Shown piece after piece: positions 1 to 64,000 of a stretch of 64,000 nt of DNA. Each line of letters begins with the position of its first letter. The stretch's first letter is position 1. Source of the stretch: Tabrizicola thermarum (lineage in GTDB: Bacteria; Pseudomonadota; Alphaproteobacteria; Rhodobacterales; Rhodobacteraceae); assembly GCF_003574395.1 (NCBI RefSeq), contig NZ_QMJY01000013.1, positions 434,001 to 498,000 of the forward strand, in the 5' to 3' direction. The notes under the pieces were generated by a model. It was not told the origin of the DNA, ran no database searches, and worked only from the letters and a program-made list of their open reading frames with translations. Made by a program: the position numbers and the translations under genes.

Positions 1-1107
1 CGTCACCGGCTTGCCCGTGCAGCCCGGCCGATGATCGTCGAACCGGTTACTGATGAAGATATGCAGCATCTCCGTCGCCCCGATCCCGTCCAGCATCGGC
101 TTGCCGGTCTTCTGCTGCCATTCCTCATAGACCGGCGCGGGCAAGGTCTCCCCCGCCGACACCGCCGCCCGCAAGGACGACAGGTCCGCCCCCTCATCCA
201 TCGCCTTCAGCATCACCCGATAGGCCGTGGGGGCGGTGAAGCAGATCGTCGCCCGATGCTCCTCGATCATCGCCACCATGTTCGGGGGCGAGGCCTGCTC
301 CAGCAGCGCCGCCGCCGCGCCGAAGCGCAGCGGAAACACCGCAAGCCCGCCCAGCCCGAAGGTGAACGCCAAGGGAGGGCTGCCGATGAACACATCCTCT
401 GGCGTCACCCCCAGCACCTCGCGCGCATAGCCATCTGCGATAATCAGCAGGTCGCGGTGGAAATGCATCGTGGCCTTCGGCTCGCCCGTGGTGCCCGAGG
501 TGAACCCCAGCAAAGCCACATCGTCCCGCCCCGTCCGCACCGCCTCGAACCGCACGGGCTTCTTCAAGGCGACCCGGTCCAGTTCCGCATCATGGTTCGC
601 GGTGCCGTCAAAGCCCACGATGGTGCGCAGGAACCGGCTGTCCTTGCCGCAGGCAACCAGTTCTTCCATCAACCGAGTATCGCACAGCGCATGGCTGATC
701 TCGGCCTTGTCCACGATCCTGGTCAGCTCTCCGGCCCGCAGCATCGGCATGGTGTTCACCACCACCGCCCCCGCCTTGGTGGCCGCCAGCCAGCAGGCCA
801 CCATCGCCGGATTGTTGGCGCTGCGGATCAGCACCCGGTTGCCGGGCCTGACCCCGTAATCCTCGACCAGCGCATGGGCGATCCGGTTCGACCAGTCGGT
901 CAACTCCTTGTAGGTCCGGCTGCGCCCGTTGCCGATCAGAGCCGTATGGTCGCCAAAGCCGCGTTCGACCATCCGGTCGGTCAACTCGACGCCGACGTTC
1001 AACCAATCGGGATAGTCGAAACCCTCCAGCCGGATCTCCGGCCAGTCCTCCGCCGGCGGCAGCCGATCCCGCGTGAATGTGTCGCCATGTCCTGTCGGTC
1101 CAAGCAT
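1..1107 (-). CDS. Benzoate/2-aminobenzoate-CoA ligase family protein (3' end beyond window)
   Basis: ATP-dependent acyl-adenylate-forming enzyme that probably activates an aromatic acid to its CoA thioester in the cytoplasm, here most likely 2-aminobenzoate. The first 369 codons are present and the C-terminal part lies beyond base 1. The protein begins MLGPTGHGDTF; the adenylate-forming P-loop TSGTTGEPKA is near residue 200, and the motif ATEMLHIF near the end of the visible part is typical of benzoate-CoA ligases. The ATG at 1107 is the start because homology to the family begins at once. It is the last gene seen of a minus-strand operon, 27 bases after a RidA gene. Benzoate-CoA ligase is the alternative; the fused monooxygenase/reductase upstream in the same operon is the reason for preferring aminobenzoate. 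That substrate is inference. Confidence 0.85.
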   Translation of the reverse strand, partial: MLGPTGHGDTFTRDRLPPAEDWPEIRLEGFDYPDWLNVGVELTDRMVERGFGDHTALIGNGRSRTYKELTDWSNRIAHALVEDYGVRPGNRVLIRSANNPAMVACWLAATKAGAVVVNTMPMLRAGELTRIVDKAEISHALCDTRLMEELVACGKDSRFLRTIVGFDGTANHDAELDRVALKKPVRFEAVRTGRDDVALLGFTSGTTGEPKATMHFHRDLLIIADGYAREVLGVTPEDVFIGSPPLAFTFGLGGLAVFPLRFGAAAALLEQASPPNMVAMIEEHRATICFTAPTAYRVMLKAMDEGADLSSLRAAVSAGETLPAPVYEEWQQKTGKPMLDGIGATEMLHIFISNRFDDHRPGCTGKPVT

Positions 1108-1134
1108 CCTTCGGGTCCTCCCAAACCCTTGCCG

Positions 1135-1533
1135 TCACGCCTTCGGAATGACGGCGGTTGCCTCGATTTCCACCTTCGCCCGGTCCTCGACCAGCGCCAC
1201 CACCTGCACCAAAGCCATCGCCGGGTAATGCCGCCCGATCACCGCCTTGTAGACCGCCCCCAACTCCTTGAGACTGCTCAGGTATTCCCGCTTGTCGGTT
1301 ACATACCAGGTCAGCCGCACCAGATGCTCCGGCCCCGCCCCGGCACAGGCCAGCACCTCGACGATGGACTTCAACGCCTGCTCGACCTGGCCCACGAAAT
1401 CGTCGGTCTCGAACTCCTGCTGCGCGTTCCAGCCGATGATCCCGCCGGTAAAGACCAAGCGCCCCTCGGCCGCCATACCGTTGGAATACCCCCGCGCGGC
1501 CTTCCAGTGCTTTGGGTGAAGGACCTCATGCAT
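1135..1533 (-). CDS. RidA/YjgF family protein
   Basis: 132-residue protein of the RidA (YjgF/YER057c/UK114) family, the usual family length. Family members hydrolyse reactive enamines and imines and release ammonia. The glycine-rich segment FTGGIIGW and the C-terminal VEIEATAVIPKA fit the fold. Its start overlaps the thioesterase gene upstream by 8 bases, so the two are translationally coupled. In this operon a RidA protein would make sense for handling the enamine/imine intermediates formed when the amino group of 2-aminobenzoyl-CoA is lost; that role is inferred from context only. Confidence 0.85.
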   Translation of the reverse strand: MHEVLHPKHWKAARGYSNGMAAEGRLVFTGGIIGWNAQQEFETDDFVGQVEQALKSIVEVLACAGAGPEHLVRLTWYVTDKREYLSSLKELGAVYKAVIGRHYPAMALVQVVALVEDRAKVEIEATAVIPKA

Positions 1534-1939
1534 CCTGCGTCTCCTTGTAGGCTTCCAACGCCGCCCGCATCTCCCCGGGCCACGGAGCGGCCTTCATTCC
1601 CTCGATCCAGGCCAGCGTCATCCCGACCCGCAGCCGCAGACCGTCGTCCCCGTGCCCCTCGATCCACAGCTTGACCGAGGACCCACCGACCTTCTCCACC
1701 CGCAACGCAAAGCGCACCTTGTCGCCCAGCCGCGAGGGCCGCTGGAACACCGCCTCCATCGCCACCGTCGGCACGCCATTCGACGCGCCGCTGTGCATCG
1801 AGGCAAAGGACCGCCCGACCACATCGGCAAAGAAATTCTCGATGACCGAATTCACCATCTCGAAATAACGCGGGTAGAAAACGATCCCCGCCGGGTCGCA
1901 GTGGTTGAACTCGATCTGGATCAGGCGTTCGTAAGTCAT
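1526..1939 (-). CDS. 4-hydroxybenzoyl-CoA thioesterase family (hotdog) protein
   Basis: 137-residue hotdog-fold acyl-CoA thioesterase. The N-terminal signature [18 protein letters not shown] (from residue 10) contains the conserved Asp of the 4-HBT family catalytic motif. It overlaps the acyl-CoA dehydrogenase gene by 4 bases and the RidA gene by 8. It likely hydrolyses an aromatic or dead-end CoA thioester to recycle CoA or regulate the pathway; the true substrate cannot be read from sequence. Confidence 0.88.
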
Positions 1940-3072
1940 CCCAGGATGCTCCGCGCGATCACGATCCGCTGCACGTCGCTCGCGCCCTCGTAGATCCGCA
2001 GCGCCCGGATCTCGCGATACAGGCTTTCCACCGCGAATCCCTGCCGCACCCCGTCGCCGCCATGCAGTTGCACCGCCATGTCGATGACCCGCTGCGCGGC
2101 CTCGGTCGCATACAGCTTGGCCATCGCCGCCTCGCGGCTGACCCGGGCAGCGCCCCTGTCCTTCACCCAGGCCGCCCGATAGACCAGCAGGGCCGAGGCG
2201 TCGATCTCCAGCGCCATGTCCGCCAGATGCCCCTGAACCAGCTGCAACTCGCTCAGCGCCTGCCCCTGAATCCGCCGCGCCTTCGTCCGCGCCAGCGCCT
2301 CGTCCAGCGCCCGCCGCGCAAAGCCCAGAGCCGCCGCGCCGACGGTCGACCGGAACACATCCAGCACCGACATTGCGATCCTGAACCCCTCGCCGGGCCT
2401 GCCGATCAACGCGCTATCCGGCAGCTCCACCCCGTCCAGCCGCAGATGCGCCAGCGGGTGCGGCGCCATCACCTCGATCCGGCTGACCACCTCCAGCCCC
2501 GTGGTCGCCGCTGGCAGCAGGAACGCCGACAACCCCTTCGCCCCCAAAGCCTCCCCGGTCCGCGCGAAGATCACATAGACATCGGCGATCCCGCCGTTCG
2601 AGATCCAGGTCTTCTCCCCCGACAGCCGCCAGCCGCCCTGCACCCGCTCAGCCACCGTGGCCGTCGCCGCCACGTCCGACCCCGACCCGGGTTCGGTCAG
2701 CGCAAAGCCCGCAATCGCCTGACCTGATCGCGTCCGCCCCAGCCACTCCCGCTGCTCCGCCGTGCCGAACAGACTGACCGCACCCATCCCCAGCCCCTGC
2801 ATCGCAAAGGAGAAATCCGCCAGCCCGTCATGCCGCGCCAGCGTCTCGCGGATCAGGCACAGGGTCCGCACATCCAGCCGCTCCCCCTCGCCCGCGCCGG
2901 AATGCTGCAACCATCCTCGCGCCCCCAGCGCCGCAACCAGCCCCCGGCAAGCTGCATCCACATCGCCATGCGCCACCGGCAGATTGTCCGCGCACCACAC
3001 TTCCAGCGCCGCCGCCAACTCGCGATGGCGGGTCTCGAAGAACGGCCAGTCAAGGAAACTCTTTTCACTCAC
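1936..3072 (-). CDS. Acyl-CoA dehydrogenase
   Basis: FAD-dependent acyl-CoA dehydrogenase of 378 residues (usual length about 380). The flavin/substrate segment [19 protein letters not shown] and the C-terminal [18 protein letters not shown] block are the two family signatures. The longest open frame begins at a TTG at 3090; I prefer the GTG at 3072 ([12 protein letters not shown]), which follows an AAGAG-type ribosome site. The gap of 50 bases to the upstream enoyl-CoA hydratase is filled by a palindromic repeat that also supplies the ribosome binding region. It should carry out an oxidation step in the beta-oxidation-like phase of the aromatic pathway. Confidence 0.88.
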
Positions 3073-3122
3073 AGCTTGCTCTTTTCCCAAATACTCCGGG
3101 GTCCGGGGCAGCGCCCCGGGGG
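3073..3122. repeat. Palindromic junction repeat, ATATTTGGG/CCGGGGG family
   Basis: The whole gap between the hydratase stop and the acyl-CoA dehydrogenase start is one element: on the plus strand CTCTTTTCCCAAATACTCC followed by a GC palindrome built on CCGGGGCAGCGCCCCGG. Related copies lie at about 21307-21383, 27120-27197 and inside xdhB at about 54069-54124. The AT-rich end faces the downstream gene and holds its ribosome site. Confidence 0.75.
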
Positions 3123-3950
3123 TCAGTCACCCCGAAACACCGGTTGTTCCTTGGCGATAAACGCCCGATAGGCCCGCTCGAAGTCCTTGGTCTGCATGCA
3201 GATCGCCTGAGCCTGCGCCTCGGCCTCGATCGCCTGCTCCAGCCCCATGTTCCACTCCTGGTTCAGCTGCGTCTTGGTGATCCCATGCGCGAAGACCGGC
3301 CCCGCCGCCAACGCCCGGGCCAGCCCCATCGCCGCCTCCTCCAGAGCGTCAGACGCATGCAGCGCGTTCCAGAAGCCCCAGGCCGCGCCCTCCTCGGCCC
3401 GCATCACCCGCCCGGTATACAACAGCTCCGCCGCCCGCCCCTGCCCGATGATCCGCGGCAGCATCGCGCAGGCCCCCATGTCGCAGCCCGCCAGCCCCAC
3501 GCGCGTAAACAGGAACGCGCATTTCGCCCCCGGGGTCGCCAGTCGCAGGTCCGAGGCCATCGCCAGGATCGCCCCTGCCCCCACGCAGACCCCATCCACC
3601 GCCGCTATCACCGGCTTGCCGCAGCCGATCATCGCCTTGACGAGGTCCCCCGTCATCCGGGTAAAGGCCAGAAGGTCCTTCATCTCCATCCCGACCAGGG
3701 GGCCGATGATGTCGTGAACATCCCCACCCGAACAGAAATTGCCCCCGTTCGGCGCCAGGACCACCACATCGACATCCGTCGCATGGACCAGCGCCCGGAA
3801 CAGGTCGCGCAGTTCGGCATAGCTTTCAAAGCTCAGCGGGTTCTTCCGCTCGGGCCGGTTCAGGCGGATGATGCCGATCCGGTCCCGCACCTCCCACAGG
3901 AAGTGCTCGGCCACGAACCCGGCCAGTTCGGTCTTGGTCAGCAGGCTCAT
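3123..3950 (-). CDS. Enoyl-CoA hydratase/isomerase family protein
   Basis: 275-residue crotonase-fold protein. The oxyanion-hole segment [13 protein letters not shown] and the second signature [23 protein letters not shown] are clear. The expected second acidic catalytic position is less canonical ([12 protein letters not shown] rather than PE..LG), so the reaction may be an isomerase or hydrolase variant on a ring-derived CoA ester. It overlaps the MarR gene by 4 bases (ATGA). It is one of two crotonase-family genes in the island; the other is on the opposite strand at 7513. Confidence 0.85.
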
Positions 3951-4378
3951 CGCTTGGCAGCCCTCTTCATGATTTCGGTCAAGGCATCGACATCCGCGTC
4001 GTCCAGCCCGGCGAAGATCTTCGCCACCTCGGCCTCATGATCCCGCGCCAGCACTTCGAAATGCTGCAACCCCTGCGGCGTCAGGCTGACAAAGACCGTG
4101 CGCCGGTCCGCCTCCGAGGGACGACGCTCCACCATCCCGTCGGCCTCCAGCCGGTCGACGACCGTCGTCACATTGCCGTTCGACACCAGAAGCATCCGGC
4201 TCAGCTCGCTCATGCTGCACCCGTCCCGCCGCCGGTACAACGCCGCCATCACGTCGAACCGCGGCAGGGTCGAGCCATGCCGGACGCGCAGGAACTCGCG
4301 CAGATGCGCCTCGGCGCCCCGCGTCACCGACAACAGCCGGATCCACAGCTTCAGCCGCCGCTTCGATCCTTCGCTCAT
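3947..4378 (-). CDS. MarR family transcriptional regulator
   Basis: 143-residue winged-helix regulator. The recognition segment [39 protein letters not shown] is the typical MarR helix-turn-helix plus wing. It sits inside the minus-strand catabolic operon with 4-base overlaps on both sides, so it is made together with the enzymes. MarR proteins in aromatic catabolic clusters usually repress until a CoA-thioester intermediate binds. The inverted repeat at 7456-7484, between the two divergent operons, is a candidate operator. Confidence 0.9.
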
Positions 4379-5124
4379 GCCTCACCCCCGGAAATGGTGA
4401 TCGCCTGTCCGTTCACCCCTTCCGCACCCGGCCCGCACAGCCACAGGGCAGCCGAGGTCACCTCATCGGGCCGGTACAGCCGGTTCTGCGGGCTCAGGCC
4501 CTCCAGCGCCGCGCGGGCCTCCTCCGGCGAGCGTCCGGTCTTTTCCACGATCACCCGGATCGTCTGCGCGGTCATCTCGGTGTCCAGAAACCCCGGGCAG
4601 ATCGCGTTCACCGTGACCGGCCCACGCGCAACCTCCAGCGCCAGCGACCGCACCAGGCCCATCACCCCATGCTTGGCCGCCGCATAGGGTGCCACCTTGG
4701 CATAGCCCTTCAGCCCCGCAGTCGAGGCGACGGCCAACAGCCGCCCCCAGCCATCGAACTGCCGCACCCCTTCGCGGAAGGTCAGGAACACCCCCGTCAG
4801 GTTCACCGCCAGCATCGCATTCCACTGCGCCAGCGTGGTCCGCCCGAACGGAGCACTGTCCGCCTGCCCCGCATTGGCGATGACCACCTCGCACGGACCG
4901 GCCTCGGCGAACAGCCGCGCGACCTCGCCTTCGTCCGTCACATCCGCCAGGATCACCCGCGCCCCGGTCCGCTCGGCCACGGCGCGCAGCGGGGCCTCGC
5001 GCCTGCCGCAGATCACCACCTCGGCCCCCTCGGCGGCAAAGCCCCGCGCCAGATCGGCCCCGACCCCGCTGCCCCCTCCGGTGATGAGCACGCGCCTGAC
5101 GCGCGGGTCCAACCGTCCGCTCAT
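4375..5124 (-). CDS. Short-chain dehydrogenase/reductase (SDR)
   Basis: 249-residue classical SDR. The NAD(P)-binding motif TGGGSGVG is at residues 15-22, NAG follows in the fourth strand, and the catalytic Ser (VASTAGLKG) and YAAAK (Tyr-x3-Lys) are intact. The C-terminal [13 protein letters not shown] is typical. It overlaps the flanking genes by 4 bases each, and probably oxidises or reduces a hydroxy/keto-cyclohexene-carbonyl-CoA intermediate. Substrate is inferred from the operon. Confidence 0.88.
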   Translation of the reverse strand: MSGRLDPRVRRVLITGGGSGVGADLARGFAAEGAEVVICGRREAPLRAVAERTGARVILADVTDEGEVARLFAEAGPCEVVIANAGQADSAPFGRTTLAQWNAMLAVNLTGVFLTFREGVRQFDGWGRLLAVASTAGLKGYAKVAPYAAAKHGVMGLVRSLALEVARGPVTVNAICPGFLDTEMTAQTIRVIVEKTGRSPEEARAALEGLSPQNRLYRPDEVTSAALWLCGPGAEGVNGQAITISGGEA

Positions 5125-7406
5125 GCCCGGATCACCTCCTGCTGGCGCTGGCGCAGCCGGGTCAGCACGTCGCGCCCGCCGCGATAGGGCGCGGGCCAGT
5201 TTGCCCCGGTCTCGCCCTGCTCGACGGCGGCGTGCAGCGTCCAGTAGGGATCGGCCAGATGCATCCGCGCCAGCATCACCAGATCGGCCCGCCCCGCCAT
5301 CAGGATGCCGTTCACCTGATCCCAGTCGGTGATGTTGCCCACCGCCATCGTGGCCAGCTCCGCCTCGTTGCGGATGCGGTCGCTGAACGGGGTCTGGAAC
5401 ATCCGGCCATAGATCGGCCTCTCCGCCGGGTCGGTCTGGCCCGAGGACACGTCGATGATATCCGCCCCCGCTGCCGCGAACTGCCGCCCGATCTCGACCG
5501 CCTCTTCCGGCGTGACGCCACCATCAATCCAGTCGTTGGCCGAGATGCGCACCGACATCGGCTTTTCCGCCGGCCAGACCGCCCGCATCGCCCGGAACAC
5601 CTCCAGCGGATAGCGCATCCGGTTCTCCAGACTTCCGCCATACGCATCCGTCCGCTTGTTCGTCACCGGGCTGATGAAGCTGGCCAGCAGATAGCCATGC
5701 GCCGCGTGCATCTCGACCATGTCCGCGCCCGCCCGGTCCGCCATCCGGGTCGCCGCGACGAACTGCTCGCGCACCAGGGCGAGATCGCCTTCGTCCATCT
5801 CCTTCGGCACCGCATTCTCGGGCCGATAGGGAATGGCCGATGGCGCCAGCGTCTGCCAATTCCCCGCAGGCAAGGGCCGGTCGATCCCCCCGTCCCAGGG
5901 CACGCAGGTCGATCCCTTGCGCCCCGAATGCCCGATCTGAAGGCACAGCTTTGCGCTCGTCTCCGCATGAACGAAGTCCGCCAGCCGCTTCCAAGCCGCC
6001 TCATGCTCCGGCGCATACAGCCCCGGACAGCCGGGCGTGATCCGCCCCACGTCGCTGACACAGGTCATCTCGGTATAGACCAGCGCGGCCCCACCCTTCG
6101 CCCGTTCGGCATAATGGGTGAAATGCCAGTCAGTCGGGCAGCCGTTCACCGCCTTGTACTGCGCCATCGGCGAGACGACGATGCGGTTCTTCAACTCCAT
6201 CCCGCGCAGGCGGAACGGCGCGAACATCGGCCGGCTGCCGACGCGCCCCCCCGCCTGCTCCTGAAACCAGGCCTCGGCGCTGGCCAGCCACTTCGGGTCG
6301 CGCAGCCGCAGGTTCTCGTGGCTGATCCGCTGCGACCGCGTCAGCAGCGAATAGGCGAACTGGATCGGCGGCATGTCCAGATAACGCTCGACCTGCTCGA
6401 ACCACTCCAGCGAATTGCGCGCCGCCGATTGCAGGCGCAGCACCTCGACCCGGCGTTCGTCCTGATAGCGGCGGAAGGCGTCCTCCAGAGTGGGCTCGGA
6501 ATGCAGATATTCGGCCAAAGCGATCGCGCTGTCGAAAGCCAGCCGCGTCCCCGAGCCGATCGAGAAATGCCCCGTCGCCGCCGCATCGCCCATCAGGACG
6601 ACGTTCTCGTGATACCATTTCTCGCAGATCACCCGCGGGAACTGGATCCACACCGCCGACCCGCGCAGGTGGGCAGCGTTCGACATCAGCCCATGCCCGC
6701 CCAGATGCTTCTCGAAGATCTTCCGGCAGGTCTCGACCGTTTCCTCCTTGGACATATGCGCGAAACCGAACCTGTCCCAGGTCTCGGGCAGGGTTTCCAC
6801 GATGAAGGTCGCGGTGTTGGCGTCGAACTGGTAGACATGCGCCCAGACCCAGCCATGCTCGGTCTTCTCGAAGATGAAGGTGAAGGCGTCGTCGAACTTG
6901 GCGTGCGTCCCCAGCCACACGAACTTGCACTTCCGCGTGTCGATGTCGGGCTGGAAGACCTCCTTGTATTCCGCGCGCACCAGGCTGTTGATCCCGTCGC
7001 AGGCCACCACAAGGTCATAGTCGCGGCGGTATTCCTCCGCCGACTTGAACACCGTCTCGAACTCCAGCTTCACGCCCAGCTCCCGCGCGCGGGCCTGCAA
7101 CAGGATCAGCATCGCCTTGCGTCCGATCCCGGCGAACCCGTGCCCGCCCGACACCGTGCGCACCCCGTCGTGCACCACGGCGATGTCGTCCCAATAGGCG
7201 AAATTCGCCCGGATCGCATCGGCCGACACCGGATCGTTCTTCTGCATCCGGCCCAGCGCGTCATCCGACAGCACGACCCCCCAGCCGAAGGTATCGTTGG
7301 CCTTGTTCCGCTCCAGCACGGTCACATCATGCGCCGGATCGCGCAGTTTCATCGAGATGGCGAAGTAAAGTCCCGCCGGCCCACCGCCGAGGCAAAGAAT
7401 CTTCAT
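5121..7406 (-). CDS. Bifunctional 2-aminobenzoyl-CoA monooxygenase/reductase (salicylyl-CoA 5-hydroxylase/OYE fusion)
   Basis: 761-residue fusion of two flavoproteins. Residues 1 to about 380 are a class A FAD monooxygenase (GGGPAG at 7-12; DG motif region VVACDGINSLVRAEY; GDAAATGHFSIGSGTRLA). From about residue 393 (MFAPFRLRGMELKNRIVVSPMAQY) it is an old-yellow-enzyme domain with AAHGYLLASFISP and a full TIM-barrel length. This architecture matches the enzyme described from Azoarcus evansii that hydroxylates 2-aminobenzoyl-CoA at C5 with O2 and then reduces the ring. It is the first gene of the minus-strand operon, transcribed from the divergent promoter region at 7407-7512. The alternative substrate, salicylyl-CoA, is handled by shorter proteins lacking the OYE half. 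Confidence 0.9.
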   Translation of the reverse strand: MKILCLGGGPAGLYFAISMKLRDPAHDVTVLERNKANDTFGWGVVLSDDALGRMQKNDPVSADAIRANFAYWDDIAVVHDGVRTVSGGHGFAGIGRKAMLILLQARARELGVKLEFETVFKSAEEYRRDYDLVVACDGINSLVRAEYKEVFQPDIDTRKCKFVWLGTHAKFDDAFTFIFEKTEHGWVWAHVYQFDANTATFIVETLPETWDRFGFAHMSKEETVETCRKIFEKHLGGHGLMSNAAHLRGSAVWIQFPRVICEKWYHENVVLMGDAAATGHFSIGSGTRLAFDSAIALAEYLHSEPTLEDAFRRYQDERRVEVLRLQSAARNSLEWFEQVERYLDMPPIQFAYSLLTRSQRISHENLRLRDPKWLASAEAWFQEQAGGRVGSRPMFAPFRLRGMELKNRIVVSPMAQYKAVNGCPTDWHFTHYAERAKGGAALVYTEMTCVSDVGRITPGCPGLYAPEHEAAWKRLADFVHAETSAKLCLQIGHSGRKGSTCVPWDGGIDRPLPAGNWQTLAPSAIPYRPENAVPKEMDEGDLALVREQFVAATRMADRAGADMVEMHAAHGYLLASFISPVTNKRTDAYGGSLENRMRYPLEVFRAMRAVWPAEKPMSVRISANDWIDGGVTPEEAVEIGRQFAAAGADIIDVSSGQTDPAERPIYGRMFQTPFSDRIRNEAELATMAVGNITDWDQVNGILMAGRADLVMLARMHLADPYWTLHAAVEQGETGANWPAPYRGGRDVLTRLRQRQQEVIRA

Positions 7407-7455
7407 GGCCAGGTCGCTCCTCTGACTGCCGCAACTGTGACAGCCTTGCGAACAA

Positions 7456-7484
7456 TTTCAAGATTAAAACTTTTATGCTTGAAA
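7456..7484. promoter_or_regulatory. Inverted repeat, candidate MarR operator in divergent promoter region
   Basis: Within the 106-base gap between two divergent catabolic operons, TTTCAAG at 7456-7462 and CTTGAAA at 7478-7484 form perfect 7-base arms around a 15-base AT-rich centre. It is the only AT-rich stretch for kilobases, so promoter elements for both strands must be here. Binding by the MarR protein encoded at 3947-4378 is inference. Confidence 0.5.
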
Positions 7485-7512
7485 AAGACGCCGCTTCCCC
7501 CAAACTGACCGC

Positions 7513-8268
7513 ATGAGCCTTCTGCTTGAAACCCGCGACGGCGCCTGGACGCGGCTGGTCATCAACCGGCCCGCCGCGCGCAATGCGCTGAACACCGCGC
7601 TTCTGGCCGACCTTGCCGCGACGCTGACCCGGCTGGCCGCGAACCCCGACTGCCGCGCCGTCCTGATCCACGGCACCGAAGGCAACTTCGCCGCCGGGGC
7701 CGACATCACCGAAATCGCCACCAAGACCGCCGCCGAGGCTGCCCGCGACCCACGCAAGGCGCATTGGGCCACGATCCGCGCCTTCCCCAAACCCCTCGTC
7801 GCCGCCATCGAAGGCTTCGCGCTGGGCGGCGGCCTGGAACTCGCCCTCATGGCCGACCTCATGGTCGTCGGCCCCACCGCCCGGCTCGGCCTGCCGGAAA
7901 CCAACCTCGGCCTCATCCCCGGCGCCGGTGGCGGCCAGCGCCTGATGGCCCGCATCGGCCCCGCCCGCGCCGCCCGCCTGGTCCTGACCGGAGAGATCAT
8001 CGACGCCCCCACCGCCCATGCCTGGGGCCTCGCCTCGCACCTCGCCGAGGACGCCCTCACCGAAGCCGAAACCCTCACCGCCAATCTCGCCGACCGCGCG
8101 CCCCTCGCGCTCATGGCTGCGAAAGCCGCCCTGATCGCAGGGGCGGAATCCGCGCTGGCCCTCACCCAGGAACGCCAGGCCTTCGAATCCCTCCTCGACA
8201 CTGCCGACAAGGCCGAAAGCATCGGCGCCTTCCAGGACAGGCGCAGACCGGGGTTCCAGGGCCGATGA
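7513..8268 (+). CDS. Enoyl-CoA hydratase
   Basis: 251-residue crotonase with a fully canonical active site: EGNFAAGADITEI forms the oxyanion hole, GFALGGGLELALMADLMV is the second signature, and LPETNLGLIPGAGG carries the catalytic Glu. It is the first gene of the plus-strand operon and overlaps the hydroxyacyl-CoA dehydrogenase by 4 bases (ATGA at 8265). It should hydrate an enoyl-CoA in the lower, beta-oxidation part of the aromatic pathway; it resembles the PaaF group. Confidence 0.9.
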   Translation: MSLLLETRDGAWTRLVINRPAARNALNTALLADLAATLTRLAANPDCRAVLIHGTEGNFAAGADITEIATKTAAEAARDPRKAHWATIRAFPKPLVAAIEGFALGGGLELALMADLMVVGPTARLGLPETNLGLIPGAGGGQRLMARIGPARAARLVLTGEIIDAPTAHAWGLASHLAEDALTEAETLTANLADRAPLALMAAKAALIAGAESALALTQERQAFESLLDTADKAESIGAFQDRRRPGFQGR

Positions 8269-9383
8269 TCCCCGTCGCCGTCATCGGCCTTGGCACCATG
8301 GGCCTCGGCATCGCACAGGTCTTCGCCGCCGCAGGCTACCGCGTGCTTGCCACCGACAGCCACGCACCCGCCCGCGCCACCGCCCCCGACCGCCTCGCCG
8401 CCACACTCGCCCCCCGGGTCGAGGCGGGCAAGCTCACCCCCGAGGACCGCGACGCCATCCTCTCGCGCCTCACGATCGTCGACAGCCCCGAAGCCATGGG
8501 CGCAGCCGCCCTCGCCATCGAGGCCGTGATCGAACAGCTTCCCGCCAAGCAATCCCTCTTCGCCGCCCTCGAACAGGTGCTGCCACCCGACGCCCTCCTC
8601 GCCACCAACACCTCCTCCCTCTCCGTCGCCGCGATGGCCGCCGGGCTCAAACACCCCGACCGCCTCATCGGCCTCCACTTCTTCAACCCCGCCCCGGCAA
8701 TGCGGCTGGTGGAACTCGTCGCCCATCCCGGCACGGCCCCGCAGGCCCTCGCCACCGCCCGGTCGCTGATGCAGCCGACGGGAAAGACCCTGATCGACTG
8801 CCCCGACCGCCCCGGCTTCATCGTCAACCGCTGCGCCCGGCCCTTCTACGGCGAGGCCCTTGCCCTTCTCGAAGAAGGCCGCAGCGCAGGAAAGATCGAC
8901 GCCGCCATGGTCGCCGCAGGCTACCGCCTTGGCCCCTTCGGCCTGATCGACCTGATCGGCGCCGACATCAACCTCGCCGCGACCGAAGGCCTGAACCGCG
9001 CCATGAACGGCCACCCGCGCTATCACGTCTTCGACGCCCTGCGCGCCCAGGTCGCCAGCGGCCACCTCGGCCGCAAGACCGGCCGCGGCTTCGTCCACCC
9101 CGACCCGCTCCCCGCACCCCCGCCAGATGCCCCCGCCATCGCCCTGCGCATCGAGGCCACCCTCGCCAACGAAGCCGCCTGGCTGCTGACCGAAGGCGGC
9201 ACCACCCGCGACGGCATCGACACCGCGTTGAAACTCGGCCTCAACCTGCCGCGCGGCCCCTTCGAGTGCCTCCAGACCCACGGCCCCGCCACCATCGCCG
9301 CCGAACTCGCCCGCCTCGAACGCGCCGCGCCGCCGCAGCTGAAAACCCGCTACCTCCCACCCCCGGATGGACTCCCCGAATGA
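8265..9383 (+). CDS. 3-hydroxyacyl-CoA dehydrogenase
   Basis: 372-residue NAD-dependent dehydrogenase. The N-terminal Rossmann motif is VIGLGTMGLGIAQV; GLHFFNPAPAMRLVELV and DRPGFIVNRCARPFYGEAL are the family signatures. A second, shorter copy of the C-terminal domain (about residues 285-360) follows, as in PaaH/PaaC-type enzymes. The ATG at 8265 overlaps the previous stop; an upstream extension of the open frame is a shadow of the hydratase gene. It overlaps the thiolase by 4 bases and acts in the same beta-oxidation series. Confidence 0.9.
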   Translation: MIPVAVIGLGTMGLGIAQVFAAAGYRVLATDSHAPARATAPDRLAATLAPRVEAGKLTPEDRDAILSRLTIVDSPEAMGAAALAIEAVIEQLPAKQSLFAALEQVLPPDALLATNTSSLSVAAMAAGLKHPDRLIGLHFFNPAPAMRLVELVAHPGTAPQALATARSLMQPTGKTLIDCPDRPGFIVNRCARPFYGEALALLEEGRSAGKIDAAMVAAGYRLGPFGLIDLIGADINLAATEGLNRAMNGHPRYHVFDALRAQVASGHLGRKTGRGFVHPDPLPAPPPDAPAIALRIEATLANEAAWLLTEGGTTRDGIDTALKLGLNLPRGPFECLQTHGPATIAAELARLERAAPPQLKTRYLPPPDGLPE

Positions 9384-10558
9384 CCCAGGACGTCTTTCTC
9401 TGCACCATGCGCCGCACGCCCATCGGCCGCTACGGCGGGGCGCTCGCCTCCATCCGCCCCGACGACATGGCCGCCCATGTCATCGACGGCCTGCTCGACC
9501 TGCACCCCGGCCTTCCCATCGACGAAGTGATCCTCGGCTGCGCCAACCAGGCGGGTGAGGACAACCGCAACGTCGCCCGCATGGCCGTCCTCCTCTCGCG
9601 CCTGCCCGACAGCGTTCCCGCCCTGACGGTGAACCGCCTCTGCGCCTCGGGCATGGATGCGGTGATCGCCGGGGCTCGTGCCATCCGCGACGGGGCCGAC
9701 CTCATCATCGCGGGCGGCGTCGAAAGCATGACCCGCGCGCCCTTCGTGATGCCCAAATCCGAAACCGCCTTCGCCCGTCAGGCCGAAATCCATGACACCA
9801 CCATCGGCTGGCGCTTCGTCAACCAGCGCATCGCCAAGGCGCATGGCATCCAGTCGATGCCCGAAACCGCCGAGAACGTGGCCGAAGACTTCGCCATCAC
9901 CCGCGCCGACCAGGACGCCTACGCGCTCCGGTCACAGGACCGCTACGATGCCGACTGGCACCGCGCCGACATTCTGCCGGTGACGATCCGCTCCCGCGCG
10001 GGCGACACAATGGTGGACCGCGACGAACACCCCCGCGCCACCTCGCTCGACCGGCTGGCCGCGCTTCCCACCCCGTTCCGCGACAACGGCACCGTGACCG
10101 CAGGAAACGCCGCCGGGGTCAACGACGGGGCCTGCGCCCTCCTCCTCGCCTCGACCAAAGCCGTCCGCGCCCACAGCCTCACCCCCCTCGCCCGGATCGG
10201 CCGCGCCGCCTCGGCCGGAGTCGCCCCCCGGATCATGGGCATCGGCCCCATCGCCGCCGTGGAACGCCTCGTTGCCAGAGGCGCCAAGCCTCCCTCCGAA
10301 CAGGACGTGATCGAACTGAACGAGGCCTTCGCCGCCCAGGTCCTCGCCTGCACCCGCGCTTGGGGCCTCGACGACGCCGACCCCCGCGTGAACGCGCGCG
10401 GAGGTGGCATCAGCATGGGCCATCCCCTCGGCATGTCCGGCGCGCGCATCACCGCCACCGCCGCCCGCCGTCTGGCCGAAAGCGGCGGCAAATCGGCTCT
10501 CGCCACCCTCTGCGTCGGCGTCGGCCAAGGCGTCGCGATAGAGCTGCTCTCCGTCTGA
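9380..10558 (+). CDS. Acetyl-CoA acyltransferase / 3-oxoadipyl-CoA thiolase-like
   Basis: 392-residue thiolase with all catalytic residues: Cys88 in NRLCASGMDAV, NEAFAAQ, His348 in GGGISMGHPLGMSGAR and Cys378 in CVGVGQG. The ATG at 9380 overlaps the preceding stop. It would cleave the final 3-oxoacyl-CoA to acetyl-CoA plus a shortened acyl-CoA. Similarity is to the PcaF/PaaJ side of the thiolases as much as to biosynthetic AtoB types. It ends the plus-strand operon. Confidence 0.88.
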   Translation: MTQDVFLCTMRRTPIGRYGGALASIRPDDMAAHVIDGLLDLHPGLPIDEVILGCANQAGEDNRNVARMAVLLSRLPDSVPALTVNRLCASGMDAVIAGARAIRDGADLIIAGGVESMTRAPFVMPKSETAFARQAEIHDTTIGWRFVNQRIAKAHGIQSMPETAENVAEDFAITRADQDAYALRSQDRYDADWHRADILPVTIRSRAGDTMVDRDEHPRATSLDRLAALPTPFRDNGTVTAGNAAGVNDGACALLLASTKAVRAHSLTPLARIGRAASAGVAPRIMGIGPIAAVERLVARGAKPPSEQDVIELNEAFAAQVLACTRAWGLDDADPRVNARGGGISMGHPLGMSGARITATAARRLAESGGKSALATLCVGVGQGVAIELLSV

Positions 10559-10576
10559 CCGGGCGCAACACCTGCA

Positions 10577-10634
10577 ACCGGGCCAAAATCCTTCGAAGGA
10601 TTTTGCAAAACTTTTCGAAAAGTTTTGCCCCGGT
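10577..10634. repeat. Twin 22-bp TTCGAA palindrome element (copy 1)
   Basis: Two perfect 22-base palindromes abut without a spacer at 10584-10605 and 10606-10627, each centred on TTCGAA. An outer inverted repeat ACCGGG (10577-10582) / CCCGGT (10629-10634) could close both hairpins into a three-way junction. It lies 18 bases after the thiolase stop and may terminate transcription, although the U tract is internal rather than trailing. The rest of the gap to 10774 shows nothing else. Confidence 0.85.
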
Positions 10635-10773
10635 CGCACCCGGCCCGAACAGCTCCACCCCCGCGCTTGTGGAACCCCCTCACGTCCAAACTCGTTGACA
10701 GCCACCGGCAAAGCCACACCTTTGCCCCTGTGACCTCCGCGCTCCCCGCGCCGGACCTCGCCTGGACACCCTG

Positions 10774-11772
10774 ATGGCCCAACCACCCCTCCTGATCCCG
10801 CGACCCGAGGGGCTTTACTGCCCGGCAGGCGACTTCTTCATCGACCCCACCCGCCCCGTCCCCCGCGCGCTCATCACCCACGGCCATTCGGACCACGCCC
10901 GCCCCGGCCACAGCGCCGTCATGGCCACGCGCGAAACGCTCGACATCATGGCCATCCGCTACGGCGAAGACTTCACCACCGCCCGCCAGCCCTACACCGA
11001 CCCTATCCGCATCGGTGACGTCACCGTCAGCTTCCACCCGGCAGGCCATGTCCTCGGCTCTGCCCAGATCGCGGTGGAGGGTCAGGGCCAGCGCATCGTG
11101 GTTTCCGGCGACTACGCCCGCGTCCCCACCCCCACCTGCGCCCCGTTCGAGCCCGTCCCCTGCGACATCTTCGTCACCGAAGCGACCTTCGCCCTCCCCG
11201 TCTTCCGCCACCCCCCGCCACAGGTGGAAATCGCCCGCCTTCTGGCTTCCGTCGAGGCCAACCCCGACCGCGCGCACCTGATCGGCGCCTACGCCCTCGG
11301 CAAGGCCCAGCGCGTGATCGCCGCCATCCGCGCCGCAGGCTGGGACGCCCCCATCTTCATCCACGGCGCGCTGCAACGGCTCTGCGACTACCACGTCGCC
11401 CAAGGCATCGACCTCGGCGACCTCCGCCCCGCAACGGACGGCAGGAAATCCGACTTCGCCAAAGCCATCGTCATCGCGCCCCCCTCCGCCTTCGCCACCA
11501 CCTGGGCCCAGCGTTTCCCCGACCCGGTCCTCGCCTTCGCCTCCGGCTGGATGCAGGTCCGCGCCCGCGCCCGCCAGCGCGGCGTCGAACTGCCGCTCAT
11601 CATCTCCGACCACATCGACTGGCCGAACCTCACTGCCACCATCACCGAGCTGAACCCCGCCGAAGTCTGGATCACCCACGGCCGCGAAGACGCCCTCCTC
11701 CGCTGGTGCGAGCTGACCCAGCGCGCCGCGCGCCCCCTCCACCTCGTCGGCTACGAGGACGAAGCGGAATGA
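10774..11772 (+). CDS. Ligase-associated DNA damage response exonuclease (MBL fold)
   Basis: 332-residue metallo-beta-lactamase/beta-CASP protein. ITHGHSDHA (residues 34-42) holds the metal-binding HxHxDH, and HPAGHVLGSAQ is the second histidine motif. The family is the putative exonuclease always paired with an ATP-dependent ligase in bacterial DNA-repair cassettes. The ATGA overlap with the ligase gene (11769-11772) confirms the pairing. It acts in the cytoplasm on DNA ends; activity of the family is predicted rather than fully shown. Confidence 0.9.
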   Translation: MAQPPLLIPRPEGLYCPAGDFFIDPTRPVPRALITHGHSDHARPGHSAVMATRETLDIMAIRYGEDFTTARQPYTDPIRIGDVTVSFHPAGHVLGSAQIAVEGQGQRIVVSGDYARVPTPTCAPFEPVPCDIFVTEATFALPVFRHPPPQVEIARLLASVEANPDRAHLIGAYALGKAQRVIAAIRAAGWDAPIFIHGALQRLCDYHVAQGIDLGDLRPATDGRKSDFAKAIVIAPPSAFATTWAQRFPDPVLAFASGWMQVRARARQRGVELPLIISDHIDWPNLTATITELNPAEVWITHGREDALLRWCELTQRAARPLHLVGYEDEAE

Positions 11773-13340
11773 GCCTTTCCACCTTCGCCACCCTCCTGGA
11801 ACGCCTCGCCTTCACGCCGCAGCGCCTTGCCAAGGAACGCCTCCTCGCCGCCTCCTTCGCCCAGATCCCCGACCCCGACCGCGGCCTCACCCTCGCCGCC
11901 CTGACCGGAGATCTCAAACTCCGCCAGGTCACCCCCAGCCTCCTGCGCGGCCTGACCGAAACGCGAGCAGATGCTCAGCTTTTCCGCTACAGTTATGATT
12001 TCGTGGGCGACCTCGCGGAAACCATCGCCCTGATCTGGCCCGAAGGCACCCGCTCCGACCCGCCCCTGTCCGAGGTCATCCACGAACTTTCCACCACCCC
12101 CAGGACCCGCCTCCCCGCCCTCATCGCCACCCGGCTCGACAGCCTCGGCCCCTCCGAACGCTACGCCTACCTGAAGCTCGCCACCGGAGCCCTCCGGGTC
12201 GGCGTCTCCGCCCGCCTCGCCCGCTCCGCCTTCGCCAGCTGGGCCAACCTCGCCCTCCCGCAGGTCGAGGAGATCTGGCACGCCCTCACCCCCCCCTACC
12301 TCGACCTCTTCGCCTGGGCCGCCGGCACCGCCCCCCGCCCCGAAGCCGCCGCCCGCGCCCCCTTCCGCCCGGTGATGCTCTCCACCCCCACCGACCTCGA
12401 CCAGCTCTCCGCCCTCGACCCCGCCGCCTACGCCGCCGAATGGAAATGGGACGGCATCCGCGTCCAGGCCGTCAGCGACGCCGGCACCCGCCGCCTCTAC
12501 TCCCGCACCGGAGAGGACATCAGCCCTGCCTTCCCCGACATCATCGACCTGATGACCTTCGACGGCACGCTTGACGGAGAACTCCTCATCCGCCGCGGCG
12601 ACCAGATCGCCAGCTTCGGCGACCTGCAACAGCGCCTGAACCGCAAGACCGTGACCCCCGCGCTGCTCCGCAGCCACCCCGCGGGCCTGCGCCTCTACGA
12701 CGTCCTGATCTGGAACGGCCAGGACCTGCGCGACCAGCCCTACGACGCCCGCCGCGCGACCCTCGCCCAGGCCGTCGCCACCCTCGATCCCCGCATCGAC
12801 CTGTCGCCCAACCTCCCCTTCACCACCTGGGACGACCTCGCCGCCCTCCGCGCCGCACCTCCCGCCGACGTCATCGAAGGCGTGATGATCAAGCGCCGCG
12901 ACAGCCCCTACCTCGCCGGCCGCATCCGGGGCCCCTGGTTCAAGTGGAAACGCGACCCCCACCTGATCGACGCCGTCCTGATGTACGCCCAGCGCGGCCA
13001 CGGCAAACGGTCGGGCTACTATTCCGACTTCACCTTCGGCGTCTGGAATGGCGACGACCTCGTTCCCGTCGGCAAGGCCTATTTCGGCTTCACCGACGAG
13101 GAACTGCGGGAACTCGACCGCTTCGTCCGCACCAATACGGTCGAGCGTTTCGGCACCGTCCGCTCCGTCGCCCGCACCCGCGTGGTCGAGGTCGCGTTCG
13201 AGGGCCTCAACCGCTCCACCCGCCACAAATCCGGCGTCGCCATGCGCTTCCCCCGCATCAACCGCATCCGCCTGGACAAACCGGCGGCAGAGGCCGATCA
13301 CCTCTCCACCCTCCAGGCGATGCTGCCAAAAGACGACTGA
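11769..13340 (+). CDS. ATP-dependent DNA ligase (exonuclease-associated, LigC/cisB type)
   Basis: 523-residue ATP-dependent ligase. The N-terminal alpha-helical DNA-binding domain (1 to about 195) is followed by the adenylation domain with motif I EWKWDGIR, nucleophile Lys226; LYSRTGEDIS is motif Ia/III region and VIEGVMIKRRDSPY, with WFKWKRDP, are motifs IV-V. An OB domain closes the protein. In other genomes this pair is followed by a DEAD/H helicase and a phosphoesterase; here the next gene is a broken methyltransferase. The open frame extends 21 codons upstream into the exonuclease, but the ATG at 11769 is the coupled start. Confidence 0.92.
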   Translation: MSLSTFATLLERLAFTPQRLAKERLLAASFAQIPDPDRGLTLAALTGDLKLRQVTPSLLRGLTETRADAQLFRYSYDFVGDLAETIALIWPEGTRSDPPLSEVIHELSTTPRTRLPALIATRLDSLGPSERYAYLKLATGALRVGVSARLARSAFASWANLALPQVEEIWHALTPPYLDLFAWAAGTAPRPEAAARAPFRPVMLSTPTDLDQLSALDPAAYAAEWKWDGIRVQAVSDAGTRRLYSRTGEDISPAFPDIIDLMTFDGTLDGELLIRRGDQIASFGDLQQRLNRKTVTPALLRSHPAGLRLYDVLIWNGQDLRDQPYDARRATLAQAVATLDPRIDLSPNLPFTTWDDLAALRAAPPADVIEGVMIKRRDSPYLAGRIRGPWFKWKRDPHLIDAVLMYAQRGHGKRSGYYSDFTFGVWNGDDLVPVGKAYFGFTDEELRELDRFVRTNTVERFGTVRSVARTRVVEVAFEGLNRSTRHKSGVAMRFPRINRIRLDKPAAEADHLSTLQAMLPKDD

Positions 13341-13353
13341 CGCCGCCCCGTAG

Positions 13354-13426
13354 GGTGCGCATTCATGGCGCACCGCCCCCGTCGCCACACGAACCCGCAC
13401 CCCGTAGGGTGGGCGATCCGCCCACC
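13354..13426. repeat. Two TAGGGTG-type hairpin repeats
   Basis: In the 160-base gap after the ligase two similar hairpins occur: GGTGCGC (13354-13360) / GCGCACC (13368-13374), and GGTGGGCG (13408-13415) / CGCCCACC (13419-13426). Each is introduced by CCGTA. A near relative is the perfect palindrome at 60435-60458. They may act as terminators for the ligase operon. Confidence 0.6.
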
Positions 13427-13500
13427 ACCCCCGGCCCGGCTTCACTTGCCCTTAACCGCTTCCCCCGGATAGGATTCCGAACGGGTCAGGAGGGCCGCGC

Positions 13501-13778
13501 ATGTCGAACCACCTTTACTACGGCGACAACCTCACCGTGCTGCGCGAAAGCATCCGGGACGAAAGCGTGGACCTCATCTACCTCGACCCGCCCTTCAACT
13601 CGAACGCGGGCTACAACGTCCTCCTCAAGGCCCCCGACGGCTCGGGCTCAGCCGCGCAGATCGAGGCCTTCGACGACACCCGGCACTGGAACGACAGCGC
13701 CGAGGCGGCCTTTGCCGACGTCCTCTTGGTCGCCCCAACTGCAACCACTCTTCTTTGCGCATTGGATTGGCAAGCTCG
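13501..13778 (+). pseudogene. Site-specific DNA methyltransferase, N-terminal remnant
   Basis: Begins MSNHLYYGDNLTVLRESI and contains the amino-methyltransferase motif IV DPPFNS (from about residue 30) followed by a normal-looking HWNDSAEAAFADVL. After about base 13728 homology stops and the frame ends at 13786 in unrelated sequence. The matching C-terminal remnant resumes near 14347. The central region of the enzyme, normally a couple of hundred residues, is missing and replaced by about 0.6 kb carrying a toxin-like gene. A product would lack the SAM-binding half and cannot be active. The end coordinate is set just before the toxin start. Confidence 0.8.
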
Positions 13779-14186
13779 ATGCCGTTGACCTATCATCCCA
13801 GGGCAGGGCAGATACTTATGTGCGATTTCGAGGGCTTCAGGGTTCCCGAAATGGTCAAGGTTCGGCCAGTCATGGTCATCTCGCCGCGCTTGCCGCATCG
13901 AAATGACATCGTGACGATTGTGCCCATAAGTCTGACTGCGCCGATCCACGCTCTCCCGTTCAATGTCCGCCTGTCCAAGAACTACCATCCGCAAGAGCCT
14001 GACGACCTCCCGTGCTGGGCGAAGTGTGACATGGTGATGAACCTCGGAACCTGGCGTTTAGACGGTTTTAAGGTTGGTCGGCGAAAATGGGAAAATCCGC
14101 AGGCGACGGGCGACGACTTGAAGGCAGTGCGTCACGGTGTCCTGTGGGGGTTGGGCATGGGAAGCTTGATTCCTGCGCCAGAGTGA
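13779..14186 (+). CDS. PemK/MazF family toxin-like protein
   Basis: 135-residue protein beginning MPLTYHPRAGQILMCDF. The order of PGQ-like RAGQILMCDFEGF, KVRPVMVIS, VTIVPIS and the closing WAKCDMVMNL fits the PemK/MazF fold, whose members are usually ribosome-dependent or free mRNA endonucleases. The ATG at 13779 is chosen; the frame also opens at a TTG 24 bases earlier. GC content is visibly lower than in neighbours and codon use is different, suggesting transfer. It lies inside a disrupted methyltransferase and is followed by a strong terminator. No antitoxin gene is recognisable on either side, so it may be an orphan or a non-toxic relative. Confidence 0.75.
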   Translation: MPLTYHPRAGQILMCDFEGFRVPEMVKVRPVMVISPRLPHRNDIVTIVPISLTAPIHALPFNVRLSKNYHPQEPDDLPCWAKCDMVMNLGTWRLDGFKVGRRKWENPQATGDDLKAVRHGVLWGLGMGSLIPAPE

Positions 14187-14297
14187 CCTATTTGTTTCCT
14201 GTTCCCGGTCATCGGGCTTTAAGACCTAGATCCCTAGGCAGGCTGGCCGCCGAGCGATGACAAGCTTTGGTCAGTCTAGATTTTGTCAGCGTCCCTA

Positions 14298-14320
14298 GGC
14301 CCCGCTTCGGCGGGGCCTTT
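14298..14320 (+). terminator. Intrinsic terminator after PemK/MazF-like gene
   Basis: Perfect 8-bp stem GGCCCCGC / GCGGGGCC closed by a TTCG tetraloop and followed by TTTGCATTT. It ends plus-strand transcription 110 bases after the toxin-like gene and just before the methyltransferase remnant resumes. The stretch 14187-14297 has no gene; it contains a 9-base direct repeat TCCCTAGGC at 14231-14239 and 14292-14300. Confidence 0.8.
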
Positions 14321-14346
14321 GCATTTGGTTGTCCAATTCGACCGCC

Positions 14347-15018
14347 TCCTCCAACCCCGGGTATGTGGTGCTCGACCCGTTCTGCGGCTGCGACACCTCC
14401 GTCCATGCGGAGGAAAAGGTCTGGCGGCAATGGATCGGCATCGACGTCACCCACCTTGCCATCGGCCTGATCGAAAAGCGCATGCGCGATGCCTTCCCCA
14501 CGGTCCAGTTCACCACCCACGGCGTCCCGCAGGACATCCACGCCGCCCGCGACCTTGCGGCGCGCGGCAAATACCATGAGTTCGAGAAATGGGCGCTCTC
14601 CCTCATCGCCGCCCAGCCCGGCAACTTCGGCAAGAAGGGTGCGGACCGGGGCCTCGACGGGCGGCTCTACTTCGGGGCCAAGGGCACCACGCTCGGGATC
14701 GTCTCCGTCAAGGCCGGTGAGAACATCGGCGTCAGCATGATCCGCGACCTGAAAGACGTGATCGACCGCGAACGCGCCGGGGTGGGCGTGTTCCTGACCC
14801 TGACCGAACCGACCAAACCGATGGTCGCCGAGGCCGCCTCTGCGGGCCTCCACGAAGAACCCGGCTTCGCCCCCGTCGCGCGCCTCCAGATCGTCACCAT
14901 CGAACAGGCGATGGCCCTGCGCGAACGCGCCGTCCAGCTCCCCGCCCGCCGCGACGACGCCTTCAAGCGCGCCGCACGCGAGGACACCCCGAACCGCCAG
15001 GGCGCGCTTGACCTCTGA
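14347..15018 (+). pseudogene. DNA methyltransferase/nuclease fusion, C-terminal remnant
   Basis: From SSNPGYVVLDPFCG onward this is the C-terminal half of the same gene as the remnant at 13501. The SAM-binding motif I reads DPFCGCDTS instead of the usual DPFCGCGTT, a damaging-looking change. It continues WIGIDVTHLAIGLIEKRM and then a nuclease-like segment, GADRGLDGRLYF followed by LGIVSVKAG, which has the spacing of an Mrr-type PD-(D/E)xK site. The intact parent was therefore probably a one-chain modification/restriction enzyme. The frame remains open to 15018 despite the loss, so decay may be recent. No start codon or ribosome site serves this piece. Confidence 0.75.
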
Positions 15019-15043
15019 CCCCCGCCTGTCACCCATTCCCAAC

Positions 15044-15113
15044 TGTCATCCCCGCGAAGGCGGGGACCCAGTCGGGCCGGAAGATCTGTTTCCCCGCCTT
15101 CGCGGGGATGACA
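15044..15113. repeat. Long inverted repeat, 23-bp arms
   Basis: Arms at 15044-15066 and 15091-15113 are perfect 23-base complements (outer end TGTCATCCCCGCG, then AAGGCGGGGA) around a 24-base loop. This is a widespread style of intergenic repeat in alphaproteobacteria. It lies 26 bases after the methyltransferase remnant. Confidence 0.85.
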
Positions 15114-15150
15114 GGTTGCGCGAACAACGACCGCCTTCGCAAACCCGCAG

Positions 15151-15203
15151 GTCGGGCTTCAGACCGACTCTCGCACAGCCCGTAGGTCGGGGCCTGCCCC
15201 GAC
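15151..15203. repeat. Two GTCGGG-type hairpins
   Basis: GTCGG (15151-15155) / CCGAC (15163-15167), and GTCGGGGC (15186-15193) / GCCCCGAC (15196-15203). Both are preceded by GCAG or CGTAG, resembling the TAGGGTG hairpins at 13354 and 60435. The gap 15019-15231 holds only these repeats and the inverted repeat at 15044. Confidence 0.6.
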
Positions 15204-15231
15204 TCCCCCGGACCGACCAGCGGAACTCCGC

Positions 15232-15375
15232 CTAGAACAGCCCGTCGCCGCCCTTGTCCTGCTCCACGACCTCGTCCGCGACGATGGCCCCGGCCCCGCC
15301 GATCAGCAAGGGCGCGCAGCCCGACAGCGTCAGCAAAAGCAGCGCCACCATCAGCATCAGACCGGTATTCTGCAT
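15232..15375 (-). CDS. Small lipoprotein
   Basis: 47-residue peptide starting MQNTGLMLMVALLLL with a lipobox LSGC, so the mature protein would begin at the Cys and be about 27 residues (CAPLLIGGAGAIVADEVVEQ then a short acidic/glycine tail). The ATG at 15375 follows GGGGTTTCGGG; the open frame continues upstream to 15444 but that part is unlikely to be translated. Tiny outer-membrane lipoproteins of this type are common in Rhodobacterales and have no assigned function. It is probably monocistronic. Confidence 0.65.
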   Translation of the reverse strand: MQNTGLMLMVALLLLTLSGCAPLLIGGAGAIVADEVVEQDKGGDGLF

Positions 15376-15472
15376 CCCGAAACCCCTGTTCCCATGTCTT
15401 GCCAAATCGTTAATGACCACAGCCAACCCATTGATTTCGCTCATCCCGAAAAACCCGCCGCGCGCGGCACCC

Positions 15473-16105
15473 TCAGAACTCCACCCCCGGCTGCCCCTTG
15501 ATCCCGGCCCGGAACGGGTGCTTGACCAGCGTCATCTCGGTCACCAGATCCGCCGCCTCGATCAGCTCTTCCTTCGCATTCCGCCCGGTCAGGACCACAT
15601 GAGTCAAGGGCGGCTTTTCCGACCGCAGGAAAGCCAGCACCTCGCCCACATCCAGGTAGTCATACCGCAGCGCGATGTTGATCTCATCCAGCAGGACCAT
15701 GCGGATGGACGGGTCCCGGATCAGCTCCTTCGCCTTCTCCCACCCCGCCCGCGCCGCCGCGATGTCGCGGGCCTTGTCCTGCGTCTCCCAGGTGAAGCCC
15801 TCGCCCATCGCATGGAACTGGCAGAGGTCGGAGAAATGCGTGGTGAGCAGCCGCCGTTCCCCGGTATCCCAGGCCCCCTTGATGAACTGGACGACAGCGC
15901 AGGGCATCCCATGGGCGATGCAGCGCAGGATCATCCCGAACCCGCTGGACGACTTCCCCTTCCCCGCCCCGGTGTGGACGATGATGAGGCCCTTCTCCCC
16001 CTCTTTCCCCGCCATGATCTTGTCCCGCGCGGCCTTCTTCTTGGCCATCTTCTGGGCGTGGCGGGCCAGCTCGTCGGCCTCGGGTGTCGCAACGGTCTCG
16101 GTCAT
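15473..16105 (-). CDS. cobO: Cob(I)yrinic acid a,c-diamide adenosyltransferase
   Basis: 210-residue CobA/CobO/BtuR-type ATP:corrinoid adenosyltransferase, cytoplasmic, attaching the 5'-deoxyadenosyl group to cob(I)yrinic acid diamide. The P-loop HTGAGKGKSSSGFG is at residues 44-57; ALRYDYLDVGEV and LTGRNAKEELIEAADLVTEM are family blocks. The ATG at 16105 follows AAGGA by about 11 bases; an upstream TTG is rejected. It is transcribed away from the riboswitch-led cobW/cobN operon, the two starts being separated by about 320 bases. Confidence 0.93.
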   Translation of the reverse strand: MTETVATPEADELARHAQKMAKKKAARDKIMAGKEGEKGLIIVHTGAGKGKSSSGFGMILRCIAHGMPCAVVQFIKGAWDTGERRLLTTHFSDLCQFHAMGEGFTWETQDKARDIAAARAGWEKAKELIRDPSIRMVLLDEINIALRYDYLDVGEVLAFLRSEKPPLTHVVLTGRNAKEELIEAADLVTEMTLVKHPFRAGIKGQPGVEF

Positions 16106-16151
16106 GGTCGGTCGTGTCCTTGACAAGGGGGGGTGCCATGGCTCAGGTGGG

Positions 16152-16326
16152 CTGGCGCTGGTTCCTGTTTATGACAGGCGAAGAGGGAATGCGACAGGTC
16201 GGAAACGACCCGAAGCAGCCGCCCCCGCGACCGTGACCGGAGAGGTCCCATGGCCACTGGCGGATGCCGGGAAGGCGGGGGCTGTTGGGGAGACCCAGTA
16301 TCCGCAAGCCGGGAGACCTGCCAGCG
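16152..16326 (+). ncRNA. Cobalamin (B12) riboswitch upstream of DUF1636-cobW-cobN
   Basis: The conserved B12-box parts occur in order: an AGAGGGAATGCGACAGG segment near 16192, GCAGCCCCCGCGACCGTGA near 16225, GCCACTGGCG near 16253, GGGAAGGCGG near 16269 and the closing AAGCCGGGAGACCTGCC near 16307-16322. It lies about 97 bases before the DUF1636 start. Adenosylcobalamin binding would shut off the operon. The remaining part of the gap (16327-16422) contains the ribosome site GGAAGG. Confidence 0.92.
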
Positions 16327-16422
16327 TGAACGGCAACCGGCGGACGGGGTGTTCCGCGACCGGTGATCGGCGGTGTCCCCGCCCCTCGCTGGCCCACCCC
16401 TTTCGCCTATTGGAAGGCAACG

Positions 16423-16797
16423 ATGGGCACGACTCTCTACGTCTGCACCACCTGCAAGGCCGGCCAGCCGGTGCCCGAGGGCTCACCGCCCCCCGGTGCC
16501 CAACTGCACGCAGCCCTGATTGCCGGACAAGCGCCCGAAGGCGTGCGCATCGTCGGAGTGGAGTGCCTCTCGGCCTGCAACACCGGCTGCGCCATCTCTC
16601 TCACCAAACCCGGCGCCTGGTCCTACGTCTACGGCCGTCTGACCCTCGACGACGTCCCCGCCATCCTGGAAGGCGCCGGGAAATACGCCGCCACGCCGGA
16701 CGGCATCGTCCCGTGGCGCGACCGCCCCACCGTCTTCCGCAAGCAGAGCATCGCCCGCATCCCGCCCCATCCGCCGATAGAAGAGGCCGCCGAATGA
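16423..16797 (+). CDS. DUF1636 metal-binding protein
   Basis: 124-residue protein with cysteines at 8, 11, 48, 52 and 56 (YVCTTCKAG and ECLSACNTGC), suggesting a thioredoxin-like [2Fe-2S] or metal-binding fold. Members of this family are repeatedly found with cobalamin biosynthesis genes under B12 riboswitches; their job is not established, and delivery of cobalt or electrons around CobN/CobW is a plausible guess. The ATG at 16423 follows GGAAGG by 5 bases; the longer open frame upstream runs into the riboswitch. It overlaps cobW by 4 bases. Confidence 0.85.
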   Translation: MGTTLYVCTTCKAGQPVPEGSPPPGAQLHAALIAGQAPEGVRIVGVECLSACNTGCAISLTKPGAWSYVYGRLTLDDVPAILEGAGKYAATPDGIVPWRDRPTVFRKQSIARIPPHPPIEEAAE

Positions 16798-17840
16798 ATA
16801 CTCCAGACCTGGGCCTGATCAAAATCCCCGTGACCGTCATCACCGGCTTCCTTGGCGCGGGCAAGACCACGCTGATCCGCCACCTGATGCAGAACCCGCA
16901 GGGCAAGCGGCTGGCGATCCTGGTCAACGAATTCGGCACCGTGGGCGTGGACGGCGACATCCTGAAATCCTGCGCCGACGAGATGTGCCCGGTCGAGAAC
17001 ATCGTGGAACTCGCCAACGGCTGCATCTGCTGCACCGTGGCCGACGATTTCATCCCGACGATCGAGGCCCTTATGGCCATGCCCCAGCGCCCCGACCACA
17101 TCCTGATCGAGACCTCGGGCCTTGCCCTGCCGAAGCCCCTGCTGAAAGCCTTCGACTGGCCCGCGATCCGCAGCCGCATCACCGTGGACGGGGTGATCGC
17201 ACTGGCGGATGCCGAGGCGGTGGCCGCAGGCCGCTTTGCCCCGGACGTGGCGGCCGTGGAGGCGCAACGCGCCGCCGATGCCTCGCTGGACCACGAGACG
17301 CCGCTCTCCGAGGTCTTCGAGGACCAGATCCTCTGCGCCGACCTGATCCTGCTGTCGAAGGCCGATCTTGCCGGCGAAGCGGGCCTTGCCGCCGCGAAGG
17401 AAGTCATCGCCGCCGAATTGACCCGCCCGGTTCCGATGCTGCCGATGACCGATGGGGTGATCGACCCGCGTGTGATCCTGGGCCTGAACGCGGCGGCCGA
17501 GGACGACCTGGCCGCCCGCCCCTCGCACCACGATGGCGAGGACGACCATGAACATGACGACTTCGACAGCGTGGTGATCGACCTGCCCGAGGTGACCGAC
17601 CCCGAGGCCCTGACCGCGGCCATCCAGCGCCTGGCGCAGGAGCAGAACATCCTGCGCGTGAAGGGCCACGTCGCGGTTGCCGGCAAACCCCTGCGCCTGC
17701 TGGTCCAGGCCGTCGGCGCGCGGGTTCGGATGCAGTACGACCGGCCCTGGGGGGCAAACCCGCGCCGGTCGCAACTGGTGGTCATCGCCGAGCACGACGA
17801 CATCGACGAACCCGCGATCCGCAGGGTTCTGGGGGTCTGA
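16794..17840 (+). CDS. cobW: Cobalamin biosynthesis GTPase CobW
   Basis: 348-residue G3E-family GTPase and metallochaperone thought to deliver cobalt to the CobNST chelatase. Walker A GFLGAGKT is at residues 18-25, the metal-binding CxCC motif (NGCICCT) at 77-80, and the guanine-specificity motif reads SKAD. A histidine/aspartate-rich linker (HHDGEDDHEHDD) precedes the C-terminal CobW_C domain. It is translationally coupled to DUF1636 (ATGA overlap) and lies 94 bases before cobN. Confidence 0.95.
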   Translation: MNTPDLGLIKIPVTVITGFLGAGKTTLIRHLMQNPQGKRLAILVNEFGTVGVDGDILKSCADEMCPVENIVELANGCICCTVADDFIPTIEALMAMPQRPDHILIETSGLALPKPLLKAFDWPAIRSRITVDGVIALADAEAVAAGRFAPDVAAVEAQRAADASLDHETPLSEVFEDQILCADLILLSKADLAGEAGLAAAKEVIAAELTRPVPMLPMTDGVIDPRVILGLNAAAEDDLAARPSHHDGEDDHEHDDFDSVVIDLPEVTDPEALTAAIQRLAQEQNILRVKGHVAVAGKPLRLLVQAVGARVRMQYDRPWGANPRRSQLVVIAEHDDIDEPAIRRVLGV

Positions 17841-17934
17841 CGGCATGGCGCGGGGTTCCGCACCGGCAGGCGTGCGAAGGGCGGTCATCGGGCCGTCGCG
17901 TCCCGGGTTTGCCCGGCGGGAAAGGTCGTAACCG

Positions 17935-20900
17935 ATGCACGTCGTCTTCCGCGAAAGCCACGGGCTGGAGGAAACCGAGACCCCCTTCGACGTCGGGCAG
18001 GACCCGGCGGATCTGGTGGTGCTCTCGTTCTCCGACAGCGACCTCGGGGCCTTCACGGCAGGCTATGAGCGCGCCCGCAGGCTGGGTTTCCAACCCACGG
18101 TCCGCCTCGCCAACATCATCGCGCTGAAGCACCCGGTTTCCGTCGACACCTATGCCGACCGCACTCTCCTGGGCGCGAAGGCCATCCTCGTCCGCCTGAT
18201 CGGCGGCGAGGCCTACTGGCCCTACGGCCTCGCCACGCTCCAGGACCTCGCCCGCCGCAACGGGATTGCGCTCGCCATCCTTCCCGCCGACGGCCGCCCC
18301 GACCCGCGCCTGGATGAGCTGTCCACGCTGCCCGTCTCCACCCTCCGCCGCTTGCAGGCGCTGTGCGACGAGGGCGGGGCCGTCGCGGCCCATGCGGCCC
18401 TTGCGCAACTGGCGCTGGCGGCCGGCATCTACGCGGCCCCGGTCATCGGCGAAAAGACCGTGCCGCAGATGGGGTTCTACGACCCCGAAAGGGGCGTCGT
18501 CTCCGCACCGGCCCCCCACCCCCATCCCCTCCCCACCGAGGGGGAGGGGAGGCTCCCCGGCCAGACCTCCCCCGCAACGGACACCACAGGCGCCTCCCTC
18601 CCCCCCTCGTGGGGGAGGGATGGGGTGGGGGGGCCGCTTGCCAAGGGTCCCGTCCTCGTCACCTTCTACCGCAGCTACCTGACCTCCGGCGATACCGCCC
18701 CGGTGGATGCCCTGATCCATGCCCTCCGCGCCGAAGGGTTCGCCGCCTGCGGCGCCTTCGCCCCCAGCCTCAAGGCCCCCGGCGTCGCCGACTGGCTGTC
18801 AGCCCACCTCGCCGCAAACCCGCCCGTCGCCATCGTCAACGCCACCGCCTTCTCGGCCCGCGACGATGCCGGCAGGACCCCCTTCGACGCCGCCCATTGC
18901 CCCGTCTTCCAGGTCGCGCTTTCCACCAACCGCCGCCGCGACTGGGCGGCCTCCAACCGGGGCCTCTCTCCCGCCGACCTTGCGATGCATGTCGTCCTGC
19001 CCGAGGTGGACGGCCGCCTCTTCGCGGGGATCGTCAGCCACAAGTCCCCCGGCAAGCGCCACCCGGAGCTGCAATTCTCCCGCTTCGCCCACCGCGCCGA
19101 CGCAGGCCGCATCAAAGCCGTGGTCGATCGCGTGAAACACTGGCACCGCCTGGCGACCACCCCCGCACCCGACCGCCGCCTTGCCGTGATCCTCTCCACC
19201 TATCCCGGGCGCCCGCACCAGATGGCCCATGCCGTCGGCCTCGACGCGCTGGCCTCGACCGAGCGCCTCCTCGAAACCCTCGCCGGCGAAGGCTATCACG
19301 CCACCGAAGGCCAACCCCTGCCGCACGCGCTGGCGGAAACCCTCACCTGGCCCCTCGCCGCCTATGAGGCCGCCCTCGCAACTCTCCCCGAGACCCTCCG
19401 CCAGACCATGACCGAGGCGTGGGGCGACCCCGCCACCGATCCCTCGGTAAAGGACGGCGCGTTCCACTTCCCCGCCGCCCGCCGGGGCCACACCCTCATC
19501 GCCCTGCAACCCGAACGCGGCGAGGTCGCCAGCCGCGACAGCGACTACCACGACCTCTCCCGCACCCCGCGCCACGCCTATGTCGCCTTCTACCTGTGGC
19601 TCCGGTCGCAATCCCTGCACGCCCTGATCCACATGGGGGCGCATGGCACGCTGGAATGGCTGCCGGGCAAATCCGTCGCGCTCTCCGACACCTGCTGGCC
19701 CGAGGCGCTGATCGGCTCCACCCCGGTCATCTACCCCTTCATCGTCAACGACCCCGGCGAGGCGGCGCAAGCCAAGCGCCGCATCGGTGCCGTGACCCTC
19801 GGCCACCTGCCGCCGCCGCTGACGCAAAGCGTGGTCCCGCCCGAACTCCAGCGCCTCGAACGCCTCCTCGACGAATATTCCACCGCCGACGGGCTGGACC
19901 CCGCCCGCCGCCGCCGCCTGATCGACACGATCCGCGACGAGGCTGCGGCATCGGGCGTGGCCGCCGACCTCGGCCTGTCCGCCAATGCCACCCCGGCCGA
20001 GGCGATCACCCGCATCGACCGCTTCGTCTGCGACCTGAAGGAAAGCCAATACGGCCACGGCCTGCACATCTTCGGCGACGGCGAGGGCGAGACCCGGGGC
20101 CTTCTTGCCGCGCTGAACGGCCAGCGCGTCCCCCCCGGGCCCGCAGGCTCGCCGCACCGGGGCCGCAGCGACGTGCTGCCCACCGGTCGCAACCTGTTCA
20201 GCGTCGATCCCCGCGCCGTCCCCTCGCGCAACGCCCATGCCCAGGGCGTGAAACTGGCCGAGGAACTGATCCGCCGCCACCTCCAGGACCACGGCGACTA
20301 TCCGCGCGGGCTGGTGGTGGACCTCTGGGGGTCAGCGACCATGCGCACGGCGGGTGAGGAATTCGCCATGGCCCTCCACCTCGCGGGCCTCGCACCGAAA
20401 TGGGACGAAGGCTCGGCCCGCGTCTCCGGCTTCGAAATCCTCCCCCTCGCCCTTCTCGGCCGCCCGAGGATCGACGTCACCCTGCGCGTCTCGGGCCTGT
20501 TCCGCGACGTGTTCCCGACGCTCGCCCAGCTTTTCGAGGCCGGGGCGGAAGCCCTGTCCCGAAGGGAAGAACCGCCCGAGGACAACCCCTATACCACGCG
20601 GGCCTCCCGCGTCTTCGGCCCCAGACCCGGCCTCTACGGCCTTGGCATGGGCACCGCCGCCGAGACCTTCACCGACGAGGCCCGCGCCGCAGCCGGTGAG
20701 GCCTGGCTAAACGCCTCCTCCTGGGCCATCGGCCAGGACGGCCAGTCCACCGAGGCCCGCGCCGCCCTCGAAGCCCGGGTCCTCTCAGCCGACAGCTTCG
20801 TCCACGCCCAGGACCTGCCCGAAACAGACGTCCTGATCGCCGCCGACTATGCCGCGCACGAGGCAGGCTTCGCCGCCGCCGTGGCGAGGCTGGGGGGCAA

Positions 20901-21294
20901 CAAACCCACCCTCTACCACCTCGACACCACCCGCCCCGACACGCCGCACGCCCGCACCCTGACCGAGGAAATCGCCCGCGTCACCCGCGCCCGGGCCGCC
21001 AACCCGGCCTGGGCGGAAGGCATGATGCACCACGGCTTCCGCGGCGCCGCCGAAATCGCCGCCACGCTGGACCACATGGCCGCCTTCGCCCATCTGGCCC
21101 AAGTGGTCCCACCGCACCTCTTCGACCTCTACCACGAGGCCACCCTGGGCCGCGACGCGGTTCGCGACTTCCTTGCCCGCGAAAACCCCGCCGCCCTCCA
21201 GGCCATGGAAGACCTCTTCCGCCGCCTTCGCGACGCCGGCCTCTGGCAGACCCGCCGCAACTCCATCGCCGCAAGCCTCGACGGTGCCGCATGA
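17935..21294 (+). CDS. cobN: Cobaltochelatase subunit CobN
   Basis: 1119-residue large subunit of the aerobic ATP-dependent cobaltochelatase, inserting cobalt into hydrogenobyrinic acid a,c-diamide with CobS and CobT. Family blocks include HMGAHGTLEWLPGKSVALSD and NPYTTRASRVFGPRPGLYG. The ATG at 17935 follows GGAAAGG. At about residues 192-236 (bases 18511-18643) a low-complexity Pro/Gly-rich insert is encoded by two inverted copies of a G-rich palindromic element; the frame is kept, so the protein is probably functional with an extra surface loop. Confidence 0.95.
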   Translation: MHVVFRESHGLEETETPFDVGQDPADLVVLSFSDSDLGAFTAGYERARRLGFQPTVRLANIIALKHPVSVDTYADRTLLGAKAILVRLIGGEAYWPYGLATLQDLARRNGIALAILPADGRPDPRLDELSTLPVSTLRRLQALCDEGGAVAAHAALAQLALAAGIYAAPVIGEKTVPQMGFYDPERGVVSAPAPHPHPLPTEGEGRLPGQTSPATDTTGASLPPSWGRDGVGGPLAKGPVLVTFYRSYLTSGDTAPVDALIHALRAEGFAACGAFAPSLKAPGVADWLSAHLAANPPVAIVNATAFSARDDAGRTPFDAAHCPVFQVALSTNRRRDWAASNRGLSPADLAMHVVLPEVDGRLFAGIVSHKSPGKRHPELQFSRFAHRADAGRIKAVVDRVKHWHRLATTPAPDRRLAVILSTYPGRPHQMAHAVGLDALASTERLLETLAGEGYHATEGQPLPHALAETLTWPLAAYEAALATLPETLRQTMTEAWGDPATDPSVKDGAFHFPAARRGHTLIALQPERGEVASRDSDYHDLSRTPRHAYVAFYLWLRSQSLHALIHMGAHGTLEWLPGKSVALSDTCWPEALIGSTPVIYPFIVNDPGEAAQAKRRIGAVTLGHLPPPLTQSVVPPELQRLERLLDEYSTADGLDPARRRRLIDTIRDEAAASGVAADLGLSANATPAEAITRIDRFVCDLKESQYGHGLHIFGDGEGETRGLLAALNGQRVPPGPAGSPHRGRSDVLPTGRNLFSVDPRAVPSRNAHAQGVKLAEELIRRHLQDHGDYPRGLVVDLWGSATMRTAGEEFAMALHLAGLAPKWDEGSARVSGFEILPLALLGRPRIDVTLRVSGLFRDVFPTLAQLFEAGAEALSRREEPPEDNPYTTRASRVFGPRPGLYGLGMGTAAETFTDEARAAAGEAWLNASSWAIGQDGQSTEARAALEARVLSADSFVHAQDLPETDVLIAADYAAHEAGFAAAVARLGGNKPTLYHLDTTRPDTPHARTLTEEIARVTRARAANPAWAEGMMHHGFRGAAEIAATLDHMAAFAHLAQVVPPHLFDLYHEATLGRDAVRDFLARENPAALQAMEDLFRRLRDAGLWQTRRNSIAASLDGAA
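18511..18643. repeat. In-frame G-rich palindromic repeat inside cobN
   Basis: Two copies in inverted orientation (about 18511-18553 and 18591-18635), each with the core CCCACCCC..ATCCC..CTCCCC, flank 38 bases of other sequence. Related single copies sit in dnaE (59475), xdhC (52612) and, degenerate, cobB (28681). Translated in cobN it gives the run HPHPLPTEGEGRLPG and, after a gap, LPPSWGRDGVGG. Confidence 0.85.
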
Positions 21295-21306
21295 CCGGGC
21301 AGCCCT

Positions 21307-21383
21307 TTCATCTGTCCCCAAATATCCCCGCCGGAGGCACGCCCCGAGCCGGTTGCGCGCCCTTCGCGCGCAGAGGCGAGACT
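21307..21383. repeat. Junction repeat between cobN and cobG
   Basis: On the minus strand reads from GTCTCGCCTCTGCGCGCG through GCGCAACCGGCTCGGG to GATATTTGGGGACAGATG. Its best match is at 27120-27197 in the opposite orientation, between cobE and cobM; the AT-rich end also matches the element at 3073. It fills most of the 148-base cobN-cobG gap. Confidence 0.8.
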
Positions 21384-21442
21384 AAAGACTTGCGCCGCAA
21401 GGCGCTCGATCTGAAAACCGCCCCAACCAGGGGGCGCGCCGC

Positions 21443-22684
21443 ATGACCGCCTGGGAGATCAGGGGCTGGTGCCCCGGCGCGCTGCGGCCGATGCAATCCG
21501 GCGACGGCCTCGTGGTCCGCATCCGCCCGCCTCTGGGCCGCCTGACCCCCGAACAGGCGCAAGCCATCGCTGATGCCGCCGAAACCCACGGCAACGGCAT
21601 CCTCGACCTTTCTGCCCGCGCCAACCTGCAACTGCGCGGCGTGACCGAGGCCAGCCATCCGCGCCTGATCGAGGACCTCCGCGCGCAAGCCCTGATCGAC
21701 CCCGACATCCAGACGGAATCCCTCCGCAACCTGATCGTCACCCCTTTTCGCGCCCCCCGTCCCGGGCTTGACCCGGGACCTCTCGTGGGACCGGGCACGC
21801 TGGACGAAGGACGAGGTCCCGGGTCAAGCCCGGGACGGGGATCCCTTGACGCCGCCGACACCGACACTCTCGCCGCCACCCTCACCGCCGCGCTTGCCCG
21901 GATGCCCAGGCTCCCCGGCAAGTTCGGCTTCGCCCTCGACACCGGCCCGCGCCCTGTCCTGACCGGGGCCTCCGCCGACATCCGCGTCGAACGCAGCCCC
22001 GATGGCCGTCTGATCCTACGCCCCGACGGACACCCGCTCGGCCAGCCTGTCACCGACCTTGCCCGCGACACCATCGCCATGGCCGAATGGTTCGTCGCCA
22101 ATGGCGGCATCAGCAACGGCCGGGGCCGCATGGTCGCCCTCATCGCCCGTGGCATCGTCCCGCCCGACTGCACCGTCGCGTCCGCCGAGCCGCTCCCTGC
22201 ACCAGCCCCCGGTCTCCACCCGGACGGGGCGCTCGTCGCCCTTGCCTTCGGCCAGATGCAGGCCGCGACGCTGCGCGCCCTCGCCGCCCTCGGCCAGGAG
22301 ATCCGCCCGACGCCGTGGCGGATGCTGCTGATCGTGGGTGCAACGACGCTGCCGCAGATCCCCGGTCTCATCATCGACCCGGCCGACCCAATCCTGCGCA
22401 TCACCGCCTGCACCGGCGCGCCCGCCTGCCCGCAGGGCCTTGGCGACACGCGCCAGCTTGCAAGACAGCTCGCCCCGCATCTCGCGCCCGGGCAGAGCCT
22501 GCACCTCTCCGGCTGCGCCAAGGGCTGCGCCCATCCCGGCCCCGCGCCGCTGACCCTTACCGCCACCGACAAGGGCTACGACCTGATCCGGGGCGGCACC
22601 GCCCATGACACGCCCAGCCTGACGGGCCTTTCTCCGCAGGCGATCCTGAACCACCTGAAGGCCCCCCATGCCCCACCTCTATGA
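21443..22684 (+). CDS. cobG: Precorrin-3B synthase
   Basis: 413-residue Fe-S/siroheme-type monooxygenase of the nitrite/sulfite reductase ferredoxin-like family that contracts the ring path by making precorrin-3B with O2, marking the aerobic pathway. The cluster/heme-ligand cysteines are CTGAPAC and SGCAKGC (about residues 323-362). An insert at about residues 105-132 (PRPGLDPGPLVGPG... ) is encoded by a 28-bp-arm inverted repeat and explains the excess over the usual length near 380-390. It overlaps cobH by 17 bases. Confidence 0.92.
   Translation: MTAWEIRGWCPGALRPMQSGDGLVVRIRPPLGRLTPEQAQAIADAAETHGNGILDLSARANLQLRGVTEASHPRLIEDLRAQALIDPDIQTESLRNLIVTPFRAPRPGLDPGPLVGPGTLDEGRGPGSSPGRGSLDAADTDTLAATLTAALARMPRLPGKFGFALDTGPRPVLTGASADIRVERSPDGRLILRPDGHPLGQPVTDLARDTIAMAEWFVANGGISNGRGRMVALIARGIVPPDCTVASAEPLPAPAPGLHPDGALVALAFGQMQAATLRALAALGQEIRPTPWRMLLIVGATTLPQIPGLIIDPADPILRITACTGAPACPQGLGDTRQLARQLAPHLAPGQSLHLSGCAKGCAHPGPAPLTLTATDKGYDLIRGGTAHDTPSLTGLSPQAILNHLKAPHAPPL
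21755..21840. repeat. In-frame inverted repeat inside cobG (CCGGGCTTGACCCGG family)
   Basis: Perfect 28-base arms at 21755-21782 and 21813-21840 (core CCCGGGCTTGACCCGGGACC) around a 30-base loop. The related element after pheT (63723-63788) differs by paired changes that keep the stem. In cobG it is read through in frame. Confidence 0.9.
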
Positions 22685-23297
22685 AACCGACGGCGCCGCG
22701 ATCTACGCCCAGAGCTTCGCCATGATCCGGGCCGAGGCCGACCTTTCCCGCTTCACCCCCGAGGAAGAGGTGGTCGCCGTCCGCATGATCCACGCTGCCG
22801 GGATGGTGGAACTGGCGCCGCACATCCATTTCACCCCCGGCATGGCCATCGCCGCCCGGGCAGCGCTGGAGGACGGCGCGCCGATCCTCTGCGATGCGCG
22901 CATGGTCAGCGAGGGCATCACCCGCGCCCGGCTGCCGAAGGACAATCAGGTCATCTGCACCCTGCACGATCCAAAGGTTCCCGCGCTGGCGAAGGAGATG
23001 CGGAACACCCGCTCTGCCGCCGCGCTGGAGCTCTGGCGGCCCCACCTTGCCGGGGCCGTCGTCGCCATCGGCAACGCGCCCACCGCGCTGTTCCATCTGC
23101 TGAACATGCTGGAAGACCCGGCCTGTCCCCGCCCTGCCGCGATCATCGGCTGCCCGGTTGGCTTCGTTGGTGCCGCCGAGTCGAAGGACGCGCTGATGGC
23201 GGCCCCGCCCGCGCCCGCCCTGATCGTCAAGGGCCGCCTCGGCGGGTCGGCGATCACCGTGGCCGCAGTCAACGCGCTGGCGTCACGGAAGGAATGA
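22668..23297 (+). CDS. cobH: Precorrin-8X methylmutase
   Basis: 209-residue CobH/CbiC isomerase that moves a methyl group from C11 to C12 to give hydrogenobyrinate. The blocks VRMIHAAGMVELAPHIHF (with the catalytic His) and VIGNAPTALFHLL-like AIGNAPTALFHLLNML followed by GCPVGFVGAAESKDAL are diagnostic. It overlaps cobG by 17 bases and cobI by 4, so expression is coupled. Confidence 0.95.
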   Translation: MPHLYETDGAAIYAQSFAMIRAEADLSRFTPEEEVVAVRMIHAAGMVELAPHIHFTPGMAIAARAALEDGAPILCDARMVSEGITRARLPKDNQVICTLHDPKVPALAKEMRNTRSAAALELWRPHLAGAVVAIGNAPTALFHLLNMLEDPACPRPAAIIGCPVGFVGAAESKDALMAAPPAPALIVKGRLGGSAITVAAVNALASRKE

Positions 23298-24031
23298 CGA
23301 TGGGACGCGTGATCTGCGCCGGCCTCGGCCCCGGCGACCCCGAACTGATGAGCCTGAAGGCCGCCCGCACCATCGGGGCCGCCCGCCATGTCGCCTATTT
23401 CCGCAAGGAAGGCCGCCCCGGACAGGCCCGCCGGATCGTCGAGGGGATGCTGCACCCCGCCGCCATCGAATACCCGATGGAGTATCCGGTCACCACGGAA
23501 CTGCCTTTCGACAGCCCTGACTACACCGACGCGCTGGCCCGGTTCTACGACGACTGGGCGAGCCGCCTTGCCGCCCTCGCCGCGACCGAGGATGTGGTGG
23601 TGCTCTGCGAAGGCGACCCGTTCTTCTATGGCAGCTTCATGCACCTGCATTCCCGCCTGCAAGGCCGGGTGCCGGTGGAGGTGATCCCCGGCATCACCGG
23701 CATGACCGGCTGCTGGACCGCGACCGGCACGCCGATCACCTGGGGCGATGACGTGCTGACCGTGCTGATGGGCACGCTGCCCGAGGATGATCTGGTGCGG
23801 CATATGCAACAGGCCGATGCGCTGGTGGTGATGAAGACGGGCCGCAACCTGCCCCGCGTCCGCCGCGCGCTGGAGCGGGCGGGGCGGCTGGATCAGGCCT
23901 GGCTTGTCGAACGCGGCACCATGCCCAACCAGCGCGTGGCCCGTCTGGCCGAGGTCGATCCGACCGACTGTCCCTATTTCGCCATCGTCCTCGTCCACGG
24001 CCACGGCCGCCGCCCGGAGCTTCCCGAATGA
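23294..24031 (+). CDS. cobI: Precorrin-2 C20-methyltransferase
   Basis: 245-residue SAM-dependent tetrapyrrole methylase. GLGPGDPELMSLKAAR is the N-terminal signature, VVVLCEGDPFFYGSF the second, EVIPGITGMTGC the third. Methylates C20 of precorrin-2 to precorrin-3A. ATG at 23294 overlaps the cobH stop; a second in-frame ATG at 23300 is equally possible. Overlaps cobJ by 4 bases. Confidence 0.94.
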   Translation: MTMGRVICAGLGPGDPELMSLKAARTIGAARHVAYFRKEGRPGQARRIVEGMLHPAAIEYPMEYPVTTELPFDSPDYTDALARFYDDWASRLAALAATEDVVVLCEGDPFFYGSFMHLHSRLQGRVPVEVIPGITGMTGCWTATGTPITWGDDVLTVLMGTLPEDDLVRHMQQADALVVMKTGRNLPRVRRALERAGRLDQAWLVERGTMPNQRVARLAEVDPTDCPYFAIVLVHGHGRRPELPE

Positions 24032-24762
24032 TCGGCTGGCTGGCCATTGCGGGGCTCGGGCCGGGGGATGACCGGCTGGTCACGCCCGAGGTCTCGGCGG
24101 CGCTGGCCGAAGCGACGGATGTGGTGGGCTACATTCCCTACGTCGCCCGCGTCGCCCCGCGCCCCGGCCTCACGCTGCACCCTTCGGACAACCGGGTTGA
24201 ACTCGACCGTGCCCGCAACGCGCTGGAAATGGCCGCCGCCGGACGCAGGGTCGTCGTCGTCTCCTCGGGCGATCCCGGGGTCTTTGCCATGGCCTCGGCG
24301 GTGTTCGAGGCGCTGGAGGGCCGCCCGGACTGGCAGGCGCTCGACATCCGTGTCCTGCCCGGCATCACCGCGATGCTGGCCGCCGCCGCCGCCGCGGGAG
24401 CGCCGCTGGGCCACGACTTCTGCTGCATCAACCTTTCAGACAACCTGAAGCCCTGGGCGGTGATCGAGACCCGCCTCCGCCACGCCGCCCGCGCCGATTT
24501 CGCGATGGCCTTCTACAACCCCCGCTCGGCCAGTCGCCCGGAAGGCTTCGTGAAAGCCCTCGCCACCCTGCGCGAGGAATGCGGGCCGGACCGCCTGGTC
24601 ACCTTCGCCCGCGCGGTCAGCACCCCGGACCAGCGCATCGAGACTGTCACCCTTGCAGAGGCGACCCCCGAGATGGCCGACATGCGCACCGTGGTGATCC
24701 TCGGCAACTCGGCCACCCGCCGCGTCGGGCGCTTCGTCTATTCCCCAAGGAGCGTCAGATGA
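24028..24762 (+). CDS. cobJ: Precorrin-3B C17-methyltransferase
   Basis: 244-residue tetrapyrrole methylase performing the ring contraction and C17 methylation of precorrin-3B. Motifs: GLGPGDDRLVTPEV, VVSSGDPGVFAMASAVFEAL, VLPGITAMLAAAAAAGAPLGHDFCCINLSDNLKPW and FYNPRSASRP. It ends the first plus-strand cob run; the convergent cobK gene ends 59 bases away, with a twin-palindrome element filling the gap exactly. Confidence 0.95.
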   Translation: MIGWLAIAGLGPGDDRLVTPEVSAALAEATDVVGYIPYVARVAPRPGLTLHPSDNRVELDRARNALEMAAAGRRVVVVSSGDPGVFAMASAVFEALEGRPDWQALDIRVLPGITAMLAAAAAAGAPLGHDFCCINLSDNLKPWAVIETRLRHAARADFAMAFYNPRSASRPEGFVKALATLREECGPDRLVTFARAVSTPDQRIETVTLAEATPEMADMRTVVILGNSATRRVGRFVYSPRSVR

Positions 24763-24821
24763 ACCGGGCCAAAATCCTTCGAAGGATTTTGCAAGACTTT
24801 TCGAAAAGTCTTGGCCCCGGT
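24763..24821. repeat. Twin 22-bp TTCGAA palindrome element (copy 2), likely bidirectional terminator
   Basis: The element is the complete gap between the convergent cobJ and cobK stops. Perfect 22-base palindromes at 24770-24791 and 24792-24813 abut; outer arms ACCGGGCC and GGCCCCGGT enclose them. Position between convergent genes suggests termination on both strands. Confidence 0.85.
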
Positions 24822-25553
24822 TCAATCGTTCAGCCAGGCCATGACATCAGCCACGCTGCGTGCCACCGGGCGTTCCGGCACGACGGGGCGGTCGATCAGC
24901 ACCACCGGCAGGCCCAACTCGCGCGCGGCGATCAGCTTGGCCTCGGCCCCGGTCCCTCCCGCGTTCTTGGCAACGATCACCTCGATCCGGTGGCGTTCCA
25001 GAAGCGTCCGGTCGCCTTCGACCGTGAACGGCCCCCGCGCGATCACCGCTTCGGCCCGGGGAAGGGGCAGCGGCTCGGTCGGCGGATCGACGAGGCGCAG
25101 AAGATAGTGGTGCTGCGGCGCGGCGGCGAAGGGGGCGAGGGTCTGCCGCCCGATGGCCAGGAACACCCGGCGCGGAGCCTCTCCCAGCGCCGCGACGGCC
25201 CCGGCGATGTCCGGCACATGGGTCCAGCGGTCGCCAGGCCTTGCCTGCCACGGTTCCCGTTCCAGCGCGATCAGGGGAACGCCGGTAATCCTGCTGGCTT
25301 CGACGGCATTGCGGCTCATCTGCGCCGCGAAGGGGTGGGTCGCGTCGATGATATGGGTGAAACGCCGGGTGAGAAGCAGATCGACCAGCCCCGGCACGCC
25401 ACCGAAGCCGCCGACCCGCACCGGAAGGGGCTGGGCCACCGGGGCTTCGGTCCGGCCGGCATAGGAATAGACCGCATCGACCCCCGCCTCGGCCAGGGCA
25501 CGGGCCATCGCGGCGGCCTCGGTGGTTCCGCCCAGAAGCAGGACGCGGGTCAT
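24822..25553 (-). CDS. cobK: Precorrin-6A reductase
   Basis: 243-residue NADPH-dependent reductase converting precorrin-6A to precorrin-6B. Starts MTRVLLLGGTTEAAAMARAL, with IIDATHPFAAQMSRNAVEAS and NAGGTGAEAKLIAARELGLPVVLIDRP as family blocks. The start codon at 25551-25553 shares the tetranucleotide CATG with the divergent cobL start. A longer frame would add eight residues (MIVSQGSA). It is the only minus-strand gene inside the cob run. Confidence 0.93.
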   Translation of the reverse strand: MTRVLLLGGTTEAAAMARALAEAGVDAVYSYAGRTEAPVAQPLPVRVGGFGGVPGLVDLLLTRRFTHIIDATHPFAAQMSRNAVEASRITGVPLIALEREPWQARPGDRWTHVPDIAGAVAALGEAPRRVFLAIGRQTLAPFAAAPQHHYLLRLVDPPTEPLPLPRAEAVIARGPFTVEGDRTLLERHRIEVIVAKNAGGTGAEAKLIAARELGLPVVLIDRPVVPERPVARSVADVMAWLND

Positions 25554-26721
25554 GGCTGATCCCTGGCTGACGATCATCGGTCTGGGCGAAGATGGACCAC
25601 AGGGCCTGTCGCCCGCAAGCCGTGCCGCGCTGGCCGGGGCCCGCGTGATCTTCGGCGGTCCGCGTCATCTGGCCTTGGCCGATGCCGGAGACAGGGGCCA
25701 GCCCTGGCCCGTGCCCTTCGATCCGACCCCCGTCCTTGCGCATCGGGGGCAGCCCACGGTCGTCCTCGCCTCGGGCGATCCGTTCTGGTTCGGCGCGGGC
25801 GGCAGCCTGATGGCGCATCTTGCACCCGACGAATGGACCTCTCACCCCGCGCCTTCGACCTTCCAGCTTGCCGCGAACCGTCTGGGGTGGCGGCTGGAGG
25901 AGGTGCATTGCCTCGGCCTGCACGCCGCGCCCTTCGCGCGCCTGCGTCCGCTGCTGGGGCACGGTGTGCGGGCGATCTGCACCCTGCGCGATGGGGCCGC
26001 TGTCGCCGACCTTGCCGCCTGGCTGCGCGACAACGGTCACCCCGGTGCCCGCCTGACGGTCCTCGAACGTCTTGGTGGCCCGCAGGAGCGGATCACGCGC
26101 GGCCTGCCCGATGGCCCCATCGCGGCCCCGGTCTCGGCGGCCATCGAGGCCACCGATCCCGGCCTGCCGGGTGCCTCGGGCCTGCCGGACGAGCTGTTCC
26201 GGCACGACGGCCAGCTCACCAAGCGGCCCGTCCGGGCGCTGACGCTGTCCGCCCTGGCCCCCCGGCCGGGTGAGGTGCTGTGGGACATCGGCGCGGGGTC
26301 CGGGTCCATCGGCATCGAATGGCTGCTGGCCGGAGGCGCGCGGGTCGAGGCGCTGGAGGCCGACCCCATCCGCGCCGCCCGCGCGCGCGGGAATGTCGAA
26401 GCCTTCGGCCTGTCGCACCGCCACCGTCTGACCGAGGCCCGTGCGCCCGAAGGGCTGACGGGCCTGCCCACCCCCGATGCCGTCTTCATCGGCGGCGGCG
26501 CGTCAGATGCGCTGCTGACCGCGCTGTGGGACCTGATCCCGCCGGGCACGCGCCTGGTGATGAACGCCGTCACGCTGGAAACCGAGGCGCTGGTGCTTGA
26601 CCGGTCCAGCCGACATGGTGGCAGCCTGTTGAAGATCGAGCTTGCGGAGCCCGCCGCCATCGGGGGAAAGCGCGGATGGAAAGCCGCCTTGCCGATCCTG
26701 CAATGGAGTGTGATCCGATGA
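25552..26721 (+). CDS. cobL: Precorrin-6B C5,15-methyltransferase (decarboxylating)
   Basis: 389-residue two-domain methyltransferase: an N-terminal CbiE-like tetrapyrrole methylase (1 to about 200; TIIGLGEDGPQGLS, VLASGDPFWFGAG) and a C-terminal CbiT-like class I methyltransferase (WDIGAGSGSIGIEWLL). Methylates C5 and C15 and decarboxylates the C12 acetate. The ATG at 25552 overlaps the cobK start on the opposite strand by two bases, so promoter or ribosome signals for each must lie inside the other gene. Overlaps cobE by 4 bases. Confidence 0.93.
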   Translation: MADPWLTIIGLGEDGPQGLSPASRAALAGARVIFGGPRHLALADAGDRGQPWPVPFDPTPVLAHRGQPTVVLASGDPFWFGAGGSLMAHLAPDEWTSHPAPSTFQLAANRLGWRLEEVHCLGLHAAPFARLRPLLGHGVRAICTLRDGAAVADLAAWLRDNGHPGARLTVLERLGGPQERITRGLPDGPIAAPVSAAIEATDPGLPGASGLPDELFRHDGQLTKRPVRALTLSALAPRPGEVLWDIGAGSGSIGIEWLLAGGARVEALEADPIRAARARGNVEAFGLSHRHRLTEARAPEGLTGLPTPDAVFIGGGASDALLTALWDLIPPGTRLVMNAVTLETEALVLDRSSRHGGSLLKIELAEPAAIGGKRGWKAALPILQWSVIR

Positions 26722-27077
26722 TCGTCGCAGGGTTCGGATTTCGCACCGGCGCAACCCTTGCCGCCTTGCAGGACGCCCTGTCGCGCGCCGGGGGGCCGAT
26801 CGGGGTCACCCACCTCGCCACGCTGAAGGCCAAGGTCGGGGGGCTTGCCGCCTTGGGACAGGTTCTGGGCCTGCCGGTCATCGCGCTGGAGCCGGAATCC
26901 CTGCGCGGGATCGCGACACCCACGCGATCCGACCGGGTGGTGGCGATGTTCGGCACGGGGTCGGTCGCGGAGGGCGCGGCCTTGGCGGCGGCAGGGCCGG
27001 GCGCGCGCCTGCGGGCGCCTCGGGCGGTGTCGGCGGACGGGACGGCGACGGCCGCCATAGCGGAGGGCTTGGGGTGA
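26718..27077 (+). CDS. cobE: Cobalamin biosynthesis protein CobE (CbiG C-terminal domain)
   Basis: 119-residue protein equal to the C-terminal domain of Cbi[22 protein letters not shown] and [11 protein letters not shown](A) are the conserved pieces. The molecular role in the aerobic pathway is unclear. The ATG at 26718 overlaps the cobL stop; the open frame upstream is a shadow of cobL. Confidence 0.88.
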
Positions 27078-27119
27078 GGGGCGGCTGCGAAATTGCGCGC
27101 CTGACGGCGCCAGCCCTTT

Positions 27120-27197
27120 GTCTCGCCTCTGCGCGCGACGGGCGCGCAACCGGCTCGGGCGTGCGCGCCGCGCGGGAGTATTTGGGAAAAGAGCAAA
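27120..27197. repeat. Junction repeat between cobE and cobM
   Basis: Plus-strand copy of the element at 21307-21383: GTCTCGCCTCTGCGCGCG, GCGCAACCGGCTCGGG, then GGGAGTATTTGGGAAAAGAG. The last part is identical in style to the sequence before the acyl-CoA dehydrogenase at 3072. It occupies most of the 136-base gap and ends just before the cobM ribosome site. Confidence 0.8.
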
Positions 27198-27213
27198 TGC
27201 AGGAGTGGTTCAG

Positions 27214-27999
27214 GTGACCGTCCATTTCATCGGGGCCGGGCCGGGGGCTGCGGACCTTCTGACGATCCGGGGGAGGGATCTGATCGCGGCCTCTCCCGTC
27301 TGTCTTTATGCCGGGTCGCTGGTGCCCGAGGGGGTGCTGGCGCATTGTCCGCCGGGTGCGCGGCGCGTGAACACCGCGCCAATGTCGCTGGACGAGATCA
27401 TCGCCGAGATCGTCGCCGCGCATGCGGCGGGGCAGGACGTGGCGCGGCTGCATTCCGGGGACCTGTCGGTCTGGTCGGCGATGGGCGAGCAGCTGCGGCG
27501 GCTGCGCGAGCTGGGCATTCCCTATGACGTGACGCCGGGCGTGCCGTCCTTTGCAGCAGCGGCGGCGGCGCTGGGGGTGGAGCTGACGCTGCCGGGCCTT
27601 GCGCAGTCGGTGGTGCTGACGCGGACAGAGGGGCGCGCAACGCAGATGCCCCCGCGCGAGACGCTGCCCGCCTTTGCCGCGACCGGGGCGACGCTGGCCC
27701 TGCACCTGTCGATCCACCTGATCGACAAGGTGACAGAGGAGCTGATCCCGCATTATGGCGCCGACTGTCCGGTGGCGGTGGTCTGGCGGGCCTCCTGGCC
27801 CGATCAGCGGATCATCCGGGCGACGCTGGCCACGCTGAAGTCTGCGGTCCCGGAAGAGGTAGAGCGGACGGCGCTGATCCTTGTCGGCCCCGCGCTGGCG
27901 CAGGAGGGGTTCGAGGAAAGCCGACTTTACGCCGGCGACTACGACCGCCGCTACCGTCCCGTCGGCACCCATCCGCGCTTTCCGGGGACCGGCCGATGA
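27214..27999 (+). CDS. cobM: Precorrin-4 C11-methyltransferase
   Basis: 261-residue tetrapyrrole methylase making precorrin-5. Motifs: [68 protein letters not shown]. The GTG at 27214 is placed 8 bases after AGGAG; the longer open frame upstream runs into the palindromic repeat. Overlaps cobB by 4 bases. Confidence 0.93.
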
Positions 28000-29330
28000 T
28001 CCCGGGCCTTCTTGTCGCGGCTCCGGCAAGCGGCTCCGGCAAGACCACGGTCATGCTGGGTTTGCTGGCCGCGCTGCGCGAGAGTGGGCTGACGGTGCAG
28101 CCGTTCAAGAACGGGCCGGATTACATCGACCCGGCCTTCCATCGGGCGGCGAGCGGGCGGGAGAGCTTCAATCTCGACAGCTGGGCCATGCCGGGGCCAA
28201 TGCTGGACGGGATGCTGTCGGCGGCCGAGGGCGCGGATCTGGTGCTGGCCGAGGGCTCGATGGGCCTGTTCGACGGCGTTGCGGCCAGGGGGGCCACGGG
28301 GAACGGCGCCAGCGCGGATCTTGCGGCGCGGATGGGCTGGCCGGTCGTGCTGGTGATCGACGCCTCCGGTCAGGCGCAGACGGCGGCGGCGGTGGCGCTG
28401 GGGCTGGCGCGGTTCCGCCCGGCTGTGCGGGTGGCGGGGGTGATCCTGAACCGGATCGCCAGTGCCCGGCACGAGGCTCTGGTGCGCGCGGGCATGGAGG
28501 AGGCGGGGCTCTCGGTCCTTGGTGTCCTGCCCAAACGCGCGGCGATTGCGATGCCCGAGCGGCACCTTGGCCTCGTGCAGGCCGAAGAACAGCCTGCGCT
28601 GCAAGCACTGATCGCCCAGGCCGCCGCCCTGATGCGCGAAGGCGTGGACCTGGACGCGCTGGTGCAGGCGGCAGGTGCCTCCCCTCCCACGGGTGGAGAG
28701 GGGACGGGGGGCACCGCCCGGCTGACACCGCCCGGCCAGCGCATCGCGCTCGCCCGCGACGCGGCCTTCAGCTTCGTCTATCCGCATCTTCTGCACGGCT
28801 GGCGCGCGGCGGGGGCCGAGGTGCTGCCCTTCTCGCCGCTGGCCGACCAGGCCCCCGACCCCTCGGCGGATGTCTGCTGGCTGCCGGGCGGCTATCCCGA
28901 ACTGCACGGCGCGACCCTGGCAAACGCCGACCGCTTCCGCGCCGGTCTTCATGCCTTTGCCGCGACAAGGCCCGTCCACGGCGAATGCGGGGGCTACATG
29001 GCGATGGGCGAGGCGATCGTGGACAAGGACGGAACGCGGCACCGGATGGCGGGGCTTCTGGGTCTTGTCACCAGCTTCGAGACGCGGAAGATGCATCTTG
29101 GCTACCGCAGCGCAAGGCTGATGCAAGGCATCCCCGGGCAGGCCCCGGGGCAACTGCTGCGCGGGCATGAGTTCCACTATTCCACCATCCTCGCCCAACC
29201 CGACGCACCTTTGGCCGCGGTCACGGATGCAACCGGCGCGCCGGTGGCGGAAACCGGCAGCACTCGACTCCAGCCCGGCGGCGGGCTATCGACCGGCACC
29301 TTCTTTCACCTGATCGCGCCTGCCCCATGA
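27996..29330 (+). CDS. cobB: Hydrogenobyrinic acid a,c-diamide synthase
   Basis: 444-residue glutamine amidotransferase amidating the a and c side chains before cobalt insertion. The N-terminal ATPase domain has the P-loop [16 protein letters not shown] and [16 protein letters not shown]; the C-terminal class I GATase domain has the nucleophile in [11 protein letters not shown] (Cys near 331) and HEFHYST. Between the domains, about residues 228-240, a short Pro/Gly-rich stretch looks like a worn copy of the G-rich repeat found in cobN. Confidence 0.94.
28681..28722. repeat. Degenerate G-rich repeat inside cobB linker
   Basis: CCTCCCCTCCC, then GGAGAGGGGACGGGGGGCAC, matches the right half of the cobN element with several changes. 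It encodes [11 protein letters not shown] in the linker between the two CobB domains, in frame. Confidence 0.5.
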
Positions 29331-29351
29331 CCCGACCTGTCCCGCCCGGCC

Positions 29352-29419
29352 CCGGAGTTTTCGAAAACTCCGGTTCAGAGCCTTCAAAGGCTCTGGTCCG
29401 ATTTCTTCGAAGAAATCGG
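29352..29419. repeat. Three tandem TTCGAA-type hairpins between cobB and cobA
   Basis: Perfect 22-base palindromes at 29352-29373 and 29398-29419, both centred on TTCGAA, flank a 20-base hairpin at 29376-29395 (arms CAGAGCCTT / AAGGCTCTG). They fill most of the 97-base cobB-cobA gap. The third ends 8 bases before the cobA ATG and so overlaps the ribosome site region. Confidence 0.85.
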
Positions 29420-29427
29420 GGGCGCGG

Positions 29428-30156
29428 ATGACCGGTTTCGTCACCTTCGTCTCTGCCGGACCCGGCGACCCGGAGCTTCTGACCGTCAAGGCGGTGAAGG
29501 CGCTGGAGCGGGCCGATGCCGTGCTGTTCGACGACCTGTCCTCTGGGCCGATCCTCGCCCTGGCGAACCGGAAGGCCGACATGGTGGGCGTGGGGAAACG
29601 GGCCGGGCGCGCCTCGCCCAAGCAGGACCATGTGAGCCGCCTTCTGGTCGACTATGCCCTGACCGGGGCGCATGTCGTCCGCCTGAAGTCCGGCGACAGC
29701 GGCATCTTCGGGCGGCTGGAGGAAGAGCTGACCGCAGTCCGCGCGGCTGGCATCCCTTGCGAGATCATCCCCGGCGTGACCTCCGCCTCGGCGGCAGCGG
29801 CGGCGGCGGGCATCCCGCTGACCCGGCGCCAGCACGCGCAGCGCATCCAATTCATCACCGCCGCCGACGTGACCGGCAACCTGCCGCCGGGCCTGAACCT
29901 GCCCGCGCTGGCCGACCCGCAGGCAACCACCGTCATCTACATGGGCAAGCGCACCTTCCCCGCGCTGGCCGCAGCCCTGATTGCCCATGGCCTGCCGCCA
30001 GAGACCCCCGCGCTTCTGGCCGAGGCGGTCTCGACCCCGGATCAGAACCTCCACCGTTCTACCGTCGCCGCGCTGGCCGAGCGGCTGGCGCAGGACCGCT
30101 CGCCGCTGCCGGGGCTGATCCTCGTGGGGCCCCTGGCCGAGGGCGTCGCGGACTGA
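29428..30156 (+). CDS. cobA: Uroporphyrinogen-III C-methyltransferase
   Basis: 242-residue SUMT making precorrin-2 from uroporphyrinogen III, the branch-point step toward cobalamin. FVSAGPGDPELLTVKAVKALE, VVRLKSGDSGIFGRLEEEL and IIPGVTSASAAAAAAGIPLTRR are the tetrapyrrole methylase blocks, and YMGKR is typical of SUMT. No CysG dehydrogenase domain is fused. Preceded by a hairpin cluster that may influence its translation. Confidence 0.94.
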   Translation: MTGFVTFVSAGPGDPELLTVKAVKALERADAVLFDDLSSGPILALANRKADMVGVGKRAGRASPKQDHVSRLLVDYALTGAHVVRLKSGDSGIFGRLEEELTAVRAAGIPCEIIPGVTSASAAAAAAGIPLTRRQHAQRIQFITAADVTGNLPPGLNLPALADPQATTVIYMGKRTFPALAAALIAHGLPPETPALLAEAVSTPDQNLHRSTVAALAERLAQDRSPLPGLILVGPLAEGVAD

Positions 30157-30204
30157 TCGTCGCGTGTCGCCTTCCATCTTGCCTCGCGACCAGGACAGGC
30201 GCAG

Positions 30205-30406
30205 AAAGGCAGGGCAAGGTGTCCCATCAGGCGCAAAGCGCCGGGACTGAAACGGGAATGAGGAGCGGGCGGACCCTGACGGGCGCCCGTGACATCAGCC
30301 GCCCCCGCGACTGTCAGCGGTGAGCGGGTCTTCCTCAGCCACTGTCCCCGACGGGATGGGAAGGCGAAGACCCTCCACGATCCGCCAGCCAGGAGACCGG
30401 CCCTGC
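30205..30406 (+). ncRNA. Cobalamin (B12) riboswitch upstream of the CbiM-like gene
   Basis: Ordered B12-riboswitch elements: AAGGTGTCCC near 30216, GGGAATGAGGAGC near 30254, GCCGCCCCCGCGACTGTCA near 30298, GCCACTGTCCCCG near 30338, GGGAAGGCGAAGACCC near 30358 and GCCAGCCAGGAGACCGGCC near 30383-30401. It occupies nearly the whole 294-base gap after cobA and ends about 45 bases before the start of the permease gene, which has GGAGGG as ribosome site. Confidence 0.92.
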
Positions 30407-30450
30407 AAAAGAAGCAAACCGCCGTCGGGTGTGACGGTCAGGAGGGACTT

Positions 30451-31125
30451 ATGCATATCGAACCGGGCCTCGTCAGCGAGGCAAAGATCGCGCTCAGCTA
30501 CGCCACCGCTGCCGCCGCGGGGGGCGTCGCCCTTTACCACATCGCCAGCGCCACGAAGGAGCGGGGGCTGACTTCGGTCGCCATGCGCTCGCTCATTGCA
30601 ACCGCTGGCGTCTTCTGCTTCTTCGAAGTGCTGCCGCACTTCCCCATCGGCGTCAGCGAGGTGCACCTGATCCTCGGCTCCACCCTGTTCCTGATCCTGG
30701 GGGCCGGACCCGCCGCCATCGGCCTTGCCATGGGTCTTCTGATCCAGGGCCTGTTCTTCGCGCCCTTCGACCTGCCGCAATACGGGATGAACGTCACGAC
30801 GCTTCTGGTGCCGCTCTTTGCGCTGTTCGAGGTGTCGAAGCGGGTGACCGCACCCGGTACGGCCTATGTGGACCTGCAATACCGGCAGGTGCTGGCCCTG
30901 TCGCTGGTCTACCAGGGCGGAGTCGTCACCTGGGTCGCGTTCTGGGCTATCTACGGCCAGGGCTTCGCCGCTGCGAACCTTGCCGCCATCGGCACGTTCG
31001 GCGTCGCCTACATGGCCGTCGTCCTGATCGAGCCGCTGGTCGACCTCGCCGTGCTGGCGGCGGCCAAGGCGATCCGCGCCTCGGGGTCCGTCCTCGTGAC
31101 GCCGCGCCTCTACACGGCGGCCTGA
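30451..31125 (+). CDS. Stand-alone CbiM-like energy-coupling factor transporter permease
   Basis: 224-residue inner-membrane protein with about six hydrophobic segments. It begins MHIEPG, close to the MHIPDG/MHI start of CbiM/NikM in which the N-terminal Met-His chelates the metal ion. A B12 riboswitch directly upstream implies cobalt or corrinoid transport. None of the usual CbiN, CbiQ or CbiO partners are adjacent; the next gene is cobF. Whether it transports alone or borrows other ECF components cannot be told from this window. Confidence 0.8.
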   Translation: MHIEPGLVSEAKIALSYATAAAAGGVALYHIASATKERGLTSVAMRSLIATAGVFCFFEVLPHFPIGVSEVHLILGSTLFLILGAGPAAIGLAMGLLIQGLFFAPFDLPQYGMNVTTLLVPLFALFEVSKRVTAPGTAYVDLQYRQVLALSLVYQGGVVTWVAFWAIYGQGFAAANLAAIGTFGVAYMAVVLIEPLVDLAVLAAAKAIRASGSVLVTPRLYTAA

Positions 31126-31180
31126 TCCCATCGGGCGCGGCCTTGGCCTTCGGGCCGCGCCTCTGCTAAAGCCCGGGCCC

Positions 31181-31921
31181 ATGACCACGCTTTTCCTCAT
31201 CGGCATCGGCACCGGCAACCCCGACCACGTCACCGGTCAGGCGATCCGCGCGCTGAATGCGGCGGACCTGATCCTGATCCCCCGGAAGGGCGCGGCGAAG
31301 TCCGACCTTGCCGATCTGCGACGCAAGATCCTGTCGCAGGTCCTGACCGCCCCGGTCCCGGTCGCCGAGTATGACGTGCCGCAACGCGCCGACCAGGACG
31401 ACTATCTTGGCGCGGTCAACGACTGGCACGGCGCCATCGCGCAGGTCTGGGCCGAGACGATCGCCGCCCGTCCCGGCGCAGACCGGGTCGCGCTGATGGT
31501 CTGGGGCGATCCTTCGCTATACGACAGCACCCTGCGCATCGCGGCGCGGCTGACCGGCGTGACCGTGAAGGTCGTCCCCGGCATCACCAGCCTGCAAGCC
31601 CTGACCGCCGCCCATGCCATCCCGCTGAACACGCTTGCCGCGCCCGTCACCATCACCACCGGCCGCCAGTTGCGCGACCATGGCTGGCCGGAGGGCGCCA
31701 CAACGCTGGCCGTCATGCTTGACAAGGGCGGCGCCTTCACGGTCCTGCCGCCCGACACCGAAATCTGGTGGGGCGCCTATGTCGGGATGCCGGAAGAGAC
31801 GCTGATCCACGGCACCCTGGGCGAGGTCTCCGACCACATCCTCGCCACCCGCGCCCGGCTTCGGGCCGAGCATGGCTGGATCATGGACATCTACCTTCTG
31901 CGACGGGGCGGCGATGTCTGA
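31181..31921 (+). CDS. cobF: Precorrin-6A synthase (deacetylating)
   Basis: 246-residue tetrapyrrole methylase that methylates C1 of precorrin-5 with loss of acetate, specific to the aerobic pathway. MTTLFLIGIGTGNPDHVTGQAIRALN, LILIPRKG and ALMVWGDPSLYDSTLRIA are diagnostic of CobF. It overlaps the downstream kinase-like gene by 8 bases, so that gene is translationally linked to B12 synthesis. Confidence 0.94.
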   Translation: MTTLFLIGIGTGNPDHVTGQAIRALNAADLILIPRKGAAKSDLADLRRKILSQVLTAPVPVAEYDVPQRADQDDYLGAVNDWHGAIAQVWAETIAARPGADRVALMVWGDPSLYDSTLRIAARLTGVTVKVVPGITSLQALTAAHAIPLNTLAAPVTITTGRQLRDHGWPEGATTLAVMLDKGGAFTVLPPDTEIWWGAYVGMPEETLIHGTLGEVSDHILATRARLRAEHGWIMDIYLLRRGGDV

Positions 31922-32858
31922 CCTGATCCGCCGGGCCCTGCCTGCCTACGACCTGCCCGAGGATACGCCGCTCACCCTCCTCAATCGCTCGGAAAACGAA
32001 ACCTGGCGGGCAGGTGACCTGATCCTCCGCCTCCACCGCGAAGGCTATCACACCAGGCCCGAAATCGCCTCGGAGCTCGCCTGGCTGACCGCGCTGCAAA
32101 ACCTGCCCGGCCTGAACACCACGCGCCCGATACCCGGAGCGCAAGGCCTCGTCACCGAAATCGACCGCCGCTACATCGTCGCCTTCGCCCCCATAGAAGG
32201 GCAGGAGCTTCGGCCCGGCGACGACCTTGCCCGCTGGTTCGCACCCCTGGGCGAGATCACCGCCCGACTGCATCTGCACGCCCGCCAGTGGATCCCGCCG
32301 CAAGGCTTCACCCGCAAGCGCTGGGACGTGGACACCATCCTCGGCCCCCGGCCCCACTGGGGCCACTGGCGGCAGGCACAGGGTCTCGACCCGCAGGGCG
32401 CGGCGCTGCTGGATCGCGCGACCGCGGCTCTGGCGGACAGGCTGCGCGCCTATGGCACGGGACCAGAGGTCTTCGGCCTGATCCACGCCGACCTGCGGCT
32501 GGCGAACCTGATGGTGGATGGCGAGCGGCTGACCGCCATCGACTTCGACGATTGCGGGTTCGGCTGGTGGGCCTATGACCTCGCCGCCGCCCTGTCGTTC
32601 ATCGAAACCGATCCCCGCCTGCCCGCCCTGATCGCTGCCTGGGTCCAGGGCTATACCCGCGTCGCCCGCTTGCGCCCCGAAGACCGCGCGATGATCCCGT
32701 CGCTCGTCTTCCTGCGCCGGGTGCTTCTGACCGCCTGGCTGTCCACCCGCGCCGACAGCGATACCGCCGCCGCGCTGGGCGGCCCCGTTTATACCGGGGG
32801 CACGCTCGACCTGGCCGACCGCTATCTGACCGACGGTCTGTCGGCATTCCGCCCCTGA
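31914..32858 (+). CDS. APH/choline-kinase-like phosphotransferase
   Basis: 314-residue protein with the aminoglycoside phosphotransferase fold: VFGLIHADLRLANLMV is the Brenner-type HxDxxxxN motif and AIDFDDCGFG the Mg-binding Asp motif; the N-lobe has LILRLHREGYH with the probable ATP Lys replaced by Arg. Family members phosphorylate small hydroxylated or amino compounds (homoserine, choline, antibiotics). The start overlaps cobF by 8 bases. A role in making the phosphorylated aminopropanol/threonine arm or in precursor salvage is possible but only inferred. Confidence 0.8.
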   Translation: MSDLIRRALPAYDLPEDTPLTLLNRSENETWRAGDLILRLHREGYHTRPEIASELAWLTALQNLPGLNTTRPIPGAQGLVTEIDRRYIVAFAPIEGQELRPGDDLARWFAPLGEITARLHLHARQWIPPQGFTRKRWDVDTILGPRPHWGHWRQAQGLDPQGAALLDRATAALADRLRAYGTGPEVFGLIHADLRLANLMVDGERLTAIDFDDCGFGWWAYDLAAALSFIETDPRLPALIAAWVQGYTRVARLRPEDRAMIPSLVFLRRVLLTAWLSTRADSDTAAALGGPVYTGGTLDLADRYLTDGLSAFRP

Positions 32859-32863
32859 CCGCC

Positions 32864-33748
32864 CTACTCCTTCAACAGCAGCCCCAGCGCCAGCATCGTC
32901 AGCGCCACCCCGACCAGCACCAGACCGGGCGGCGTGGCACCGTGCAGGGCGATCTCCCACAGGATCACCCAGCTTGGCACAAGATAGGTATAGGCCATCA
33001 CCTTCGCCGCCGGCAGCCGCAGCGAGGCATATTGCAGCAACACAAAGGTCATCGCGCTGGCCGCCACCGCCACATAGACCAGCGTCACCCAGACGATCCC
33101 CGGCAGCGCGGCCCAGTCGGTCGCCAGAAGCGCAGGCCAGGCGTAGATCGTCAGCACCGCCAGCCCGCCCAGCATCATGCCGAAGGTGAAGACCACGGCA
33201 GGCTCTCCCCGGTTCAGCTTGCGGACCAGCGGCGTGTAGGCGGCATGGGCCAGACAGCCGACAAGGTAGATCACCTCACCCTTGCCGATATGCAGCGCAA
33301 GCAGCGCGCGCAGGTCGGCCCGGAAGATCACCCACAACGCCCCGCAGCCGCCGATCGCCAGCGCCACGGCCATCCGTCCGGTCAGCCTCTGCCGCAGGAA
33401 CAGCCAGCCGAACCCCGCCGCCATCAGCGGCGTCAGGGTAAAGACCGCCGCTGCCGACACCGGGGCCGCCGTCTTCAACCCCTCGAACATCAGCACGAAA
33501 TAGATGCCCATCAGCGCACCCAGCACCAGATAGCGCCAGGGCGCGACCCAGGCCTGTCGCGGGATCCCCCTCGTCGCCGCCGCCGCCCCGACCAGCGCCC
33601 CGGCCAACAGGAACCGCACCACCGCCAGGGCTCCCGGATCGACAAAGGGCGCCGCCAGCCCGCCCAGCGAGAAGGACCCCGCCACCAGCGCCGAAAAGGC
33701 CAGCATCGCCAGATGCCCGCGGGCGGGCTGTGACAGGGCGGCGAACAT
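32864..33748 (-). CDS. EamA/DMT family transporter
   Basis: 294-residue inner-membrane protein with ten predicted helices in two EamA repeats, the usual drug/metabolite transporter size. It begins MFAALSQPARGHLAMLAFSAL; the open frame extends 38 codons upstream into the LysR gene, but the ATG at 33748 overlaps the LysR stop and is coupled. Convergent with the kinase gene, 5 bases apart. Substrate unknown; such permeases next to LysR genes often export metabolites or amino acids. Confidence 0.88.
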   Translation of the reverse strand: MFAALSQPARGHLAMLAFSALVAGSFSLGGLAAPFVDPGALAVVRFLLAGALVGAAAATRGIPRQAWVAPWRYLVLGALMGIYFVLMFEGLKTAAPVSAAAVFTLTPLMAAGFGWLFLRQRLTGRMAVALAIGGCGALWVIFRADLRALLALHIGKGEVIYLVGCLAHAAYTPLVRKLNRGEPAVVFTFGMMLGGLAVLTIYAWPALLATDWAALPGIVWVTLVYVAVAASAMTFVLLQYASLRLPAAKVMAYTYLVPSWVILWEIALHGATPPGLVLVGVALTMLALGLLLKE

Positions 33749-34632
33749 CAGGTGCAGGACTTCCAGTCCTTCGCGGCATCCTTCAGATGGGTCAGGAAGG
33801 CCTGGACCTTCTTGGTCCGGTGCAGATCGACATGGGTGACGATCCGCAGCGGAGACTCCCACTCCGGGCGCGTCGGCAGCACCTCGACCAGATCGGGATC
33901 CTCGGCGGCACGGAATGCCATCATGAAGCCGATCCCCAGACCGTTGCGCACCGCAAGCTCCAGCGCCGCCGCCTCGGTCGCGGCAAAGGCGATCTGGTCG
34001 GGTTGCACCGTGGCGCGCAGCCAGCGGTGAAACGGCGCCCGGGTCACTTCGGCATCGGTGCAGACAAAGCGGTGCCCCTCGAACTCTGCCTCGGACGCAG
34101 GCTTGCCGAACCGCTCGACATAGGACCGCGCGGCATAGAGCCCCGCCTTCACCCGGCTCAGCGGCTGCACGACGTTGTCGGGTTCTTCCGGCCCGGCCCC
34201 GGCCCGGATCGCCACATGCGCCTCGCCGTAGTCCAGCCGGAAAACCCGCATGTCGGTCAGGAACCGCACCCGGACATCGCGAAACTTCTCCTGAAAGCCG
34301 GTGATGACCGGGATCAGCAGGTCGGAAATCCCGGCAATCGAGGTCACGACCAGCTCGCCCGCGACGGTCTCGCCCTGGCCCTTGATCCGGCTGACCAGAT
34401 GCGCGAACTGCTCCTCGGTGGTCTGCGCCACCGCCAGCAGATCGCGCCCCGGCTCGGTCGGCGTGTATCCCCGCGCGTGGCGCTGGAACAGCTTGACCCC
34501 CAGCCGCCTTTCCAAAGCGTCGATGTGGCGGATCACGGTGGCATGATGCACGCCCAGCACCTCGGCAGCGCCCGAGACAGTGCCCAGCCGGGCGACCTGA
34601 TAGGCCGTGCGGATCTCATCCCAGTTTTCCAT
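33748..34632 (-). CDS. LysR family transcriptional regulator
   Basis: About 294 residues. The N-terminal helix-turn-helix (ENWDEIRTAYQVARLGTVSGAAEVLGVHHATVIRHIDALERRLGVKLF is its extent by region) is followed by a periplasmic-binding-like effector domain. Three starts are possible (34662, 34635, 34632); I chose the Met at 34632 because GGGG lies about 7 bases before it. It is co-transcribed with the EamA transporter and probably controls it. The intergenic region toward 34781 would hold its promoter. Confidence 0.87.
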   Translation of the reverse strand: MENWDEIRTAYQVARLGTVSGAAEVLGVHHATVIRHIDALERRLGVKLFQRHARGYTPTEPGRDLLAVAQTTEEQFAHLVSRIKGQGETVAGELVVTSIAGISDLLIPVITGFQEKFRDVRVRFLTDMRVFRLDYGEAHVAIRAGAGPEEPDNVVQPLSRVKAGLYAARSYVERFGKPASEAEFEGHRFVCTDAEVTRAPFHRWLRATVQPDQIAFAATEAAALELAVRNGLGIGFMMAFRAAEDPDLVEVLPTRPEWESPLRIVTHVDLHRTKKVQAFLTHLKDAAKDWKSCT

Positions 34633-34780
34633 CATCGCCCCGCAGTTGGTGCATGAACGCACATCAGCCGGTTTTTCCCGTCAGCGCAAGGCATGGCCCG
34701 GACCGGGCTGATGCCTTGACTTGGATGCCGAGACCGTCGCTTTTGTCGCGCAGGTAGTAAGCAGTAAGGAGACAGTCCCG

Positions 34781-35665
34781 GTGTTCGAGCAGCGCGCAAT
34801 CTACGGCCATATCCGGTTTTCGTTCTACGGGCTGACCGACACGCGCACCCAGCCGGACGAGGACGGGGCCGCACTTGCCCGGCTTTACGACGAAACCCGC
34901 ATGGCCCGGCGCTTCTTCCTGTTCGAGAACCTGACGCTTCCCAGCCTGATGCATCAGACCGACAAGGATTTCCGGACCGTCATCATGTCGTCCGAGGTGA
35001 TGCCCGACCGCTTCAAGCACCGCCTCAGCGCGCTTGCGGCGAAACTGCCCGGCGCGGTGGTCGAATACTCGCACCATCAGCGCGGCGACCTGGCCTTCCA
35101 CAAGTACATGGTCGAGGCCTCGGGCTACAAGGGACGCGCCAATTCGGTGCATTTCCGGCTGGACGACGACGACGCGGTGTCGGTGAACTACATCGCCCGC
35201 CTGCGCGAGGTGACACGGATCCTGTCGCCCGCGACCCATGTCACCTTCCCGACCGGCATCTTCGTCTTCCCCGCCAGCCCGACCGAAGCGGTGGGCGTCT
35301 CGATGGTCCAGCAGCGCTATCTGACCGCGATCGGCCTGGCCACGGTGAACGGCCCCAGCTTCCAGAAGAACCCGTTCCAGATGCAGCATGGCAACGTCTG
35401 GACCCGCTGGCCCGTGGTGTCCGACCCCAGCTTCTGCTCGCACATCCGCAGCCAGCATTTCGAGAATGACTCGGGCGCGATGCAGGACAGGATCCTGACC
35501 GCCGTGCAGCGCGAACGCAACAGTCGCCGGGGCAAGCGCCACGCCTCGGCCGTGGACCGGCGGTTGTCCGAGACCTTCCCCTGGATCGACCGCGAGACGC
35601 TGGATGGCCTGATCGCCCGCTGCGAGGCCGTGAAATCCCTGGCGGACCTGCCGCCGGTGACCTGA
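34781..35665 (+). CDS. Putative rhamnosyltransferase-like glycosyltransferase
   Basis: 294-residue soluble protein similar to the putative rhamnosyl transferase family. FRLDDDDAVS carries a DxD-type nucleotide-sugar/metal motif; RFFLFENLTLPSL and QTDKDFRTVIMSSE are typical of GT-A openings. The GTG at 34781 is selected because AAGGAGA lies 7 bases before it; an upstream frame from 34721 has no such site. It stands alone between a LysR gene and ffh. Acceptor unknown, perhaps a surface polysaccharide. Confidence 0.75.
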   Translation: MFEQRAIYGHIRFSFYGLTDTRTQPDEDGAALARLYDETRMARRFFLFENLTLPSLMHQTDKDFRTVIMSSEVMPDRFKHRLSALAAKLPGAVVEYSHHQRGDLAFHKYMVEASGYKGRANSVHFRLDDDDAVSVNYIARLREVTRILSPATHVTFPTGIFVFPASPTEAVGVSMVQQRYLTAIGLATVNGPSFQKNPFQMQHGNVWTRWPVVSDPSFCSHIRSQHFENDSGAMQDRILTAVQRERNSRRGKRHASAVDRRLSETFPWIDRETLDGLIARCEAVKSLADLPPVT

Positions 35666-35672
35666 CCGGCCC

Positions 35673-35701
35673 TTGACTCGCAAACCTGCCCGGCGTATCC
35701 G
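35673..35701 (+). promoter_or_regulatory. Candidate sigma70 promoter for ffh
   Basis: TTGACT at 35673-35678 and TATCCG at 35696-35701 with a 17-base spacer, starting 7 bases after the glycosyltransferase stop. It would give a leader of about 140 bases before ffh. No other gene lies in 35666-35851. Confidence 0.45.
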
Positions 35702-35851
35702 CCCCGTAATTCCCCGGAGGCATCAGCTTCCGGTCCCTTGGGCATTTCCCGGGATCGCCATCCGTCAGCGCGTCTGCGCCCACGGGTGCCTTTCCGCTTT
35801 GCGCCAGGGCTTCGCCGCCCCATATCGGGGCAAACAGCACGAGGTGACGCG

Positions 35852-37363
35852 ATGTTCGAAAGCCTGTCCGAACGCCTTGGCGGCGTCTTCGACCGTCTCA
35901 CCAAACAGGGGGCGCTGTCCGAAGCCGACGTCGTCACCGCGCTGCGCGAAGTGCGCGTGGCGCTTCTGGAGGCTGACGTCTCCCTCCCCGTCGCCCGGGA
36001 CTTCATCAAGCGCGTGACCGAAAAGGCCACCGGCGCGGCGGTGACCAAGTCGATCACCCCCGGCCAGATGGTGGTGAAGATCGTCCATGACGAACTGATC
36101 CGCGTGCTGGCGGGTGACGGCCCGGCCGAAGCGCTGAAGATCGACAACCCGCCTGCGACGATCCTGATGGTCGGTCTGCAAGGCTCGGGCAAGACCACCA
36201 CCACCGCAAAACTGGCGAAGCGGCTGAAGGAAAAGAACGGCAAGAAGGTCCTTCTCGCCTCGCTCGACACCAACCGCCCGGCGGCGATGGAGCAGCTGGC
36301 GATCCTCGGCACCCAGATCGGGGTGGACACGCTGCCCATCGTCAAGGGCGAAACCGCCGTTCAGATCGCCAGGCGCGCCAAGACCCAGGCCAGCCTCGGC
36401 GGCTATGACGTGCTGTTCCTGGATACCGCTGGCCGTCTGCACATCGACGAAGTGCTGATGGACGAGGTGCAGGCGGTCCGCGACATCGCCCAGCCGCGTG
36501 AAACGCTCCTCGTCGTCGACGGCCTCACCGGCCAGGACGCGGTGAACGTCGCCACCGAATTCGACGGCAAGGTCGGCATCACCGGCGTCGTCCTCACCCG
36601 GATGGACGGCGATGGCCGCGGCGGTGCAGCGCTGTCCATGCGCGCCGTCACCGGCAAGCCGATCCGCTTTGTCGGCCTGGGCGAGAAGATGGACGCGATC
36701 GAGCCCTTCGATCCCGAACGCGTCGCTGGCCGGATCCTCGGCATGGGCGACATCGTGGCGCTCGTCGAAAAGGCGCAGGAAACCTTCGAGGCCGAACAGG
36801 CCGAACGCATGGCCAAGCGTTTCGCCAAGGGTCTGTTCAACATGAACGACCTGAAGATGCAGCTGGAACAGATGCTGAAGATGGGCGGGATGCAGGGCCT
36901 GATGGGCATGATGCCAGGCATGGGCAAGATGTCCGCCCAGGCCGAGGCGGCGGGTCTGAACGACAAGATGCTCCATCACCAGATCGCGCTCATCAACTCG
37001 ATGACCAAGAAGGAACGCGCGAACCCCGACCTCCTGCAAGCCAGCCGCAAGAAACGGATCGCCGCCGGCGCGGGGCTTGAGGTGTCCGATCTCAACCGTC
37101 TGCTGAAACAGCACAAGCAGATGGCCGAGATGATGAAGCGGATGGGCAAGGGCGGCATGATGAAGCAGATGATCAAGCAGTTCCTTGGCAAGGGCGGCAT
37201 GCCCGACCCCTCGAAGATGTCGCCCGAGGAACTGGCCGAGATGGCCAAGGGCATGCAGGGCGGCCTTGGCGGCATGGGCGGCGGCCTGCCGCCCGGCATC
37301 GGCGGCCTGCCCCGTGGCATCACCCTGCCTGCGGGCCTCTCGGGGCTGATGAAGAAGAAGTGA
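35852..37363 (+). CDS. ffh: Signal recognition particle protein Ffh
   Basis: 503-residue SRP54 GTPase that binds signal sequences of nascent membrane proteins with 4.5S RNA. N domain 1-90; G domain with GLQGSGKT (108-115), DTAGRLHID, TRMDGDGRGG; methionine-rich M domain from about 330 with long Met/Gly tail. The ATG at 35852 is the family start; a 38-codon upstream extension of the frame is noncoding. Its stop overlaps the next gene's ATG. Confidence 0.97.
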   Translation: MFESLSERLGGVFDRLTKQGALSEADVVTALREVRVALLEADVSLPVARDFIKRVTEKATGAAVTKSITPGQMVVKIVHDELIRVLAGDGPAEALKIDNPPATILMVGLQGSGKTTTTAKLAKRLKEKNGKKVLLASLDTNRPAAMEQLAILGTQIGVDTLPIVKGETAVQIARRAKTQASLGGYDVLFLDTAGRLHIDEVLMDEVQAVRDIAQPRETLLVVDGLTGQDAVNVATEFDGKVGITGVVLTRMDGDGRGGAALSMRAVTGKPIRFVGLGEKMDAIEPFDPERVAGRILGMGDIVALVEKAQETFEAEQAERMAKRFAKGLFNMNDLKMQLEQMLKMGGMQGLMGMMPGMGKMSAQAEAAGLNDKMLHHQIALINSMTKKERANPDLLQASRKKRIAAGAGLEVSDLNRLLKQHKQMAEMMKRMGKGGMMKQMIKQFLGKGGMPDPSKMSPEELAEMAKGMQGGLGGMGGGLPPGIGGLPRGITLPAGLSGLMKKK

Positions 37364-37899
37364 TGCCCAGCCCCGCGCACCAGATCACCGTGACGATCCC
37401 GGTCATTCAGACCGAACGTCTGGTGCTGCGCGAACCGCGCGAGGCGGACTTTCCCGCCATGCTCGCCTTCAACGACAGCCCCCGCGCCGCCTTCGTCGGC
37501 GGCGGTGCGCCGCGTCAGCAGGTCTGGCGCGGCCTTCTGGCCAATATCGGCCTCTGGGCGCTGCGTGGTCACGGGTTCTTCTCGGTGGATACCAAGGCAG
37601 GCGACTTCATCGGCCGGATCGGCGTGCTGTTCCATGACGGCTGGGATGAACCGGAGCTCGGCTGGCACCTTTTCGACGGCTATGAAGGTCAGGGTTACTG
37701 CGTCGAGGCCGCCCGTGCGGCACGGGCCGACTATCACGCCCGCCTGTCGGCCAAGCCTCTCATCAGCTACATCGACCCGGCGAATGCGAAGTCCGAAGCC
37801 GTCGCCCGCCGCCTTGGCGCGGTGCCGGAACGCGAGACGGTGTTCTTCGACAAGACCATCAACGTCTGGCGCCACCCCGCCCCGGAGGCACAACCGTGA
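37363..37899 (+). CDS. GNAT family N-acetyltransferase
   Basis: 178-residue RimJ/RimL-like acetyltransferase. TERLVLREPREADFPAML is the family opening, LGWHLFDGYEGQGYCVEAARA the acetyl-CoA loop, and SYIDPANAKSEAVARRLGA the C-terminal block. The ATG shares its A with the ffh stop codon (TGATG). It is paralogous to the next gene, which it overlaps by 4 bases. Substrate unknown; the position in a translation operon makes a ribosomal protein or tRNA-related target plausible. Confidence 0.87.
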   Translation: MPSPAHQITVTIPVIQTERLVLREPREADFPAMLAFNDSPRAAFVGGGAPRQQVWRGLLANIGLWALRGHGFFSVDTKAGDFIGRIGVLFHDGWDEPELGWHLFDGYEGQGYCVEAARAARADYHARLSAKPLISYIDPANAKSEAVARRLGAVPERETVFFDKTINVWRHPAPEAQP

Positions 37900-38468
37900 G
37901 CCGCCCCTGGGAAGCCCCGCCCTTGACCGGCGCCGCGACGGTGCGGGCCGACCGCTTCGCCGCCCTTGTCCCGGTGATCGAGACCGACCGCCTGCGCCTG
38001 CGCGCACCCGGAATCGGCGATTTCCCGATCTATGCCCGGTTCCTGATCGACGACGCACTCGACAGCGCCACCGAGGACGACCGCGAATCCGCCTGGCTGG
38101 ACTTCTGCCAGCTTGTCGCCTCGTGGCCGTTGCGCGGGTTCGGCCCCTGGACGGTCGAGGACCGCACCGGCCGGCCGGCCGGGGCAGTGGTGGTGAACCA
38201 CGAATACGGCGATCCCGAGCTGGAACTCGGCTGGGTGGTGGCCCGGGGGCATGAGGGTCAGGGCATCGCCACCGAAGCCGCCCGCGCTGCGCGAGCGTGG
38301 CTTTTCGCCACGCAGGGTGTGGCGACGCTCGTCTCTTACATCGACCCGGCCAATGCCGCCTCGGTCGCGGTGGCAGAACGGCTGGGCGCCCGCCGCGACC
38401 CGGTTGCCGAGGCCGCCATCGGCCACGACTGCCTTGTCTATCGCCACCAGCCGGAGACCGCCCGATGA
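37896..38468 (+). CDS. GNAT family N-acetyltransferase (paralogue)
   Basis: 190-residue protein with the same layout as its neighbour: ETDRLRLRAPGIGDFPIY, LELGWVVARGHEGQGIATEAARAAR and SYIDPANAASVAVAERLGA. The two genes look like a tandem duplication. It starts at a GTG (37896) overlapping the previous gene and overlaps the chorismate mutase gene by 4 bases. Substrate unknown. Confidence 0.87.
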   Translation: MSRPWEAPPLTGAATVRADRFAALVPVIETDRLRLRAPGIGDFPIYARFLIDDALDSATEDDRESAWLDFCQLVASWPLRGFGPWTVEDRTGRPAGAVVVNHEYGDPELELGWVVARGHEGQGIATEAARAARAWLFATQGVATLVSYIDPANAASVAVAERLGARRDPVAEAAIGHDCLVYRHQPETAR

Positions 38469-38761
38469 CCGATGCCGCCGCCCGCGCCGCCGCGCTTCTG
38501 AAGGACCATCGCGCCTCGATCGACCGGCTGGACGCGATCCTCGTCTACACGCTTGCGGAACGCTTCAAGCAGACCAAGGCCGTGGGGCGGCTCAAGGCCG
38601 AACACGACCTGCCGCCCTCGGACCCGGCTCGCGAGGCGCAGCAGATGGCCCGGCTGGATCAGCTTGCGAAAGAGGCCGACCTCGACCCCGACCTGGCCAA
38701 GAAATTCCTGACCTTCATCATCAGCGAAGTCATCAGGCATCACGAGAAACTACAGAAATAA
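38465..38761 (+). CDS. Chorismate mutase (AroQ class)
   Basis: 98-residue all-helical chorismate mutase converting chorismate to prephenate for Phe and Tyr. IDRLDAILVYTLAERFKQTKAVGRLKAEHDLPPSDPAREAQQM contains the active-site Arg, Lys and Arg/Glu positions in the expected register (region residues 19-61). ATG at 38465 overlaps the GNAT stop. It lies 43 bases before rpsP, a common arrangement in Rhodobacteraceae. Confidence 0.9.
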   Translation: MTDAAARAAALLKDHRASIDRLDAILVYTLAERFKQTKAVGRLKAEHDLPPSDPAREAQQMARLDQLAKEADLDPDLAKKFLTFIISEVIRHHEKLQK

Positions 38762-38804
38762 CAGGGGCTTGCCCCCTTTATCAGCCATCTGAAGGAGAAA
38801 CATC

Positions 38805-39170
38805 ATGGCTATGAAAATCCGTCTCGCGCGCGGTGGTTCCAAGAAGCGCCCGTTCTATTCCATCGTCGCTGCCGATTCGCGGATGCCGCGCGACGGCCGC
38901 TTCATCGAGAAGCTGGGCACCTACAACCCGCTGCTGGCCAAGGACGACGAAAAGCGCGTCGTGATGAACCTGGAGCGCGTGCAGCACTGGCTGTCCCAGG
39001 GCGCGCAACCCACGGATCGCGTTGCCCGTTTCCTCGAAGCCGCCGGCGCCCGCCCGAAGGCCGTCCGCAACAACCCCAAGGCCGGCACCCCCGGCAAGGC
39101 CATGGCCGAGCGCGCCGCCAAGAAAGCCGCCCGCGCTGCCGCTCCGGCTGCCGAACCTGCTGCCGAGTAA
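38805..39170 (+). CDS. rpsP: 30S ribosomal protein S16
   Basis: 121-residue small-subunit protein. [18 protein letters not shown] and [24 protein letters not shown] are the S16 signature; the C-terminal Ala/Lys-rich extension is usual in alphaproteobacteria. A clear AAGGAG ribosome site lies before the ATG. It heads the rpsP-bluB-rimM run. Confidence 0.97.
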
Positions 39171-39174
39171 GACT

Positions 39175-39807
39175 GTGGTCGGCCAGTTCAGCCCAGCGTT
39201 CCGGGACGAGCTGGTCACCCTGATGCGGTGGCGGCGCGATGTGCGCCGCTTCCGCACCGACCCCGTGCCGGAAGACGTTCTCGCCCGCTGCCTCGAGACC
39301 TTGTCCCTCGCTCCCTCGGTGGGTCTATCCGAGCCCTGGCGCATCCTGCGGGTCCTCAGCCCATCCAGTCGCGCCGCCTGCCTTGCCAACTTCCGGGACT
39401 GCAACGCCCGTGCCCTGGACGGCCTTGACGGTGCCAAGGCTGCAACCTACAGCCGCCTCAAGCTGTCCGGCATGGCAGAGGCCCCGATCCAACTCGCCGT
39501 CTTCTGCGACGACACGACGACCAAGGGTTCCGGCCTCGGCGCCGCAACGATGCCCGAAACGCGCGCCTATTCCGTCGTCGGGGCCATAACCCTTCTCTGG
39601 CTGGCGTTACGAGCGGAAGGTCTCGGCCTTGGCTGGGTGTCGATCCTTGACCCCGACCGGCTTGCACGCGACCTTGACGTTCCCCCCGGCTGGCGTTTCA
39701 TCGGGTATCTCTGCATAGGCTGGCCGGAAAAGGACGACATGGTGCCCGAACTTGAACGCGAAGGTTGGGAAAGCCGAAGCCCGGCCCTTCATCTGGAGAC
39801 ACGCTGA
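39175..39807 (+). CDS. bluB: 5,6-dimethylbenzimidazole synthase
   Basis: 210-residue nitroreductase-fold flavoenzyme that fragments FMNH2 with O2 to make DMB, the lower ligand of cobalamin. RWRRDVRRFRTDPVPEDVLARC, SLAPSVGLSEPWRILRV and GLGLGWVSILDP are BluB blocks. The GTG at 39175 is 4 bases after the rpsP stop and has a weak ribosome site, so translation is probably coupled; a Met at 39222 would cut off conserved residues. Overlaps rimM by 3 bases. Its place inside a ribosomal operon, 6 kb from the cob cluster, is unusual. Confidence 0.92.
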   Translation: MVGQFSPAFRDELVTLMRWRRDVRRFRTDPVPEDVLARCLETLSLAPSVGLSEPWRILRVLSPSSRAACLANFRDCNARALDGLDGAKAATYSRLKLSGMAEAPIQLAVFCDDTTTKGSGLGAATMPETRAYSVVGAITLLWLALRAEGLGLGWVSILDPDRLARDLDVPPGWRFIGYLCIGWPEKDDMVPELEREGWESRSPALHLETR

Positions 39808-40307
39808 TGTCCGACCTGATCTGCGTGGGCGCCATCGCCGGGTCGTTCGGCGTATCAGGCGAGGTCCGGCTGAAATCCTTCTGCTCGGAACCGACCGACA
39901 TCGCCTCTTACGGCCCGCTTCGCACCGAGGACGGCCGCGAGTTCAGCATCACCCTGACGCGCCCCGTTTCGGGCGGCCTGGGCGCCAGACTCAAGGGGAT
40001 AAACACCAAGGAACAGGCCGACGCCCTGCGTGGCACCAGTCTGTTCGTCCCCCGAAACCGGCTGCCCTCGCTGCCCGATGACGAATACTACCACGCCGAT
40101 CTGATCGGCCTGGCAGCCTATGACACTGGCGGTGCGCTGATCGGAAAAGTCACCGCCGTTTACAACCATGGGGCGGGAGATATCCTTGAAATATCGCCCA
40201 CTGGTCACAAATCGGCCCTGCTTTTGCCCTTTACGATGGCAATCGTGCCCAATGTCGATCTGGCGGCGGGACGCATTGTTGTCGATCTGCCGGAAGAGTC
40301 CGACTGA
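39807..40307 (+). CDS. rimM: Ribosome maturation factor RimM
   Basis: 166-residue 16S rRNA processing factor. Residues 5-85 are the RimM N-domain (VGAIAGSFGVSGEVRLKSFCSEP) and the rest a PRC-barrel (DDEYYHADLIGL, PFTMAIVPNVDLAAGRIVVDLPE). The ATG at 39807 overlaps the bluB stop. Confidence 0.95.
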   Translation: MSDLICVGAIAGSFGVSGEVRLKSFCSEPTDIASYGPLRTEDGREFSITLTRPVSGGLGARLKGINTKEQADALRGTSLFVPRNRLPSLPDDEYYHADLIGLAAYDTGGALIGKVTAVYNHGAGDILEISPTGHKSALLLPFTMAIVPNVDLAAGRIVVDLPEESD

Positions 40308-40356
40308 TCGTCCGGCCCGGCCGGGTCCGGGACTGGAACGAGGGAGAGGGTTGGTC

Positions 40357-41337
40357 ATGCTGACACGCATGCGCCTGGTGAAAGGTGCGACAGCACTCTT
40401 GTATATCGGACCGCTGATTGCCGGGCTGTGCGGCTTTGGCTGGACCATGCTTGCCCCCTTCACCGCGATCTTCGTCGTCTGGCTGATGGTCCTGCGTCCC
40501 GAACAATGGCCGGCCTCGCCCGAGGAATGGCTGACCGGAAAGGCCTGGCTTGCCGCGCTTGCCCAGGTCCTCTCGCAGGTCGTGCTGGTCGCCGTCCTTG
40601 TCGCCATCGGGCGCGGGCTGGGCGGGCTTGCCGATATCGGGACAGTGTCGGTCAATCCGGTCCTGCCTCTGTCCATCTCGTTCGTGGCGATCCCCCTTTG
40701 CCGGATGCTGTGGGATTCGCACGAGGCGGCAAGCCTTGGCTACTACCTCGACGAAGAAGCCGAATCGGCCCATTCCGAAAGCGCCGCGGGCGATGCGGTC
40801 CGGGCGATCATCCCCCTGCTCAACCTGCCCGACACGGCCCCCGATGACGAAGTTGCGCGCCTGGTGGGCGAAACCCTCGCCGTCGTGACCGCCGACCTGC
40901 GGCTTGATGCCCTGCGCGCCGCTCTGGCCGCACCGCACCGCAGCCACGCAGCCCTGCGACGCGGCCTTGTCCTCTGGGCCACCGAGCCCGAGATCGTCGC
41001 CCCGGCCCTGGTGCCCGAGGGGATGGCAAAGGCCTTCGAGATTGCCAACGGCAATCCCGACATCCTGCGGCTTTACATCCCGCGCGCGGTGGCGCTGCTT
41101 GCAGCCTTCCCGAACCGGGTGGAAGACTTCCCTCACCCCGACGATCTGCGCAAGGCCGCCGACGCCGAGCCTGCCCCCGGCGACGACCTGCCTGCCCATC
41201 TGCAGGCCGATCTGCGCGAGGGCCTGCTTGCCCTTGCCCGCTCGATCGAGGCCGCTCGCGCAGGGACGGCACCGCCCGCGCCGCGCCCGGTGACCGAGCC
41301 CGTCCGTTCTGCCCGGATCAGCGCCGGCCACGCCTGA
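40357..41337 (+). CDS. Conserved membrane protein of unknown function
   Basis: 326-residue protein. Four hydrophobic segments lie in the first 125 residues (about 14-30, 32-46, 68-86, 100-118); the remainder is a soluble, Ala/Leu-rich helical domain with acidic stretches, probably cytoplasmic. No catalytic motif is recognised. It lies between rimM and trmD, where other bacteria have no gene, and GAGGGAGAGGG before the ATG at 40357 is a strong ribosome site. Operon membership suggests growth-linked expression; function unknown. Confidence 0.75.
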   Translation: MLTRMRLVKGATALLYIGPLIAGLCGFGWTMLAPFTAIFVVWLMVLRPEQWPASPEEWLTGKAWLAALAQVLSQVVLVAVLVAIGRGLGGLADIGTVSVNPVLPLSISFVAIPLCRMLWDSHEAASLGYYLDEEAESAHSESAAGDAVRAIIPLLNLPDTAPDDEVARLVGETLAVVTADLRLDALRAALAAPHRSHAALRRGLVLWATEPEIVAPALVPEGMAKAFEIANGNPDILRLYIPRAVALLAAFPNRVEDFPHPDDLRKAADAEPAPGDDLPAHLQADLREGLLALARSIEAARAGTAPPAPRPVTEPVRSARISAGHA

Positions 41338-41380
41338 GGCGGGACTTCCCAGCCGGGGCGTTTCACGCTAAGCCCCGGCC

Positions 41381-42184
41381 ATGTCCAATGTCCGCCCGCC
41401 TCCGAAAAGCCACGGCCGCCTACAGGTCCGCGCCAGCCTGACGCCGCGTGACCTGATGGAGGAACCCCGCCTCGTCAAGGGCGCCTTCACGGCAAAGATC
41501 ATCACCCTGTTCCCCGAGGCTTTCCCCGGCACGCTGGGCCTGTCGCTGACCGGAAAGGCGCTGGACTTCGGGCTATGGCAGCTGGAAACCATCGACCTGC
41601 GCAGCTTTGGCGAAGGCAAGCACCGCAACGTCGATGACACCCCCGCCGGCGGCGGCGCCGGGATGGTCCTGCGCCCCGACGTGGTGGATGCCGCCTTCCG
41701 CCACGCCCGCATCGGCACCCCCGTCGACCGCGCCCGCTGGCCGGTCATCTACCTCTCTCCCCGCGGCGCGCCCTTCACCCAGGCCACCGCCCGCCGCCTG
41801 GCGCAGGCCGAGGGGCTGACCCTGCTATGTGGCCGTTTCGAGGGCGTGGACCAGCGTGTCCTCGACCACCATCAGGTCGAGGAGATCAGCCTCGGCGATT
41901 TTGTCCTGACCGGCGGCGAGATCGCCGCCCAGGCGGTGCTTGACGCCACCGTCCGCCTGATCCCCGGCGTCCTCGGCAATGCCGCCTCGACCGAGGAGGA
42001 AAGTTTTTCCGACGGCCTGCTGGAACATCCGCACTACACCCGCCCCGCCGTTTGGGAGGGACAGGAGATCCCGTCCGTCCTGCAATCCGGCAACCATGCC
42101 GAGATCGCCAAGTGGCGCCGCGCCCAGGCAGAGGCCCTGACCCGCGCCCGCAGGCCGGATCTTTGGGAGAAGCGCGGGAAATAG
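41381..42184 (+). CDS. trmD: tRNA (guanine-N1)-methyltransferase
   Basis: 267-residue SPOUT methyltransferase modifying G37 of tRNAs. KIITLFPEAFPGTLG opens the domain, YLSPRGAPFTQA and LLCGRFEGVDQRVLDHH form the trefoil knot, and SLGDFVLTGGEIAAQ follows. The first about 35 residues are an extension typical of this family in Rhodobacterales; a later start (Met at about residue 26) is possible. Confidence 0.96.
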   Translation: MSNVRPPPKSHGRLQVRASLTPRDLMEEPRLVKGAFTAKIITLFPEAFPGTLGLSLTGKALDFGLWQLETIDLRSFGEGKHRNVDDTPAGGGAGMVLRPDVVDAAFRHARIGTPVDRARWPVIYLSPRGAPFTQATARRLAQAEGLTLLCGRFEGVDQRVLDHHQVEEISLGDFVLTGGEIAAQAVLDATVRLIPGVLGNAASTEEESFSDGLLEHPHYTRPAVWEGQEIPSVLQSGNHAEIAKWRRAQAEALTRARRPDLWEKRGK

Positions 42185-42206
42185 GGCGCTCTGGCCCCCC
42201 GCTCCC

Positions 42207-42235
42207 TTGACCCTTGCGCCGCCAACCCCTATACG
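42207..42235 (+). promoter_or_regulatory. Candidate sigma70 promoter for rplS
   Basis: TTGACC at 42207-42212 and TATACG at 42230-42235, spacer 17 bases, just after the trmD stop. This would start transcription near 42242 and give a leader of about 220 bases. Confidence 0.6.
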
Positions 42236-42241
42236 CGCCCG

Positions 42242-42463
42242 GTCCGGGGTGTAACGCTCATCGGACCCGATTCCCCTTGCCTGCCTGCCTTCTTCCGCAG
42301 GGCCATCGCATGGGGACGGCACGACAGAAAAGCAGGCGCCACCTGCGGCGGGCTTCCTGGTGATCCAGTTGTGGGCAACCAGGGGGGACCCGGACGAAGA
42401 CCGGAAGCTCTGGCGCGGCATCACCTCTGCGGAAAACACCGCAGGCAGAACTGGAGACAGCGC
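42242..42463 (+). ncRNA. Long structured 5' leader of rplS
   Basis: The gap 42185-42463 (279 bases) has no gene. Downstream of the candidate promoter it contains several stems: GCAGG/CCTGC (42332-42346), CCTGGT (42356-42361) with ACCAGG (42378-42383), and TGCGG/CCGCA (42428-42443), the last 10 bases before the GGAGA ribosome site. It may be an autoregulatory ribosomal-protein leader; no known family was recognised. Confidence 0.4.
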
Positions 42464-42838
42464 ATGAACCTCATCGCGCAACTCGAGGCGGAACAGATCG
42501 CCGCCCTCGGCAAGACCATCCCGGATTTCAAGGCCGGCGACACGATCCGCGTCGGCTACAAGGTGACCGAAGGCTCGCGCAGCCGGGTGCAGGCCTATGA
42601 AGGCGTCTGCATCGGCCGCAAGGGCGGGGCGACGATCGGTGCCTCGTTCACGGTCCGCAAGATTTCGTTCGGCGAAGGCGTGGAGCGTGTGTTCCCGCTC
42701 TATTCGACCAACATCGATTCCATCGAAGTGGTCCGCCGCGGCAAGGTGCGTCGCGCCAAGCTGTACTACCTGCGCGCGCGCCGCGGCAAATCGGCCCGGA
42801 TTGCCGAAGTCACCAACTACAAAGAAAAAGCCGAGTGA
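42464..42838 (+). CDS. rplS: 50S ribosomal protein L19
   Basis: 124-residue L19. [29 protein letters not shown] and [36 protein letters not shown] are the L19 core (regions at residues 25-115). The ATG at 42464 follows GGAGA; the frame upstream is the leader. Followed 11 bases later by rpmE. Confidence 0.97.
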
Positions 42839-42849
42839 GGAGTGGAGCC

Positions 42850-43071
42850 ATGAAAGCCGATACCCATCCCGACTACCACACCATCACCATCAAGATGACC
42901 GACGGCACGACCTATCTGACGCGCTCGACCTGGGGCAAGGAAGGCGACACCATGTCGCTGGACATCGACCCGCTGGCGCATCCGGCCTGGACCGGCCAGC
43001 AGGCCAAGCTGATGGACACCGGCGGCCGCGTGTCGAAGTTCAAGAACAAATACGCCGGCCTGGGGTTCTGA
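42850..43071 (+). CDS. rpmE: 50S ribosomal protein L31, cysteine-free form
   Basis: 73-residue L31 beginning [14 protein letters not shown]. The zinc-binding Cys pairs of the C+ form are absent ([16 protein letters not shown], then [11 protein letters not shown]), so this is a zinc-independent C- protein. The ATG at 42850 has GAGTGGAG before it; an overlapping GTG/ATG start at 42835 is less likely. Confidence 0.93.
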
Positions 43072-43109
43072 TCCTGCCTGCAGCGACACTGAAGAAGGGG
43101 CACGCCGCG

Positions 43110-43499
43110 CTGCGTGCCCTTTTGCTTGCCGGGGCGGCGACCCTGCCTTTGGCTTCGCAGGCGGAAGTGGCCCTGCATCCGGTCGAGGGGCTGTGGGGTT
43201 TCGAACTGGCCGATGACATGACCTGTGCGGCCAACCCCGTGAGCATCGACCTGACCGACAATAGGCAGCAGCTGGTGTTCAGCTGGCCCAAGACGGTTCA
43301 ATACTCGGACGGCACAGCGAACGACGGCGTGACTTTCACGGTTGTTGGCCTGGACGGATTGCGTTTGCAGCTGCGCCGCGACCGTGATGGAGTGGTCGCC
43401 AGCATCACCGTTGCCCCGGATGGGAAGTCCTTCCAGTATGAAGAGAATGATCCGAACGCAGGCAGTCGCTTTGACCGCTGCGACGACCTGGCCAGCTGA
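43110..43499 (+). CDS. Small exported protein of unknown function, uncertain start
   Basis: Open frame of about 129 residues with a signal peptide (ALRALLLAGAATLPLASQAEV) and two Cys in the mature part (DDMTCAANP, FDRCDDLAS) that could form a disulfide. The mature chain looks like a short beta-rich domain. No ATG or GTG lies in frame: GAAGAAGGGG at 43091-43100 points to a CTG at 43110, or a TTG at 43122 could be used. The gene is 38 bases after rpmE. Function unknown. Confidence 0.55.
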   Translation: MRALLLAGAATLPLASQAEVALHPVEGLWGFELADDMTCAANPVSIDLTDNRQQLVFSWPKTVQYSDGTANDGVTFTVVGLDGLRLQLRRDRDGVVASITVAPDGKSFQYEENDPNAGSRFDRCDDLAS

Positions 43500-43596
43500 T
43501 GGGCCAAGCCGCGAAATCCCCTGGAGATCATCCCTTCCCGCTTCCCCCCCGGAAGCCGAGCGCATATGAAAGCGCCGGGAACGGGAAGGGGCGACC

Positions 43597-44406
43597 GTGG
43601 CGCATATCATCGTTGTGGGAAATGAAAAGGGTGGATCGGGCAAATCGACCACCTGCATGCATGTGGCAACCGCCCTGTCGCGCCTGGGTGCCCGGGTCGG
43701 TGCACTTGACCTCGACCTGCGGCAGAGGTCTTTCGGCCGCTACATCGAAAACCGTCGGGCGTATCTGGGCCAGGTCGGACTGACGCTGCCAACGCCCGAC
43801 TACCGCGAGCTGCCCGAGGTCGATCCCGCGAGCATCGCCGAAGGCGAGAACGCCCAGGACCTGCGCCTGACCCGCGCGATCGAGGCGATGCATGCCGAGA
43901 TGGACTATATCGTCATCGACTGCCCCGGCAGCCACACGCGGCTGTCGCAGGTGGCCCATACCCTGGCCGATACGCTCATCACCCCGCTGAATGACAGCTT
44001 CGTCGATTTCGACCTTCTTGCGCGTGTCGATCCGGTGACCGGCAAGATCAAGGGGCCGTCGATCTATTCCGAAATGGTCTGGGGCGCGCGGCAGATGCGG
44101 GCACAGGCGGGGCTGCAACCGATCGACTGGATCGTGGTGCGCAACCGGCTTGGCGCGCAGGCGATGCACAACAAGAAGAAGGTCGGCGCGGCGCTGGAGG
44201 AACTGTCACGCCGCATCGGCTTTCGCGTGCTGAACGGGTTTTCCGAACGGGTCATCTTCCGCGAACTGTTCCCGCGCGGCCTGACGCTTCTGGATCTCAA
44301 GGATACGGGCGTCGATCAGCTGAACCTGTCGAACATCGCCGCCCGACAGGAGCTGCGCGACCTGATGACCGGCCTCAGGCTTCCGTCTCTGGCTGTCGGT
44401 TTTTGA
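43597..44406 (+). CDS. mipZ: Division plane positioning ATPase MipZ
   Basis: 269-residue ParA-superfamily ATPase that forms polar gradients through ParB and inhibits FtsZ away from midcell in alphaproteobacteria. Deviant Walker A NEKGGSGKST is at residues 9-18; DLDLRQRSFGRYIENR (switch I) and YIVIDCPGSH (Walker B) are intact. GTG start at 43597 with GGAACGGGAAGGGG upstream. The last 32 bases overlap a small antisense open frame. Confidence 0.94.
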   Translation: MAHIIVVGNEKGGSGKSTTCMHVATALSRLGARVGALDLDLRQRSFGRYIENRRAYLGQVGLTLPTPDYRELPEVDPASIAEGENAQDLRLTRAIEAMHAEMDYIVIDCPGSHTRLSQVAHTLADTLITPLNDSFVDFDLLARVDPVTGKIKGPSIYSEMVWGARQMRAQAGLQPIDWIVVRNRLGAQAMHNKKKVGAALEELSRRIGFRVLNGFSERVIFRELFPRGLTLLDLKDTGVDQLNLSNIAARQELRDLMTGLRLPSLAVGF

Positions 44407-44548
44407 ACACCGGGCCGCCAAGCCCCTGCTGATTGACCACGCGGATGCGCCTCACCTTCTTCAGGCGCTTCTCGAATGGAGTGTCTTCCTCGGCCTTGCG
44501 AGCACGGCCAAGACCCAGTTTCTTCAGAATGCGGATCGTTTTATCCAT
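44375..44548 (-). CDS. Possible 57-residue basic protein
   Basis: An open frame reading MDKTIRILKKLGLGRARK then AEEDTPFEKRLKKVRRIRV and ending FKNRQPETEA. It is strongly basic, with no Cys or hydrophobic segment. AGGA lies 8 bases before the ATG, and the sequence upstream (44549-44640) is relatively AT-rich as expected for a promoter. Its 3' end overlaps the mipZ 3' end by 32 bases on the opposite strand. No family recognised; it could be a nucleic-acid or ribosome-associated small protein, or chance. Confidence 0.45.
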   Translation of the reverse strand: MDKTIRILKKLGLGRARKAEEDTPFEKRLKKVRRIRVVNQQGLGGPVFKNRQPETEA

Positions 44549-44698
44549 CTTGGGCGTCCTATGTTCGATGCCCCAAGAATCATCGGCAAGCAGGGCAGGA
44601 CTAAGGCAGCTTAGGTCAAATGGTGCGACATGCCTGTGCTCATTTGGCGACAGATTGTCTCCAATTGCGCCACATATAGGGCATGTCGCCCGGGAATG

Positions 44699-45490
44699 TC
44701 ATAGGGATCGTTGTGCCAACCAGTCGGCCCAGGCCTGCCGCGATCCGGCGAAGGCATTGATATCCACCGGCCCGGCAATACCCGCCACGACCCCGGTCGA
44801 GGTATATTGCCAGAAGCTCCACGCCTTTCCGTCGTAGACGCCGTGCGGATGATCCGCGACAGAGCGGAGCCAGAACTCCACCCCCTGCAACCGCCAAAGC
44901 TCGGTGTCGCGGAAGAAATCGACCGTGGTGTAGATCAGCGGACGCTGGCCGTAGTGGCGCTCCAGGATGTCCATGAAGATCCGTGCCTCGTCGCGGATCG
45001 TCGCCCCGTCGCGGCGGATCGTGCAGGTCGGGCTGGTCGGCGTCCATTCCATGTCCAGAACCGGGGGCAGCATCCCGGGCGTCTTCGGCACCGCCTTGAT
45101 GAACCAGCGCGCCTGCTCGGCCGCCGGTCGGCAATGGTAGAAGAAGTGGTAGGCCCCCCGCCGGACCCCTGCCGCCCCCGCCCCGCGCCAGTGACTGTCA
45201 AACATCGGGTCGACCATGTCGCCGCCCTCGGTCGCCTTGATGAAGGCGAAGTTCACCCCGTTGGCCCGCGCTGTCGGCCAGTCGATGCTGGTCTGGAACC
45301 GTGACACGTCGATGCCATGCACCGGATAGCGGTCGGGCGATCTCCCCGGCCAGTCGGTCGGCTTGCGGTCGTCGAAGTTGGCGCTCATCACCGTGACCTC
45401 GCCAACCGCCACCGGGGCCGGGTCACGACGTTGGGTGCCGCCACAAGCGGTCAGGGCAAACAGGGCAACAAGGGTCAGCGCACGGATCAT
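44699..45490 (-). CDS. GH25 family lysozyme, lipoprotein
   Basis: 263-residue glycoside hydrolase family 25 (muramidase). The N-terminus MIRALTLVALFALTACGG is a lipoprotein signal with lipobox LTAC; then VHGIDVSRFQTSIDW, FAFIKATEGGDMVDPMF, GAYHFFYHC and the catalytic pair in PVLDMEWTP. Likely anchored in the envelope and acting on peptidoglycan. The ATG at 45490 is the lipoprotein start; the longer frame upstream is noncoding. Confidence 0.93.
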   Translation of the reverse strand: MIRALTLVALFALTACGGTQRRDPAPVAVGEVTVMSANFDDRKPTDWPGRSPDRYPVHGIDVSRFQTSIDWPTARANGVNFAFIKATEGGDMVDPMFDSHWRGAGAAGVRRGAYHFFYHCRPAAEQARWFIKAVPKTPGMLPPVLDMEWTPTSPTCTIRRDGATIRDEARIFMDILERHYGQRPLIYTTVDFFRDTELWRLQGVEFWLRSVADHPHGVYDGKAWSFWQYTSTGVVAGIAGPVDINAFAGSRQAWADWLAQRSL

Positions 45491-45555
45491 TCCCGGATGC
45501 TGCCAAGGCCCGCCGGCCCTGTCACGCCCCGAATTCATCCGTCGGCGGAAAAGCC

Positions 45556-45906
45556 TCAGCCCGCGCGGGTTGCCAGTTCGTCCCAGCAGGCCAGCGCATG
45601 GCCGGCATACATCAGCCCAGGCCCGCCGCCCATCTGGATCGCCATCGCCAGCACATCGCCCAGTTCCTCGCGCGAGGCACCCGCCTTCATCAGCGCCTCG
45701 ACGTGAAAGTTGATGCAAGGCTCGCAGCGCAGGATCACCGACATCCCCAGCGCGATGAACTCCTTTTCCTTCGGGCCCAGCGGCCCGGCCTCCTTTACCC
45801 CCTTGGACAAGGCGCCAAAGCCCTTGGCGGCCTCGGGCACCAGGGCGTTCAGGGCGCGCAGCTCGCGGCGCATCTCGGTGATCTTGCTGGCATAGCTTTC
45901 GGTCAT
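45556..45906 (-). CDS. Carboxymuconolactone decarboxylase/AhpD-like protein
   Basis: 116-residue all-helical protein of the CMD family. ILRCEPCINFHVEALMKAGASREELGDVLAMAIQMGGGPGLMYAGHAL contains the redox CxxC plus His of alkylhydroperoxidase AhpD-like proteins (Cys pair near residue 60). Stands between the lysozyme and a FAD oxidoreductase. Probably an antioxidant; partner unknown. Confidence 0.87.
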   Translation of the reverse strand: MTESYASKITEMRRELRALNALVPEAAKGFGALSKGVKEAGPLGPKEKEFIALGMSVILRCEPCINFHVEALMKAGASREELGDVLAMAIQMGGGPGLMYAGHALACWDELATRAG

Positions 45907-45966
45907 GGCGGTCTCCTGCTTCGGCCCCGTCTTGCACGGGCCCGGGGATCGCCACCTTGACGTCGA

Positions 45967-47043
45967 TCAACCGAACCGCGACGGCGCCAGTTGCGCGACC
46001 AGCCCCGCGTCAAGCTCGGGGCGGCGGCCGCCGATCAGGTCCGCTGCCAGCCTGCTCGCCGCTGCACTGGTCTGGAAGCCATAGCCACCCTGACCCGCCA
46101 GCCAGAAGAACTTGGGCTCCCGCGCGTCCGGCCCGATCACCAGCACCCGATCCGGCGCAAAGGTCCGCAGTCCTGCCCAGTTGGAGATCAGCCGCGTCAC
46201 GGGTTCCGTCACCATTTCCTCATAGCGCGCCAGCCCTTCGGCCAGCACCATGTCGTCGGCCCAGGCGTCGTGCGGCTCCATCGGGTCCTCTTCGGCAGGC
46301 GAGACGATCAGCGCCCCGGCATCGGGCTTGGCGTACCAGTCCTCGCCCGGGCCGAACATCATCGGCCAGCGGCTCACGTCATGCCCGCCCGGCGCGGGGA
46401 TCCGGGCCATCGAGCGGCGATAGGGCGTGAAGCCCAGCGGCCTGACCCCGGCCATCGCCGCAACCTGATCCACCCAGGCCCCCGCTGCGTTGACGATCAT
46501 CCTTGCCGTGAACTCTCCGGCGGTCGAGCTCACCCGCCACCCGGAACCGTCCTTGACGATCGCGCTGACCCGCGCCTTCGTCAGCACCTGCGCCCCGCGC
46601 CCCTTCGCCTCACGCGCAAAGCCCTGCACCAGAAGGTCGGTGTCCACATCCTCGGCATGGGCCGCATAGCCCGCCATGGCCACTGTCTCGGGGTTCAGGA
46701 TCGGCACGATCCCCCGCGCCTCGTCCACGCTGATCCGGTCGAACGCCATCGAGACGAGGTCATGCTCGAAGGCCTCGGCCACGTCCGCCTTGGCCACCAG
46801 CAAAAGCCCCCTGGGCGACAGCACCCCTGGCAGCGACCGGAAATAAGCCTCCGACGCCATCGACAGCCCGACGACCGCCGGCGCACCATAGCGCGGCTCG
46901 AACAGCGCCGCCGACCGGCCCGAGGCATGGTGCGCCAGCGCGTCCTCGGCCTCCAGCACGATGACCGACCCCAGTTCGGACATCCGCGCCGCCGCCGAGA
47001 TCCCGGCAATCCCTCCGCCGATGATCAGGAAATCCGCGTCCAT
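45967..47043 (-). CDS. FAD-dependent oxidoreductase (DAO family)
   Basis: 358-residue flavoprotein like glycine/D-amino acid oxidases. FLIIGGGIAGISAAARMSELG binds the ADP part of FAD; MIVNAAGAWVDQVA and FFWLAGQGGYGFQTSAAASRLAADLI are family blocks. The ATG at 47043 follows GGGGG; a longer frame to 47103 would include a hairpin and is rejected. It follows the BMP gene by 105 bases containing two hairpins, so it may be expressed at a lower level from the same operon. Substrate unknown. Confidence 0.88.
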   Translation of the reverse strand: MDADFLIIGGGIAGISAAARMSELGSVIVLEAEDALAHHASGRSAALFEPRYGAPAVVGLSMASEAYFRSLPGVLSPRGLLLVAKADVAEAFEHDLVSMAFDRISVDEARGIVPILNPETVAMAGYAAHAEDVDTDLLVQGFAREAKGRGAQVLTKARVSAIVKDGSGWRVSSTAGEFTARMIVNAAGAWVDQVAAMAGVRPLGFTPYRRSMARIPAPGGHDVSRWPMMFGPGEDWYAKPDAGALIVSPAEEDPMEPHDAWADDMVLAEGLARYEEMVTEPVTRLISNWAGLRTFAPDRVLVIGPDAREPKFFWLAGQGGYGFQTSAAASRLAADLIGGRRPELDAGLVAQLAPSRFG

Positions 47044-47062
47044 TGCACCCCCCGAAAGCCAA

Positions 47063-47085
47063 GGGGCACCGATGGCCGGTGCCCC
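47063..47085 (-). terminator. Hairpin upstream of the FAD oxidoreductase
   Basis: GGGGCACC (47063-47070) and GGTGCCCC (47078-47085) form an 8-bp stem with a 7-base loop, 20 bases before the oxidoreductase start. The trailing sequence on the minus strand, TTGGCTTTC, is only weakly T-rich, so this could be an attenuator or processing stem. Confidence 0.5.
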
Positions 47086-47113
47086 TCTCGTCCTGTATGG
47101 CATAACGCGGCAG

Positions 47114-47138
47114 GCGGGACGGACGCAATCCGTCCCGC
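47114..47138 (-). terminator. Hairpin directly after the BMP gene
   Basis: Perfect 10-bp stem GCGGGACGGA / TCCGTCCCGC with a 5-base loop, 10 bases after the BMP stop codon. It lacks a T tract. It may terminate or stabilise the 3' end of the highly expressed binding-protein message. Confidence 0.55.
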
Positions 47139-47148
47139 GACGCCCGGA

Positions 47149-48234
47149 TCACTTGGGGATGTCGCCGGTGATCCCTTCGACATAGAAGCTCATGCCCAGA
47201 AGATCACCGTCCGGGGCGGTCTGGCCCTCGGCCAGCCAGGGCGAGCCATCCTGCTTGTTGATCGGTCCGGTGAACGGGTGATAGGTCCCCGCCGCGATGG
47301 CTTCACGCAGCGCCTCGGCTTCGGCCTTAACGTCGGCGGGCACCTTGTCGGTGATCTCGCCGATCAGCACCTCGCCGCCGGCGATGCCTTCCCATGCGTC
47401 GATCTGCTCGTAGGTCCCGTCCAGAAGCTGACCCACGCGCTTCACATAGTAGGGCGCCCAGTTGTCGATGATCGAGCTGACGCGCGGCCCGTCCTTGTAT
47501 TCCGCCATGTCGGACGCCTGACCGAAGCCGATCACCGCGCCATTGGTCTTGGCCGCCTCGGCCAGCGGGGCGGTGGAGTCGGTGTGCGACGCGATCACGT
47601 CCACACCCTGGTCGATCAGCGCCTTGGCGGCGTCGGCCTCTTTCGCCGGGTCGAACCAGGTGAAGGCCCAGACCACCGACAGCTGCACATCCGGGTTCAC
47701 CTTCCTGGCGTGCAGGTAATAGCTGTTGATCCCCATGATGACCTCGGGGATCGGGAAGGACGCGATGTAGCCGATCTTGTTCGACTTGGTCATCCGGCCT
47801 GCAATGGTGCCCTGCACCGCGCGGCCCTCATAGAAGCGGGCGTTGTAGGTGGAGACGTTAGGATGCTCGCGCTTGAAGCCGGTGGCATGTTCGAACTTCA
47901 CGTCCGGGAACTTGGCGGCAACGGCGTTCGTCGCGTCCATGTAACCGAAGGAGGTGGTGAAGATGATGTTGCAGCCGCCCAGTGCCATCTGGGTCAGCAC
48001 CCGCTCGGCATCCGCACCCTCGGGCACGTTTTCCTGATACTGGATCTCGACCTTGTCGCCATAGGCCTCCTGCACGGCCAAGGCACCCTGATGGTGCTGA
48101 TAGGTCCAGCCGCCGTCGCCGATCGGGCCGACATAGACGAAGCAGGCCTTCACCTTGTCCATGCCCTGTGCAAATGCGCCCGAGGCGAGCATCAGCCCCA
48201 TCGCGGCGCTTGCCAGAAGTGTTCTCCGTTTCAT
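47149..48234 (-). CDS. BMP family ABC transporter substrate-binding protein
   Basis: 361-residue exported binding protein. MKRRTLLASAAMGLMLASGAFAQ is a signal peptide cleaved after AFA; then VKACFVYVGPIGDGGWTYQHHQGA and the Bmp domain typical of PnrA-like nucleoside receptors. The ATG at 48234 follows GGGGAG; the frame upstream is noncoding. Being in one operon with xanthine dehydrogenase supports a purine or purine nucleoside ligand. Confidence 0.92.
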   Translation of the reverse strand: MKRRTLLASAAMGLMLASGAFAQGMDKVKACFVYVGPIGDGGWTYQHHQGALAVQEAYGDKVEIQYQENVPEGADAERVLTQMALGGCNIIFTTSFGYMDATNAVAAKFPDVKFEHATGFKREHPNVSTYNARFYEGRAVQGTIAGRMTKSNKIGYIASFPIPEVIMGINSYYLHARKVNPDVQLSVVWAFTWFDPAKEADAAKALIDQGVDVIASHTDSTAPLAEAAKTNGAVIGFGQASDMAEYKDGPRVSSIIDNWAPYYVKRVGQLLDGTYEQIDAWEGIAGGEVLIGEITDKVPADVKAEAEALREAIAAGTYHPFTGPINKQDGSPWLAEGQTAPDGDLLGMSFYVEGITGDIPK

Positions 48235-48283
48235 CGCGTAACTCCCCTTCGTGGCGGAGCTTTCTGCTCCGCGGTTATGTGCC

Positions 48284-49210
48284 TCAGCGTGAGGCGTGAA
48301 AGTTTTGGCCCAGCGACGCAGGCGCGCCATTCGCCTTGCGACCCGCCGAGATGATGACCAGCACCAGGATGGTTATCAGATAGGGGGCCATGGACAAGTA
48401 CTCGACCGGGATGCCCGACCCGGCGACTTGCAGGTTCAACTGCAAGACGGTGATCCCGCCGAAAAGATAGGCACCGATCAGCACCCGCCAGGGCTTCCAG
48501 GATGCGAAGACCACGATGGCCAGCGCGATCCACCCCGCCCCCGCGGTGATCCCGTCCACCCATTGCGGCACCCGCGCGAGGGAGACATAGGCCCCGCCCA
48601 TCCCCGCCATCGCCCCGCCGAAGGCGATGCACATCAGCCGGATGCGGTTGACCTTGTAACCCAGGGCATGTGCCGCCTCGTGGCTTTCGCCCACCGCGCG
48701 GATAATCAGCCCCACGCGGGTCGCCTTCAGCACCCACCACAGCACCGCCGTCATCGCGATGCTGAAATAGACCACCCAGTCATGGCCGAAGACGATCGGC
48801 CCCACCACCGGCAGGTCCGCCAGCGCCTGCGGGAACAGCTTGCCCGTCGGCGGCGGCTTCACCCCGTTGTAACCCTGCCCGCCAAGACTGGAGACCCCCA
48901 GCCCGAACAGCGTCAAGGCCAGCCCCGTCGCCACCTGGTTCGCCAGGAACACCTGAGTGAGCAGCGCGAAGATCAGGCTCAGCGCCGCCCCGCAGACCGC
49001 CCCGCCGATGAAGCCCACCACCGGGCTGCCGGTCTGGACCGCCACGATGAAGCCGCCCAGCGCCCCGATGACCATCATCCCCTCGACGCCCAGGTTCAGC
49101 ACGCCCGCGCGCTCCACCACCGTCTCACCCAGTGCCGCCAGCAGGATCGGCACCGCGCTGGCCATCAGAGTTGCGATCAGGATGACCGGATTGATCCCGC
49201 CCCAATCCAT
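48284..49210 (-). CDS. ABC transporter permease (BMP-type, second subunit)
   Basis: 308-residue inner-membrane permease of the branched-chain/ribose superfamily. ALGETVVERAGVLNLGVEGMM is the signature of YufQ-like nucleoside permeases. About eight to nine helices. The ATG at 49210 follows GGGAGA; a GTG one codon earlier is possible. Lies 16 bases after the first permease. Confidence 0.92.
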   Translation of the reverse strand: MDWGGINPVILIATLMASAVPILLAALGETVVERAGVLNLGVEGMMVIGALGGFIVAVQTGSPVVGFIGGAVCGAALSLIFALLTQVFLANQVATGLALTLFGLGVSSLGGQGYNGVKPPPTGKLFPQALADLPVVGPIVFGHDWVVYFSIAMTAVLWWVLKATRVGLIIRAVGESHEAAHALGYKVNRIRLMCIAFGGAMAGMGGAYVSLARVPQWVDGITAGAGWIALAIVVFASWKPWRVLIGAYLFGGITVLQLNLQVAGSGIPVEYLSMAPYLITILVLVIISAGRKANGAPASLGQNFHASR

Positions 49211-49226
49211 CACGAAAAGTCTCCCA

Positions 49227-50306
49227 TCAATGCGCCCCCACTGCCAGCCGGAACCGGTAATTCGTCAACACATCCACCGCCAGAAGGAAGAACAAGAGCA
49301 TCCCCTGGAACACCTGGATCGCCGCATCCGGCAGACCAAGGTTCGTGGACGCCATCTCGCCCCCCACATAGGTCAGGGCCATCAGGAAGCCTGCCAGCAC
49401 GATCCCCAAGGGGTTCAGCCGCCCGAGGAAGGCGACGATGATCGCCGTGAACCCGTAGCCCGTGTTGAAGTCGATGCTGATCTGCCCCGCCGGACCCGTC
49501 ACCTCGAACAGCCCCGCCATCCCCGCCATCGCGCCCGAAAGCCCCATGCACATCACCACAAGCCGCGCCGGGGAAACCCCATGGAACCGCGCCGCCCTCG
49601 GCGCCTGCCCGGCCAGCCGGATCTGGAACCCCGTCTGATGCCGCGTCAGCAGGACATAGGCGAGGATCGCAGTGACAAAGGCCGCCACCCCGCCCCAGTG
49701 CAGGCCCGTGCCTGCGATCAGCTCCGGGTTCGCCGCTGCCGGATAGCTGGAGAAGTTGCGGCTGCCCGGAAAGCCCATCCCTTCGGGGTTCTTCAGGAAC
49801 CCCGTCGAGGCCTTGGCCAGGATCGTCTCGGCCACATAGACCAGCATCAGGCTGACGAGGATTTCATTGGTGTTGAACCGCGTCTTCAGGATCGCCGGGA
49901 TCATCGCCCATAGCCAGCCGCCGAATGCCCCCGCCACGACCATCACCGGAAAGATCAGCCGGTTCTCGGTCGGGAACACCGCAAGGCCAACCGAGGCGCC
50001 GAAGATCGCCCCCATGATGTATTGTCCCTCGGCCCCGATGTTCCAGATGCCTGCGCGAAAGCCCAGCGCAAGGCCGATCGCGATCAGGATCAGCGGCCCC
50101 GCCTTCACCAGAAGCTGCCCCCGCAGATAGAAGGCGAACTCGCCGAAGACCGGGTCCCAGAAGATGGTGCGGATCACCTCGAACGGGTTCTTGCCCATCG
50201 CGGCGAACAGGATGCCCCCCGCGACCATGGTCAGGATCACCGCGACGGGCGGCGTCGCATAAAGCCAGAACCGGCTTGGCGTCGGGCGCTTTTCCAGCCT
50301 CAGCAC
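49227..50306 (-). CDS. ABC transporter permease (BMP-type, first subunit)
   Basis: 359-residue permease beginning MLRLEKRPTPSRFWLYATPPVAVIL. FRAGIWNIGAEGQYIMGAIFG is the YufP-like signature and GVSPARLVVMCMGLSGAMAGMAG follows. The GTG at 50306 has GGGGAGGA about 6 bases upstream. It is separated from the ATPase gene by a twin-palindrome element inside the operon. Confidence 0.92.
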   Translation of the reverse strand: MLRLEKRPTPSRFWLYATPPVAVILTMVAGGILFAAMGKNPFEVIRTIFWDPVFGEFAFYLRGQLLVKAGPLILIAIGLALGFRAGIWNIGAEGQYIMGAIFGASVGLAVFPTENRLIFPVMVVAGAFGGWLWAMIPAILKTRFNTNEILVSLMLVYVAETILAKASTGFLKNPEGMGFPGSRNFSSYPAAANPELIAGTGLHWGGVAAFVTAILAYVLLTRHQTGFQIRLAGQAPRAARFHGVSPARLVVMCMGLSGAMAGMAGLFEVTGPAGQISIDFNTGYGFTAIIVAFLGRLNPLGIVLAGFLMALTYVGGEMASTNLGLPDAAIQVFQGMLLFFLLAVDVLTNYRFRLAVGAH

Positions 50307-50324
50307 AACGCATCCTCCCCGCGC

Positions 50325-50368
50325 CAAATTCCTTCGAAGGAATTTGCAAAACTCTTCGAAGAGTTTTG
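50325..50368. repeat. Twin 22-bp TTCGAA palindrome element (copy 3)
   Basis: Perfect 22-base palindromes at 50325-50346 and 50347-50368, directly abutting, centred on CCTTCGAAGG and TCTTCGAAGA. They fill the 69-base gap between the ATPase and the first permease, i.e. within an operon, so here the element must allow read-through or set relative expression. Confidence 0.85.
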
Positions 50369-50375
50369 GCCCCCG

Positions 50376-51899
50376 TCAAACATGATGCGCGACCTCCATG
50401 CCATGCGCGCCGCCCATCATCAGTCCGATCTCGTCCATCGTCAGCCCCTCGGTCGGCCGCGGCTTCGTCAGCCGCCCCTCGTTCAGCACTGCAAAGCTGT
50501 CGGCCACCTCCAGCAGCTCGTCCAGATCCTGGCTGATGACCACCACCGCCGCCCCTTCGCCCGCCCGGTCCAGAATGCTCTGCCGGATCGAGGCCGCCGC
50601 CGCCGCATCCACCCCCCAGGTCGGCTGGTTGATCACGATGACCTGCGCCCCCTGCATCAGCTCGCGCCCCATCAGGAACTTCTGCAAATTCCCCCCCGAC
50701 AGCGCCCGCGCCGCCACATCCGGCCCCGGGGTCCGCACGTCATAGGCCGCGATGATCTCCTCGGCGAACTTCCGCGTTCCCGCCCAGTCCACGAAGCCGT
50801 TCCGCGTCAGCCCCTTGCGCACCCCGGCGGTCAGGAAGGCGTTCTCGACCAGCGACATGTCCGGCGCCGCCGCATGGCCGTAGCGATCCTCCGGCGCAGC
50901 GACCAGCCCCGCGCGCCGACGCTCCACCGGCCCGCAATCGCCCACGGGTTGCCCCGCGACCCGCACCCTGTCCGGCGCCGCCTTCAACTCCCCCGACAAT
51001 GCGAGCAAAAGCTCATCCTGGCCGTTCCCGGCCACCCCGGCGATGCCCAGAACCTCGCCCTTGGCCACCGTGAAGGACACCCCCTTCAACGAGGTCCCGA
51101 ACGGAATGGGCGACTCGAGCGACAGGTCCGACACGCCCAGCGCCACCTCGCTCTTCGCCCCCATCCGCCGCTCCGGGGTCTTCAGCGCCTGGCCGACCAT
51201 CAGCTCCGCCATCTCCCGCGCCGTCCGGTCCCGCGGGGTGCAGGTCGCCACCACCTTGCCCCGGCGCAGGATCGTCGCCTCGTCGCAGAGGCTGCGGATT
51301 TCCTCCAGCTTGTGGCTGATATACAGGATCGCCGTCCCCTCCCGCGCCAACTGCCGCAGCGTCCTGAACAGGATCTCCACCTCCTGCGGCGTCAGCACCG
51401 AGGTCGGCTCGTCCATGATCAAGAGCTTCGGGTCCTGCAACAGGCAGCGGATGATCTCCACCCGCTGCCGCTCTCCCGCGCTCAGGTCCCCGACCATCCG
51501 CGACGGGTCCAGCGGCAGCCCATACTCCTCGCTGACCGCCCGGATCCGCGCCGCAAGTTCCCTCATGGCCGGCGGGTTCTCCATCCCCAGCGCCACGTTC
51601 TCGGCCACGTTCAGCGCCTCGAACAGGGAAAAGTGCTGGAACACCATCGCCACGCCCGACCGCCGCGCCTCGGCCGGTTTCGCGGGCTGATAGGGCGCGC
51701 CGCGCAGGGTCATAGTCCCGCTGTCGGGCCGCACCAGACCATAGATCATCTTGACCATGGTCGATTTCCCCGCCCCGTTTTCCCCCAGCAGCGCGTGAAT
51801 CTCCCCCTCGCCGATGGAAAAGGACACGTCGGAATTCGCCACCACGCCCGGATAGGCCTTGGTGATCCCCTCGACGCGCAGAAGCTCCGGCCTGGTCAT
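50376..51899 (-). CDS. ABC transporter ATP-binding protein (BMP-type, double ATPase)
   Basis: 507-residue protein with two ABC modules, as in YufO/RbsA-like importers. The first has ALLGENGAGKST, LSAGERQRVEIIRCL and LLIMDEPTSVLTP; the second has a degenerate Walker A (GIAGVAGNGQDELL), LSGGNLQKFLMGREL and VIVINQPTWGVD in place of the Walker B Glu, so it is probably catalytically weak. The ATG at 51899 overlaps the xdhC stop by 4 bases, coupling the importer to xanthine dehydrogenase. Confidence 0.93.
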   Translation of the reverse strand: MTRPELLRVEGITKAYPGVVANSDVSFSIGEGEIHALLGENGAGKSTMVKMIYGLVRPDSGTMTLRGAPYQPAKPAEARRSGVAMVFQHFSLFEALNVAENVALGMENPPAMRELAARIRAVSEEYGLPLDPSRMVGDLSAGERQRVEIIRCLLQDPKLLIMDEPTSVLTPQEVEILFRTLRQLAREGTAILYISHKLEEIRSLCDEATILRRGKVVATCTPRDRTAREMAELMVGQALKTPERRMGAKSEVALGVSDLSLESPIPFGTSLKGVSFTVAKGEVLGIAGVAGNGQDELLLALSGELKAAPDRVRVAGQPVGDCGPVERRRAGLVAAPEDRYGHAAAPDMSLVENAFLTAGVRKGLTRNGFVDWAGTRKFAEEIIAAYDVRTPGPDVAARALSGGNLQKFLMGRELMQGAQVIVINQPTWGVDAAAAASIRQSILDRAGEGAAVVVISQDLDELLEVADSFAVLNEGRLTKPRPTEGLTMDEIGLMMGGAHGMEVAHHV

Positions 51900-52855
51900 G
51901 CCCGCATCTCCCTTGCCGCCACCTTTGGCGCCCGCAACAACTCTGCCGCCACACCCACCGCAATCGCCTGCGGATGCTTGCCCAGGGCCGGATCGCCGAT
52001 CGGGCACCGGATGCGCTCCACCGCCTGCGCCTCATGCCCCAGCGCCCGCAGCCTGGACCGGAACCGCCCCCATTTCGTCGCCGACCCGATCAGCCCGCAG
52101 GACCGGAACCCCCGGTTCAGCAGCCGGTGACACAGCTCCAGGTCCAGCGCATGGGAAAAGGTCAGCACCAGATGCTCGGCCTCCGGCGGAGCATGATCCG
52201 CGAGCACCGCCGGATCGCGCGCCGGAACCACCGTCACCCCGTCCGGCACCCCCTCCGGAAACCGCTCTGCCGCGACATCCACCCAGGTCAGCGCGATCCC
52301 CGGCAAGGGCGCCAGCACATTGACCAGCGCCCGCCCGACATGCCCCGCGCCCCAGACCCAGACCTGCCGCTCCGCCTCTGCCACCGGCTCCACCAGCCAG
52401 CCGGCCACCAGCCCCGGCGCGGGACGCACCCCTTGCCCCCGCGCCGCCGCCAGCACCCGCTTCACCGCAAGGGGCATCTCGCCCACACCCCGCGCGACCA
52501 CACCCGCCACGGCTTCCGGCACCGCTTCGAACACCTCGGTCCACAGCACCACCGCCCCGCCGCAGCACTGGCCAAGGCTCGGCCCCAGCGCGACCCGCTC
52601 GACCAAAGGCGCCTCCTTCTCCCCTCCGTGGGGGAGGGATGGGCTGGGGGGGCTTCCCGCCAGCAACAAACGCGCCTTCGCTGCCGCCTCATACTCCAGC
52701 GCACCACCGCCGATCGTCCCCGACTGCCCCTGATCCCAGACCAGCATCGACGCGCCCACCTCGCGCGGGCTCGATCCCTCGACCCCCGCGATCACCACCC
52801 GGGCCACCCGCCCATGCGCCCGGATCGCCTCTGCCAATGCCGCAAGGTCAAACAC
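51896..52855 (-). CDS. xdhC: Xanthine dehydrogenase accessory protein XdhC
   Basis: 319-residue chaperone that binds molybdenum cofactor, aids its sulfuration and loads XdhB. VVIAGVEGSSPREVGASMLVW is the N-terminal XdhC/CoxI domain; WVWGAGHVGRALVNVLAPLP is the C-terminal Rossmann part and GLIGSATKWGRFRSRL follows. At residues about 66-84 a Pro-rich insert (SPPSPSLPHGGEKEAP) is encoded by a G-rich repeat in frame. GTG start at 52855 overlaps xdhB by 8 bases. Confidence 0.92.
   Translation of the reverse strand: MFDLAALAEAIRAHGRVARVVIAGVEGSSPREVGASMLVWDQGQSGTIGGGALEYEAAAKARLLLAGSPPSPSLPHGGEKEAPLVERVALGPSLGQCCGGAVVLWTEVFEAVPEAVAGVVARGVGEMPLAVKRVLAAARGQGVRPAPGLVAGWLVEPVAEAERQVWVWGAGHVGRALVNVLAPLPGIALTWVDVAAERFPEGVPDGVTVVPARDPAVLADHAPPEAEHLVLTFSHALDLELCHRLLNRGFRSCGLIGSATKWGRFRSRLRALGHEAQAVERIRCPIGDPALGKHPQAIAVGVAAELLRAPKVAAREMRA
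52612..52660. repeat. In-frame G-rich repeat inside xdhC
   Basis: Plus strand GCCTCCTTCTCCCCTCC then GTGGGGGAGGGATGGGCTG and GGGGGGC, matching the cobN right copy and the dnaE copy. It is read on the minus strand as PPSPSLPHGGEKEA, in frame. Confidence 0.8.
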
Positions 52856-55262
52856 AGCCCTCGACCCTCCTGACCGCCATCAGCACCCGTTCCGCCGTCG
52901 CCGGCGCATCCAGCGCCGGATAGACCGACCCATCCCCGCAGGCCGCCACCGCATCCGACAAGGCCATCAGCGCCGAAATCCCCAGCATGAACGGGGGTTC
53001 CCCCACTGCCTTGGACTTCCCGACCGAATCCTCCCGGTTGGGCCTGCCCCACAGCGCCACGCGGAAATCGCGCGGCCGGTCCGAACAGGCCGGGATCTTG
53101 TAGGTGCTGGGAGCATGCGTCATCAGCCGCCCCTTGCCATCCCACACAAGCTCCTCGGTCGTCAGCCAGCCCGCGCCCTGCACATAAGCCCCTTCCACCT
53201 GCCCGATATCCAAAGCCGGGTTCAGGCTGGTCCCCGTGTCGTGCAGCAAATCCGCCCGCAAAATCCGGTTCTCCCCGGTCAGCCGGTCGATCACCACCTC
53301 GGTCACCGCCGCCCCGTAGGCGAAATAGAAGAACGGCCGCCCCGTCCCCTTCACCCGGTCCCAGATGATCTTCGGCGTCGCGTAATACCCCGTGGAGGAC
53401 AGGCTGACCCGCGCCTGATAGGCCCAGGCCACCACCCGCGCCCAGTCATAGACCTCGCCCGCGACCTTCACGGTGCCATCCACGAACCTGACCGTCGAAG
53501 CCTTCACCTGATGCTTCTCGGCAATGAACTCCGCCAGCCGCCCGCGGATGGTCTCCGCCGCCGCCCTCGCCGCCATCCCGTTCAGGTCCGACCCCGAGGA
53601 CGCCGCCGTGGCGCTGGTATTCGGCACCTTCCCCGTGTCCGTCGCCGTGATCTTCACCAGACCCACATCGACGCCGAACACCGAAGCCGTCACCTGCGCC
53701 ACCTTCTGGAACAACCCCTGTCCCATCTCGGTCCCGCCATGGTTAAGCGCGATGGACCCGTCCTGATAGACATGCACCAGCGCCCCGGCCTGGTTCAGCC
53801 AGGTCAGCGTGAACGAGATCCCGAACTTCACCGGCGTCAGCGCGATCCCCCGCTTCAACACCGGGGACCGCGCATTCCACTCCGCAATCTCCGCCTTCCG
53901 CGCCCGGTAGTCGCTGGTCCGCTCCAGTTCCGCCACCAGATCGTGCCCGATGAAATCCTCCACCGGCATGTGGTAGGGCGTCGTCTGCACCCGCCCGTCC
54001 GGCGGCAGGTCATGCGACCCGACAGGGCCCGCCGCACCGCGAGACGTCAGATCCGCCCCGCTTCCTGCTTTCATCTGTCCGGAAATATCCCGGGGGTCCG
54101 GGGGCTGGCCCCCGGGGTCTCCCATCCCGCGATAGAAGTTGGCCTTGCGCACCTCCAGCGGCTCTCGCCCCAAGACGAAAGCCACATGGTCCATGACCCG
54201 CTCGATCCCCACCATCCCCTGCGGCCCGCCAAAGCCCCGATAGGCCGTGGCGCTACAGGTGTTGGTCTTCAGCCGGTGGCTCTCGATGCGGATGTGGGGC
54301 AGGTGATAGCAGTTGTCCGCGTGCAGCATCGCCCGGTCCGCGACCGGCAGGCTCAGGTCCTGCGACCAGCCGCAGCGGAAGAGATGCGTGAACTCCAGCC
54401 CCAGAATCCGCCCCTCCTCGTCCACCCCGGCACGATAGACGATCCGCAGATCATGCCGCTTGCCCGTGATGACCATGTCGTCATCCCGGTCATACCTCAT
54501 CCGGCAGGGCCGCCCGGTCAGACGCGCCGCCACCGCACAGGCAATCGCCAGCGCGTTCCCCTGGCTCTCCTTCCCGCCGAATCCCCCGCCCATCCGCCGC
54601 ACTTCCACCCGCACCGAGGACATCGGCATGTGCAGCGCATGGGCCACCTTGTGCTGCACCTCGGTCGGATGCTGGGTCGAGGAATGGACGACCATGTCGC
54701 CCCCTTCCTGCGGGATCGCCGCCGCGACCTGCCCCTCCAGATAGAAGTGCTCCTGCCCTCCCACCTCGAAGGACCCCTCGACGACGCGCGGAGCCTTCTC
54801 GATGGCCCTTGCCGCATCGCCCTTGGCCCAGATGACCGGCCCCTGCTCGAACCGGCTGTTCGCGGCCAACGCGTCATCGACGGTCAAAAGCGCGGGCAGT
54901 TCCCGATAGGACACCTTCCCCAGCCGCGCCGCCTTGCGCGCCGCCAGATGGCTTTCGGCCACGACCAGAAAAACCGGCTGCCCGACGTAATGCACCTTGC
55001 CCACCGCCAACAGCGGCTCGTCATGCGCCGAAGGGCTGCAATCCGGCATGTCGTCGAAATCCTCCGCCGACAGCACCGCGACCACGCCCGGAGCAGCCCG
55101 CACCGCCGACAGATCCATCCCCGTGATCTCGCCATGCGCCACGGTGGACAGTCCGAAGGCCAGATGCAGCGCATTGGCCAAGGGCAGGTCGTCCACATAG
55201 CGCGCCTGCCCGGTCACATGCAGGGGTGCCGCGTCATGCGGCAGGGCTTTCCCCATGCTCAT
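52848..55262 (-). CDS. xdhB: Xanthine dehydrogenase, molybdenum-binding subunit
   Basis: 804-residue large subunit carrying Moco. [28 protein letters not shown] (Moco contact), [11 protein letters not shown] and [15 protein letters not shown] are present, and the catalytic Glu lies in [13 protein letters not shown]. Normal bacterial XdhB is about 770-790 residues; here residues about 379-398 ([20 protein letters not shown]) are encoded by a palindromic repeat kept in frame. Overlaps xdhA by 4 bases. Confidence 0.93.
54069..54124. repeat. In-frame ATATCCCGGGGG repeat inside xdhB
   Basis: Plus strand CATCTGTCCGGAAATATCCC then a palindrome CCGGGGGCTGGCCCCCGG. It matches the junction element at 3073-3122 along its length. 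On the minus strand it is translated in frame within XdhB. Confidence 0.85.
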
Positions 55263-56635
55263 CGCGCCACCTCCAGCACCGACACCGGCACGCCCGCCAG
55301 ATCATGGAAATACCGCCGCAGCAGGTTCTGCGCCGTCAGCATCCGATAGGCCGCGCTGGCCCGCATATCGCTCAGCGGCGTGAAATCCGCCGCCATCGCC
55401 TCGGCCGCCGCCTCGACGGTCGCCTCGCTCCAGGGCTTGCCCAGCAGCGCCGCCTCCGCGCGACTGGCGCGCTTCGGCACCCCGGCCATGCCGCCAAAGG
55501 CGATCCGGGCGGATGTCACCACACCGTCCGTGACCGTCACGTTGAAACACCCGCAGACCGCGCTGATGTCCTGATCGAACCGCTTGGAAATCTTGTAGCA
55601 GCGCAGCGCCGGGGCGCTTTCCGGGAACGACACTCCCGCCACGAACTCGCCCGGCCGCCGGTCCTGCTTGCGATAGTCCAGGAAGAAGTCCTCCAGCGGC
55701 ATCGACCGCATCTCGTCCCCCCGCCGCAGATGCAGGGTCGCGCCCAGGGCGATCAGCGCCGGCGGCCCGTCGCCGATGGGCGAGCCGTTGGCGATATTGC
55801 CCCCGATCGTCGCCGCATTGCGCACCTGCACCGACGCATACCGCCGCAAAAGCTCGGCGAACGAGGGCAGCCGGTCCTTCACCGCCTCTCGCAGCGCGCT
55901 GATCGTCACGCAGGCACCCACATGCAGGCTGCCCCCGCGCACCTCGATCCCCTTCAGGTCCTCGACGCCCGACAGGAAGGCCACCGGCTTCAGGTCCCGC
56001 AGCTGCTTTGTCACCCAAAGCCCCACATCCGTCGCCCCGGCCACCAGCACGGCATCCGGATTGGCCAGATACCACTCCGCCAGTGCATCCGAATCCGAGG
56101 GCCGGAACGCCCCCGCCTCCCCCGCAGCGAACGACGCCACCGCATCCCGATCCGCCTTCATCCAGTCCGGCACCGCCTCACCAGCCGCCGCCTCCGCCGC
56201 CCGCACGATGGGGGCATACCCGGTGCACCGGCACAGGTTCCCCGCCAGCTGGTCGTCGTGGTCCCGCGCCCCGTTCAGATGCGCCACCGCCATGCTGACC
56301 ACGAAACCGGGCGTGCAGAACCCGCACTGGCTGCCGTGATGCGCCACCATCGCGGCCTGCACCGGATGCATCTCACCCTTCGGCCCCGACACACCCTCTA
56401 TGGTCCGCACCGCCTTGCCATGCAGTTGCGGCAGGAACAGGATGCAGGCGTTCAGCGCCTTCGAGCCGCCCTCGTCGGTGACCATCACCGTGCAGGCGCC
56501 GCAGTCGCCCTCGTTGCAGCCTTCCTTGGTCCCGGTCAGACCGCGCTCTTCGCGCAGCCAGTCCAGAAGCGTCCGCGTCGGGGCTTCCCCCTCGATGCGA
56601 ACCGGCGTTCCGTTCAACAGAAACGCAATGCTCAT
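55259..56635 (-). CDS. xdhA: Xanthine dehydrogenase, FAD/2Fe-2S subunit
   Basis: 458-residue small subunit passing electrons to NAD+. Plant-type ferredoxin cysteines are at 40, 45, 48 ([12 protein letters not shown]) and in LNACILF; the second cluster is CGFCTPG...CRCTGY. The FAD domain (from about 185) has [14 protein letters not shown]. It is the first gene of the xdhABC-transporter operon; the 244-base region to 56880 should contain its promoter and that of dnaE on the other strand, but I could not assign convincing boxes. Confidence 0.94.
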
Positions 56636-56879
56636 CTGTCAGTCCGCCGCCTTCTCCCCGGTCGAGGCAAATTGCGGGATCGCCCGATGCGGCGTAAAGC
56701 GACCCACGCGCCCCTTGTTCTGGTTATCATTCCATCAAGCGCGGCCCGGCGATTCAAGGCAAGAACAAACTCATCGCCAAAAGGCGAAGCTGTTATCAGG
56801 ATTTGCCGAAAATTCGGGCGTCGCAGCCTGAGACCAAACCGCCCTTCCACCCCCGCACAGCCCGCGCTAGACTCCCGCC

Positions 56880-59800
56880 ATGCCCGGCGCGAACCCCCGT
56901 TTCATCCACCTCCGCACCCACACCGAACACTCGCTTCTCGAAGGCGCGGTGCCGGTGAAGAAACTCGTCGGCCTCTGCACGGCGCAGGCCATGCCCGCCG
57001 TTGCCGTGACCGACACGAACAACATGTTCGCGGCCCTGGAGTTCTCCGTCACCGCCATGGGCGCCGGGGTCCAGCCCATCGTCGGCTGCCAGATCTCCAT
57101 CGCCCATGACCCCGCCCAGCCAGGCGAAAAGCCCCGCCTGCCCGCGCCCATCGTCCTTCTGGTCCAGACCGAACAGGGCTACATGAACCTGATGCGGCTC
57201 AACACGCGGCTTTACATCGACGGGGCGATGACGGGCTCGGCCAACCTGCCGCAAGTGACGCTGGACGAGCTTGCACAGAACGCCGAGGGCCTGATCTGCC
57301 TGACCGGCGGCCCCGAAGGCCCCCTTGGCCGCTTCCACGCCAGCGGCCAGCACGCCAAGGCCCGCGCGATCCTGGAACGCCTCGCGCAGATCTACCCGAA
57401 CCGCCTGTATGTCGAGCTGCAACGCCACCCCGGCCCCGGCGGCGCGCTTCCCGAACACGAGGCGCTGGCCGAACGCGGCGCCATCGACCTCGCCTACGAA
57501 CTGGGCCTGCCGATCGTCGCCACCAACGACGTCTATTTTCCAAAGGCCGAGATGTACGAGGCGCACGACGCCCTCATCTGCATCGCCGAGGGCGCCTATG
57601 TCGACCAGCAGCAGCCCCGCCGCCGCCTGACCCCGCAGCACTACTTCAAGTCCGAGGCCGAGATGGCGGCGCTTTTCGCCGACCTTCCCGAGGCGCTGGA
57701 AAACACCGTCGAGATCGCGAAACGCTGCGCCTATGCCGCCTCGAAACGCAAGCCGATCCTGCCGCGCTTCGCCGATGACGAGGTGCAGGAGCTGCGCCGT
57801 CAGGCCAACGAAGGCTTGCAGAAGCGTCTGGCCGTGATCCCCCATTCCGCCACGCCCGATGAATACCAGGCCCGCCTCGATTTCGAGCTTGGCATCATCG
57901 AGAAGATGGGCTTCCCCGGCTATTTCCTGATCGTGGCCGACTTCATCAAATGGGCCAAGGACCACAATATTCCGGTGGGTCCCGGCCGGGGCTCGGGCGC
58001 GGGTTCGCTGGTGGCCTATGCGCTGACGATCACCGACCTTGATCCCATGCGCTATGCACTCCTGTTCGAACGCTTCCTCAACCCCGAACGCGTCTCGATG
58101 CCCGACTTCGACATCGACTTCTGCATGGACCGGCGCGAGGAAGTCATCGCCTATGTCCAGGAAAAATACGGCCGCGACCGGGTGGCCCAGATCATCACCT
58201 TCGGCGCCCTGCTCTCGAAAGCCGCCGTCCGTGACGTGGGCCGCGTCCTGCAACTCTCCTACGGTCAGGTCGACAAGCTGTCGAAGATGATCCCGGTCGA
58301 AGGCGTGAAGCCCGTCTCGATCACCAAGGCCCTTGCCGACGAACCCCGGTTGCGCGAGGCCGCGAAAGAGGAAGTGGTCGGCCGCCTCCTCGATTACGCC
58401 GCCAGGATCGAAGGCCTCTATCGCAACGCCTCGACCCATGCCGCGGGCGTCGTGATCGGCGACCGCCCCTTGGACCAGCTGGTGCCGCTCTACCGCGACC
58501 CCCGGTCCGACATGCCCGCGACCCAGTTCAACATGAAATGGGTCGAGGCGGCGGGGCTGGTGAAATTCGACTTCCTCGGCCTCAAGACCCTGACCGTGAT
58601 CCAGAACGCGATGGACCTTCTGAAGCTGCGGGGCATCGAGTTCGACATCAACCTGATCCCGCTGGACGACAAGGCCACCTACGATCTCTACGCCTCCGCA
58701 AGGACGGTCGCGGTATTCCAGGTCGAAAGCTCGGGCATGATGGACGCGCTGCGGCGCATGAAGCCCACCTGCATCGAGGACATCGTCGCCCTCGTGGCGC
58801 TCTACCGCCCCGGCCCGATGGAGAACATCCCGGTCTATTGCGAGGTGAAGAACGGCCTGCGCGAGCTGGAATCGATCCATCCGACGATCGACCACATCCT
58901 CAAGGAGACGCAGGGCATCATCGTCTATCAGGAACAGGTGATGCAGATCGCCCAGGTCATGGCGGGCTATTCCTTGGGCGGTGCCGACCTTCTGCGTCGC
59001 GCGATGGGGAAGAAGATCCCCGAGGAAATGGCCAAGGAACGGCCCAAGTTCATCGAGGGCTGCGCGAAGACCCACGGGATCGACGCGAAGAAGGCGGGCG
59101 AGGTCTTCGACCTGCTGGAGAAATTCGCCAACTACGGCTTCAACAAGTCGCACGCAGCCGCCTATGCCGTGGTCAGCTACCAGACCGCCTACCTCAAGGC
59201 GAACTATCCGGCCGAGTTCATGGCCGCCGTGATGAACTGCGACATCCACCTCACCGACAAGCTGGCGGTCTACAAGCGCGAGGTGGACAAGCTGGGCATC
59301 AGGACCGTGGCGCCCTGCGTCAACGCCAGCCTTGCCACCTTCACCGTCCGCGACGGCGCCATCGTCTATGGCCTCGGTGCCCTGAAGAACGTCGGCGTCG
59401 AGGCGATGAACCTTATCGTCCAGGCCCGGATGGCACCGGCGTCATCCCAGGCTCAATCGCCCGACAGCCCGCGCCTCCCCTCCCCCCCGTGGGGAGGGGA
59501 TGGGGGTGGGGGGCACCCGGTCAGCCAGACCGACAAACCCTTCACCACCCTCTTCGACTTCGCCCGCCGCGTGGACCTGAAACGCATCGGCAAGCGCCCG
59601 CTGGAGATGCTCGCCCGCGCCGGAGCCTTCGACCAACTCGACCCCAACCGCGCCCGCGTATTCGACTCGCTCGACGCCCTCACCGCCTATTCCGCCGCCA
59701 TCCACGAAGCCGCCGCATCCACCCAGAACTCGCTCTTCGGCAGCGCCGGGGCCGACATCCCCGAACCCCGCCTGCCCTTCCGCGACGACTGGCTTCCCAC

Positions 59801-60425
59801 CGAGCGCCTGGCCCAGGAACACCAGGCCGTAGGCTTCTACCTCTCCGGCCACCCCTTGGACGACTACATGTCCGCGCTGCGCAAGAAGGGCGTCGAAACT
59901 CTGGCCCAGGTCGCGCAGAAGGCCGAACGCGGCCCCTGCATCGCCAAACTTGCCGGGTCGGTATCGTCGCGTCAGGAACGCAAATCCGCCAAAGGCAACC
60001 GCTTCGCCTTCGTCCAGCTCTCCGACCCCACCGGCCTGTACGAGGTCACCTGCTTCTCTGACGTGCTGGAGGCCTCGCGCGATTACCTCGACGCGGGCGA
60101 AAACGTCGTCCTCACCGTGAAGGCGGAACTCGAAGGCGAGACCCTCAAGCTCCTCGCCCAATCCATCACCCCCATCGACATGGTCGCCGCCCAGGCCGGG
60201 GCGCCCGACCTGCGCATCCACCTCTCCCGCCCCGAGGCCGCCATCTCCCTCGCCTCGCTGCTGTCCCGGGTCGAGGGCCGCAGCCGGGGCTCGATCACCC
60301 TCTGCATTACCGACCCCCAGGGCCGCGAAATCGACATCGCGCTGCCCGACACCTACCCCATCACCCCGCAGGTCAAAGGCGCGATCAAGGCTGTTCAGGG
60401 CGTGCTGGCGGTCGAGGAGATGTGA
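56880..60425 (+). CDS. dnaE: DNA polymerase III subunit alpha
   Basis: 1181-residue replicative polymerase. PHP domain at the N-terminus (FIHLRTHTEHSLLEGAV), polymerase active-site region FPGYFLIVADFIKWAK, VGPGRGSGAGSLVAYAL and MPDFDIDFCMDRR (three catalytic Asp), HhH and OB domains near the C-terminus. At about residues 860-885 a stretch PRLPSPPWGGDGGGGHP is encoded by a G-rich repeat inserted in frame between the fingers and the HhH region. Confidence 0.96.
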   Translation: MPGANPRFIHLRTHTEHSLLEGAVPVKKLVGLCTAQAMPAVAVTDTNNMFAALEFSVTAMGAGVQPIVGCQISIAHDPAQPGEKPRLPAPIVLLVQTEQGYMNLMRLNTRLYIDGAMTGSANLPQVTLDELAQNAEGLICLTGGPEGPLGRFHASGQHAKARAILERLAQIYPNRLYVELQRHPGPGGALPEHEALAERGAIDLAYELGLPIVATNDVYFPKAEMYEAHDALICIAEGAYVDQQQPRRRLTPQHYFKSEAEMAALFADLPEALENTVEIAKRCAYAASKRKPILPRFADDEVQELRRQANEGLQKRLAVIPHSATPDEYQARLDFELGIIEKMGFPGYFLIVADFIKWAKDHNIPVGPGRGSGAGSLVAYALTITDLDPMRYALLFERFLNPERVSMPDFDIDFCMDRREEVIAYVQEKYGRDRVAQIITFGALLSKAAVRDVGRVLQLSYGQVDKLSKMIPVEGVKPVSITKALADEPRLREAAKEEVVGRLLDYAARIEGLYRNASTHAAGVVIGDRPLDQLVPLYRDPRSDMPATQFNMKWVEAAGLVKFDFLGLKTLTVIQNAMDLLKLRGIEFDINLIPLDDKATYDLYASARTVAVFQVESSGMMDALRRMKPTCIEDIVALVALYRPGPMENIPVYCEVKNGLRELESIHPTIDHILKETQGIIVYQEQVMQIAQVMAGYSLGGADLLRRAMGKKIPEEMAKERPKFIEGCAKTHGIDAKKAGEVFDLLEKFANYGFNKSHAAAYAVVSYQTAYLKANYPAEFMAAVMNCDIHLTDKLAVYKREVDKLGIRTVAPCVNASLATFTVRDGAIVYGLGALKNVGVEAMNLIVQARMAPASSQAQSPDSPRLPSPPWGGDGGGGHPVSQTDKPFTTLFDFARRVDLKRIGKRPLEMLARAGAFDQLDPNRARVFDSLDALTAYSAAIHEAAASTQNSLFGSAGADIPEPRLPFRDDWLPTERLAQEHQAVGFYLSGHPLDDYMSALRKKGVETLAQVAQKAERGPCIAKLAGSVSSRQERKSAKGNRFAFVQLSDPTGLYEVTCFSDVLEASRDYLDAGENVVLTVKAELEGETLKLLAQSITPIDMVAAQAGAPDLRIHLSRPEAAISLASLLSRVEGRSRGSITLCITDPQGREIDIALPDTYPITPQVKGAIKAVQGVLAVEEM
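59475..59515. repeat. In-frame G-rich repeat inside dnaE
   Basis: CCTCCCCTCCCCCCCGTGGG, then GAGGGGATGGGGGTGGGG, is the same element as in cobN (right copy) and xdhC. It encodes LPSPPWGGDGGGG within DnaE and does not shift the frame. Confidence 0.85.
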
Positions 60426-60434
60426 CCCATAAGT

Positions 60435-60458
60435 AGGGTGGGCAATATTGCCCACCCT
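60435..60458 (+). terminator. Palindromic hairpin after dnaE
   Basis: A perfect 24-base palindrome, AGGGTGGGCAAT followed by its complement, starts 9 bases after the dnaE stop and is preceded by AAGT. It is of the TAGGGTG type seen at 13354-13426. A terminator role is likely from position, though there is no T tract. Confidence 0.6.
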
Positions 60459-60505
60459 GCGAACCCGCCTTGCGGCCCCCACCGTTCCGCGCCACCCTCC
60501 GGCCC

Positions 60506-61237
60506 ATGTCCAGCGCCCTCGACCTCCTCCCGCCCGCCCGCCTTCTCGGCCTCGACGTCGCGCGGACCCTCGCCGTGGTCTGCATGGTGATCTTCCACTT
60601 CACCTTCGACCTCGCGCTTTTCGGCCACATCGACCCCGGCACGATGTCCCAGCCCTTCTGGTACTACTTCGCGCGCATGATCGCCGGGTCGTTCCTCTTC
60701 CTCTCCGGCATCTCGCTCTGGCTCGCCCATGGCCGCGGTTTCCGCTGGCCGGCCTTCTGGCGCCGCTGGGCGATGATCGCCGGCGCCGCCGCCCTCGTCA
60801 CCACCGCCTCGATCTGGCTGGTGCCCGGCGGCCCGATCTGGTTCGGCATCCTCCACGCCATGGCCGCGACCGCTCTCATCGGCCTCGTCGCCCTGCGCCT
60901 GCCCTGGCCCGTGACGCTCGCCCTCGCCGCCGTGATCTTCGCCGCCGCCTGGGGCCCCCGCTTCCCGGCCTTCGACCCGATCTGGCTCGTCTGGACCGGC
61001 CTTGCCGAGACGCGCCCCATGATGGGCGACTATGTCCCCCTCATTCCCTGGGCCGCCCCCGCGCTCGCCGGGATCGCCGCCGCCAAGGCCCTTCGCCTCG
61101 ACCAATGGCGCGGCACCGCCCCCGGCCGCCTGGCCCATACCCTCACCTTCCCCGGTCGCCACTCGCTCATCATCTACCTCGTCCACCAGCCGATCCTCTT
61201 CGGCCTCTTCAACCTCTACGCCCGCCTCGCCGCCTGA
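60506..61237 (+). CDS. DUF1624 / heparan-alpha-glucosaminide N-acetyltransferase-like membrane protein
   Basis: 243-residue inner-membrane protein with about seven helices. RLLGLDVARTLAVVCMVIFHFTFDL is the diagnostic opening (Asp and His facing the membrane active site), and HSLIIYLVHQPILFGLF the ending, as in DUF1624 proteins. Thought to move acyl groups across the membrane, substrate unknown. The ATG at 60506 is preferred over an upstream start at 60470. Confidence 0.85.
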   Translation: MSSALDLLPPARLLGLDVARTLAVVCMVIFHFTFDLALFGHIDPGTMSQPFWYYFARMIAGSFLFLSGISLWLAHGRGFRWPAFWRRWAMIAGAAALVTTASIWLVPGGPIWFGILHAMAATALIGLVALRLPWPVTLALAAVIFAAAWGPRFPAFDPIWLVWTGLAETRPMMGDYVPLIPWAAPALAGIAAAKALRLDQWRGTAPGRLAHTLTFPGRHSLIIYLVHQPILFGLFNLYARLAA

Positions 61238-61296
61238 CGCTTCCCCTCGCCCCCGCTTTCCGCTAATCGGAACCCCGAAGTTTGGAGGCGCCTGCG

Positions 61297-63714
61297 ATGA
61301 AATTCACCCTGTCCTGGCTGAAGGATCACCTCGACACCGAGGCCACCGTCGAGGCCATTGCCGAGGCGCTGACCGACCTTGGCCTCGAGGTCGAGGGCAT
61401 CGAGGACCCGACCGCGCAACTCGGCGCCTTCCGCATCTGCCGCGTGATCGAGGCCGTCCAGCATCCGAACGCCGACCGCCTCCGCGTCTGCCGGGTCGAG
61501 ACCTTCCCCGAAGGCCCCGGCGGTCGCACCGAGGAAGTCCAGGTCGTCTGCGGCGCACCCAACGCGAAAACCGACCTGATCGGCGTCTTCGCCCCCCCCG
61601 GCACCCATGTCCCCGGCACCGGCGTCGATCTCAAGCCCGGCGTGATCCGGGGCGTGGAGTCGAACGGGATGCTGTGTTCCGAACGCGAGCTGATGCTGTC
61701 GGACAACCACGACGGCATCATCGAACTGCCCGCCGACGCACCGCTGGGCGTGCGCTTCATCGACTATCGCGGCCTGAATGACCCGGTCATCGAGATCAAG
61801 GTCACTCCCAACCGCCCCGACGCCCTTGGCATCCACGGCATCGCCCGCGATCTGGCGGCGCGGGGCTTGGGCAAGCTGAAACCCGTCAGCGTCACCCCGG
61901 TTCCGGGCAGCTTCCCCACCCCGATCGGGGTCCGGATTGATGCAAGCCTCAAGGCCAAAGGCTGCCCCCACTTCGCCGGCCGCCTGATCCGTGGCGTCCG
62001 GAACGGTCCCTCGCCCGACTGGATGCAGGCCCGCCTCAAGGCCATCGGCCTGCGCCCCATCTCGGCGCTGGTGGATATCACCAACTACTTCACCTTCGGC
62101 CTGAACCGCCCCCTCCACGTCTTCGACGCCGCGAAGGTGAAGGGCGACCTCCACATCCGCCCCGCCCGAGAAGGCGAGACGCTGCTGGCGCTCGACGGCA
62201 AGACCTACACCCTGTCCCCCGGCCAGATGGTCATCGCCGACGATCACGGTCCCGAGTCTCTGGCCGGTATCATGGGCGGCGAGGCTTCGGGCTGCACCCC
62301 GGAGACCACCGACGTCTTTCTGGAAAGCGCGTATTGGGACCCGATCACCATCGCCGCCACGGGCCGCGCGCTGAAGATCAACTCCGACGCCCGCTACCGC
62401 TTCGAACGCGGCGTTGACCCGGCCTTCACCCTGCCCGGCCTCGAACTCGCCACGCAGATGATCCTCGACCTCTGCGGCGGCGAGGCCGGGGCCGTGGTGC
62501 AGGACGGCGCGCCCCTCGACACGACGCGCAGCTACCGCCTCGACCCCGCCCGCGTGGTCAGCCTGGTGGGGATGGACATCCCCGAGGCCACCCAGCGCGC
62601 CACCTTGGAAGCCCTCGGTTTCACCCTGAACGGCAACGAAGTGACCCCGCCCAGCTGGCGCCCCGACATCCTCGGCGACGCCGACCTGGTCGAGGAAGTC
62701 GCCCGCATCGCCAGCCTGACGAAACTGCAAGGCGCGCCGATGGCCCGCACCCAGCCGGGCGTACCCCGCCCGATCCTGACGCCCCTGCAGGTCCGCGAAC
62801 GCACAGCGCGGCGCACCATCGCGGCCTTGGGCTACAACGAGGCCGTCACCTACAGCTTCATCGACGCCAGATCCGCATCCCTCTTCGGCGGGGGAACCGA
62901 TGACGTCCGCGTCGAAAACCCCATCTCCTCCGAGATGACGCACCTCCGCCCCGACCTCCTGCCGGGTCTGCTGGCCGCCGCCGCCCGCAACCAGGCGCGC
63001 GGCTTCATGGACCTCGCGCTCTTCGAGATCGGCCCCGTCTTCCACGGCGGCGAACCCGGGGACCAGCACCTGCAAGCCGCAGGCCTCCTCGTCGGCGCCA
63101 CAGCGCCCCGCGACCCGCACGGCTCGCGCCGGATGGTCGATGTCTTCGACGCCAAGGCCGATGCCGAGGCCGTCCTCTCTGCCCTCGGGGCCCCCGCCCG
63201 CGTCCAGATCACCCGCAAGGCGGCCCCCTGGTGGCACCCCGGCCGCTCCGGCGTGATCGGCCTCGGCCCCAATACGCTCGCCACCTTCGGCGAGATCCAC
63301 CCGCGCGTCTTGCAGGCGATGGACGTGAAGGGTCCCGCCGTCGCCTTCACGATCCTGATCGCCAACATCCCCGCGCCGAAGGTGAAAACCCCCACCCGCC
63401 CGGCACTGGCGATCAGCGACCTTCAGGCGGTGGAGCGGGACTTCGCCTTCGTCGTGGATGCCAAGGTCGAGGCCCTGACCGCCGTCAACGCGGCGCAAGG
63501 AGCGGACAAGGCGCTGATCGAAAGCGTCCGCGTCTTCGACCAGTTCACCGGCGACAAGGCCGAGGCGCAGATGGGGCCGGGCAAGAAGTCCATCGCCCTG
63601 ACCGTGCGACTGCAACCGCAGGACAAGACGCTCACCGAAGCCGAGATCGAGGCCGTCTCGGCGAAGATCATCGAGAAGGTCACCAAGGCCACCGGCGGCA
63701 CGCTGAGGGCTTGA
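61297..63714 (+). CDS. pheT: Phenylalanine--tRNA ligase beta subunit
   Basis: 805-residue beta chain of the (alpha-beta)2 enzyme. MKFTLSWLKDHLDTEA, then an EMAP/tRNA-binding domain (about 40-150), B3/B4 editing domain (VRGVESNGMLCSERELML is the link), B5 domain, core (GYNEAVTYSFID) and C-terminal ferredoxin-like anticodon domain (ISDLQAVERDFAFVVD). The ATG at 61297 follows GGAGG. pheS is not adjacent here, contrary to the common pheST operon. Confidence 0.96.
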   Translation: MKFTLSWLKDHLDTEATVEAIAEALTDLGLEVEGIEDPTAQLGAFRICRVIEAVQHPNADRLRVCRVETFPEGPGGRTEEVQVVCGAPNAKTDLIGVFAPPGTHVPGTGVDLKPGVIRGVESNGMLCSERELMLSDNHDGIIELPADAPLGVRFIDYRGLNDPVIEIKVTPNRPDALGIHGIARDLAARGLGKLKPVSVTPVPGSFPTPIGVRIDASLKAKGCPHFAGRLIRGVRNGPSPDWMQARLKAIGLRPISALVDITNYFTFGLNRPLHVFDAAKVKGDLHIRPAREGETLLALDGKTYTLSPGQMVIADDHGPESLAGIMGGEASGCTPETTDVFLESAYWDPITIAATGRALKINSDARYRFERGVDPAFTLPGLELATQMILDLCGGEAGAVVQDGAPLDTTRSYRLDPARVVSLVGMDIPEATQRATLEALGFTLNGNEVTPPSWRPDILGDADLVEEVARIASLTKLQGAPMARTQPGVPRPILTPLQVRERTARRTIAALGYNEAVTYSFIDARSASLFGGGTDDVRVENPISSEMTHLRPDLLPGLLAAAARNQARGFMDLALFEIGPVFHGGEPGDQHLQAAGLLVGATAPRDPHGSRRMVDVFDAKADAEAVLSALGAPARVQITRKAAPWWHPGRSGVIGLGPNTLATFGEIHPRVLQAMDVKGPAVAFTILIANIPAPKVKTPTRPALAISDLQAVERDFAFVVDAKVEALTAVNAAQGADKALIESVRVFDQFTGDKAEAQMGPGKKSIALTVRLQPQDKTLTEAEIEAVSAKIIEKVTKATGGTLRA

Positions 63715-63722
63715 GCAGGACA

Positions 63723-63788
63723 CCCGCCCCGGACTTGATCCGGGGCCTCGTGAGGCGACCAGAGGCCCCGGATCAAGTCCGGGGCGGG
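63723..63788. repeat. Inverted repeat after pheT (CCGGACTTGATCCGG family)
   Basis: Perfect 27-base arms at 63723-63749 and 63762-63788 with a 12-base loop. Same family as the insert in cobG (21755-21840). It fills the gap between the convergent pheT and membrane-protein genes, where it may terminate both. Confidence 0.9.
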
Positions 63789-63789
63789 G

Positions 63790-64000
63790 TCATCTCTTCG
63801 CCCGCCAGGTGTTCAGCCAGGCCCCGATCCGCCCGAAGACCCCCCGCGCCTCCTTCCGCGCGGATTCGACACGCTGCCCGGCCGCATCAATGGTCTCGCC
63901 CACTTCGGCCAGTGCCGGATCGACCATCCGCTCGCGGAACTGCAGCCACATCCGTCGGACCATGAACAACACGAAGGCCAGGAACGACAGGATGATGATG
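63790..64000 (-). CDS. Membrane-anchored small protein (5' end beyond window)
   Basis: C-terminal 69 residues or so of a protein whose visible start is a transmembrane segment (IIILSFLAFVLFMV) followed by a basic and helical stretch, FRERMVDPALAEVGETIDAA and VESARKEARGVFGRIG. The start codon is beyond base 64000. Function unknown; it resembles short inner-membrane proteins with a coiled cytoplasmic tail. Confidence 0.6.
   Translation of the reverse strand, partial: IIILSFLAFVLFMVRRMWLQFRERMVDPALAEVGETIDAAGQRVESARKEARGVFGRIGAWLNTWRAKR

Follow-up and report, generated by a model that had tools for sequence, protein, structure and literature searches.

The window analysed here, 64,000 nt from Tabrizicola thermarum, contains a 45-nt G-rich repeat inside three genes, cobN, xdhC and dnaE, and possibly also in a fourth, cobB (Table 1). 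The two cobN units are inverted with an inner gap of 34 nt. Copies were scored with a model, R1, built from 21 copies that included the four strong ones of the window, and so the scores of these four (E 6e-12 to 7e-10) are partly by construction; the cobB copy was left out of it. As an independent check, a 21-nt core pattern allowing at most three mismatches gave three window matches where 0.07 were expected, while a looser core pattern was not above chance (four matches against 1.09 expected, with 5 of 100 shuffles as high). The R1 scores together with the core pattern establish that the copies placed by the original prediction in cobN (twice, inverted), xdhC and dnaE are real, and its coordinates agree with the R1 boundaries to about 10 bases. 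The worn copy it saw in cobB is matched by R1 but weakly, and is doubtful; of the 28 cobB loci R1 matches this one alone, and because the other cobB loci also have a linker there, it may be an ancestral linker. All four genes stay in frame through the repeat, as had been claimed, and reading is possible in either orientation, the dnaE copy being sense and the xdhC copy antisense. With gathering thresholds applied, Rfam has no family matching the window copies or the three other loci searched; its matches in the window are two cobalamin riboswitches and an ffh sRNA.

Table 1. Repeat copies in the window and the genes that host them
Feature	Position	Strand	Evidence
cobN (cobaltochelatase subunit), hosts repeat pair	17935..21294	+	NCBIfam NF008973, 1640.6 bits
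Repeat, subtype A, unit 1 of cobN inverted pair	18511..18555	-	R1 70.5 bits; TM pattern, 2 mismatches
Repeat, subtype B, unit 2 of cobN pair	18590..18634	+	R1 65.4 bits; TM pattern, 1 mismatch
cobB, hosts doubtful copy	27996..29330	+	NCBIfam NF002204, 496.1 bits
Possible worn repeat in cobB, weak	28675..28712	+	R1 29.3 bits, E 0.0015; TM pattern, 5 mismatches
xdhC, repeat host	51896..52855	-	NCBIfam TIGR02964, 264.5 bits
Repeat, subtype B-like, antisense to xdhC	52609..52653	+	R1 61.2 bits; TM pattern, 3 mismatches
dnaE (DNA polymerase III alpha), repeat host	56880..60425	+	NCBIfam NF004226, 1441.9 bits
Whole extra dnaE block	59430..59531	+	Orthologue comparison
Repeat, subtype A, in dnaE	59471..59514	+	R1 71.4 bits; TM pattern, 2 mismatches

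A genome-wide search, as had been advised, gave 27 copies at E≤0.01 in the window's genome. The earlier remark that intergenic copies are lacking is true within the window, but it is a window effect because most groups genome-wide are intergenic. Seven of 26 repeat groups in this genome are intragenic, and in three genomes together 21 of 112 groups are intragenic and in frame, on which count a mainly coding element was rejected. (For gene calls, codon usage was scored with the window as training set, with Pfam or NCBIfam added for the intragenic hosts; 22 groups scored at or above the cut of 13, of which one, L114, was dropped, its best frame being opposite the plausible gene. For the waaA-type host the Pfam match is in the N-terminal half only.) Within the genus, in-frame copies occur in 11 different genes, or 12 with the doubtful cobB. 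The repeat is present in 31 of 32 genomes of the genus, the number of matches in a genome ranging from 0 to 91 with at most 150 candidates scored in each, and there are carriers in 18 other genera, for which stricter filters and at most 21 candidates scored per genome make copy numbers lower bounds. Contigs break at repeats and therefore carriers are undercounted in fragmented genomes; one cobN contig (G014) stops at the cobN site itself. The three genomes have 34 adjacent pairs, 29 in opposite orientation and 22 of them tails-out, and in 11 of these 22 the inner gap is 33-36 nt. Single units are common. Conservation outside the 45 nt is weak, fading some 10 nt past the tail. Copies are not independent, since most repeat sites of genome G000 are shared with G003.

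The order of its parts would permit the repeat to fold as an intrastrand triplex. The published class II rule, comprising pyrimidine arm, loop, purine arm, loop and Hoogsteen arm, with a stem of at least 7 and at most one mismatch, holds for 128 of the 147 copies in three genomes and for none of 441 composition shuffles; 19 copies fail it, and in the window's genome 5 of 31 do. The stems are mostly 9-11 triads. With an A at the subtype A place of the purine arm, the tail is broken after 5-6 Gs in 65 of 71 readable copies, and in subtype B after 3-4 Gs in 35 of 38. Of the 147 copies 26 are unreadable at the break; in the other 121 the base found there is T (102 copies), A (18) or C (1). When tails are swapped among copies, perfect triplexes drop no further than from 89 to 73-80. 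The hairpin covaries in an alignment fitted to the model, changes on both sides occurring in 94 cells where shuffles give 40.5; the copies were collected with a consensus model, which favours conserved positions. The two subtypes could also go back to separate ancient lineages. From the sequences compared, the shift of the putative third-strand break with the purine arm appears to go beyond published reports of the BoxC/PIT/TM kind, as far as their available text extends.

R1 also matches an Escherichia coli K-12 copy (L390:2097-2138; 25.5 bits, E 0.0005 in 3.5 kb) at which the TMECO pattern matches exactly. Against that pattern 2 of the 147 copies are exact, 43 have one mismatch, 64 two and 38 three or more, the best of 735 shuffles having 6. 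Among the window's five copies only the second cobN unit has one mismatch or fewer, and the xdhC copies of two other genomes, G010 and G011, match exactly. In subtype A the arm A and the tail T are shifted one place with respect to TMECO, and the majority of copies mismatch the pattern at two positions at least. According to the available part of Holder et al. 2015 (PMC4666352), the E. coli repeats have the same class II arm order, short second loop and two subtypes; their inverted pairs mix subtypes in 5 of 5 cases in K-12, compared with 18 of 23 fully typed pairs here, and both have very uneven copy number among close relatives and no known mobile carrier. In contrast, TM in E. coli MG1655 is described there as always intergenic, and the in-frame coding copies, 21 of 112 groups, are beyond what that text gives for E. 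coli. It is probable, at roughly 0.7 for this jointly with the 45-nt class II intrastrand triplex motif and the spread proposed below, that BoxC/PIT/TM has in this repeat a relative from the Rhodobacteraceae. The original prediction had likened it to the coding palindromes of Rickettsia and knew of no description for this group. The Rickettsia elements are palindromic and inside genes (PMC3733652, in part), a likeness by description alone, and the in-frame palindrome stands, but the kind has precedent both in BoxC/PIT/TM anatomy and in intragenic REPs, one of which is in the dnaE of Rickettsia conorii (same partial source). Literature searches on the core string and on Rhodobacteraceae repeats found nothing on this repeat, one on Rickettsia palindromic elements and protein structure gave papers on other subjects, and the available portions of PMC12306157 and PMC5082802 do not describe it.

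The dnaE copy is part of an extra block whose 34 codons replace the single codon of bare orthologues, a net gain of 99 nt, with 41 nt preceding the repeat and 17 nt following it. At this site 80 of 80 named relatives have 0-10 residues versus 34 in the window's protein (one of the 80, L046, is probably the same genome as G018 of the genus set and is counted in both), and at E≤0.1 R1 matches nothing in the 973 kb of 80 named dnaE loci from alphaproteobacteria. Among 28 genomes of the genus with both dnaE flanks, 2 have the repeat block, 19 a bare or nearly bare linker and 7 other inserts. An assembly artefact was rejected, as this insert is also present in G003 between its two dnaE flanks. The truncated dnaE of G012 also carries the repeat, its contig joining other DNA right after it, by rearrangement or by an assembly join at the repeat, with the right dnaE flank unseen. 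Outside the repeat, the block is shared with G012, and the first residues of that part with G027, whose dnaE contig ends inside the apparent start of the same block; for the insert's left flank the best match among the other loci compared scored 13, and the left flank of G012 dnaE is similar. Mapped onto a predicted DnaE structure, as had been suggested, the insert looks like a disordered, seemingly floppy loop, three of its blocks of ten having a pLDDT of 54-65 and the last one 78, and the adjoining blocks on either side being at 97.

Elsewhere in the genus the cobN and xdhC sites are patchy and bare orthologues exist; 11 of 26 measured cobN sites are 105 nt without the repeat, and phnI has a repeat pair in G003, G004 and G005 that is absent in G000. 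Placed on the tree, changes between empty and filled number at least 8 for dnaE (still 8 counting G012), at least 6 for cobN and at least 8 for xdhC. Such loops might be thought to derive from ancestral linkers of low complexity by divergence in place, especially as a linker is present there in cobB relatives and the DnaE, CobN and XdhC sites differ in length across the genus. That reading is scarcely probable: presence or absence between orthologues is clean, the family does not carry aligned, diverged versions of the loops, the short DnaE sites of the named relatives and the bare cobN and xdhC sites contradict it for those three genes, and one consensus is matched across unrelated genes and intergenic sites. 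The G-rich half might instead be conserved as a quadruplex. A short-loop G-quadruplex motif (four G-runs, loops of 1-3 nt) is in 120 of 147 copies, compared with 14 among 5400 control pieces and 25 among 2940 shuffles, and is kept in 77 of 93 indel-free copies where random placement gives 64.5, with 1 of 2000 draws as high. Since so many copies carry this motif, G-run conservation alone cannot single out the triplex, which needs the same G-runs. Yet a quadruplex does not predict a tail break that moves with the purine-arm A, and NMR of E. coli TM favoured triplex over quadruplex (PMC4666352, in part), so that a quadruplex element is improbable.

An inverted pair of a palindrome is what is termed a REPIN, and the repeat could be a REP or REPIN of the GTAG, CGTC or RPE-like sort moved by a REP-associated tyrosine transposase (RAYT). 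It is a small palindrome, its adjacent pairs are often tails-out with a recurrent gap, and target duplication is inconsistent; GTAG and CGTC REPs are likewise short palindromes, mostly intergenic with some in frame in genes (PMC3733652, in part), and REPINs, whose system with RAYT is that of PMC3116915, form inverted pairs alike. However, the consensus is without either the GTAG or the CGTC end tag, it has a long purine tail whose conservation a third strand accounts for, and RAYT (PF01797, Y1_Tnp) is over cut-off in 0 of the 32 genus genomes, two matches being below it, though 31 carry the repeat. RAYT mobilisation within the genus was rejected on that count, and a REP origin is unlikely, while the lack of RAYT alone cannot separate the readings because the CGTC class is itself reported, in the available text of PMC3733652, without transposase association. 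The absence of PF01797 also leaves room for an unknown transposase or for loss of a former one. Derivation from a conventional insertion sequence as a MITE, with the tails-out pair as 45-nt terminal inverted repeats, would fit a 49-nt flanking duplication at one site (L115), a near-duplicate of about 15 nt, seen by eye, at another, and direct repeats scoring ≥12 in the flanks of 13 of 109 sites where 2.4 were expected from mismatched flanks. Against it, just 5 of the 109 score ≥20, of which three fall within a single mosaic array (L359) and another is a different palindrome (L350), and single units are common. No target duplication of consistent length was found over the 109 sites, and a fixed-length one was rejected, the flank repeats disagreeing in length; a MITE is highly unlikely. 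Mobility, as implied by the original prediction, is supported in the sense that species gain, lose or exchange copies; no mobilising enzyme was found.

For a triplex-forming relative of BoxC/PIT/TM, the pyrimidine arm, short loop and purine arm would make a hairpin, and after the short second loop a further G-rich arm would fold back along the purine arm and supply the third strand, in G.G-C, T.A-T or A.A-T triads. Spread would be without RAYT or a target-duplicating transposase, the motif more likely being copied and lost at folded single strands during replication restart or repair, and part of the patchiness may come from exchange of filled alleles between species. In genes, copies would persist where the block keeps frame and falls in a loop. 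A self-spreading DNA triplex, with selection keeping third strand as well as hairpin, copied via stalled replication with no transposase and repeatedly entering and leaving the same essential-gene loops, that of the replicative polymerase included, is a tentative and rather doubtful extension. Triplex repeats of E. coli have been tied to genome instability (PMC4666352, in part).

Several genes have orthologues in which the site is empty, filled or filled in another way, so that gain, loss and exchange are traceable base by base in coding sequence. In vivo footprinting of E. coli TM did not show triplex and left its selection in cells unsettled (PMC4666352, in the part available), and the third arm provides comparative evidence on this. 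The dnaE insert places a motif of a kind reported in the same text to block DNA polymerase in vitro inside the replicative polymerase's own gene.

The genome in which the window lies (G000, at C8:434001-498000; 3.65 Mb in 76 contigs) has the Rhodobacteraceae as its closest named DnaE relatives. The repeat carried by the window's cobN, dnaE, xdhC and cobB has, from 21 copies, the consensus GCGCCTCCCCTCCCCCnCCGTGGGGAGGGGATGGGGGTGGGGGGC, with a conserved stem of 10 pairs at which compensatory changes in two neighbouring pairs distinguish two subtypes, A and B. A profile model of these 21 copies, R1, with the cobB copy left outside it, matches the window five times at E<=0.01 (four strong matches and the weak one in cobB) and the whole genome 27 times at E<=0.01 or 31 times at E<=0.1. 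The consensus is stop-free in all six frames, though its G+C content makes the absence of stops likely regardless.

The DnaE insert is 34 residues long; all 80 of the 80 named relatives compared have 0-10 residues at this position. By sequence the insert falls between residues 854 and 859 of E. coli alpha, within the Pfam helix-hairpin-helix domain HHH_6, which is matched in two stretches. In a structure model of 251 residues based on 54 sequences, three ten-residue blocks of the insert have pLDDT 54-65 and the last 78, with the neighbouring blocks at 97. Both flanks are present in 28 of the 30 dnaE loci of the genus: two (G000 and the congeneric G003) have the repeat, the linker is bare in 16 and longer by 4 residues in 3 (19 together), and 7 have other inserts at its place, in frame and resembling either RDEGTTKAARLEE or HPPSP..TPVRAEE (loci L147, L148, L173, L151 and L149, L150, L152). 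The dnaE block comprises 58 nt in addition to the repeat, partly common to another genome, G012. G012 and G027 are the two loci without both flanks: the dnaE of G012 has the repeat and a similar left part (TAPASSQDQ vs MAPASSQAQ), but after the repeat comes other DNA, through either a rearrangement or an assembly join; in G027 the contig stops at MAPAAS. On the tree G012 is separate from G000 and G003, and the repeat-carrying state of dnaE therefore changes at least twice. Insertion more than once, loss, interspecies exchange and a join made in assembly could each account for this.

The other sites are also variable. At cobN, measured in 26 of 27 loci, 11 sites are bare (105 nt) and the rest have one unit, an inverted pair (one strongly decayed), a different family of palindromes (G003, G001) or both (G005, G016). 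That second family, CCCGTCCCGGGCTTGACCCGGGACCTC, which contains a CGTC-like motif, occupies this cobN site as an inverted pair in loci L176 (G003), L182 (G016), L183 (G001) and L184 (G005). The 27 of 30 xdhC loci measured are bare, single-unit, paired or of other form, and in phnI a pair is present in G003, G004 and G005 but missing from G000. In a four-protein tree made after removal of the insert columns, the minimum number of empty/filled changes is 8 for dnaE, 6 for cobN and 8 for xdhC, their direction not being readable from the tree. Where G000 and G003 share a site, identity is 95.1% in the copies and 91.2% in the flanks. The weak case of the set is cobB, where among 28 loci R1 matches in G000 only and the linker is also present in the others.

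R1 also detects a BoxC/TM copy in a control stretch of E. coli K-12. Of 147 copies, 45 have at most one mismatch to the E. coli TMECO pattern, 64 have two and 38 more, with exact matches in two xdhC copies (G010 and G011). The tail left unpaired in the hairpin is the mirror of the purine arm, an arm order by which class II intrastrand triplexes are defined by Holder et al. (2015, PMC4666352), and the class II rule holds in 128 of the 147 copies and in 0 of 441 shuffles. The tail is conserved about like the stem (G positions 91-100%, breaks 52-83%), with a bias toward conservation from the collection of copies by a consensus model. Its break comes after 5-6 G in 65 of 71 subtype A copies and after 3-4 G in 35 of 38 of subtype B; of 121 readable copies, 120 have T or A at the break, as the triad rules require. 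A G-quadruplex motif is likewise present in 120 of the 147 and is retained more often than random changes would leave it, so that from sequence alone both folds are possible; the moving break favours the triplex. E. coli inverted pairs are reported, in the same paper, always to join its two types. Among the 23 inverted pairs here in which each unit has a type, 18 join A with B, about half being expected; another 7 close pairs either had no type or were not inverted.

The repeat is present in 31 of 32 genomes of the genus (range over the genus 0-91 matches per genome; R1, E<=0.001) and, in a family sample taking in 293 other genera, in 20 of 295 genomes (E<=1e-4), two of the genus itself and 18 in other genera; the dnaE surroundings of 80 named Alphaproteobacteria, 973 kb in all, contain no R1 match at E<=0.1. 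Scoring 112 copy groups for coding on both sides within one open frame gives as intragenic 7 of 26 in G000 (the weak cobB copy counted), 8 of 38 in G003 and 6 of 48 in G005. Their hosts, some short names being interpretations of Pfam matches, are dnaE, cobN, xdhC, cobB (weak), hrpB, a P-type ATPase, an SRPBCC-alpha/beta-hydrolase protein, phnI, an RsmE-type methyltransferase, an amidase, and NnrD/YjeF-type and WaaA-type genes. The group at locus L114 reached the coding cut and was left out, its frame being on the wrong strand. Since picked ORFs make up 82% of the window, genes hold fewer copies than their share, in keeping with the removal of harmful insertions. TMECO copies in MG1655 are always intergenic, as stated in PMC4666352, and GTAG-class and CGTC-class REPs inside genes, R. 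conorii dnaE among them, are described in PMC3733652; no report of in-frame BoxC/TM copies was found in the mostly open-access literature searched.

Positions of individual features in the window and in single loci
Stretch	Position	Feature
Window	16142-16339, 30200-30419, 35744-35796	Rfam matches: two cobalamin riboswitches and one ffh sRNA
L114	near 1501-1577	Start codon within a repeat copy; possible start of a small signal-peptide-like protein
L115 (G000)	1422-1616	Copy with a direct duplication on its flanks
L161 (G012)	445-488	dnaE repeat; directly after it the contig runs into DNA not continuing dnaE

The RAYT family PF01797 is above cut-off in none of the 32 genus genomes, although palindromes beginning with GTAG (GTAGGGTGCGCTACAGCGCACC, GTAGGTCGGGGTTCACCCCGAC and variants) lie beside genes or repeats at loci L350, L366, L374, L307 and L313. 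Another locus, L359 (G005), is a mosaic array in which the repeat alternates with another. The 109 sites compared show no target duplication that is consistent among them, yet weak repeats in the flanks are commoner than in the control (13 with score >=12 against 2.4). Longer flanking duplications occur at two sites, L115 (49 nt) and L323 compared with L368 (about 15 nt, judged by eye); at the latter a pair in G003 lies between two adjoining genes with near copies of the stop/start junction on its flanks, a stretch that G000 has only once. The repeat may be one that is copied and lost in the replication or repair of folded strands, and alongside this copying and loss alleles would be exchanged.
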